Shown piece after piece: positions 1-26,900 of a stretch of DNA of 26,900 nucleotides. The notes under the pieces are model-generated. The model was given only the letters and a program-made list of their open reading frames with translations. It had not been told where the DNA came from and ran no database searches. The DNA is taken from IMG/VR virus record IMGVR_UViG_3300031999_000170, positions 1 through 26,900 of that record; one strand, 5' to 3'. Within the stretch, counting starts at the first letter, position 1, and every line of letters starts with the position of its first letter. The position numbers and the translations under genes were made by a program. This stretch comes from a virus.

Positions 1-110
1 AGATCGGCCAGCGGTCCCACGGCAACGGTCCGCCAACGCGGGTCCCGCTGGACGAACACCTGGCCCTGCAACGCCCCGGCCAGTGCCGCCAGCGCCAGCC
101 ACTTCCTCAT
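1..110 (-). CDS. Secreted or membrane-anchored protein, N-terminal fragment
   Basis: The reading frame starts at ATG 110 with GGAGG about six bases upstream and is still open at the left edge, so only 36 codons are visible. The start MRKWLALAALAGALQGQ is a textbook signal peptide: two basic residues, a hydrophobic core and a small-residue cleavage region. The mature part begins VFVQRDPRWRTVAVG. It is the last visible gene of the leftward late operon. A secreted product here could be a lysis, tail-tip or host-surface protein, but nothing seen identifies it. The signal peptide and ribosome site are seen directly; the role is unknown. Confidence 0.6.
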   Translation of the reverse strand, partial: MRKWLALAALAGALQGQVFVQRDPRWRTVAVGPLAD

Positions 111-179
111 CGAGCGCCTCCTAGCGGCCTTCCACCGTGATCGAGTACGCGATGCCCCTCACGCCGGAGTGCCGGCGGT

Positions 180-815
180 CTAGATGATCGCGATCTCTTC
201 CCAGGCCATGTAGCCGGAAATGACGTGGGTGGTCCCGACCGCGTGCGCCGACACCACCAGAGCCGCGCCGGGCGGCACAACGATGAGTCCACCGACGTCT
301 TCGTCGATGCTGTAGACTCCGGCGCCGGCTGCCACAGCCGCCAACCCTCCCAGTGGCCGCAGCATCACCGCTACCACGGTTTGGGCGACAACTTGCGCGT
401 TCAGCGTCCGAGTGACCGATCCGGCCGCCAGCAGGGTGAGCAGGTTCGTGGGCACTCCGCCGATTCCAGCCACGATCCCGGAAGGAGCCGCGATGTAGTC
501 GAGATAGAACGGCCCCCCGGGCGTTCCCGAGACCGTCGCAATCCCGATCTTCAGCACCACCAGGTTCTTCCCTGAAGTCGCCGGGTTGAAGACCCCCAGC
601 AAGGAACGGCCCGTGGTTGCGGGCAGCGGAGAAATGTCCGTCGTCACCGTCACGGTCGCCGACTTCACCGCTGTGATGAAGCAGTTTCCCCGCAGGACGG
701 CCTCCGTGTATCGGCCGTGTGCGTCGGTGACGACCTGGGCTCCGGTCTTGTCGCCGCGCAAAAACGTCAAGTTACCGTCCGCAATCGCCTGCGGTCCGAT
801 TCGCATGTCAAGCAT
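180..815 (-). CDS. Putative virion structural protein
   Basis: This is a 211-residue protein starting MLDMRIGPQAIADGNL. The start is chosen at ATG 815 because GGAAGGAG lies about eight bases upstream; the longer frame to 926 has shadow-like composition. It is rich in Ala, Val, Thr and Gly with almost no Cys, and is built of short strand-like segments, as in phage decoration, tail or fibre beta-proteins. There is no signal peptide, but a hydrophobic Ala/Val/Gly stretch lies at about residues 145-170. It lies three genes after the major capsid gene and follows the similar genes at 851-1240 and 1296-1724. No family is recognised; the virion role rests on position and composition. Confidence 0.6.
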   Translation of the reverse strand: MLDMRIGPQAIADGNLTFLRGDKTGAQVVTDAHGRYTEAVLRGNCFITAVKSATVTVTTDISPLPATTGRSLLGVFNPATSGKNLVVLKIGIATVSGTPGGPFYLDYIAAPSGIVAGIGGVPTNLLTLLAAGSVTRTLNAQVVAQTVVAVMLRPLGGLAAVAAGAGVYSIDEDVGGLIVVPPGAALVVSAHAVGTTHVISGYMAWEEIAII

Positions 816-850
816 CTGAGATGTTCTCCTTCCTCTTGGTCGATCTGCCT

Positions 851-1240
851 TTAGTCGTCGTCCACCTCGCAACTGAGCGAGTAGGTGTAGCTGGAGGCAT
901 CGCCGTGCTTCACCAGAACGTCCCACTGGTTCGGCAGCCAGTCATTCACCCGCTCGAGAACGCACCCGAACGGGTCGGGCAAGGGACCGGGGCGCATCTC
1001 GTAGACGTACAGGCCCGTCTGGGTCACCGGCGCCACTCCCCCGGTGGTCATCTGGAAGGTCTGGCCGGACACTGGGTCGTATCCGCGAATCACCGGCCGC
1101 AGGCCACCCGACCCACTCGCCGCCGTCACATTGAGATACAGGCGGACGCGCATGCTCCGCCTGTCGGCCTGGACGGGGCTGGCGGTATCCGCCAGCCGCG
1201 CGCCGCTGGCCAGTAAAACTCGACATCCCTTGAGCGCCAT
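851..1240 (-). CDS. Putative virion protein
   Basis: This 129-residue protein starts at ATG 1240 behind a clear ribosome site (TAGGAGGAG, three bases before the ATG). Its centre is strand-rich (MRVRLYLNVTAASGSGG, then a YDPVSGQTFQMTTGG segment) and it ends in an acidic VDDD tail. There are no membrane segments and no catalytic motif. It sits 55 bases after the 142-residue gene and 35 bases before the 211-residue gene, as part of a three-gene structural set. A minor head, head-tail joining or decoration protein is likely from position only; the family is not recognised. Confidence 0.6.
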   Translation of the reverse strand: MALKGCRVLLASGARLADTASPVQADRRSMRVRLYLNVTAASGSGGLRPVIRGYDPVSGQTFQMTTGGVAPVTQTGLYVYEMRPGPLPDPFGCVLERVNDWLPNQWDVLVKHGDASSYTYSLSCEVDDD

Positions 1241-1295
1241 TTGCTCCTCCTACGCGGTTTGGCCGCAGCCTCTCCTGTAGAGTCCGGGCCCGGCG

Positions 1296-1724
1296 CTACG
1301 GAATGCGCGTCAAACTGACCCGCACCGTCACGCCGTCCACGGCGGTCAGCGTGCCGGTCGGCACCACGCCCAAGGCGTCGCCGATGGCCAGTTGCAGGTT
1401 CGCCGCAGTGCCGTGCAGCGTGCCGGCCTGGTTCGTGTCCGCCGTCGCCTTCAGGCTCAACCCCGCGCTGAGGACGTCCGTGCCCGCGGCCTTCGCCGTC
1501 CCGGACGGCACCTTCTTCACCATCAGCGTCACTGCGCCGCCGTCCGTGCCCAGTACCGCGTGCCGCTCGACCACCGCGGTGACTTGGTACGCTGCATCCG
1601 CGATGAAAAACAGGCCATCGTAGTCCGTCGCCGCCGCACCCGCTAGCGTGTTGAACACGGCCAGTTGCGTCTTCGGCACGACCGCAATCGTGCCCTCGAT
1701 CTGTGTGACTCCTCTCGTCGCCAC
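1296..1724 (-). CDS. Putative capsid decoration or accessory protein
   Basis: The protein has 142 residues and starts MATRGVTQIEGTIAVVP at GTG 1724 behind AGAGAGGTG. It is a soluble, Ala/Thr/Val-rich beta-type protein without Cys, with segments such as FFIADAAYQVTAVVERH and LTAVDGVTVRVSLTRIP. It follows the major coat gene directly, separated by a strong hairpin at 1744-1768. Proteins in this place are often capsid-decorating or head-completion proteins. No specific family is recognised, so the function is inferred from order and composition. Confidence 0.6.
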   Translation of the reverse strand: MATRGVTQIEGTIAVVPKTQLAVFNTLAGAAATDYDGLFFIADAAYQVTAVVERHAVLGTDGGAVTLMVKKVPSGTAKAAGTDVLSAGLSLKATADTNQAGTLHGTAANLQLAIGDALGVVPTGTLTAVDGVTVRVSLTRIP

Positions 1725-1743
1725 TGTTCACCTCTCTCTTGGG

Positions 1744-1768
1744 GGAGGGGCCCCCTTCGGGCCCCTCC
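1744..1768 (-). terminator. Strong hairpin after the coat gene
   Basis: A perfect 10-bp stem (1744-1753 with 1759-1768) closes a five-base loop in the 73-base gap after the coat gene stop. No clear U-run follows on the minus strand, so this may be a partial terminator or an RNA-processing or stability hairpin that sets coat expression apart from downstream genes. The stem is seen directly; its role is inferred. Confidence 0.55.
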
Positions 1769-1797
1769 GCGGTTTCAGTTGCCAGTTTGCCGGCGGC

Positions 1798-2727
1798 TTA
1801 CGCCCCCGGCGTCCCGTACACGCCGTAGAAGCTCGACCAGCCGCTCGAGCAGCGGTACCACATCGCCGTCTTGATGCTTCGGCTGTCGAAGTCCACTTCG
1901 TGGACCGTGTTGGGCTTCTCGCGCCAGTAGAACCGAAGTTCGGTGTCCTCCGGCTCCGCCTGGATGAACCAGGCGTCGGGATCGGTCAGGTAGTCCCACA
2001 CGAAGGCGTCTTCGAACCCCGGCATCCCCGAGCGGTTCTGGAACGCGTTGATCGACCGGTTGGCCGTGTCGCTGCGCGTCGGACTCTTCAGGATCTCAGC
2101 CGCCGCGAACTCCAGTTCCGGCGGAATGATCAGCCTCCGAGGCCGCACCCGGATCTTCTTCGCGGAGGGGTCTTTCATCCTCCGGAAATCCGTCAGCGCG
2201 ATCTCGAGCGAGCTGATATCCAGATCAGCCGCCGAGGTCAGGCAGTTCTGTTGGACTAGCCCGCTCTTCACCATCGGGTGACTGAGCGAGAACAACGGTT
2301 GGCCGTCCGGACCCACGTAGGCGCCCCCGGCGAACCCGTTGATAAAGTGCGAGGCGACGGCCAGTTCGACCGTCTCCTTGGCGCTCCTGCCGAGCTCGCT
2401 GGCCAGTTTCTGGATGATGGCGAACCGGTCGTCATCGACCATCACTCGCGTCATCCGGAAACCCAGCCCGTACTGCTCGTGGAGGTAGGTCTTGTCGAAT
2501 CCCGGCACCGCGGTGTCGTAGTGCATCGGGCCGCCTTCGGGAATCTGCACGAAAGTCCCGAGCCCGGCGATCTCCGTAGTCTGTTCGATCGACTTGCCGG
2601 AGCTCATCATCCGAAAGACCTGGGTGTATTGCGGAGGGAAGCGGTCGTAGCGCTGGAAGATCACTTCGTCCAGCGCCGGCAGCATGGATGCCAGGAAGAG
2701 GTCGGGAAATTGTGCTCGTATTAACAT
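1798..2727 (-). CDS. Major capsid (coat) protein
   Basis: This 309-residue protein starts MLIRAQFPDLFLASMLPALDE at ATG 2727, with GGAGG ten bases upstream. It has the makeup of HK97-fold coat proteins: an N-terminal helix, a long central body and the motif QPLFSLSHP (about 143-151), close to the 'PLFS-x-x-HP' signature of Mu gpT-like major head proteins. The C-terminus is aromatic (SSGWSSFYGVYGT). It is shorter than the P22 coat (430 aa) but normal for HK97-type coats. The order scaffold candidate, unknown protein, decoration-type protein, coat supports the call. Capsid role: high confidence; exact subfamily: moderate. Confidence 0.82.
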   Translation of the reverse strand: MLIRAQFPDLFLASMLPALDEVIFQRYDRFPPQYTQVFRMMSSGKSIEQTTEIAGLGTFVQIPEGGPMHYDTAVPGFDKTYLHEQYGLGFRMTRVMVDDDRFAIIQKLASELGRSAKETVELAVASHFINGFAGGAYVGPDGQPLFSLSHPMVKSGLVQQNCLTSAADLDISSLEIALTDFRRMKDPSAKKIRVRPRRLIIPPELEFAAAEILKSPTRSDTANRSINAFQNRSGMPGFEDAFVWDYLTDPDAWFIQAEPEDTELRFYWREKPNTVHEVDFDSRSIKTAMWYRCSSGWSSFYGVYGTPGA

Positions 2728-2741
2728 GACTCAATTGCCTC

Positions 2742-3260
2742 CTAGACCCCCACCGCGTCGCTCGCCATGCGGTGCTTGTTGATCAGGACCTCGAGGCGCA
2801 CGTTCGCCCCGTAGGCGTTCTCCTCGACGCGCAACCTGCCGAGCAGGTGAACGTCCAGGGTCGCGGTCTCGGCCTCGGTCGCCGAGTCGATCTCGTGAGC
2901 GCTTTTGAGGGCCACCGCGTCGCCGGCGCCGTAGAGCAGGTTCGCGTTCAGGCCCATGTCGGCTTCGAGCAGCGAGCCGTCCGCCTGCCCCTCGAAGACC
3001 TGGTCCGGCCCGACTACCACCAGGTGCTTGGTGGCGGCGGCGTAACTGGCCACGCAATGCACCAGGTTGACCCCGGAGATTCGAGTGGTTCCCGGCGTCG
3101 CCGGGATGGTGATTGTGTGGTCGTTGATCCGTCCGACTACGTCGCCCCTGTAGAGCGCGGTGCCGTAGGCGGCGGCCCGAGTGAATTCCTCCAGAACCAT
3201 GGCCCCCCCGAACAGGGAATACACGGGAAGCAGTCCGTGGGGGTTGTCAACGTTCGCCAT
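2742..3260 (-). CDS. Phage head decoration-type protein
   Basis: This 172-residue protein starts MANVDNPHGLLPVYSLFGGA at ATG 3260, with GGAGG a little far upstream. The opening 'MAN-(I/V)-D-x-P-x-G-(F/L)-x-PV' is typical of a widespread phage structural protein encoded just before coat genes. The body is beta-rich (LYRGDVVGRINDHTITIPATPG) and ends with a paired Arg/Glu segment. It has no enzyme motifs. It lies 14 bases upstream of the coat gene and is probably cotranslated at high level. A capsid decoration or head-stabilising role is inferred from this family resemblance and position. Confidence 0.65.
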   Translation of the reverse strand: MANVDNPHGLLPVYSLFGGAMVLEEFTRAAAYGTALYRGDVVGRINDHTITIPATPGTTRISGVNLVHCVASYAAATKHLVVVGPDQVFEGQADGSLLEADMGLNANLLYGAGDAVALKSAHEIDSATEAETATLDVHLLGRLRVEENAYGANVRLEVLINKHRMASDAVGV

Positions 3261-3327
3261 GAAAGACAGTCCTCCAGTTCGTCAATTCCGCGGGAACTAC
3301 TTGGAGGGCTTACTCTTCCACGCCCGG

Positions 3328-4017
3328 CTACGGGTCCGTAACCGGATCGCGGCTGTTGCCGCGGTGCATTCGCAGACCAACGGAAGCGGTACGAGTGCGG
3401 TCTCTCGAATCGCGCAGCACATCGTGGGGACGCAGGGGCGCGAGCCCCACAGCTTTCCCGTCCGCGATGAGCTTTTCCTGCTGCTCCTGGAGCAAAGCCT
3501 CAGACTCGCGCAACTGAGCATTCCCTTCTTCGCGGTAGTGCTCGTTGCGCCTTTTGGCGAGGGCCTTGGGCATGCGCGCCAAGGTCATCCCGCCCACTTT
3601 GATTAACTCGCCCTGTTCGTCGCGGCACGGTTCGAACCCGCGCATCCCGCGGCGTTTCACCACCGTGTCCGACAGCAACTTGTGCGTCATATCCGGGCGC
3701 GGATCGCCGTCGCGCGCCACGGCTTCTGCTATCGGATCCGGAGCCGACCATGGCTCGATCAGGTCCTTGGCCGCCGCCTCGCGCGCCTCGATCTGCCTGG
3801 CGAACCCGTCCCTCACACTGACCCGATGGCCTTTCTTGTGCGGTTTCGCGTTCTCTTCGTCAATGCCCTCGTCGGTGAGTCGATGCGGAATCGCGTGCTC
3901 GAGGTGTGTCGGCACGGGTTTCCCCTGCACGGTCCTCGCCTTCACGGGCGTCCCTTTCGGGTCTGCCGTGGGGCCGGCTTCAACCGGCCGCTTTGTCTTC
4001 TTCATCCCCATCCTCAC
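3328..4017 (-). CDS. Unknown late-operon protein with in-frame palindromic element
   Basis: The protein has up to 229 residues and opens V-R-M-G-M-K-K at GTG 4017, overlapping the scaffold stop by four bases; ATG 4011 or 4005 are alternatives. It is charged and mostly helical, with an Arg/Lys-rich N-terminus and a coiled-coil-like stretch (EGNAQLRESEALLQEQQEKL). Residues about 9-16 (RPVEAGPT) come from a palindromic repeat at 3968-3990 inserted in frame. The product could be a minor head or scaffold-associated protein, judged only from its place between scaffold and decoration genes. No family is recognised. Confidence 0.55.
   Translation of the reverse strand: MRMGMKKTKRPVEAGPTADPKGTPVKARTVQGKPVPTHLEHAIPHRLTDEGIDEENAKPHKKGHRVSVRDGFARQIEAREAAAKDLIEPWSAPDPIAEAVARDGDPRPDMTHKLLSDTVVKRRGMRGFEPCRDEQGELIKVGGMTLARMPKALAKRRNEHYREEGNAQLRESEALLQEQQEKLIADGKAVGLAPLRPHDVLRDSRDRTRTASVGLRMHRGNSRDPVTDP
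3968..3990. repeat. PAEAGPT palindromic element, copy 1
   Basis: The stem GGCCGG / CCGGCC (3972-3977, 3984-3989) closes the loop CTTCAA, preceded by GTGGG. It lies inside the gene at 3328-4017 and is translated on the minus strand as RPVEAGPT. The loop differs by one base from the CTTCAG core of the other copies. Confidence 0.75.
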
Positions 4018-4922
4018 TGCCTGGGCAGGCCGGAGATTCTTACCCCGGCTTTCGCCCGTTTCCGGTAGGCCTCCTCGGAGACCCCCAGCCGGCCCGCGAT
4101 CCTCTTCTGGAGTGGGCTCAGATCATCGCTGGGCTCCGCCTCACGCGCCGGTCGGCGGCCTCGACTGCCGGCCTGCGCCCGTACCCGCTCGATGCGATCG
4201 TCTTCATTCTCGTGTTCATCGGCTGCGGCCCGGTCGTCGCTGTAGTCCCGGTCGTCGTCCTGGTCGCCCTCTGGTTCCCGCCGGCGGTCGCCGGAGGGTG
4301 CCTTCTTGCCCGTTCCCAGGTCCTTCTCCGCCAACTCCGCCGCCAGTTCCATCAGCATCCCCGACTCCCGAATCCCCTTGTTCCCCTTGAGCTGCTCGTA
4401 CCGCTTCGCGGTCGCCGCGAAGAACTCGCTCTTCTCATCGCCCAGCTCCGGAAACCTGCCCAGCAGCCGGGCATCCTGCGTGATCTGCCCGCGCGTCCGC
4501 TCGATCTTCTGGTCGATCTCCTCGACTCGGGCGTACCCGAGCTTCCGGAGGACTCTGTCGAGCCCCTTCGCCCCGTCGCTGGTGAGCGCTTCGATGACGT
4601 CGATCTCCTCCTCCGCCGGCGCGCCCGTGGCACCGGCTTCAGCCGGTGGATGCTCCTGCCTCTGGCCGGCGCGTGCCACCTCGCTCCAGTGCCGTTCCGA
4701 GGCCTCGAGTTCCCCGATCCGGCCCCTGGCTTGCCTCAGTTCCCGGCGCAGCGCCTTCGCTTCGCGCGTCGCTGCATCGCCCTCGGGTTTCTTCTCCTTG
4801 TCCGGTTCGCCCTCGCCGGCCGCTTCGACCTCCACCACCGCTTCAGGTTCACCCTCCGCGCCGGGTTCCGCCAGGAAAGTCACCTCTCCCGCGTCGCGGT
4901 CTGATTCCTTGTCCTTCGCCAC
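4014..4922 (-). CDS. Putative scaffolding protein
   Basis: This 302-residue protein starts at GTG 4922 (MAKDKESDRD) behind GGAGG. The N-terminal third is very acidic and disordered. A helical coiled-coil block follows (AKALRRELRQARGRIGELEASERHW, about 55-80), then mixed helices, then an acidic/basic C-terminus ending in a basic helix-turn-helix-like segment (RIAGRLGVSEEAYRKRAKAGVR). Acidic helical proteins of about 300 residues between portal and coat genes are usually scaffolds that leave the procapsid; P22 gp8 has 303 residues. A copy of the palindromic element (4627-4648) adds PPAEAGATGAP. The scaffold role is inferred from length, composition and position. Confidence 0.68.
   Translation of the reverse strand: MAKDKESDRDAGEVTFLAEPGAEGEPEAVVEVEAAGEGEPDKEKKPEGDAATREAKALRRELRQARGRIGELEASERHWSEVARAGQRQEHPPAEAGATGAPAEEEIDVIEALTSDGAKGLDRVLRKLGYARVEEIDQKIERTRGQITQDARLLGRFPELGDEKSEFFAATAKRYEQLKGNKGIRESGMLMELAAELAEKDLGTGKKAPSGDRRREPEGDQDDDRDYSDDRAAADEHENEDDRIERVRAQAGSRGRRPAREAEPSDDLSPLQKRIAGRLGVSEEAYRKRAKAGVRISGLPRQ
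4627..4648. repeat. PAEAGPT palindromic element, copy 2
   Basis: The stem CACCGGC / GCCGGTG (4631-4637, 4642-4648) closes the tetraloop TTCA. The outer stem pair differs from copies 4 and 5 on both arms (CA...TG), so pairing is kept by compensating changes. It lies inside the scaffold candidate gene and is read as PAEAGAT. Confidence 0.75.
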
Positions 4923-4931
4923 TAGCGCCTC

Positions 4932-5276
4932 CTACAGTCCTTTGGCCCGTCCGTAACGGGTCGCTCGATACAGATCCAGCCGCTTGCGTTCGTATGCGTC
5001 CGAGCACGCGCCGCACAGGAGCTGGTAGATCCCATCCTTCGGCTGCACGAACATCCTCACGTTCTCCCCCGGCGTGTCCCGCCGCAGGTCCTCCCAGGTT
5101 CGCCGGCAGGGTCCCTGGCATCCCGGCGGCGCACACCCGGCCAGCACGGCCAGCGCCGCCCGGTGCCAGTAGTAGCAGTCCCAGCAAGGCGCCACCGCCG
5201 GCGGTCCGACAAATTCCCGCGGGTCCCGCCACTTCGAGCAGAATCGGCATCGCAGCCGCGGCCGTAGAATAGGCAT
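4932..5276 (-). CDS. Cysteine-rich zinc-binding phage protein
   Basis: This 114-residue protein starts at ATG 5276 (MPILRPRLRCRFCSKW). It has several metal-type cysteine clusters: CRFC (10-13), CWDC, C-x4-C-x3-C (CAPPGCQGPC) and CGAC near the C-terminus, followed by the conserved-looking SDAYERKRLDLYRATRYG. This layout suggests two or more structural zinc sites and no catalytic centre. Similar small cysteine-rich proteins lie between portal and scaffold genes in other phage genomes, with unknown function. The stop lies ten bases before the scaffold start. Confidence 0.65.
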   Translation of the reverse strand: MPILRPRLRCRFCSKWRDPREFVGPPAVAPCWDCYYWHRAALAVLAGCAPPGCQGPCRRTWEDLRRDTPGENVRMFVQPKDGIYQLLCGACSDAYERKRLDLYRATRYGRAKGL

Positions 5277-5316
5277 CCTTGCCTGTTCCCTACGTCGGCA
5301 GCGCCTGAACCACGCT

Positions 5317-5484
5317 TCACCGCCGCTTCCGGCTGGCCTTCGTGTGCTCCGGCAACGATTTCATGCTCCTGCCGTGCATCTTCTCGACCACCTCGCGGGC
5401 GTAACCCTTCCTCATCCCGCTGTCCTTCGCCTTCCCGGCGACCACCGCGTGCGCCAACCGCACCTCAGCTCTCGACCTGGGCAT
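5317..5484 (-). CDS. Small basic phage protein
   Basis: This 55-residue protein starts MPRSRAEVRLAHAVVAGKAK at ATG 5484, overlapping the previous gene by 20 bases; the longer frame to 5619 is a shadow. It is basic and helical, with SGMRKGYAREVVEKMHGR in the middle and a KASRKRR tail. Short proteins with an 'S-(R/K)-A-x-x-R-x-A-x-A-V-A-x-GKAK' start are common in phage head modules and have no known role. The gene call rests on coding composition and tight packing. Confidence 0.55.
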   Translation of the reverse strand: MPRSRAEVRLAHAVVAGKAKDSGMRKGYAREVVEKMHGRSMKSLPEHTKASRKRR

Positions 5485-5743
5485 GGTGCTTCCTCTCTTT
5501 CCTCTGCTCTCGCGCCCGAATCTCCTGCGCGAGTATCCCTGGCACTTCGAGCACCCGCCGCAGCGCCGCCAACTGGCCCTGCGCGCGGTACAGTTCGGGC
5601 CCGGCGTCCTGGATCTCAAGCTGCGCCTGCGCCTGCGTAGCCATCTCGGCGATCCGGGCCCCGATCATCTGCCACCCGCGCGTCTCAAGGGTCTGGCGCA
5701 GGTGCTCGAGATCCACCCGGTCGGCGGGTATCCGGATCCTCAT
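5465..5743 (-). CDS. Small helical protein coupled to the portal gene
   Basis: This 92-residue protein starts MRIRIPADRVDLEHLRQTLE at ATG 5743. The ATG overlaps the portal stop in an ATGA, so the two are probably translationally coupled. It is Gln/Ala/Glu-rich and mostly alpha-helical, with a likely coiled coil over residues 25-75. It has no Cys and no membrane segment. A small helical protein after the portal could be a portal- or scaffold-associated factor; this is inference from position only. Confidence 0.6.
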   Translation of the reverse strand: MRIRIPADRVDLEHLRQTLETRGWQMIGARIAEMATQAQAQLEIQDAGPELYRAQGQLAALRRVLEVPGILAQEIRAREQRKERKHHAQVES

Positions 5744-7905
5744 GGCTCCCCTTCCGAGCCGCGACCGTCAGGGAGCGGTTGCCCGCCGCCGCCGCCTTGC
5801 ATCCCCGCCAGCAGACCTTGCATCTGCTCGGGCGGCACCGCCGCCCCGGGGACCTGCCCCGGCCCCGCCACGCCCTTCAGCGACTCCACCAGGCGCTCCA
5901 TCAGGGCGCCCATCAACTTTTTCTGTTGCCACTGCTGCATATGATCGAGCGTGTGGCTGACCATCGTGTGGAAAGCGCCCTCGTCGCGCTGCGGATCCAC
6001 TCGCGCCTCGCGTACCTGCTTGTTGTGGTCGAGCAGGTGCAACTCGTCGTTATCCTCCGGGTGGACCGGGATCTCCTCGCCCTGGAGCGCCATCGTCCAC
6101 TCTTCCCGGGGGTTCTTGGGCAGACCCATATCCGGGGGCTCCGGGATCAGGTCGCAGAACCGCTCGTCGCCAAACGCCCGATGTACCTCCTGGGTGATCC
6201 GGTAGAGCGCTCGCGGGTTCTGGGCCACCAGCGGGTTCTGCAGGTCGAGCTGGTACAGCGCCAGTTGGCGATCTCGCTTCGCCTCGCGCGCCCAGTAACT
6301 CGTGGCGAACCGGATGTCGAAGTCGTACCGGCCGCCGCGTTCCTGCTGGGTCATTTGCGCCCCGCCGTTTTTGGTCTCGAACAACCCGCCAGCGTCCTCC
6401 TCGGTCACCCGGAAAAACACCGAGTCCGGCGCGTACATCGAATCCAGCAGCCAGACCCGCGCCGCGATCGCCGCCCAATCCTCGCGCAGGCAGGCGATGT
6501 CGAGACTGGCCCTGATGTTGCCCTCTTCCAGCAGCGCCAGGGTCTGGCGCGCCGTCCTGGGAGCGTTCGGGCGATCGCTCGCCCGGCCCAGGTTCATTTC
6601 TGTCCGACCCGTCAGCCGCTCAGCATGGGCCAGATAAGTTTGCACCGCCATGACCGGGTACTCGAGGTTCGCGCGGACCTCGATCGCCCTGACACTGGAC
6701 GGGTCCGCAGTCGGAATCGCCTGTCCCGGTTCGTAGGGTGTGGTTTCCGGGTCGTAGCCCTCCCCTGGTCGATAGAAGAGTACCGGCCAGACCGAAAGTT
6801 GGCCAGCTTCCGTCCCCAGATTGTGGGCCACTGACGCCCCCGCCTCGACCTTCTCGAGGAGTTCACCAAAGGATGGGCACCAGTAACTTCCATCGCGGAC
6901 TAACGCGCTCTCGACGAACGGCCGGCGTTGCGCCATCAGCGGGTACATCTCGGCCAGGTCCTGGACCCCGATCACCCGGTGCAGATCGGGCTGGTACCGC
7001 ACCACCAGTTCACTCTCGAACCGCTCGCGGCCGCCCAAGTTCCCCGCGCTAGCGTCCTTCCGGCCTTTCAACCGCCGCCACTTCCCGTACCATTCCCAGA
7101 TACGCACGGCGCCGCGCGCGCTCAAGTTACTCTCGCGGTTCACTCCCTCCGCGAGGTCCAACTCGCGCTTCAACTCGTCGCCCTGCCAGTCCCGGTCCCT
7201 GCGCTGCTCGCCCAGCTTGACCAGCTCCTCGAACAGGTCCTCAATGCCCTGGTACAGGACGCCGTCCGCCCGCAGGAGCGCGTCCGGAGTGTCCTGGTAC
7301 TTGCGGAGCACGAAACTGAAATCGTGAATGGTCTCCGCGTCCTCCCCCGGCACGATCAAGTCGTCTGGTTGCAGCGGCTCGAACCCTGGCCCTTCGTAAT
7401 CCAGCAACTCGACTTCCCCGCCATCCTCAGTAGGCGCCCAGAAAGTCTCACGCCGCCACGGCGCGTAAGCGTGCGCCCGGCCGAAGAGGATTCTACGAAA
7501 ACTGAACGCACAGGCCTTGTGCCGAATCCGCATCGACTGGAACAGCCGCCACCACGTGTATAGGGCAACCTTGCGCACCTGACGCTGGTCAGAGGGCCCC
7601 GTGGGTTTGGCGACGATCTCCGAATCGTCGCCAAACAGCGCCGCAAACTCGTTCGCCCACTCGCTGAAGACATGCCACTGGGTCATGGGCACGCGAAAGT
7701 TCGGGACATCCTCCTCGCCGGCGATCGGCTCGTCGGTCAAGTCGCGCCAGCGGCGCAGGTATCGCCGGAACCGCTCGATCCGCGCGTCGTGATCGCTCCG
7801 GGCCGCGTGGTAGTCTTCCTGGATCCGGTCCGCCAACCGCCCCAACTCGTTTCGCGAGAAGGCGAGTTGCCGCCCATGCGCCCGTCGAATCGAGGACCCG
7901 TTCAT
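5740..7905 (-). CDS. Portal protein
   Basis: This 721-residue protein starts MNGSSIRRAHGRQLAFSRNE at ATG 7905. Portal proteins form the dodecameric ring through which DNA enters the capsid and to which tail parts attach. It shows an N-terminal helical segment with LADRIQEDYHAARSDHD, a long body rich in Trp/Tyr/Arg, a basic region that could face DNA, and a Gln/Gly/Pro-rich tail (QVPGAAVPPEQMQGLLAGMQ). Its length is close to the P22 portal (725 aa). It follows TerL and precedes the scaffold candidate and coat genes, the canonical order. No clear signature motif could be checked, so the call rests on size, composition and order. Confidence 0.8.
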   Translation of the reverse strand: MNGSSIRRAHGRQLAFSRNELGRLADRIQEDYHAARSDHDARIERFRRYLRRWRDLTDEPIAGEEDVPNFRVPMTQWHVFSEWANEFAALFGDDSEIVAKPTGPSDQRQVRKVALYTWWRLFQSMRIRHKACAFSFRRILFGRAHAYAPWRRETFWAPTEDGGEVELLDYEGPGFEPLQPDDLIVPGEDAETIHDFSFVLRKYQDTPDALLRADGVLYQGIEDLFEELVKLGEQRRDRDWQGDELKRELDLAEGVNRESNLSARGAVRIWEWYGKWRRLKGRKDASAGNLGGRERFESELVVRYQPDLHRVIGVQDLAEMYPLMAQRRPFVESALVRDGSYWCPSFGELLEKVEAGASVAHNLGTEAGQLSVWPVLFYRPGEGYDPETTPYEPGQAIPTADPSSVRAIEVRANLEYPVMAVQTYLAHAERLTGRTEMNLGRASDRPNAPRTARQTLALLEEGNIRASLDIACLREDWAAIAARVWLLDSMYAPDSVFFRVTEEDAGGLFETKNGGAQMTQQERGGRYDFDIRFATSYWAREAKRDRQLALYQLDLQNPLVAQNPRALYRITQEVHRAFGDERFCDLIPEPPDMGLPKNPREEWTMALQGEEIPVHPEDNDELHLLDHNKQVREARVDPQRDEGAFHTMVSHTLDHMQQWQQKKLMGALMERLVESLKGVAGPGQVPGAAVPPEQMQGLLAGMQGGGGGQPLPDGRGSEGEP

Positions 7906-7915
7906 TCCGTGTCGC

Positions 7916-8185
7916 CTACTTGGCCTGAGTCTCGAATGGACCGGTCTTCTTCAGCGCCTCAAGTTGCCGTTCGATCGCCCCGTCCACTACCCTGTCCAGC
8001 ACCTCGACGGGGATGCCCTCGAACGAGGGATCCTCACGCAGGGCCTCGATCACCGTGCTCTTGACCACGTCTTTCTTGACCGCCCCGGTGCCGCCGCCGA
8101 ACACGCGCTCGACCGCTTTGATCAGCTCGGTAAGTCCCGGCAGAAGTCCGGCCATGAGACCGATAATTCGCAGAAACAGTTGCAT
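7916..8185 (-). CDS. Small protein with one hydrophobic helix, holin-like
   Basis: This 89-residue protein is best started at ATG 8185, because GGAGAGG lies five bases upstream; the frame is open to 8203. The first 20 residues (MQLFLRIIGLMAGLLPGLTE) form one hydrophobic helix, followed by a charged soluble part with VKKDVVKSTVIEALREDPSFEG. One membrane span with a soluble tail fits a class III holin-like, anchor or regulator protein, but it sits in the packaging module and not beside a lysin. It ends ten bases before the portal start. The hydrophobic helix is seen; the role is open. Confidence 0.5.
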   Translation of the reverse strand: MQLFLRIIGLMAGLLPGLTELIKAVERVFGGGTGAVKKDVVKSTVIEALREDPSFEGIPVEVLDRVVDGAIERQLEALKKTGPFETQAK

Positions 8186-8199
8186 CGTTTCCTCTCCTG

Positions 8200-8613
8200 T
8201 CACTTGTTCTTGTCCGGCGCCCGCCCGCGCGGCATGACCTCCAACCGGCGCGGCCCGGTCAGACTCTCCTCGATGTACTTCGGACGCTCCGGCAGCGGCA
8301 CGTGCTCCTCGACCGCGCTGAGTGGCACGGAGGACAGTTCCAGGTACAGTTTCTTCCCCAGCCGGTCAAACAGCTTCCCGGCGTCCTTGATCGTGCGCTT
8401 GTTCTGGCAGGCGCCAACCACCGCCACGTACCGTGTGCCGTCGAATGTCGCCGACGCCGTGGCCTTCAGCCCCTTCGCCCACCCCAGAATCGTTTCGCGG
8501 ATGGCCGCTGCCCGCTTCCCTAACGGCGCCGCCGCCGCGATCCGCTTTTGGAGGTCGCCTAATTCGTCGATCAACTCCGCCGCTGTCGGCGTTTTCAAAG
8601 GTTCCTGTTTCAT
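8200..8613 (-). CDS. Unknown packaging-module protein
   Basis: This 137-residue protein starts MKQEPLKTPTAAELIDELGD at ATG 8613, with GGAG upstream and the previous stop only three bases away. It is helical at the start, with a conserved-looking centre RYVAVVGACQNKRTIKDAGK and KLFDRLGKKLYLELSSVPL, and a basic C-terminus. It has no recognised motif. It lies between the cysteine-motif protein and the holin-like gene. Its role is not known; position suggests a head or packaging accessory. Confidence 0.55.
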   Translation of the reverse strand: MKQEPLKTPTAAELIDELGDLQKRIAAAAPLGKRAAAIRETILGWAKGLKATASATFDGTRYVAVVGACQNKRTIKDAGKLFDRLGKKLYLELSSVPLSAVEEHVPLPERPKYIEESLTGPRRLEVMPRGRAPDKNK

Positions 8614-8616
8614 CTG

Positions 8617-9213
8617 CTACGCTCCTGCGCCCATCACCTGAAGCTGCATCGAGGTTGGCTTGGCGATTTGTTCCCGATCCACGAAGTGGCCCCGGTAGTA
8701 GTCCCCGGTGGGGTAGACCGCGTACGGCTTCATCTCCAGGTAGGCTCGCCCCAAGCTGTTCTCGATCCGATAGACGGCGTGAAAGAAGTTCCCGCGATCG
8801 ACGTGCGGAAAACCATCCACGCCGGCCGCGCGTGCCATCCGAACCCAGCGCGCCAACAGCGGCAGGCAGTCCCGCCACTCCATCTCGCACAAGAAGTGCA
8901 GGCGAAACACCTGGAACTCGAAATCATTGAGCAGTCGCCGGGCGATCAGGACGAAATCCGCGCAAAACTCGGCGTCTTTGTTCCCGAAGTTGAATCCCAT
9001 GCGCCGGCAGACCTCGGCCCTACTGGCGCGGTACAACCAGAGTCCCACCGCCTGAGCGTACCGATACCGGCCCAGCGCTCCCCGGAACGCCGACCGCAGC
9101 GCGCACCCGCACAGGACGGCCTCGGTCCGGCCTTGATAAGTCCCCAGACCGTGGCACTGGGCGCACCCGCGCCGTGCGTTCCCCAGCGCGACCCCTCGCA
9201 TCTCGTCCGTCAT
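8617..9213 (-). CDS. Terminase-linked protein with a CxxCxGxG-type zinc motif
   Basis: This 198-residue protein starts MTDEMRGVALGNARRG at ATG 9213, overlapping the TerL stop as ATGA; the much longer frame to 10902 is a shadow of TerL. It has a DnaJ-like zinc motif CAQCHGLGTY with a second pair LCGC 15 residues on. A long helical, aromatic-rich domain follows (DFVLIARRLLNDFEFQVFRLHFLCEMEWRDCLPLLARW) and the protein ends YYRGHFVDREQ. The zinc knuckle suggests nucleic-acid or protein binding. Coupling to TerL suggests a role in packaging or its control. No characterised family is recognised. Confidence 0.68.
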   Translation of the reverse strand: MTDEMRGVALGNARRGCAQCHGLGTYQGRTEAVLCGCALRSAFRGALGRYRYAQAVGLWLYRASRAEVCRRMGFNFGNKDAEFCADFVLIARRLLNDFEFQVFRLHFLCEMEWRDCLPLLARWVRMARAAGVDGFPHVDRGNFFHAVYRIENSLGRAYLEMKPYAVYPTGDYYRGHFVDREQIAKPTSMQLQVMGAGA

Positions 9214-10973
9214 AGCCTGATCGTCGGCGCCCGTTGCCCGGTGGTAATTCGTCGGCGACGGCCGTACCGGACTGCACCCCCGACCGCGCTCCGTGGCGGC
9301 GCTGGCCGCTTCAGCCCCAACAACCGCGCATCCGCCGGCGGTTGCTCCAGCCCCACCACCCCCAGGCCGAGCGCAAACACCTCGTCGTCGTGACAGCCGG
9401 CTTGCGCCGCCGGCTTCCCCGACGGATGGACCACGAACGTCCGGCACTCTGCCAGCGTGTTCGGATCCCGGATCACCACCGCCAACTCCCGGATCGCGGT
9501 GTCCAACTTGCTCACCAGTTGGAGCCGGGTGACCGTGGTGGTCAGCCACCCGAGGTGCGACAGAACGTTGTGCGCTTCCGGCGCGTATAGATCGTCCGGC
9601 TGCGGCTGCCGATGGTAGATCAAGGCCGGCGGATAACCCTGATGTTGAAGTTCCGTGAGGAGCGCCAACCCGGCGCCGTTCGCCTCCGGCACCACGAAGG
9701 CCCAGTTGTACCAACGGGCCAGGAGTGCGAGGTAAACTCCCGCGGGCGACGGTTCCAGGCGAGCGCGTAACTTGCAGACCTGCTCCCCGGTGTCCCGGTC
9801 CAGGACAGAACACACCGTGTAGTCCCGATCCGACGCCCCGACCGCCTGTGGTCCCACCGCGTCGATGCCTTCCGCCACGTCCACCCCGATGACGTACAGG
9901 CGCTCCCGGCCAGGCTTCTTGTAGAGCGTCACGACGCCGCCGCGCTCCTTCGGCATGAACTGGATGTGCGTTTTGGGGCCGAGCGCCACCTCCTCGAGCT
10001 CGCCCACCGGGGCGTCCCGAATGATCGGCATCCGCGCCAGGTGCTGGTGACTGAACCGCGGCCGCCCGCTGAACAGGAACGCCTCTTCCGGGCACCCTGG
10101 GTACTCCTGCCTGAAGGTGTCCGGGTTGTTGTCGCACTTGTTCCGGATGCACCACCGCCGCCAATGGAGTTGCTCGAGGCTCAGCCCGTACCGCTCGGCC
10201 AGCTCGTATTCCTCGTCGGTCAGCGACCGCTGGAACTGGTCCGCCGGCACGTCCAGGGCGCGCCGGTACTCCGGATGCTCCCACCACCCGCAGAAGATCG
10301 CCGTCCACTCGCATTCGCCCACTGGGTCGTTCGCCCGTTGCCAGAGCTGGTAGAACTCGTTGCCGATGCCGTTCGCCGTGCTCTCGACGACCACCATGGT
10401 CTCCGGATCGTCGGGCACCGACTGCATCAGGGCAGCCATCAGCGTCCGGGCATCCCGCCAGAACGCGAACTCGCTCAGGTGCAGGTACCGCAGCGAGAAC
10501 GCGCGGCCCTTCCGCACGTTGTTCGCGGTCGAGACCTTGATGTACGACTTGTTCGCCCAGCGCAGGATGCCCCGGTTGTCCTGCTTGAGCTTCGGTAGGC
10601 CGATCACGCCGCGGAACGGCTGATAGGTGTCCTGGAAATGCTTGTAGTAGCCGAAAATTTCCGCCGCCGCATCCAGGTCGTGGGCGACCACCATCCCCTT
10701 CTGGCCGGCGTTGAACGGAATTTCGTGGAAGAACCGCGCCGCGGTCGCCGTCGAGACGAAGACCTGCCGCGCCTTCAGGTAGATGATCCGGATCGGCCGG
10801 CGCTTCGCCCGGAGGTCCTCGACCGCCAGGAGCAGTTTCTCCGGCGCCGGCGCGAACGTGTAGGGGATGACGCGCCCCTGCTTGTCCTGGACGGAGAGAC
10901 ACTCCTCCGCAAAGGTGCGGTGAACCTGGAAGTCTCGGTAGGCCTCGGCCAGCGCTGCCCGCGTGAGTGGCAC
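9210..10973 (-). CDS. Terminase large subunit (DNA-packaging motor)
   Basis: This 587-residue protein starts MPLTRAALAEAYRDFQ at GTG 10973. It drives ATP-powered DNA packaging and cuts genome units. The N-terminal ATPase has a Walker A variant KARQVFVST (67-75), a Walker B with catalytic Glu, LHLSE (164-168), and the motif-III-like ESTANG (197-202). The C-terminal RNase-H-fold nuclease has GVDVAEG (D365), D384, E430 (VVPEANG) and HDDE (D529/D530). All key residues are present, so it looks functional. No clear ribosome site precedes the start; palindromic element copy 3 occupies the gap to the sigma gene. TerS lies two genes upstream. Confidence 0.95.
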   Translation of the reverse strand: MPLTRAALAEAYRDFQVHRTFAEECLSVQDKQGRVIPYTFAPAPEKLLLAVEDLRAKRRPIRIIYLKARQVFVSTATAARFFHEIPFNAGQKGMVVAHDLDAAAEIFGYYKHFQDTYQPFRGVIGLPKLKQDNRGILRWANKSYIKVSTANNVRKGRAFSLRYLHLSEFAFWRDARTLMAALMQSVPDDPETMVVVESTANGIGNEFYQLWQRANDPVGECEWTAIFCGWWEHPEYRRALDVPADQFQRSLTDEEYELAERYGLSLEQLHWRRWCIRNKCDNNPDTFRQEYPGCPEEAFLFSGRPRFSHQHLARMPIIRDAPVGELEEVALGPKTHIQFMPKERGGVVTLYKKPGRERLYVIGVDVAEGIDAVGPQAVGASDRDYTVCSVLDRDTGEQVCKLRARLEPSPAGVYLALLARWYNWAFVVPEANGAGLALLTELQHQGYPPALIYHRQPQPDDLYAPEAHNVLSHLGWLTTTVTRLQLVSKLDTAIRELAVVIRDPNTLAECRTFVVHPSGKPAAQAGCHDDEVFALGLGVVGLEQPPADARLLGLKRPAPPRSAVGGAVRYGRRRRITTGQRAPTIRL

Positions 10974-10992
10974 TACTGTACTGTCGGCGCCC

Positions 10993-11021
10993 GTGGGATA
11001 GGCTTCAGCCTGTCGCCGTCC
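10993..11021. repeat. PAEAGPT palindromic element, copy 3
   Basis: The stem GATAGGC / GCCTGTC (10997-11003, 11008-11014; one G-T pair) closes a TTCA loop and is flanked by GTGG and GCCGTCC like the other copies. It spans the sigma gene end and the gap before TerL. Here the frame differs: the element supplies the C-terminal codons and the TGA stop of the sigma gene. Confidence 0.7.
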
Positions 11022-11547
11022 GGGAGTATCCGGCCTGCTCGAGCGCTCGGCGCATACGCACCAACATCCGCTTGTTGAGTTGGCAGGCTCGGCTCTCGTT
11101 CACCCCGAGCGCCCTGCCTGTAGCCTTCAGGAATAGACCCTCGCCGTAGTAGAGCCGCGCCAACTCCCGATCCCGCGCCGGCAACGTCGCCAACGCCCTG
11201 GCGACTAGCGCGCGTTCTTTCTGCCGATCCAGGTCATCATCCACGGTCGGGTACTCAACTGCCCCCGACGACCCAACACCGATCCGGGGTGCGAGTTCCT
11301 CAGCGTAGTGCGACCGCCGGTAGTGATCCCACACGGCTCCACGCACCCGCCGCCAGGCGTAGCACGGGAAAGGGACGCCACGCGCCGCATCGTACGTCTC
11401 CGCCACCTGTAGGAGGGCCACCAAGGCCCAGGCCTCCAGATCGTCCAACTCAATCCACGGCGGCATGCGCCGCTTGACGCTCAGCGCGACCAACCGGGCC
11501 AGCCCACGGTACCGGACTACCAGTTCGTTACGCTCGTCGAGGTCCAC
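11005..11547 (-). CDS. RNA polymerase sigma factor, sigma-70 family (FliA/SigF-like)
   Basis: This 180-residue protein starts at GTG 11547 (MDLDERNELVVRYRGLARLV), overlapping the TerS gene by 20 bases. Region 2 (about 10-80) has the core-binding and -10 recognition pattern: ALSVKRRMPPWIELDDLEAW, then VAETYDAARGVPFPCYAWRR and VRGAVWDHYRR, as in FliA/SigF-type factors. Region 4 (about 115-170) has ALATLPARDRELARLYYGEG and a helix-turn-helix ATGRALGVNESRACQLNKRM. The linker is short and region 1.1 is absent. It probably redirects host polymerase to phage promoters, perhaps late ones. Its place between TerS and TerL is unusual. The last residues (SRTATG) come from the palindromic element. Confidence 0.88.
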   Translation of the reverse strand: MDLDERNELVVRYRGLARLVALSVKRRMPPWIELDDLEAWALVALLQVAETYDAARGVPFPCYAWRRVRGAVWDHYRRSHYAEELAPRIGVGSSGAVEYPTVDDDLDRQKERALVARALATLPARDRELARLYYGEGLFLKATGRALGVNESRACQLNKRMLVRMRRALEQAGYSRTATG

Positions 11548-12001
11548 CGCGGTTGCCTCGCTCGAAGACGGCTCGGAGGCGATCCATGGTGAGGAGGGTC
11601 GGATCGCTCGGCTGATCGCCGCCGGTTGGGACCCGTGCCTGCCCGGCGGTGACTAACTCAATCAACCGCTTCACCGCTTGCAGACGTGCGTAGTGGTCAG
11701 GCCCCAGATCTACGGTGTCGCCCTCCTTGGTGGCCACTACCTTGGTCGCCTGGAGCCCGTCTCCAATGACCTCGACCGCGCGCGCCACCAAGCCGCGCAG
11801 CGCCGCGTGGTGCTCGGCCAGGAATGTGGCCAGCTCGACCTGTGTCTCCGGCTGCTGCGCCTCGCGCGACGCCCACTGCCGCGAGATGCCGGTCTCACGT
11901 GCAACCTGCGCGACGGCCTTGCCTGCCACGAGCCCCGCCGCGATCTTGCGCCGCCTGGCCGTGGTACGAGCCTTCGCCGGCCGTGAGATCTTTTTCGGCA
12001 C
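11528..12001 (-). CDS. Terminase small subunit-like DNA-binding protein
   Basis: This 157-residue protein starts at GTG 12001 (MPKKISRPAKARTTARRRK). A basic tail is followed by a helix-turn-helix: KIAAGLVAGKAVAQVARETG then SRQWASREAQQPE, which matches the DNA-binding end of small terminases. A long helical oligomerisation part follows (HAALRGLVARAVEVIGDGLQ) and a flexible C-terminus. It is the first gene of the leftward late module and lies one gene ahead of TerL. It would recognise the packaging site and regulate TerL. A plain transcription regulator is the main alternative. Confidence 0.75.
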   Translation of the reverse strand: MPKKISRPAKARTTARRRKIAAGLVAGKAVAQVARETGISRQWASREAQQPETQVELATFLAEHHAALRGLVARAVEVIGDGLQATKVVATKEGDTVDLGPDHYARLQAVKRLIELVTAGQARVPTGGDQPSDPTLLTMDRLRAVFERGNRGGPRRA

Positions 12002-12231
12002 GCCACCATACGTCGTCGCGAGCCGACGACGCCTTCAGACCTCTGCGGGCTGGTGCGCCCACGCCCGCAGCGCATCCCCACATCCCTCTATAGGAGAAGT
12101 ATAGGCGAAAACCCACGCGGGTGGGTGGGTTGCCGGAACGCCCACTCACCCACTGGATGTCCTTTCTTCTGAATTCTGTATCAATAATGATGGGCCCCCT
12201 CTAGACGGGTACTCCGGTCTCGGTTCAACCA

Positions 12232-12285
12232 GGACCCCAGTGCTGGTGTCCGGAAATGAACACCAGTACCCCAGTGCAGGTGTCC
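12232..12285. repeat. Two 20-bp direct repeats (operator or iteron candidates)
   Basis: Copy A (12232-12251) is GGACCCCAGTGCTGGTGTCC and copy B (12266-12285) is GTACCCCAGTGCAGGTGTCC; 18 of 20 bases match. They start 34 bases apart. An inverted repeat CTGGTGT / ACACCAG (12243-12249, 12260-12266) links them. Copy B ends 20 bases before the -35 box at 12306. They could be regulator sites or short replication iterons used by the protein at 12620-13624. Confidence 0.6.
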
Positions 12286-12305
12286 ACCCCGACTAAAAAT
12301 ACTTC

Positions 12306-12335
12306 TTGACAGCCCTCGCAGTTTTGCGCTTAAAT
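12306..12335 (+). promoter_or_regulatory. Sigma-70-type promoter for the early operon, likely leaderless
   Basis: A perfect TTGACA (12306-12311) is followed after 18 bases by TTAAAT (12330-12335), four of six matches to TATAAT. A start seven or eight bases on would fall on or beside the ATG at 12343. No ribosome-binding sequence precedes that ATG, so the mRNA may be leaderless. Confidence 0.55.
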
Positions 12336-12342
12336 CAGAAAC

Positions 12343-12561
12343 ATGCGGGCACCTCTAACCCTGGCTGAGGCTGCCCGCACCTTACGCACCGGTCGGCCCC
12401 GCTCCCGCGTACGCGAGGCCGCTCGCCTCCTGAAGTCAGCCGTCCGCCACTGTCGGGGCGGCCGGCCTCGCACCCGCAAGCACCTCATCGGTCGCTACTG
12501 CGAGTGCCCTGATTGTCGTCTGCGCCGCAAGACGGCTCTGAAGCCCAAACCCCCGGCCTAA
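12343..12561 (+). CDS. Small basic protein with a CxCxxC motif
   Basis: This 72-residue protein starts MRAPLTLAEAARTLRTGRPR at ATG 12343, right behind the promoter and without a Shine-Dalgarno sequence. It is strongly basic with many Arg/Lys residues. It carries RYCECPDCRLRRK (a C-x-C-x2-C cluster at about residues 53-58) plus one earlier Cys, enough for a small zinc or nucleic-acid-binding knuckle. As first gene of the early operon it could be a regulator, but no family is recognised. Confidence 0.55.
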   Translation: MRAPLTLAEAARTLRTGRPRSRVREAARLLKSAVRHCRGGRPRTRKHLIGRYCECPDCRLRRKTALKPKPPA

Positions 12562-12619
12562 GCGGGTTCCAGAGTATCTGTTATCGGAAGTCGCAGGCCG
12601 GGAGAAGGAGAATGGGCCC

Positions 12620-13624
12620 GTGGCATCGCCAGCCCGGAAGCCGCTTGAGGCCGTGTCTGAGCGCCGACCGACAGGGCTTCCGGACTGGCTGCATGACTTC
12701 ACGGCCTTCCCCCGTGATTTCTTCAAGCGGGCAGCCCCAAGGTTGACCCATGGGGCCCTGCTCTGTTTCTGCATCGTGCAGGAGGAGACCATCGGCAAGC
12801 CACGCGCTCGTGGCACTCCTCCGCCGGAGATTTCGGAGCCGATCACCGAGACGGAGTTCGCACAGTGGACCGGTCTCACGGTTTGGGGCATCCGGAAGGC
12901 GCTCCACGAACTCGACGATCTCGGCCTGATCCGCCGCCGGAAGCGTGGCCGCGAGTACTGCTACGCTGTCGAGCCCACCCGCCTGTTCACTCTCCCTCAG
13001 CGAGCCCGCCGCAGCCTGGACCGCACCGCTAAGCCGGCGACCGTCGAGCCGATCCCGATTCGCCTGACCTGTCCACTGGGTGCCGAGTGCCCTGTCTCAG
13101 AGGTCTACGACGCTCCAGACGGCCTCACCAACAGCACCCGTGACGCGGGCGAACAGAAGGCGAAGGATACAGGGACTCCGGTACCCGTATCCTTCGCCGC
13201 ACCTTCGCCCTCTCCGAATGGCGATCTTCGCTCGATGCTGGAGCGCACGTTGAGTGCCAAACTACACTCCGTGCCCGACCAGGCCGTGCTGCTCCTCATC
13301 GCCAAGTGCCTCGGCGACGCCCCGATCGGCGAGCTCGAAGCCGCCATCGAGTTGAAGCGCGACAAGGTACGGAGTTGGCCCTTCGTCCCGCTGCTCGCCA
13401 AGGACTGCCGCGTCGCCTGGGAGCGCCTGGGTCGCCCGGCGTCCTACGACGCACTCCTCGACGAGTTGGTCGATGCAACCGGCGATGCCGCGCTCGCCGT
13501 CGCCCGGAAGATCCTGGCGCATCCTGCCTGCGCCGCGCAGCAGCGCACGCAGCTCCTGCGCATGTTCCCCGGCCTCCACTGGGAGGCCCACAACCCGGAG
13601 GTTCCCCATGCCCATCCGCCCTGA
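12620..13624 (+). CDS. Winged-helix protein, likely replication initiator or organiser
   Basis: This 334-residue protein starts at GTG 12620 (MASPARKPLEAVSERRPTG), with AAGGAG nine bases upstream. Residues about 20-115 form a winged-helix domain: LPDWLHDFTAFPRDFFK, then LTHGALLCFCIVQEE, a recognition-helix region TETEFAQWTGLTVWGIRKAL, and the wing-like LDDLGLIRRRKRGREY. A flexible Pro/Ser-rich linker leads to a C-terminal helical domain (DLRSMLERTLSAKLHSVPDQ, about 195 on). This layout fits phage and plasmid initiators or DnaD-like replication organisers, and the direct repeats lie upstream. A transcription regulator remains possible; no helicase or primase gene was seen nearby. Confidence 0.62.
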   Translation: MASPARKPLEAVSERRPTGLPDWLHDFTAFPRDFFKRAAPRLTHGALLCFCIVQEETIGKPRARGTPPPEISEPITETEFAQWTGLTVWGIRKALHELDDLGLIRRRKRGREYCYAVEPTRLFTLPQRARRSLDRTAKPATVEPIPIRLTCPLGAECPVSEVYDAPDGLTNSTRDAGEQKAKDTGTPVPVSFAAPSPSPNGDLRSMLERTLSAKLHSVPDQAVLLLIAKCLGDAPIGELEAAIELKRDKVRSWPFVPLLAKDCRVAWERLGRPASYDALLDELVDATGDAALAVARKILAHPACAAQQRTQLLRMFPGLHWEAHNPEVPHAHPP

Positions 13625-14006
13625 CCTCCGCCAGTACTACGGCCGCGAGTGGCGCACCGTCATCCGCCCGCGCATCCTGGCCCGCGCAGGTAACCAGTGC
13701 GAAGACTGCCACGTGCCCGACCGGGCCACCGTGGCTCGGTCGGGAGGTGGATGGCGGCACGCGGACAACTGGTATGCCCCGGACGGTAGGAGTCCCTGGA
13801 ACTGGGGCCGCAAGAGTGTGCGCCACGTCCGCATCGTCCTCACCGTCGCCCACCTCAACCACGATCCCGCCGACAACCGCGACGAGAACCTGATGGCGCT
13901 CTGCCAGTGGTGTCACCTCCACCACGACCGCAGCCACCACAAGGATACGCGGTGCGTGCGCAAAGACGCTCGCCGGCCGCTCCTGGCCGGCCAGGAGGCC
14001 GCATGA
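13608..14006 (+). CDS. HNH endonuclease
   Basis: This 132-residue protein starts MPIRPDLRQYYGREWRTVIR at ATG 13608, inside the end of the previous gene (17-base overlap). It has a zinc pair CEDC (31-34), the beta-hairpin LTVAHLNHDPADN (about 78-90; H82 as candidate metal/active His, N90), and a second zinc pair CQWC (99-102) followed by HLHHDRSHH. The order Cys pair, AH-x-NHD, N, Cys pair, H is the HNH/McrA-like beta-beta-alpha metal fold. It would nick or cut DNA. It is far from the terminase genes, so a role in replication, recombination or homing is as likely as packaging. Confidence 0.85.
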   Translation: MPIRPDLRQYYGREWRTVIRPRILARAGNQCEDCHVPDRATVARSGGGWRHADNWYAPDGRSPWNWGRKSVRHVRIVLTVAHLNHDPADNRDENLMALCQWCHLHHDRSHHKDTRCVRKDARRPLLAGQEAA

Positions 14007-14305
14007 GACCGCACGTGGACAACCGCGCTCGTTGCCCCGCCTCCTTCTTCCGTCGGCAACCGCCGCGTCGCCGAGGTATCACAACACCCGAAGGCATCGG
14101 CTTCCGCGACGGCCGGTATGACCGCCACTGCCTTCCCGCGCTCCAGTTCCGCCGATCCGAGGACTGGCTCGCCTGGCTGCGTGGCTGGCGCGCCGGCCAG
14201 GAGGACCTGCGCCAGGCGGACCTCAAGAACTTCGGCGCGACCCTGCGCCTGCCCTCCCCCGAAAACCGTCAACTAACGTCAAGTGCAGGAGGTGCCGCCG
14301 CATGA
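14003..14305 (+). CDS. Rmf/CrpP-like small protein
   Basis: This 100-residue protein starts MRPHVDNRARCPASFFRRQP at ATG 14003, overlapping the HNH stop as ATGA. The segment IGFRDGRYDRHCLPALQFRR followed by SEDWLAWLRGWRAGQED resembles the 'G-F-x-x-G ... C-P ... R-x-x-W-L-x-GWR-x-G' pattern of the Rmf/CrpP fold. In bacteria Rmf helps inactivate ribosomes by dimerising them; phage copies are uncharacterised. The resemblance is short and was judged by eye, so the fold is plausible and the function is inference. Confidence 0.5.
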   Translation: MRPHVDNRARCPASFFRRQPPRRRGITTPEGIGFRDGRYDRHCLPALQFRRSEDWLAWLRGWRAGQEDLRQADLKNFGATLRLPSPENRQLTSSAGGAAA

Positions 14306-14616
14306 GCTGGGAAGCGAAAATCCTGCCAGTCTCCCCTCGGGCCCGCGAATGGATGGAGGTGCTCGGGAGCCTCACCGTGCGCGTCCTCGAGCCGTTCCCC
14401 GTCCGCAACTGCGCCTGCGGTGGCTACGCCGATTTCTATCGCTTGGACGTCGCCAGTCTGACCGTCGAGCAGCGCGACCGTTTATGCGCGCACCTCACCG
14501 AGCAGTTCGATCTGCCCATGCCCTTCGTCCAGCACTTGATGGACAACCCCGACCACGGCGTCCCCATCCTCGCCGAGGACGTCTACCTGCCTCTGCCCCT
14601 GGCCTACGTGGTGTGA
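14302..14616 (+). CDS. Small unknown protein
   Basis: This 104-residue acidic protein starts MSWEAKILPVSPRAREWMEV at ATG 14302, in an ATGA overlap with the previous gene. It has a C-x-C pair (CACGGYADFYRLD, near residues 37-39) and a conserved-looking C-terminal half FDLPMPFVQHLMDNPDHGVP. It shows no membrane helix. It is probably cotranslated with its neighbours. No family is recognised. Confidence 0.55.
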   Translation: MSWEAKILPVSPRAREWMEVLGSLTVRVLEPFPVRNCACGGYADFYRLDVASLTVEQRDRLCAHLTEQFDLPMPFVQHLMDNPDHGVPILAEDVYLPLPLAYVV

Positions 14617-14619
14617 GTC

Positions 14620-15117
14620 ATGCGGACACGAACGACCCTCTATCTCGAAACGACGGAGGTCTCCCCAGAGCGCACCGCAGCCGAGGTCGTCGCTCTCCTG
14701 GTGCGAACCGGCGCGCGAGAGATTGCGATGTCCTACGACGGGGGCCAGAAAGTGGTCGGTTTGCGCTTCGTCATCCAAGTCGGTCCACATCAATTACTGT
14801 TCGCACTGCCGGCGCGCACCGCGCCGGTTTACGACTATCTACTCCGCCAGATCAAGGCGCGACGCACGTGGTACGGCAACCAAGACCAGACCAACAAGCT
14901 GCGCGCGAAGGCGGAACGAATCGCCTGGCGGCAACTACTCCGCTGGATACAGGCACAGGTGGCGATGATCCAGACCGGCATGGTGCAGACCCACGAAGTC
15001 TTCCTGCCGTATTTGCAACAGGGCGGCCAGACCCTGTTCGAGGCGTTCATTGAGCGCGGTCTGAAAGCGCTTCCGGCACCCGCAGTAGAAACCACTCAAC
15101 CGAGGGAGGTTGTATGA
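14620..15117 (+). CDS. Widespread phage protein of unknown function
   Basis: This 165-residue protein starts MRTRTTLYLETTEVSPERTA at ATG 14620, three bases after the previous stop. It has an N-terminal alpha/beta part (AAEVVALLVRTGAREIAMSY, then KVVGLRFVIQVGPHQLLFAL) and a helical C-terminal half (ERIAWRQLLRWIQAQVAMIQ, then EVFLPYLQQGGQTLFEAF). Proteins with this 'W-R-x-(L/I)-x-x-W-(I/V)-(E/Q)-AQ ... VFLPYL' pattern recur in phages and prophages of high-GC bacteria without assigned function. An early nucleic-acid-related role is likely from context. Confidence 0.62.
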   Translation: MRTRTTLYLETTEVSPERTAAEVVALLVRTGAREIAMSYDGGQKVVGLRFVIQVGPHQLLFALPARTAPVYDYLLRQIKARRTWYGNQDQTNKLRAKAERIAWRQLLRWIQAQVAMIQTGMVQTHEVFLPYLQQGGQTLFEAFIERGLKALPAPAVETTQPREVV

Positions 15118-15392
15118 AGCAGCCACGCGATCCGGAGACCCCCAACGAGTGGCAACTCGCCGTCGATGCCGCCGATGCCTGCCTGGCGCTCGACGCGGCG
15201 CGGCAGTACGGGATGGACGAAACGGTCAACGCGATCGCGCAAGCCGCCGACGCCGAGACTCAGCGCCAGGCCCGCATCGCCGCCGGCGTCGAGCACACCT
15301 GCGTGGTCTGCGGCTGCTCGGAGTCCCGCGTCTGGGCCAAGCCAAACCTGTGCAGCCGCTGCGCTTCTGCGGCCAGGCAGGCCTACCCATGA
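15114..15392 (+). CDS. Zinc-ribbon-like small protein
   Basis: This 92-residue protein starts MKQPRDPETPNEWQLAVDAA at ATG 15114, in a TATGA overlap with the previous gene. A helical, Ala-rich N-terminal two thirds leads to two cysteine pairs, CVVCGC (about 63-68) and CSRC (about 80-83), spaced as in a small zinc ribbon. It could bind DNA, RNA or protein. It is one of several cysteine-pair proteins in this operon and is not recognised further. Confidence 0.58.
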   Translation: MKQPRDPETPNEWQLAVDAADACLALDAARQYGMDETVNAIAQAADAETQRQARIAAGVEHTCVVCGCSESRVWAKPNLCSRCASAARQAYP

Positions 15393-15946
15393 TCGACGAG
15401 TTCGCCGCGCTCCGCTCAGTTTGCGCACGCAAGCCGCATGGCGTCCGTGCGCGGTATGTCAGCGGTTGTCGCTGCCTGCCCTGCCGCGCCGCCGCCGCAC
15501 GATATGAGTCCGGACGCCTGGCCGCGCGCCGCGACGGCGACTGGAACGGCATCGTAGCCGCCGAGCCAGTGCGTCGCCATCTACTCGAGCTCTCGCGCCA
15601 GGGTGTCGGCTATGAAAGCGTCGCCAGTGCGTCCGATATCCGAGCCGCGACCCTGCTCGGCATCAAATTGGGTCGCCAGCTCCAGTGCCGCGCACGCACC
15701 GCGCGTAAAGTGCTGGCCGTGGACGCCAGCGCTCGAGGCGACCGCAGTCTCGTCCCGGCCGGCCGCACCTGGCGCATCCTCGATAAGCTCCTCAACGCCG
15801 GCTACTCCGCCGCCCAACTCGCCCGCTGGCTCGGCTACCGCACTCCCGCACTCCAGTTCCACCGCCAGGAGATCACCGCCCGCAACGCTCTGCGAGTCGA
15901 GCGGCTCTATCGCCTGATCGACGCCGGCAGGTTGAGGCGGCCGTGA
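15389..15946 (+). CDS. Phage helix-turn-helix regulator with a GCRC-x2-C motif
   Basis: This 185-residue protein starts MIDEFAALRSVCARKPHGVR at ATG 15389 (ATGA overlap). Near the N-terminus RYVSGCRCLPCRAAAARYES gives the C-x-C-x2-C cluster seen in many phage DNA-binding proteins. Two helix-turn-helix-like segments follow: LLGIKLGRQLQCRARTARKVLAV and LNAGYSAAQLARWLGYRTPA with a basic helix after it. It is very basic. It probably regulates phage transcription by binding DNA. It could be a regulator acting on the operators listed elsewhere, but nothing seen links it to a site. Confidence 0.65.
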   Translation: MIDEFAALRSVCARKPHGVRARYVSGCRCLPCRAAAARYESGRLAARRDGDWNGIVAAEPVRRHLLELSRQGVGYESVASASDIRAATLLGIKLGRQLQCRARTARKVLAVDASARGDRSLVPAGRTWRILDKLLNAGYSAAQLARWLGYRTPALQFHRQEITARNALRVERLYRLIDAGRLRRP

Positions 15947-16167
15947 GTGTATTCAGCGACATGCCGCGACCCAGCCGCCTCCGGTCAAAAGACATCCACG
16001 CCGGAGCGCTGCTGCTGTTCCACACATCGGAAGGACGCGACGTGAGCGTTTACATCAAGTCGATCGCGGATGGCAAGGTGCACTTCGCACCCACGCCGAA
16101 CGCACGTCCACGATGGTGGCTGCCGTACCCCTACGTCAAGGAATGCGGAGTCCTAATCCGCCCATGA
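15943..16167 (+). CDS. Small unknown protein
   Basis: This 74-residue protein starts MSVFSDMPRPSRLRSKDIHA at GTG 15943, overlapping the previous stop as GTGA. It is predicted beta-rich (ALLLFHTSEGRDVSVYIKSI, then ADGKVHFAPTPNARPRWWLP) and could form a small barrel. It has one Cys and no catalytic motif. It is probably cotranslated with both neighbours. No family is recognised. Confidence 0.55.
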   Translation: MSVFSDMPRPSRLRSKDIHAGALLLFHTSEGRDVSVYIKSIADGKVHFAPTPNARPRWWLPYPYVKECGVLIRP

Positions 16168-16397
16168 CCCGCCGCCTCGAGCACTGGCGTTGCGACGTCT
16201 GCCGCGAGCGCGGCAGGGTCCCCTCAACGCGATCCGCTGGGGCGTTGCTCCAGCGCGTGCTGGCCCAACACTTCGAGCGGTCCAGCGACTGCCCGCTGGC
16301 CGCCCGGCAGCCACTGGTCGACATCGGCCACGACGGCGCCGGGTGGGTCCTGGGCCGGCCACAGTCCACCGGCCCGCCCGCCGACAAGCCAGCATGA
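16164..16397 (+). CDS. Small protein with Cys pair and HC element
   Basis: This 77-residue protein starts MTRRLEHWRCDVCRERGRVP at ATG 16164 (ATGA overlap). CDVC (10-13) and a later HFERSSDCP (about 36-44) give a C-x2-C ... H-x5-C set, which fits a small treble-clef or C2HC zinc finger. The C-terminus is Pro/Gly-rich and flexible. It is probably a DNA- or protein-binding early protein; family unknown. Confidence 0.55.
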   Translation: MTRRLEHWRCDVCRERGRVPSTRSAGALLQRVLAQHFERSSDCPLAARQPLVDIGHDGAGWVLGRPQSTGPPADKPA

Positions 16398-16573
16398 CCA
16401 TCACCTTGATCGACCTTCGCGCCGCCGGCGGTGCCGGCCAGCTCATCCAGAACACCCAGAAGCTCGACACTCAGCCCGACCTGCTGATCGTCCGCTGGTC
16501 GGACGGCTCGATCTCCACCGTCGCCTTCACCCGGCCCGCCGCGCCGGCGCCGACGACGGGGCCTGCCGCGTAG
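16394..16573 (+). CDS. Small unknown protein
   Basis: This 59-residue protein starts MTITLIDLRAAGGAGQLIQN at ATG 16394 in an ATGA overlap. It has a strand-like centre (LLIVRWSDGSISTVAFTRPA) and a Pro/Ala-rich tail. The gene call rests on the unbroken chain of coupled starts and on its reading frame being tightly packed; composition alone would not be convincing. Confidence 0.5.
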   Translation: MTITLIDLRAAGGAGQLIQNTQKLDTQPDLLIVRWSDGSISTVAFTRPAAPAPTTGPAA

Positions 16574-16579
16574 ACGGAC

Positions 16580-16828
16580 GTGCCTGACCTGACGTCGCGC
16601 CCCTACCGGCCCGATCCGGCGTACTGCTGCGAGGCATGTGTCTTCGGGCGCGGCGACCACGCGGAGTGGTGTACCCGGCGCGGTCCTCCGACCGTGCACC
16701 GTTGTCAGTGGATCTGCCGTTTTTTCTGTTGGCTCGGGATCCACCGATGGGACTACCCAGGCGGATATTGCGAGTGCTGCGGCGTCCGCGACACGTTTTT
16801 CGATCCAGGCCCTCGCGCGCAGGTGTAG
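16580..16828 (+). CDS. Cysteine-rich small protein, probable zinc binder
   Basis: This 82-residue protein starts at GTG 16580 (MPDLTSRPYRPDPAYCCEAC), six bases after the previous stop. It has at least ten Cys in 82 residues: CCEAC (16-20), a following C, CQWIC with another C, and CECC near the C-terminus, with His residues between them. Two metal clusters are likely. Tryptophan and phenylalanine lie among them (CRFFCWLGIHRWDYPGGY). It is the last gene of the coupled chain before the 148-base operator gap. Function not known. Confidence 0.55.
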   Translation: MPDLTSRPYRPDPAYCCEACVFGRGDHAEWCTRRGPPTVHRCQWICRFFCWLGIHRWDYPGGYCECCGVRDTFFDPGPRAQV

Positions 16829-16937
16829 TTGCGCCCGGTGGCGCAAGCAAAGTAGCGCGCCGGCGCCTGCCCACACCCCGCCGCAAAAATTATTTCTGCC
16901 GCCGAATCAACGATCTAGCCCCGATCCCGCCAGCGCA

Positions 16938-16976
16938 GTACTTGACAAGTACAGCGCAACGCGCGATCCTTTAATC
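16938..16976 (+). promoter_or_regulatory. Promoter with a palindromic operator over the -35 box
   Basis: The 148-base gap 16829-16976 holds a perfect 15-base palindrome GTACTTGACAAGTAC (16938-16952) with TTGACA (16942-16947) inside it. A weak -10 (GATCCT, 16965-16970) lies 17 bases on; a better-looking TTTAAT (16970-16975) would need a 22-base spacer. The expected start near 16977 is the GTG of the next gene. A repressor on the palindrome would block polymerase. Confidence 0.5.
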
Positions 16977-17162
16977 GTGAGCAAACAAACACAGGCAGCG
17001 AGGCAGGCGAGTGACGCCGCCCGCCTGTTACAGAGCAGGCGCCGGCATCGGCGCGGGGGCCGGCCAGTAGTCCTGACGCCGTGCCCCTGGTGCCGCCAGC
17101 AGTTCGGCGCCGCGGCCCTGCGCCGCCACCTGCCACACTGCCCCCAGCGACAAGCACGATGA
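16977..17162 (+). CDS. Small C2H2-type zinc-finger protein
   Basis: This 61-residue protein starts at GTG 16977 (VSKQTQAARQASDAARLLQS). The basic, helical N-terminus (RRRHRRGGR) is followed by CPWCRQQFGAAALRRHLPHC, a C-x2-C ... H-x3-H-x-C arrangement like a single C2H2 finger. It is very likely to bind DNA. There is no ribosome site ahead of the start, which lies where the promoter would begin transcription. It could regulate the genes that follow, or its own promoter. Confidence 0.55.
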   Translation: MSKQTQAARQASDAARLLQSRRRHRRGGRPVVLTPCPWCRQQFGAAALRRHLPHCPQRQAR

Positions 17163-17186
17163 CGGAATCCTAAGGAGGGAATAACC

Positions 17187-17444
17187 GTGACAACTCACAA
17201 ATGCACCACGCTGAGCGGCGAGCGGATCACGCTCGCCTCAGACGATACCCTGAGCCTCGGCTTCCTCGGGCCACATGGCATCATCGAGGAGAGCACCCCT
17301 ACCCAACTCGCCAGCACATTCAGCCGGCGCACGCTCCTGCGCGTGGCGAGCCGCTATCCGGCGCACGCCAGTGAGCGCTCCAAGATCGGCCGCGCACTCG
17401 CCGACGAGCGGGCAGAGACGATCGGGTTAGACCGGGCGGCCTGA
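17187..17444 (+). CDS. Small unknown protein ending in a hairpin element
   Basis: This 85-residue protein starts at GTG 17187 behind a strong AAGGAGGG (spacing about eight). It has a beta-like start (MTTHKCTTLSGERITLASDD, then TLSLGFLGPHGI) and a helical C-terminal part rich in Arg. The last codons and the TGA stop (17442-17444) lie within the small hairpin at 17434-17451, so the hairpin shapes its C-terminus. The function is not recognised. Confidence 0.55.
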   Translation: MTTHKCTTLSGERITLASDDTLSLGFLGPHGIIEESTPTQLASTFSRRTLLRVASRYPAHASERSKIGRALADERAETIGLDRAA

Positions 17445-17488
17445 GCCGCCCCTCCACTTGGCCGCGCCCGAGCGGCGCGGCCAAGTGG
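17434..17488. repeat. Two-hairpin intergenic unit, first copy
   Basis: A small hairpin GGGCGGC-CTGA-GCCGCCC (17434-17451) is followed by a perfect 15-bp stem (17454-17468 with 17474-17488) around the loop CGAGC. The small hairpin and its flank CTCCAC recur at 17966-17989. No U-run follows, so a processing or attenuating RNA element is more likely than a classical terminator. Confidence 0.7.
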
Positions 17489-17501
17489 GGAAGGGAAAGA
17501 C

Positions 17502-17960
17502 ATGACGATGATCGAGATCCGCAAATGGTCCGAGCGCCAGGCTCAGTTGGGCACCATGACGCCGGCTGACTATCTCGCCGAGCACAACCGGTGCGCTCTG
17601 GCGATGGGGCAACCCACCATCACGGCAAACGATGATCTGCTCGACGATTACGCCGAGGCGCATGGCGACCGCGCCAAGCGGTACGGCCGCATCATTGCCG
17701 CCATCGCCGCGATCCCCGTCCAGAGGGAGTACGCGGGACTCGTCAACCGCCTGGAATGGCCCGACAACGGCGCCTGCAACGCAGCTCGACTACTCATCCG
17801 CAAGGGTGGGGAGGTCGCGGCACGCACCCGTGATTATCTGCGCCTGCGGTACGATCGAGTCCGCCGTGCCAGTGATCTGGTGCTCGACCAATGCTTGCTC
17901 CTCGGCACGGGCCACGGCTGGGGCGATCAGGATTTCCACGACGGACCGCGGTATCCGTAA
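17502..17960 (+). CDS. Unknown early protein
   Basis: This 152-residue protein starts MTMIEIRKWSERQAQLGTMT at ATG 17502; AAGGGAAAG upstream gives a weak ribosome site. It is helical with a mixed-charge centre (RAKRYGRIIAAIAAIPVQRE) and a basic helical stretch ARTRDYLRLRYDRVRRASDL, ending GTGHGWGDQDFHDGPRYP. The final HGWGDQDFHD is rich in His/Asp and might bind a metal. It lies between the two hairpin units. No family is recognised. Confidence 0.55.
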   Translation: MTMIEIRKWSERQAQLGTMTPADYLAEHNRCALAMGQPTITANDDLLDDYAEAHGDRAKRYGRIIAAIAAIPVQREYAGLVNRLEWPDNGACNAARLLIRKGGEVAARTRDYLRLRYDRVRRASDLVLDQCLLLGTGHGWGDQDFHDGPRYP

Positions 17961-17965
17961 GGACC

Positions 17966-18024
17966 GGGCGGCCTGAGCCGCCCCTCCACCGCTGCCCACC
18001 CCAGGCGGCGGGCAGTGGTGGGGA
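17966..18024. repeat. Two-hairpin intergenic unit, second copy
   Basis: GGGCGGC-CTGA-GCCGCCC (17966-17983) repeats the first unit's small hairpin, then CTCCAC and a longer imperfect hairpin of different sequence follow (CCACCGCTGCCC with GGGCAGTGGTGG, one G-T pair, ending about 18022). The element starts five bases after the previous stop codon. Confidence 0.65.
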
Positions 18025-18083
18025 AAACCCAGCCCGGAAGAGCGAGGGCAACCCGCGCCGGGCAGAAAGAAAGGAAGAAAGCC

Positions 18084-18329
18084 ATGAAAGACACGACTCA
18101 AAAGATGCTAGACCAGCTCGACGCCGCCCACGATTGGGCATTCGGGCAAACCCGTGGTGGTGACGGTACTTATCTGACTACCACCGATATCTGCCGCGTC
18201 TGCTCACTGCGCCGCCACTGGGTGGATGACTCCCAGAACGACATCCACAGTGACTACCGCTTTTCGGACGGCGAGACCGGCAAGGATCTCTCCCTCCGCC
18301 AAGCCGTCGCGCGCGGCTGCGCAGCGTAG
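18084..18329 (+). CDS. Small protein with a Cys pair
   Basis: This 81-residue protein starts MKDTTQKMLDQLDAAHDWAF at ATG 18084, chosen because GGAAGAAAG precedes it; the longer frame to 18015 begins inside the hairpin. It has TTTDICRVCSLRRHWVDDSQ with a C-x2-C pair and a polar C-terminus (DIHSDYRFSDGETGKDLSLR). It is acidic to neutral. It is the last plus-strand gene before the convergent integrase. Function not recognised. Confidence 0.55.
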   Translation: MKDTTQKMLDQLDAAHDWAFGQTRGGDGTYLTTTDICRVCSLRRHWVDDSQNDIHSDYRFSDGETGKDLSLRQAVARGCAA

Positions 18330-18434
18330 AGCAGCACCCGGCCCTTCCGCTTACGGACCCGCAAACGGGGGGCCGGGCAGCCTGCCTCCGCGTGAGACAG
18401 ACTGCCAGCCCCAGGGAGGCTCACGCCACCCGCA
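18330..18434. terminator. Convergent gap with hairpin, bidirectional terminator candidate
   Basis: The 105-base gap between two gene 3' ends holds an 8-bp stem CCCGGCCC / GGGCCGGG (18337-18344, 18370-18377) and a second short stem CGTGAG / CTCACG (18391-18396, 18420-18425). Neither has a run of T. The convergent position suggests termination; it is not proven. Confidence 0.4.
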
Positions 18435-18995
18435 TCATCGCCTCCCAAACACTCGCCGCGCGAAATCGTCGCGCTGCGCGCTCGTGATCTGCGCGTAGAT
18501 CACCGTGGACTGGATGTTGGCATGCCCGAGCCAGTCCTGCACCCGCCGAATGTCGCTGTCCGGGCGCCCCATCAGCCAAGTCGCCACCGAGTGCTTCAGC
18601 ACGTGGAAGTGCCGCTTCTCCGGTGCCAGGCCCGCCGCGGCGCCGTAGCGCTTCATCAGCCGGTCGAGTTGGTAGCGGGAGATTCCCCGTCTCCGCCGGG
18701 ACGGGAACAGTGGGCCCGGATCGTATCCCCGCACCCTCAACCACGCCCGCAGCGCGCGCAACTCCTCATCGGATAGTAGGTGCTCCCCGCTCCGGGATCC
18801 CTTCAACCGGTGGACGTAGATCCGGCCGACCTTCAGCCTGACGTCGGCCACCTGGAGCAGCCCCACCTCGCTCGCCCGGAGGCCCCGCCAGAACGCCACC
18901 GTCCAGATCGCCCGGTCTCGGAGGCCCTTGATCGCCGAAAACAGCGCCCGTAACTCCTCTTCTGTCAGGTACTTAGGAGTCACGCCGAACTCCAC
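18435..18995 (-). CDS. Tyrosine recombinase (phage integrase), catalytic domain only
   Basis: This 186-residue protein starts MEFGVTPKYLTEEELRALFS at GTG 18995; an in-frame stop lies just upstream, so no longer version exists. It shows the catalytic set of tyrosine recombinases: R40 (GLRASEV), K65 (HRLKGSRSG), H131 in HVLKHS, H158 (WLGHANIQST) and nucleophile Y167 (VIYAQIT). The usual second Arg (H-x-x-R) is Lys134. The core-binding N-terminal domain of full integrases (about 300+ aa) is missing. It may integrate the phage or resolve DNA; loss of activity cannot be excluded. Confidence 0.88.
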   Translation of the reverse strand: MEFGVTPKYLTEEELRALFSAIKGLRDRAIWTVAFWRGLRASEVGLLQVADVRLKVGRIYVHRLKGSRSGEHLLSDEELRALRAWLRVRGYDPGPLFPSRRRRGISRYQLDRLMKRYGAAAGLAPEKRHFHVLKHSVATWLMGRPDSDIRRVQDWLGHANIQSTVIYAQITSAQRDDFARRVFGRR

Positions 18996-19098
18996 AAATC
19001 AGTCATTCTGTTGCGTTCGCGCCCCTGGCCGCACGCAGAATCAATCACTTACAGCACGTCGGCAGGGGTCCAGCTTCACTGTAATGTGGAGTTGACTG
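18988..19098. other. Inverted repeat beside the integrase, candidate recombination region
   Basis: AACTCCACA (18988-18996) pairs with TGTGGAGTT (19085-19093), and the nearby CAGTC (19000-19004) and GACTG (19094-19098) also match. The left arm covers the integrase start codon. The 226-base gap 18996-19221 has no gene. Arm-type sites for integrase, an attachment site, or a regulatory hairpin are possible. Confidence 0.35.
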
Positions 19099-19221
19099 GT
19101 AAAACGTGGGAATCCTGGGTAATCGCCGGTAGGCGCCGGCGGCCCCAGGCTCCGGAGTGGGCCAGCGAGGAGATGCGCCAGCCGTCCCAAGGCCGCCTAC
19201 TCTTGGGTGGGTAGAACCACG

Positions 19222-19446
19222 CTACCCTGCACGTCGGCGCCGGAGGCCTCCGGCTGCACCGCGGTCCAGACGGCAGCTCGACAGCAGCGCCGCCCGGCTG
19301 AAGATCGCCTCGTAGCTGATCGTGTACCGTTCCCGGTTGCCCTTTGGCCAGATCGCCAGGAACCCCGGGTGCAGTTCGATCACCAGCGGCCGCCCACGAT
19401 GAGTGTTCTTCGTTTCCCGCTGGATGATCCGGCGAACGAGTGTCAT
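19222..19446 (-). CDS. Small basic unknown protein
   Basis: This 74-residue protein starts MTLVRRIIQRETKNTHRGRP at ATG 19446 in an ATGA overlap with the coiled-coil gene. It is beta-rich in the middle (LVIELHPGFLAIWPKGNRER, then YTISYEAIFSRAA) and ends in a low-complexity Arg/Gly tail. It is the last gene of the leftward operon starting at 21852. No family is recognised. Confidence 0.55.
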   Translation of the reverse strand: MTLVRRIIQRETKNTHRGRPLVIELHPGFLAIWPKGNRERYTISYEAIFSRAALLSSCRLDRGAAGGLRRRRAG

Positions 19447-19664
19447 CGGTCGGCCTCCACTTCGAGCCAATGCAGTCGGCCCTCCAGCTCCGCAACCTTG
19501 CCGGCGAGCTCATCCAGCTTTCCCGCCATGGCCAGCGCCTCTTCGACGCCGTGGTCCTCGGTCTCGGCGTCTCCCCGTCCACACGCCTCCACCAGAAGCG
19601 CGTCCAGGAGCTCCTTCATCGTCGCAACACTCCACTGCTCCCCATCGTAGATGCTGACCCACAT
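19443..19664 (-). CDS. Small coiled-coil protein
   Basis: This 73-residue protein starts MWVSIYDGEQWSVATMKELL at ATG 19664, in a TGATG overlap; GTG 19667 is an alternative start. The C-terminal half (AMAGKLDELAGKVAELEGRL, then HWLEVEADR) has leucines every seven residues, typical of a coiled coil. The protein is acidic. It may dimerise or partner with the neighbouring proteins; function unknown. Confidence 0.55.
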   Translation of the reverse strand: MWVSIYDGEQWSVATMKELLDALLVEACGRGDAETEDHGVEEALAMAGKLDELAGKVAELEGRLHWLEVEADR

Positions 19665-19921
19665 CACACCCTCCCACTCTGGCTCTGGGCAACCAGCTCG
19701 TCGTCGTCACCCTGCGGTTGGTCCTTCGAGGGCGCCGGCGGATCGCTGGCCAGCATCGATATCCACAAGCACACCAGCGCCAGGACCACGAGCAGCGCCG
19801 CCAGCACACCACCCGCCCGCAACCAAGGGAATCGAGGGCGAGGGGCCTCCACTCCCCCGCCCTCGAGGTAGCGCAGGAACTCCTCCTGCGCCCTGCGATC
19901 GTACTCGCCGAACTCCGTCAC
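19664..19921 (-). CDS. Small single-span membrane protein
   Basis: This 85-residue protein starts at GTG 19921 (VTEFGEYDRRAQEEFLRYLE), overlapping the nuclease stop; the frame to 19963 is longer but lacks support. A charged N-terminus is followed by a strong membrane span (GGVLAALLVVLALVCLWISM) and a Pro/Asp/Gln-rich tail (SDPPAPSKDQPQGDDDE). The N-terminus is likely cytoplasmic. A phage membrane protein here could act in host takeover, exclusion or lysis; nothing seen decides. Confidence 0.58.
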   Translation of the reverse strand: MTEFGEYDRRAQEEFLRYLEGGGVEAPRPRFPWLRAGGVLAALLVVLALVCLWISMLASDPPAPSKDQPQGDDDELVAQSQSGRV

Positions 19922-20712
19922 TCCTTCACCGTCCCGCCGAATTCGGCTTCGCACGCCCGCCAAAACGAGCAGTACTTGCGCCCGCAGATCCGAGGATGCG
20001 CTCGATTCGGCATGTAGAGTCCCGCCCGGATGACGTCGCGCGCCAGTGGATACATCGTGTCCACGAAGCGCAGATCGGACTCTTCCACCTCGAATTCGAG
20101 TTGGACCAGCTTGGGCGTCTTGTTCTTGACCAACACGTCGATCCGCCCGCGCCCCGAGGCCTCGGGCAGCAGCCGCCGATAAGTGGCCACCTGAAATACT
20201 TGATCCGGATCCACGCCCGAGGGTGTGTTCCTTACGCTCTTTAGGTCAATGATCGTGCCGTGCTGGTCCACCAGGTCCACGAACCCACGCACATGGACCC
20301 CGCCGATCTCGCCCCAGACTTCGTGCTCGGTCAGTTGCGGCTGCACCTGCGGCGCCACCTGAGTCATCCAGATGTTCACCAGCGCCTCGCCCGTGGCTTC
20401 CAACTCCACCGCACTCTCGTCGTCGCGTAACTGCACCTTCTCTGACGCGAGTTCGCCGCCGAACGCCAACTGGAAACTCTTCTGAGCTTCAGCCAGCGGC
20501 AGGTCGCGCCTGGACAGTTTCTTGAATTGCATGGCGATCTTGGCGACCTTGTGAACGGCCCGGCCAAGCGCCAAAGCGCCGCCGCCGACGTCCGGCAGCC
20601 CCCGAACGTATTTGAAGTACCACTTCGCCGCGCAACCGATCAGCGTCTTGGTCTGGCTGGGAGAGAGCACCTCCCCCAACCCACCGAGCTGCTCTACAGT
20701 TGCGGTCGCCAT
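19918..20712 (-). CDS. PD-(D/E)XK nuclease, Cas4/RecB-like, with probable Fe-S cluster
   Basis: This 264-residue protein starts MATATVEQLGGLGEVLSPSQ at ATG 20712, overlapping the previous gene by 19 bases. It shows the RecB/Cas4 pattern: C27 (LIGCAAKWYFKYVRG), H54, D146 (GFVDLVDQ), D156-x-K158 (IIDLKS) and Q-x3-Y (QVATYRR, about 174-178). The C-terminus has C243-x4-C248-x5-C254, which with C27 fits the Fe-S 'iron staple' of AddB/Cas4-type exonucleases. It likely processes DNA ends for recombination or replication. The preceding gene may encode a partner. It lies in no CRISPR locus. Confidence 0.85.
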   Translation of the reverse strand: MATATVEQLGGLGEVLSPSQTKTLIGCAAKWYFKYVRGLPDVGGGALALGRAVHKVAKIAMQFKKLSRRDLPLAEAQKSFQLAFGGELASEKVQLRDDESAVELEATGEALVNIWMTQVAPQVQPQLTEHEVWGEIGGVHVRGFVDLVDQHGTIIDLKSVRNTPSGVDPDQVFQVATYRRLLPEASGRGRIDVLVKNKTPKLVQLEFEVEESDLRFVDTMYPLARDVIRAGLYMPNRAHPRICGRKYCSFWRACEAEFGGTVKE

Positions 20713-21314
20713 GTGAGGTACCCCGCATCACCCGCCCGGATGAACATCGTGACGGCTAGTTTCTGGACCGTCTCCTCGCTGAACCGCACCGAGGAATCAT
20801 TGGCCGCCGCCCACTTCTCGGCGGTCTTGACCGCCCGCACGGACGCGACCAAGAACTCCGTCATCGCCGCTTCAAAGTCCGCCTTCGTGGGGATGCTTGT
20901 GGGGCCGGCTTCAGCCGGCCGTCCGTCTTTCCCGTTCCCACTTGCGCCGACCCCCTTCCCGTGGGTACCATTGTCTCCGGGATAACCTCCCACTTCCCGT
21001 CCACCGGGCCCGGCGGCAGCCAGCTTCTGGGGCCCGGTGGCGGGGGTCGTGAAGTCCACGGTCCACTTCAACCCACGCCGGTTGCCGTCTCGCACTTCTT
21101 CCTTGCAGACCGAGAACGGCTCTCCCGGCCGGATCCTCAACGTCTCGATTTGCTCCGCCACCTCCGGCTCGAGGTAAGCGATCCGGTTGTCAGTCAGACT
21201 CACCATCACCTGATCGCCGTAGCGGCCTTCGACCCGCTTCGGTTCCGGGAACCGCGGATCGATCGCCACCACTTGCGGAACATTCGTCTCAAACCGCACT
21301 TTCTCACGTGCCAT
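20694..21314 (-). CDS. Unknown protein coupled to the nuclease
   Basis: This 206-residue protein starts MAREKVRFETNVPQVVAIDP at ATG 21314, chosen because GGAGGTGA lies just upstream. The N-terminal part is beta-rich (QVMVSLTDNRIAYLEPEVAE, then IRPGEPFSVCKEEVRDGNRR) and could be an OB-like or other DNA-binding barrel. A Gly/Pro-rich linker contains the palindromic element (GRPAEAGPT). The C-terminus is helical (KADFEAAMTEFLVASVRAVK). Overlap with the nuclease suggests a DNA-metabolism partner; single-strand binding is one guess. Confidence 0.6.
   Translation of the reverse strand: MAREKVRFETNVPQVVAIDPRFPEPKRVEGRYGDQVMVSLTDNRIAYLEPEVAEQIETLRIRPGEPFSVCKEEVRDGNRRGLKWTVDFTTPATGPQKLAAAGPGGREVGGYPGDNGTHGKGVGASGNGKDGRPAEAGPTSIPTKADFEAAMTEFLVASVRAVKTAEKWAAANDSSVRFSEETVQKLAVTMFIRAGDAGYLTWRPQL
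20899..20925. repeat. PAEAGPT palindromic element, copy 4
   Basis: The stem GGCCGGC / GCCGGCC (20903-20909, 20914-20920) closes a TTCA loop; GTGG and GTCCG flank it. The 27-base unit is identical to copy 5, about 5 kb away in another gene. It lies in the linker of the nuclease-coupled protein and is read as GRPAEAGPT. Confidence 0.85.
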
Positions 21315-21335
21315 TTCACTCACCTCCACAAAAAC

Positions 21336-21852
21336 TCACGCTGCCGCCGCCCACGCCACCATGCGCGCCGCGAACTGATCGTGCAGCACCCCGGCCACCT
21401 GCGCTCGTTGCCGCGCTTCGAGCGGCGCCAGCTCGCGCTCGATGAGCGCCGCCAGGCGCTCGCCCACTCGCCGCAGATCCGGCACCTCGCGCACCGGCTC
21501 GAGCGCCCGCCGCGCTATCGGCCCCAACTCCAGCGCCCATTCCCAACTCTCTGCCCAAACCCGCGCCAGCTCCCGCCACTCGGCCGCTTTCCGGTCGTAC
21601 TCCCAGAGCACGTACAGGTACTGCGAGTTTTTTTCCCCCGCTGCCGTCGCTGCCCGCCCCTTCGAGCAGTACCGCTCGCGCCGGCAGATCGCTTTCGGCG
21701 ATCTCGCTGCCCGGGCGCACGAAGCGGCCCTCGAACTCGAAACCGTTGACCGCGCTCGGCGCCACCCGCCCGAGCATTTTGGCGAACGTCACTGCGCTTC
21801 GCCGTGTCGCCGTCCTGGGAATCCGAACCATCCGTCCGCTGTCGTTTTCCAT
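21336..21852 (-). pseudogene. Unknown protein split by a frame change at an A7 run
   Basis: One frame from ATG 21852 (MENDSGRMVRIPRTATRRSA, then FAKMLGRV and GFEFEGRFVRPGSEI) looks coding up to GAGSDGSGGK. After it composition turns shadow-like, while the +1 frame becomes convincing (NSQYLYVLWEYDRKAAEWRE and WAESWEWALELGPIARRALE) and ends at 21336. The switch falls on a 7-base A run on the minus strand (T run 21628-21634). With six A bases the two halves join exactly (GGK-NSQYLYVL). A sequencing indel, a real mutation or programmed frameshifting (+1 or -2) would all fit. Upstream ATG 21861 is an alternative start. Function not recognised. Confidence 0.55.
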
Positions 21853-21862
21853 GGCGATCATC

Positions 21863-21934
21863 AGATTATCATGCTCGCGTGAGCTTGTCAAGAAAAATCT
21901 TGCTAACGCGAGCAATTCGTGGTAACCTGTTGAC
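21863..21934. promoter_or_regulatory. Divergent promoter with paired operators
   Basis: Two related imperfect palindromes lie in inverted orientation: GCTCGCGTGAGC (21873-21884) and GCTAACGCGAGC (21902-21913), 29 bases centre to centre. On the minus strand TTGACA (21891-21886) precedes TAATCT (21868-21863, spacer 17) or GATAAT (21870-21865, spacer 15). On the plus strand TTGCTA (21900-21905) and TAACCT (21923-21928) are weak boxes ending six bases before ATG 21935. Confidence 0.55.
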
Positions 21935-22141
21935 ATGGCAAGGAAACGCGGCAAGGATCCCCACGCTCAGGCGCTCAACAGCAAGCGTAACGCGAAGATG
22001 TCGCCGGAGCGCCGCAGTGAGGTTGCCCGACACGCTGCGACTGCCCGCTGGGCGGCCATGTCACCCGAGGAACGTTCCGCGGCCGCCAAACGCGCCGCTC
22101 AGACCCGCCGCAAGCGCCGCCCCAAGAAAGCCTCGGCTTGA
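21935..22141 (+). CDS. Small basic protein, possible regulator
   Basis: This 68-residue protein starts MARKRGKDPHAQALNSKRNA at ATG 21935, with no Shine-Dalgarno sequence. It is very basic and helical, with KMSPERRSEVARHAATARWA and a repeat-like MSPEERSAAAKRAAQTRRKR. This 'M-S-P-E-x-R-x-x-x-A-x-x-A-A-x-x-RW' pattern occurs in many small phage proteins of unknown role. It is the only plus-strand gene here and is transcribed divergently from the operator region, so it might be a small DNA-binding regulator. Its 3' end overlaps the convergent gene at 22099-22245. Confidence 0.6.
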   Translation: MARKRGKDPHAQALNSKRNAKMSPERRSEVARHAATARWAAMSPEERSAAAKRAAQTRRKRRPKKASA

Positions 22142-22245
22142 CGATTGCGTCTGCGCCGGTGAGCGCCGAAGTCCTCGGCCAACTCGAAGTCCTCGTCCTC
22201 CCAGTGACAGAGTTCGTCCTCGAGGAAGCAGTGCTCAACCCTCAT
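22099..22245 (-). CDS. Very small acidic protein
   Basis: This 48-residue frame starts MRVEHCFLEDELCHWEDEDF at ATG 22245, overlapping the previous stop by 11 bases (ATGAGGGTTGA). An acidic first half with H-C and C-H pairs (HCFLEDELCHW) leads to a basic tail (GAHRRRRNRQ). Coupling to the upstream gene and the odd but ordered composition support it; overlap with the plus-strand gene weakens it. Confidence 0.4.
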   Translation of the reverse strand: MRVEHCFLEDELCHWEDEDFELAEDFGAHRRRRNRQAEAFLGRRLRRV

Positions 22246-22456
22246 CGGCGACCTCGACCGGGCGCCCGTGCCGCCGCCGCCCATCGTGCCGCTCGTCGCA
22301 CACGCCCTGGCGCACGAAGTCACGGTCCACCTGGTCCAGGACGCGCTTCTCCATTTCCAGCAGCGCCACGCGCAGGCGCAGGCTCAGCCAGACGTTGAAT
22401 CCCTGGGAGGCCAGCGCCACCACGCTCACCACCACCGCAATCAATCCGTCGCTCAT
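22235..22456 (-). CDS. Small membrane protein with coiled coil (spanin or holin accessory candidate)
   Basis: This 73-residue protein starts MSDGLIAVVVSVVALASQGF at ATG 22456, in an ATGA overlap with the large polyvalent gene. One membrane span (about 5-25) is followed by a helical, heptad-like part (LSLRLRVALLEMEKRVLDQV) and a His/Arg-rich tail with one Cys. This is the usual design of small phage lysis accessory proteins, but no lysin lies nearby. Coupling to the polyvalent protein may mean they act together at the membrane. Confidence 0.55.
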   Translation of the reverse strand: MSDGLIAVVVSVVALASQGFNVWLSLRLRVALLEMEKRVLDQVDRDFVRQGVCDERHDGRRRHGRPVEVADEG

Positions 22457-25400
22457 GGCTTCTGGCCCCCCTTCACGAGATCTCGAATCGCCGCCCCGTG
22501 GTGTTGCCGCAGTACCGACAGTTCCTCCGGCGACTTCGTTTGCAACCCGCTGAGCACCTTCAGGATCAGGACGCCGCGCACCTTACCGCGTTCCTCGGCA
22601 TTCGCCAGCTGCCACACGTCCAGGGCCTGATCCAACCCGAGACTCTTGAACCCGCGCGTGAATCGGTCCGTGGTCGCCTGGCGCAGGACTCGCACCAGGT
22701 CCTCTCGTGTGAGGTTACCCGCCTTCATCTGCTCCGCGATGATCGGCCCCGCGGGTTTGTGTTGCCGCAATGCCTGCGCGACGTCTGCCCTGGCCCGCGC
22801 CCGCGCGTAGCTCTCCTTCGGCTGCGCTCCGGCTGGGCGGCGTTCTCCGAGTAGTTCGGCTTGGAGCGCCTCCGCCGGCGTCTGCGTGACGTAACTCGGT
22901 GCCGCGGTGATCCCGATCATGGGCAGGACCTGCATGGCGACGCCCGCCCCGCGTTGCCGCTCGCGTTGAATGTTCTGGAAGGCGTAGGGCCGGATCCCCG
23001 TGAAGTACTTCAGGCTGTCGAGGACCTGCTTGTAGGCCGGGTCATGCGGATCATGGATCATCGTGCCCCAGAAGTCCTCGTTCGTCAAGACGTCGGCAGT
23101 CCGCCCGACCAGGGGGTTCAGTTTGTTCCGCGCGGCTTGCAACGGGTGCGCCTGGCCGAGCCCCAATCCGAGCCAGTGCACCTGATCCTTCATGTAGCCC
23201 GGCCAACTGAACCGTTCTGGGCGACCCTGCTCGTCGTAGTTGCCAGTGCGCGGAAAGAAGTAGTCTTTGCGATCGTCCGGGAGCCGGCCCCACCGCAGGT
23301 AGGCGTAGACGGCTCCCATGAACCCGATCAGCATCGGCAGTGCCAGCACGTACGCCATGCGATGCGTGAACTCCGGCCTCCCCGGCGCCCCGAACTCAGG
23401 CGGCGGTCCACCGCCCGCCGGCGGCTCTCCGCCGGCCGGCGGCGCCGGGCGCCTACCGACGATCCTCCGTCCGATGCGCCCGGCCTGCCGGGCGTAGTCG
23501 ATGTAGCCGCCTCCGAGTTCGCGGAACGTGCCGAGGTTCCACCCCAAACTCTGCACGCTGATCATCCCGAGGTCTTTCACCGCGCGGTTCCAGAACAGGT
23601 CGTCGTAGACGAGTTGGCCCATCCGGTTGTCCACCGAATCCCAGCAGCGGGCGAAGACTTGGCGGACCTCCTCACGGGTGGCGTTCTGCGGCAGCCGTGC
23701 GAGTTCGAACTGCGCCATGTCGGCGAACACCCCGAGTTTCTGCCGAGGCACAACCCACTCCATGATCGGCCAGGCCGCGGTCTCCATGACCGCCGGCAGC
23801 GCCGTGAGAAGTACTCCTGCCGGGTTCTTCGCGGTCCAGAAATCCGCCAGCCGTTCCCGGAACTTGGTGCGGTAAACCGGATCCATGCGCGCGCGCCCGC
23901 CGCCGGCCAGCATCGCTTCGATGATCTTGACGGTCTCCGGGTCCTGGTTCGTGGCCGCGAACCACTCCCGGATGACCTTGTTGCCCTTCAGGACATTCTG
24001 CACCGGCGAGATCGGTACTTCGAGTACCCGCTGGACCGCCTTCAGCGGCATCCCTGCCGCGAGGTACTTGAGCGCGATCGCCAGCTTGGACGTCGCCGCA
24101 TCTACCGAAGTGAACCCGAGGTGGAACCCGCTGAAGCTCAACGACCACTGGACCATCAGGTTCGCGCTGCCCAAGAGGGGTCTGAACCAGCCTTTCTGCC
24201 GCAGGCCCGGGCTGAGGAAGTTCTTCAGCACGACCACCGCGGACTCCGGCATAAACCACTTGCCCTTCAGGACGAACCCGCCCAGCGGGAAGGTCGCGCT
24301 GCCCTCCGCCAACTCCATGCCGTAGCGAATCTCCTTCAGCCGGCGCAGTTCCGGGTGCGCGTCGAGAAACTCCTCGAACCAGACGAACGTCGCCGGCGCC
24401 ACTCGCTCGAAGGCCTCCGGCGCGTGGACATACGCCGCCACCAGGTTGGCCATCTTCTCGGCCTTGCGGCGGACGTACCGCCGGAAGTGCGTCGGCGCCT
24501 CCTCGCCCAGCCGCAGGTCCGCGAGCAGGCGCAACTCCTCGCGGTAGGGCTTCGTCTTGACCAATTGCTCGGAAAGCTTGTAGCGATGGTCGAGCACGTG
24601 CCCGATCTCGTGGACCAGGACGCTCTCCGGCCCGGCGAACCGCGTCTTCACTTCGCCCTTGCCCGGCTGCGCGTACCCCCACGCCGGCCCGCGCAAGGTG
24701 GCCAGCCGCTCGTGGGTAATCCCCAGGCTCTTGGCGAATTCCTCGAGCCCGCGCATCATCTCCGCATCGAACGCCTCACGAACCTTGATCTCGGGCGGGC
24801 CCCACACCGTTCCGATCGGGTCGGGTGTCTCGGTCCACCCGAACGGCGGCCGCCCGCCCAGCGCCGGCACGAACCGCGCCAGGCCCAGGTCCTTCATCTC
24901 CCGGATGAAGCGGTGCGCCAGCAAGAAGCGGTCCATCTCGCGCAACTTGAGCAACACCAGGTCCACCGGATTCCAGCTCACCGGTTCGAGCCCGGCTTCG
25001 AGCCCCTCGCGGAAGAACAGGTACGTGCGTTTCTTCAGGAACGCTTTCGGCCCTTCAAGCGGCCGCCGCCCGAAAATCGCTCGCCAGATTTTGGTTCGCT
25101 CTTCCGTGCTCCGCCGTTTCCAGATGTGCGGGAAATAGGTCTCGTAGTACGCGGTGAGCTTCCCCTCGCCCAACCCCTGCACCTCCCGGCGATGGTTGTC
25201 CAGCAGGTTGCGGAACAATCCCGCGATCGCGTCCAGGTCAGTGTTTTCCTGGGCCTGGCCCTCCTCCATCCGGTCGATGAACTGTTCGACAAATTCGTGC
25301 GACTGCCCCCGGAAAAACTTCCGCGCCTTGCGCAGCGTGGCTTCGGCCTGGTCGAAAGCTCGGGCGGTTTCCGCGCCGTGCGCACGCAGGCTTAAAGCGC

Positions 25401-26900
25401 TCTGGCGCGCCATAACGTCCAGACTCGCGGGCGCAAAGGTCTTTCGGACGTCCTGCCTGAACTCCCGCACCGCGTCCGCCGCCGCCCGCAGACCCTCGAG
25501 CGTGCGGCTCGGCTCCCCGGTCACGGGTCCGCTGACGGACGCCACCGGCGCCGCCGCTGCCGCCGGCGCCGGGGTAATCATCCGCATGAGCAGCGGTTCG
25601 TCTCCGAACAACCCCTCCTCCGGCAATGCATCGAACTTCGGATCGAACAACTCGCCCTGCGGCGGCTCGGGGATTTCGCTGAACAGACCGGTCTGGGTGG
25701 TGCCGGCCGCCTTCCTCAATTTCCGCCGCGCGTTGTTGCGCGTCAACGCGGTGTTGAACTCCGCGGTCAGTCGCTCGGCTTCGATTCGCCGCTGCTGTTC
25801 GGCTTCGGCTTCTCGTTGCTTTCCGGTGTCGAAGTCGGGGAAGAGCTCCCGCTGGAGAGTGGGGCCGGCTTCAGCCGGCCGTCCGGAAACATCTTGTCGA
25901 ACGTCTCGTCGAACTTCCCCTCCTGGTAGGCCTCGAGCAGCTTCTCCAGGTTGCTCACTGAGTCTTTGGACATCTGCCAACACCCTCCTAAAATCCGGCG
26001 CCGCCCGGCGAAAAACCGCCAGTGCTTCGCGCCCATGCGCCGCCACAATGTACTCCAAGTAGCGCCTGATGAGGTATCGCGCCTGCTCCCGATCGAGCCC
26101 CAGCAGCCGCCACCCCACAGGTCCCTCGGCCAGGTGGGCCCCGAGTTCCGCAGCCAGGATCTCCGTGTCACGTGGATATCCGCGGCTGATCAGGTTGTCT
26201 GTGGCGGCATCAGCGAGTGGATCGGTGAGGAAGTACACCGCACCGTCCTCACCCATCAGGTTCCTGACCTCCGGCGAGATCTGGAACTGTTGTGCATGGT
26301 GAACCTCATGGCGTGCCGCCCTGACGGCCGTAGGGCCGGCCTGGACAACAACCACATGTCCCGTCTCCGCACCTGCCGCTTCGAGGACGTCGGCGAACGC
26401 GTTGGCTGCCGAGTCGCGGACTGTTCGCAGGCGTCTGATGACTCGAGTAACGCGGTACGCCTCCATCAACCAACCGCCCAAAGGACCGTGCACCTGCTCG
26501 GCCTCCTGGAGAACCAGCATCGCCTGCTGGTTGACCAAGACGAGGGTCGGATCCTGCGTTCCACCCTGGATTAACCGCGCCTCGGCGTCCGCACCCATCT
26601 CTCGACCCGTGTCATATCCCCGCCAGGGTTTCAACGGCTTCCCGCGCAAGTGCCAGGTTTCCCCCCGCTGCACCGTCCGCTCGAACGCCGCCGGGAGTTG
26701 CTCCCGCATGAAGACCACCGGCTCCCCGGCGCCGGCGGCCTTCGCCTTGCCCTTCCGCTCCGCGCGCTCGATCTCTTCGCGTTTCTCGATAAACGCCGCG
26801 CGAAACGCTTCCTCCGGAGTCAACGCCGTGAAGAACGACGCCGGCGCAGCCGGACGTCCGTTCGCCTCTTCGCCGGCGAACGCGCGAAACACTTTCGCCG
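22453..26900 (-). CDS. Large polyvalent-type phage protein with two HExxH motifs, partial
   Basis: At least 1479 residues are visible and the frame is open to the right edge, so the true start lies outside. Two zinc-protease-type motifs are seen: HEVHH (about residue 195, followed by AQQFQISPEVRNL) and HEIGH in ESVLVHEIGHVLDHRYKL (about residue 760). The middle and end hold long helical regions, and about residues 1180-1210 include a likely membrane-active helix (AYVLALPMLIGFMGAVYAYL). The C-terminal part (KLNPLVGRTADVLTNEDFWG) resembles the end of large polyvalent proteins of phages and mobile elements. Such proteins may be injected with DNA. Palindromic element copy 5 adds SGRPAEAGPTLQ, and a Pro/Gly-rich linker lies at 23395-23450. 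Confidence 0.75.
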   Translation of the reverse strand, partial: AKVFRAFAGEEANGRPAAPASFFTALTPEEAFRAAFIEKREEIERAERKGKAKAAGAGEPVVFMREQLPAAFERTVQRGETWHLRGKPLKPWRGYDTGREMGADAEARLIQGGTQDPTLVLVNQQAMLVLQEAEQVHGPLGGWLMEAYRVTRVIRRLRTVRDSAANAFADVLEAAGAETGHVVVVQAGPTAVRAARHEVHHAQQFQISPEVRNLMGEDGAVYFLTDPLADAATDNLISRGYPRDTEILAAELGAHLAEGPVGWRLLGLDREQARYLIRRYLEYIVAAHGREALAVFRRAAPDFRRVLADVQRLSEQPGEAARGLPGGEVRRDVRQDVSGRPAEAGPTLQRELFPDFDTGKQREAEAEQQRRIEAERLTAEFNTALTRNNARRKLRKAAGTTQTGLFSEIPEPPQGELFDPKFDALPEEGLFGDEPLLMRMITPAPAAAAAPVASVSGPVTGEPSRTLEGLRAAADAVREFRQDVRKTFAPASLDVMARQSALSLRAHGAETARAFDQAEATLRKARKFFRGQSHEFVEQFIDRMEEGQAQENTDLDAIAGLFRNLLDNHRREVQGLGEGKLTAYYETYFPHIWKRRSTEERTKIWRAIFGRRPLEGPKAFLKKRTYLFFREGLEAGLEPVSWNPVDLVLLKLREMDRFLLAHRFIREMKDLGLARFVPALGGRPPFGWTETPDPIGTVWGPPEIKVREAFDAEMMRGLEEFAKSLGITHERLATLRGPAWGYAQPGKGEVKTRFAGPESVLVHEIGHVLDHRYKLSEQLVKTKPYREELRLLADLRLGEEAPTHFRRYVRRKAEKMANLVAAYVHAPEAFERVAPATFVWFEEFLDAHPELRRLKEIRYGMELAEGSATFPLGGFVLKGKWFMPESAVVVLKNFLSPGLRQKGWFRPLLGSANLMVQWSLSFSGFHLGFTSVDAATSKLAIALKYLAAGMPLKAVQRVLEVPISPVQNVLKGNKVIREWFAATNQDPETVKIIEAMLAGGGRARMDPVYRTKFRERLADFWTAKNPAGVLLTALPAVMETAAWPIMEWVVPRQKLGVFADMAQFELARLPQNATREEVRQVFARCWDSVDNRMGQLVYDDLFWNRAVKDLGMISVQSLGWNLGTFRELGGGYIDYARQAGRIGRRIVGRRPAPPAGGEPPAGGGPPPEFGAPGRPEFTHRMAYVLALPMLIGFMGAVYAYLRWGRLPDDRKDYFFPRTGNYDEQGRPERFSWPGYMKDQVHWLGLGLGQAHPLQAARNKLNPLVGRTADVLTNEDFWGTMIHDPHDPAYKQVLDSLKYFTGIRPYAFQNIQRERQRGAGVAMQVLPMIGITAAPSYVTQTPAEALQAELLGERRPAGAQPKESYARARARADVAQALRQHKPAGPIIAEQMKAGNLTREDLVRVLRQATTDRFTRGFKSLGLDQALDVWQLANAEERGKVRGVLILKVLSGLQTKSPEELSVLRQHHGAAIRDLVKGGQKP
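25859..25885. repeat. PAEAGPT palindromic element, copy 5
   Basis: The stem GGCCGGC / GCCGGCC (25863-25869, 25874-25880) closes a TTCA loop, identical over 27 bases to copy 4. It is inserted in frame in the large polyvalent protein at about residue 340, in a charged, probably flexible region, and is read as GRPAEAGPT. Confidence 0.85.

Follow-up and report, generated by a model that had tools for sequence, protein, structure and literature searches.

REPs of the GTAG kind consist of a tetranucleotide and a short palindrome with a 4-nt loop, and they adjoin genes for REP-associated tyrosine transposases (RAYTs) in loci called REPtrons (PMC3733652). In 2013, such REPs were described inside open reading frames, where they lie in the coding frame or supply the stop codon, and these intragenic REPs were already likened to the RPEs of Rickettsia; GTGG versions were recorded for GTAG-20 of Opitutus terrae (all PMC3733652). 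The RPEs are palindromic repeats tolerated in the coding frames of unrelated genes, with RPE-4 and RPE-6 tied to a CGTC tag and not to GTAG or GTGG (PMC3733652). In REPINs, two inverted REPs make up one unit, and a REP standing alone is regarded as a remnant that is not mobile (PMC3116915). Here, we describe REPs located in phage genes, a setting for which our searches of the open-access literature for papers on REPs or RAYTs and phages found no report.

The DNA analysed (the window) is an IMG/VR record of 26,900 nt, and its REP copies all lie in the left and right arms. A sequence-only reading of the window had reported five copies of one hairpin, and a pattern scan (GTGG, a 7-bp stem and a TTCA loop) recovered all five at the starts given there, every one on the plus strand:

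3968..3989, plus strand: REP copy 1, GTGGGGCCGGCTTCAACCGGCC, near the N-terminus of ORF 3328-4017 (minus strand), peptide RPVEAGPT
4627..4648, plus strand: REP copy 2, GTGGCACCGGCTTCAGCCGGTG, inside ORF 4014-4922 (minus strand), peptide PPAEAGAT
10993..11014, plus strand: REP copy 3, GTGGGATAGGCTTCAGCCTGTC, providing the TGA stop of the sigma-factor gene
20899..20920, plus strand: REP copy 4, GTGGGGCCGGCTTCAGCCGGCC, inside ORF 20694-21329 (minus strand), peptide RPAEAGPT
25859..25880, plus strand: REP copy 5, a 22-mer identical to copy 4 (GTGGGGCCGGCTTCAGCCGGCC), at the joint of the small-ORF and giant-ORF frames

The conserved unit is 22 nt long, GTGG followed by an 18-nt palindrome; the 27 bases assigned to it earlier include 5 nt that are common to copies 4 and 5 only. 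When folded as single-stranded DNA, all copies form hairpins. Pairing is generally kept between copies, as had been claimed, except that copy 1 has C.A at the top of the stem (T.G on the opposite strand, all other pairs being kept) and copy 3 has one T.G pair. As a sign of selection at the RNA level, such wobble pairs point both ways: one change suits the mRNA strand better, and two suit the opposite strand. None of the five copies has an inverted partner, and so the window holds singlets, unlike the two-REP units of REPINs (PMC3116915). The arms of the window are transcribed leftwards, and thus each plus-strand copy is antisense to the gene that it touches.

The genes concerned are as follows:

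3328..4017, minus strand: carrier of copy 1
4014..4922, minus strand: carrier of copy 2, helical and with a coiled-coil-like region
11005..11547, minus strand: RNA polymerase sigma factor gene (PF04545, PF04542, phrog_351), ended by copy 3
20694..21329, minus strand: carrier of copy 4
22453..26892, minus strand: giant ORF, carrier of copy 5; its relatives run to 2,897 and 3,020 codons stop to stop
25767-25973, minus strand: small ORF that lies within the giant ORF but is read in a different frame, with the ribosome site AGGAGG

The assertion that one copy ends the sigma gene is borne out, as copy 3 includes the TGA of that ORF. The copies had also been placed at linker-like spots. Structure predictions for two carrier proteins, both of low confidence (mean pLDDT 45 and 61), agree for copy 2, predicted to fall in a loop between helices (residues 88-104), and for copy 4, in a putative poorly ordered linker within residues 94-147; copy 1 lies instead near the start of its protein. 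A homolog search among the viral contigs found just one relative of the giant ORF. The window also contains an integrase gene (18435-18995, minus strand, 186 aa) that matches the catalytic part of phage integrases only; it points to a possible temperate lifestyle, and the gene is perhaps truncated.

What is the repeated unit? In a genome scan, the 22-mer shared by copies 4 and 5 had exact matches in at least 120 stretches of bacterial MAGs. Among the matches listed were Steroidobacter, Rhodocyclaceae, Thiobacillus, Sulfuritalea, Acidobacteria and Opitutia, and the 22-mers in these matches often form inverted pairs spaced a few tens of bases apart, as in REPINs (PMC3116915). The family pattern has 353 matches per strand in one Steroidobacter MAG, against 0 for a reversed control pattern. 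A RAYT gene of this same MAG (NF047646, 139.7 bits) is accompanied by six GTGG REPs inside 425 nt, three of them exactly GTGGGGCCGGCTTCAGCCGGCC, and GTAG versions of a sister unit adjoin the same gene. Close versions of the unit also lie 98-380 nt from a RAYT in a Thiobacillus MAG and 111 nt from one in a Sulfuritalea MAG. The tetranucleotide with its palindrome, the many dispersed bacterial copies and the RAYT flanked by the repeat in Steroidobacter are all features of the GTAG/GTGG superfamily. The Steroidobacter locus is a REPtron, and therefore sequence, structure and association all identify the window copies as REPs. Judged on these comparisons, the hairpins are not a new element but a REP of a known kind. 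The sequence-only reading had likened them to the Rickettsia elements as a dispersed palindrome in coding genes, and it had the kind right. The exact unit sits beside RAYT genes in bacteria, and the window units start with GTGG, not with the CGTC tag of RPE-4 and RPE-6. They share with the GTAG REPs both the intragenic copies in coding frame and the stop codon supplied by a REP, and differ in being single, in one orientation and in phage genes. Because REPs inside genes were described in 2013 and phages are not mentioned in that account (PMC3733652), only the setting appears to be new.

How widespread are these REPs among related phages? A family sample of 80 viral contigs (1.14 Mb) was gathered through a conserved 721-aa protein (ORF 5740-7905). 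REPs are restricted in it to the clade of the window, namely the window itself, contigs L172, L173/L179 and L218, and the phage of a bacterial MAG, G001, discussed below. The rest of the family gave two dissimilar matches, a rate equal to that of control tags over the 1.14 Mb, and the sisters L174/L245 (76%) hold no canonical REP. A profile search found no RAYT in the phage records. Since the REPs occur in the window clade only, a host repeat system is their most likely source.

The host in question is suggested by the terminase: when 396 Acidobacteriota genomes were sampled, its best match, at 78% identity, came from MAG G001 (Acidobacteria bacterium K_DeepCast_250m_m1_110). G001 includes two contigs, C1 and C54, that are related to the window phage. 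The same REPs occur on its chromosome, where contig C166 carries genes for dnaN, gyrB, malate dehydrogenase and isocitrate dehydrogenase, and it has the exact 22-mer, with an inverted REP partner, 3 nt past the gyrB stop. The search for the unit in candidate hosts that had been proposed earlier thus turned up exact copies in bacteria, including this acidobacterial MAG. The family pattern occurs 40 times in G001, and the 22-nt pattern was matched in only 3 of 297 sampled Acidobacteriota genomes. A RAYT profile search and a reading of the neighbourhood did not find a RAYT adjoining REPs in G001: its single RAYT-like gene is below the family cut-off (72.7 versus 80 bits), and the surrounding 6 kb that were read contain no REPs. 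In another contig of this MAG (C71; L208, 601-1923), there is an array of about 30 REPs with repeat units mostly of 45 bp and some of 34 or 37 bp. The phage contigs may have been assigned to the G001 bin by mistake; the window phage is most likely a phage of Acidobacteria that carries host-type REPs.

The REPs of the clade can be compared site by site. Site 1 has a REP in the window, L172, L218 and the G001 phage, with 36 nt missing beside it in the G001 phage, and L174 has a probable remnant there, GGC-AAAGCCGGC (equalled by a fraction of 0.008 of random windows). Site 2 has a REP in the window, L172 and the G001 phage; it is alike at 20 of 22 nt, although the proteins are only 55% identical, and its peptide reads PPAKADAT in the G001 phage and PPAEAGAT in the window. 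In L218, whose identity to the window is 90%, a remnant is left at this site (equalled by 0.007 of random windows), and the corresponding fraction for L174 is 0.27. The sigma-ending REP of site 3 is common to the window, L172 and L173, and neither L174 nor the G001 phage has it. At site 4, the window has a standard REP and L179 (~11,150) a different one with a loop ~22 nt longer, GTGGGACAGGCTTC...GAAGCCTGTC. Site 5 has a REP in the window and L179; C54 lacks it and has 15 nt to the window's 24. Site 6 lies outside the window; the REPs that L179 and C54 carry there are at the same codon and differ in three stem pairs, changed on both sides, and the C54 stem exactly matches a common REP of the presumed host G001. 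Site 7 has a REP in L179 alone. Elsewhere, the REPs of L217 (3803) and L220 (1482) lie at the same codon and are identical at 24/24 nt, with flanks ~66% identical. At 1738-1770, the window has a terminator-like intergenic hairpin, GGAGGGGCCC...GGGCCCCTCC, where the G001 phage (C1, 13069) has a REP.

The window and the G001 phage are only ~70% identical, yet both have REPs at sites 1 and 2, and sister phages have probable remnants there, so that these look like old inherited insertions. In the terminase tree, L174 groups with the window clade and the G001 phage branches outside (support 83/84), although the tree of the 721-aa protein does not settle this order. Given the terminase placement, the best reading is that the REPs of these two sites were ancestral to all and were lost in L174, and that the site 2 REP was lost a second time in L218; repeated insertion at one place is the alternative to this reading. 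The alignment of orthologs proposed earlier to find insertion sites and target duplications yielded neither a clean empty site nor a target duplication at sites 1-5 and 7 in relatives 70-98% identical; the REP-less orthologs differ in length by 3, 9 or 12 nt, and two resemble decayed REPs. Could the REPs at fixed sites in phage genes change in step with the REPs of each host? The different but fully paired stems of site 6, one of them a common REP of the presumed host, would fit such a course. We consider it unlikely, but if it is true, old REPs are replaced where they stand, through RAYT exchange or repeated insertion, and not just inherited.

The antisense orientation extends beyond the window. 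Read antisense, the unit is open in two frames, encoding PAEAGPT and RLKPVP, and has TGA in the third. A codon-usage model trained on the fetched loci was applied to the REPs of the viral contigs and gave 15 internal calls; one of these (L019) is not the canonical unit, and the remaining 14 reduce to 10 independent sites when orthologs are left out. All 10 are antisense to the gene (two-sided chance ~0.002), six in the PAEAGPT frame and four in the RLKPVP frame. With the TTCA loop, the sense frames contain no stops, and so stops do not explain the bias. We infer from this analysis that REP insertion may be strand-biased, as it is for IS200/IS605-type transposases, which use the lagging-strand template (PMC6006769), with most genes running in the direction of replication; an alternative cause is selection that acts against the sense peptides. 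In G001 and in the genome-scan matches listed, nearly all REPs are intergenic, with 3 internal among 232 classed. The claim that four copies lie within genes in one frame holds for copies 2 and 4, which are internal and in the PAEAGPT frame, and for copy 1 in that frame near the start of its gene, but not for copy 5. Its corollary, selection for a single frame, is rejected because the relatives use both the RLKPVP and PAEAGPT frames and one copy is a stop.

Copy 5 lies where the coding frame itself changes. The ORF is open there in the PAEAGPT frame, yet codon usage and codon-change counts indicate that the preceding stretch codes in the other frame (RLKPAP) and the following stretch in the PAEAGPT frame. 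In comparison with C54, synonymous to other codon changes before copy 5 number 7 to 10 in the small-ORF frame and 1 to 14 in the giant frame, and after copy 5, 2 to 14 and 8 to 8, respectively. The switch falls near 25,860-25,880 in the window and is the same in C54, which switches without a REP; therefore, the REP did not cause it. The stretch 25767-25973 is either an overlapping gene or a frameshift joint.

Taken together, the sequence comparisons make it quite probable that the window copies are REPs of a host RAYT system that were put into the genome of a temperate phage and then inherited, with decay and renewal. The placing of single-stranded REP copies in the phage genome would have happened during the stay of the phage DNA in the cell, and the mover would most likely have been a RAYT of the host that acted in trans. 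Copies that broke genes would be lost, and the survivors would be those in linkers, termini and gene ends, occupying either a stop-free antisense frame or a stop codon. From then on, the REPs would be passed on as part of the phage genome; in some lineages they would decay, and in others they would be kept or refreshed. The RAYT as mover, the time of insertion and the absence of a needed function are the inferred parts of this proposal. CC directly precedes the unit in 8 of 17 cases in the phage clade, where the units are not independent, and in 8 of 20 in G001, against 9% before any GTGG in the window; for the window copies the count is 3 of 5 (chance 0.007). Steroidobacter REPs are preceded by CT, not CC. 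In one REPtron, a GTGG guide moves cleavage to CC (PMC8266576), and the CC before the phage units is a suggestive hint that a RAYT recognises and cleaves the unit as a single strand. No transposition event was seen in the compared phage sequences. Because host REPs are often inverted pairs and singlets are held to be immobile (PMC3116915), the phage singlets would require loss of a partner.

Other explanations account for parts of these observations. The hairpins might be functional phage sequences, such as mRNA stability elements, translation signals or protein-binding sites, selected for their structure. The uniformly antisense orientation would suit such a role, as would the intact pairing at site 6 of L179 and C54 despite three stem pairs altered on both sides, and the 24 identical nt that L217 and L220 keep at one site. 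Against this, the hairpin is missing from the rest of the phage family and decays in sister phages, and single changes within sites disrupt pairing in the mRNA (copy 3 and the G001 copy of site 2). The unit is moreover a bacterial REP, and as the site 6 stem of C54 is a common REP of the presumed host, replacement fits better than gradual covariation. We consider a functional hairpin improbable. Less probable still is acquisition of REP-like sequences by recombination with host DNA, without a RAYT. It would account for the singlet copies and is compatible with the fact that no RAYT event has been shown, but no host DNA lies beside any copy, and the flanks are phage sequence that aligns with the relatives.

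It is hard to credit that PAEAGPT is an ancient conserved protein motif, with the palindrome as a by-product. The window and the G001 phage do both keep the peptide at sites 1 and 2, but the same unit is found in genes unrelated to each other, is read in two coding frames, supplies a stop codon and lies between genes in bacteria, and the DNA identity of the copies is above what the peptide demands. An ancient conserved motif had been named in advance as grounds for refuting the palindrome reading, and the DNA-level copies outside genes contradict it. Chance inverted repeats in GC-rich coding DNA, where short GC-rich palindromes are common, can practically be dismissed: order-3 Markov sequences of the same length held a mean of 0.02 copies and at most 1 (300 runs), and window copies 4 and 5 are exactly identical to abundant bacterial REPs. 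Insertion of host REPs followed by inheritance is thus the reading we prefer.

It is unusual to find REPs in the genes of phages, and at matching positions in phages that are only distantly related. Such REPs indicate that a host repeat system can mark phage genes, and such marks are a possible host tag for uncultured phages. Dated phage relatives would let the insertion, decay and replacement of REPs be followed, which is hard in bacterial chromosomes, and the strict antisense orientation offers a testable clue to the strand choice of RAYTs.
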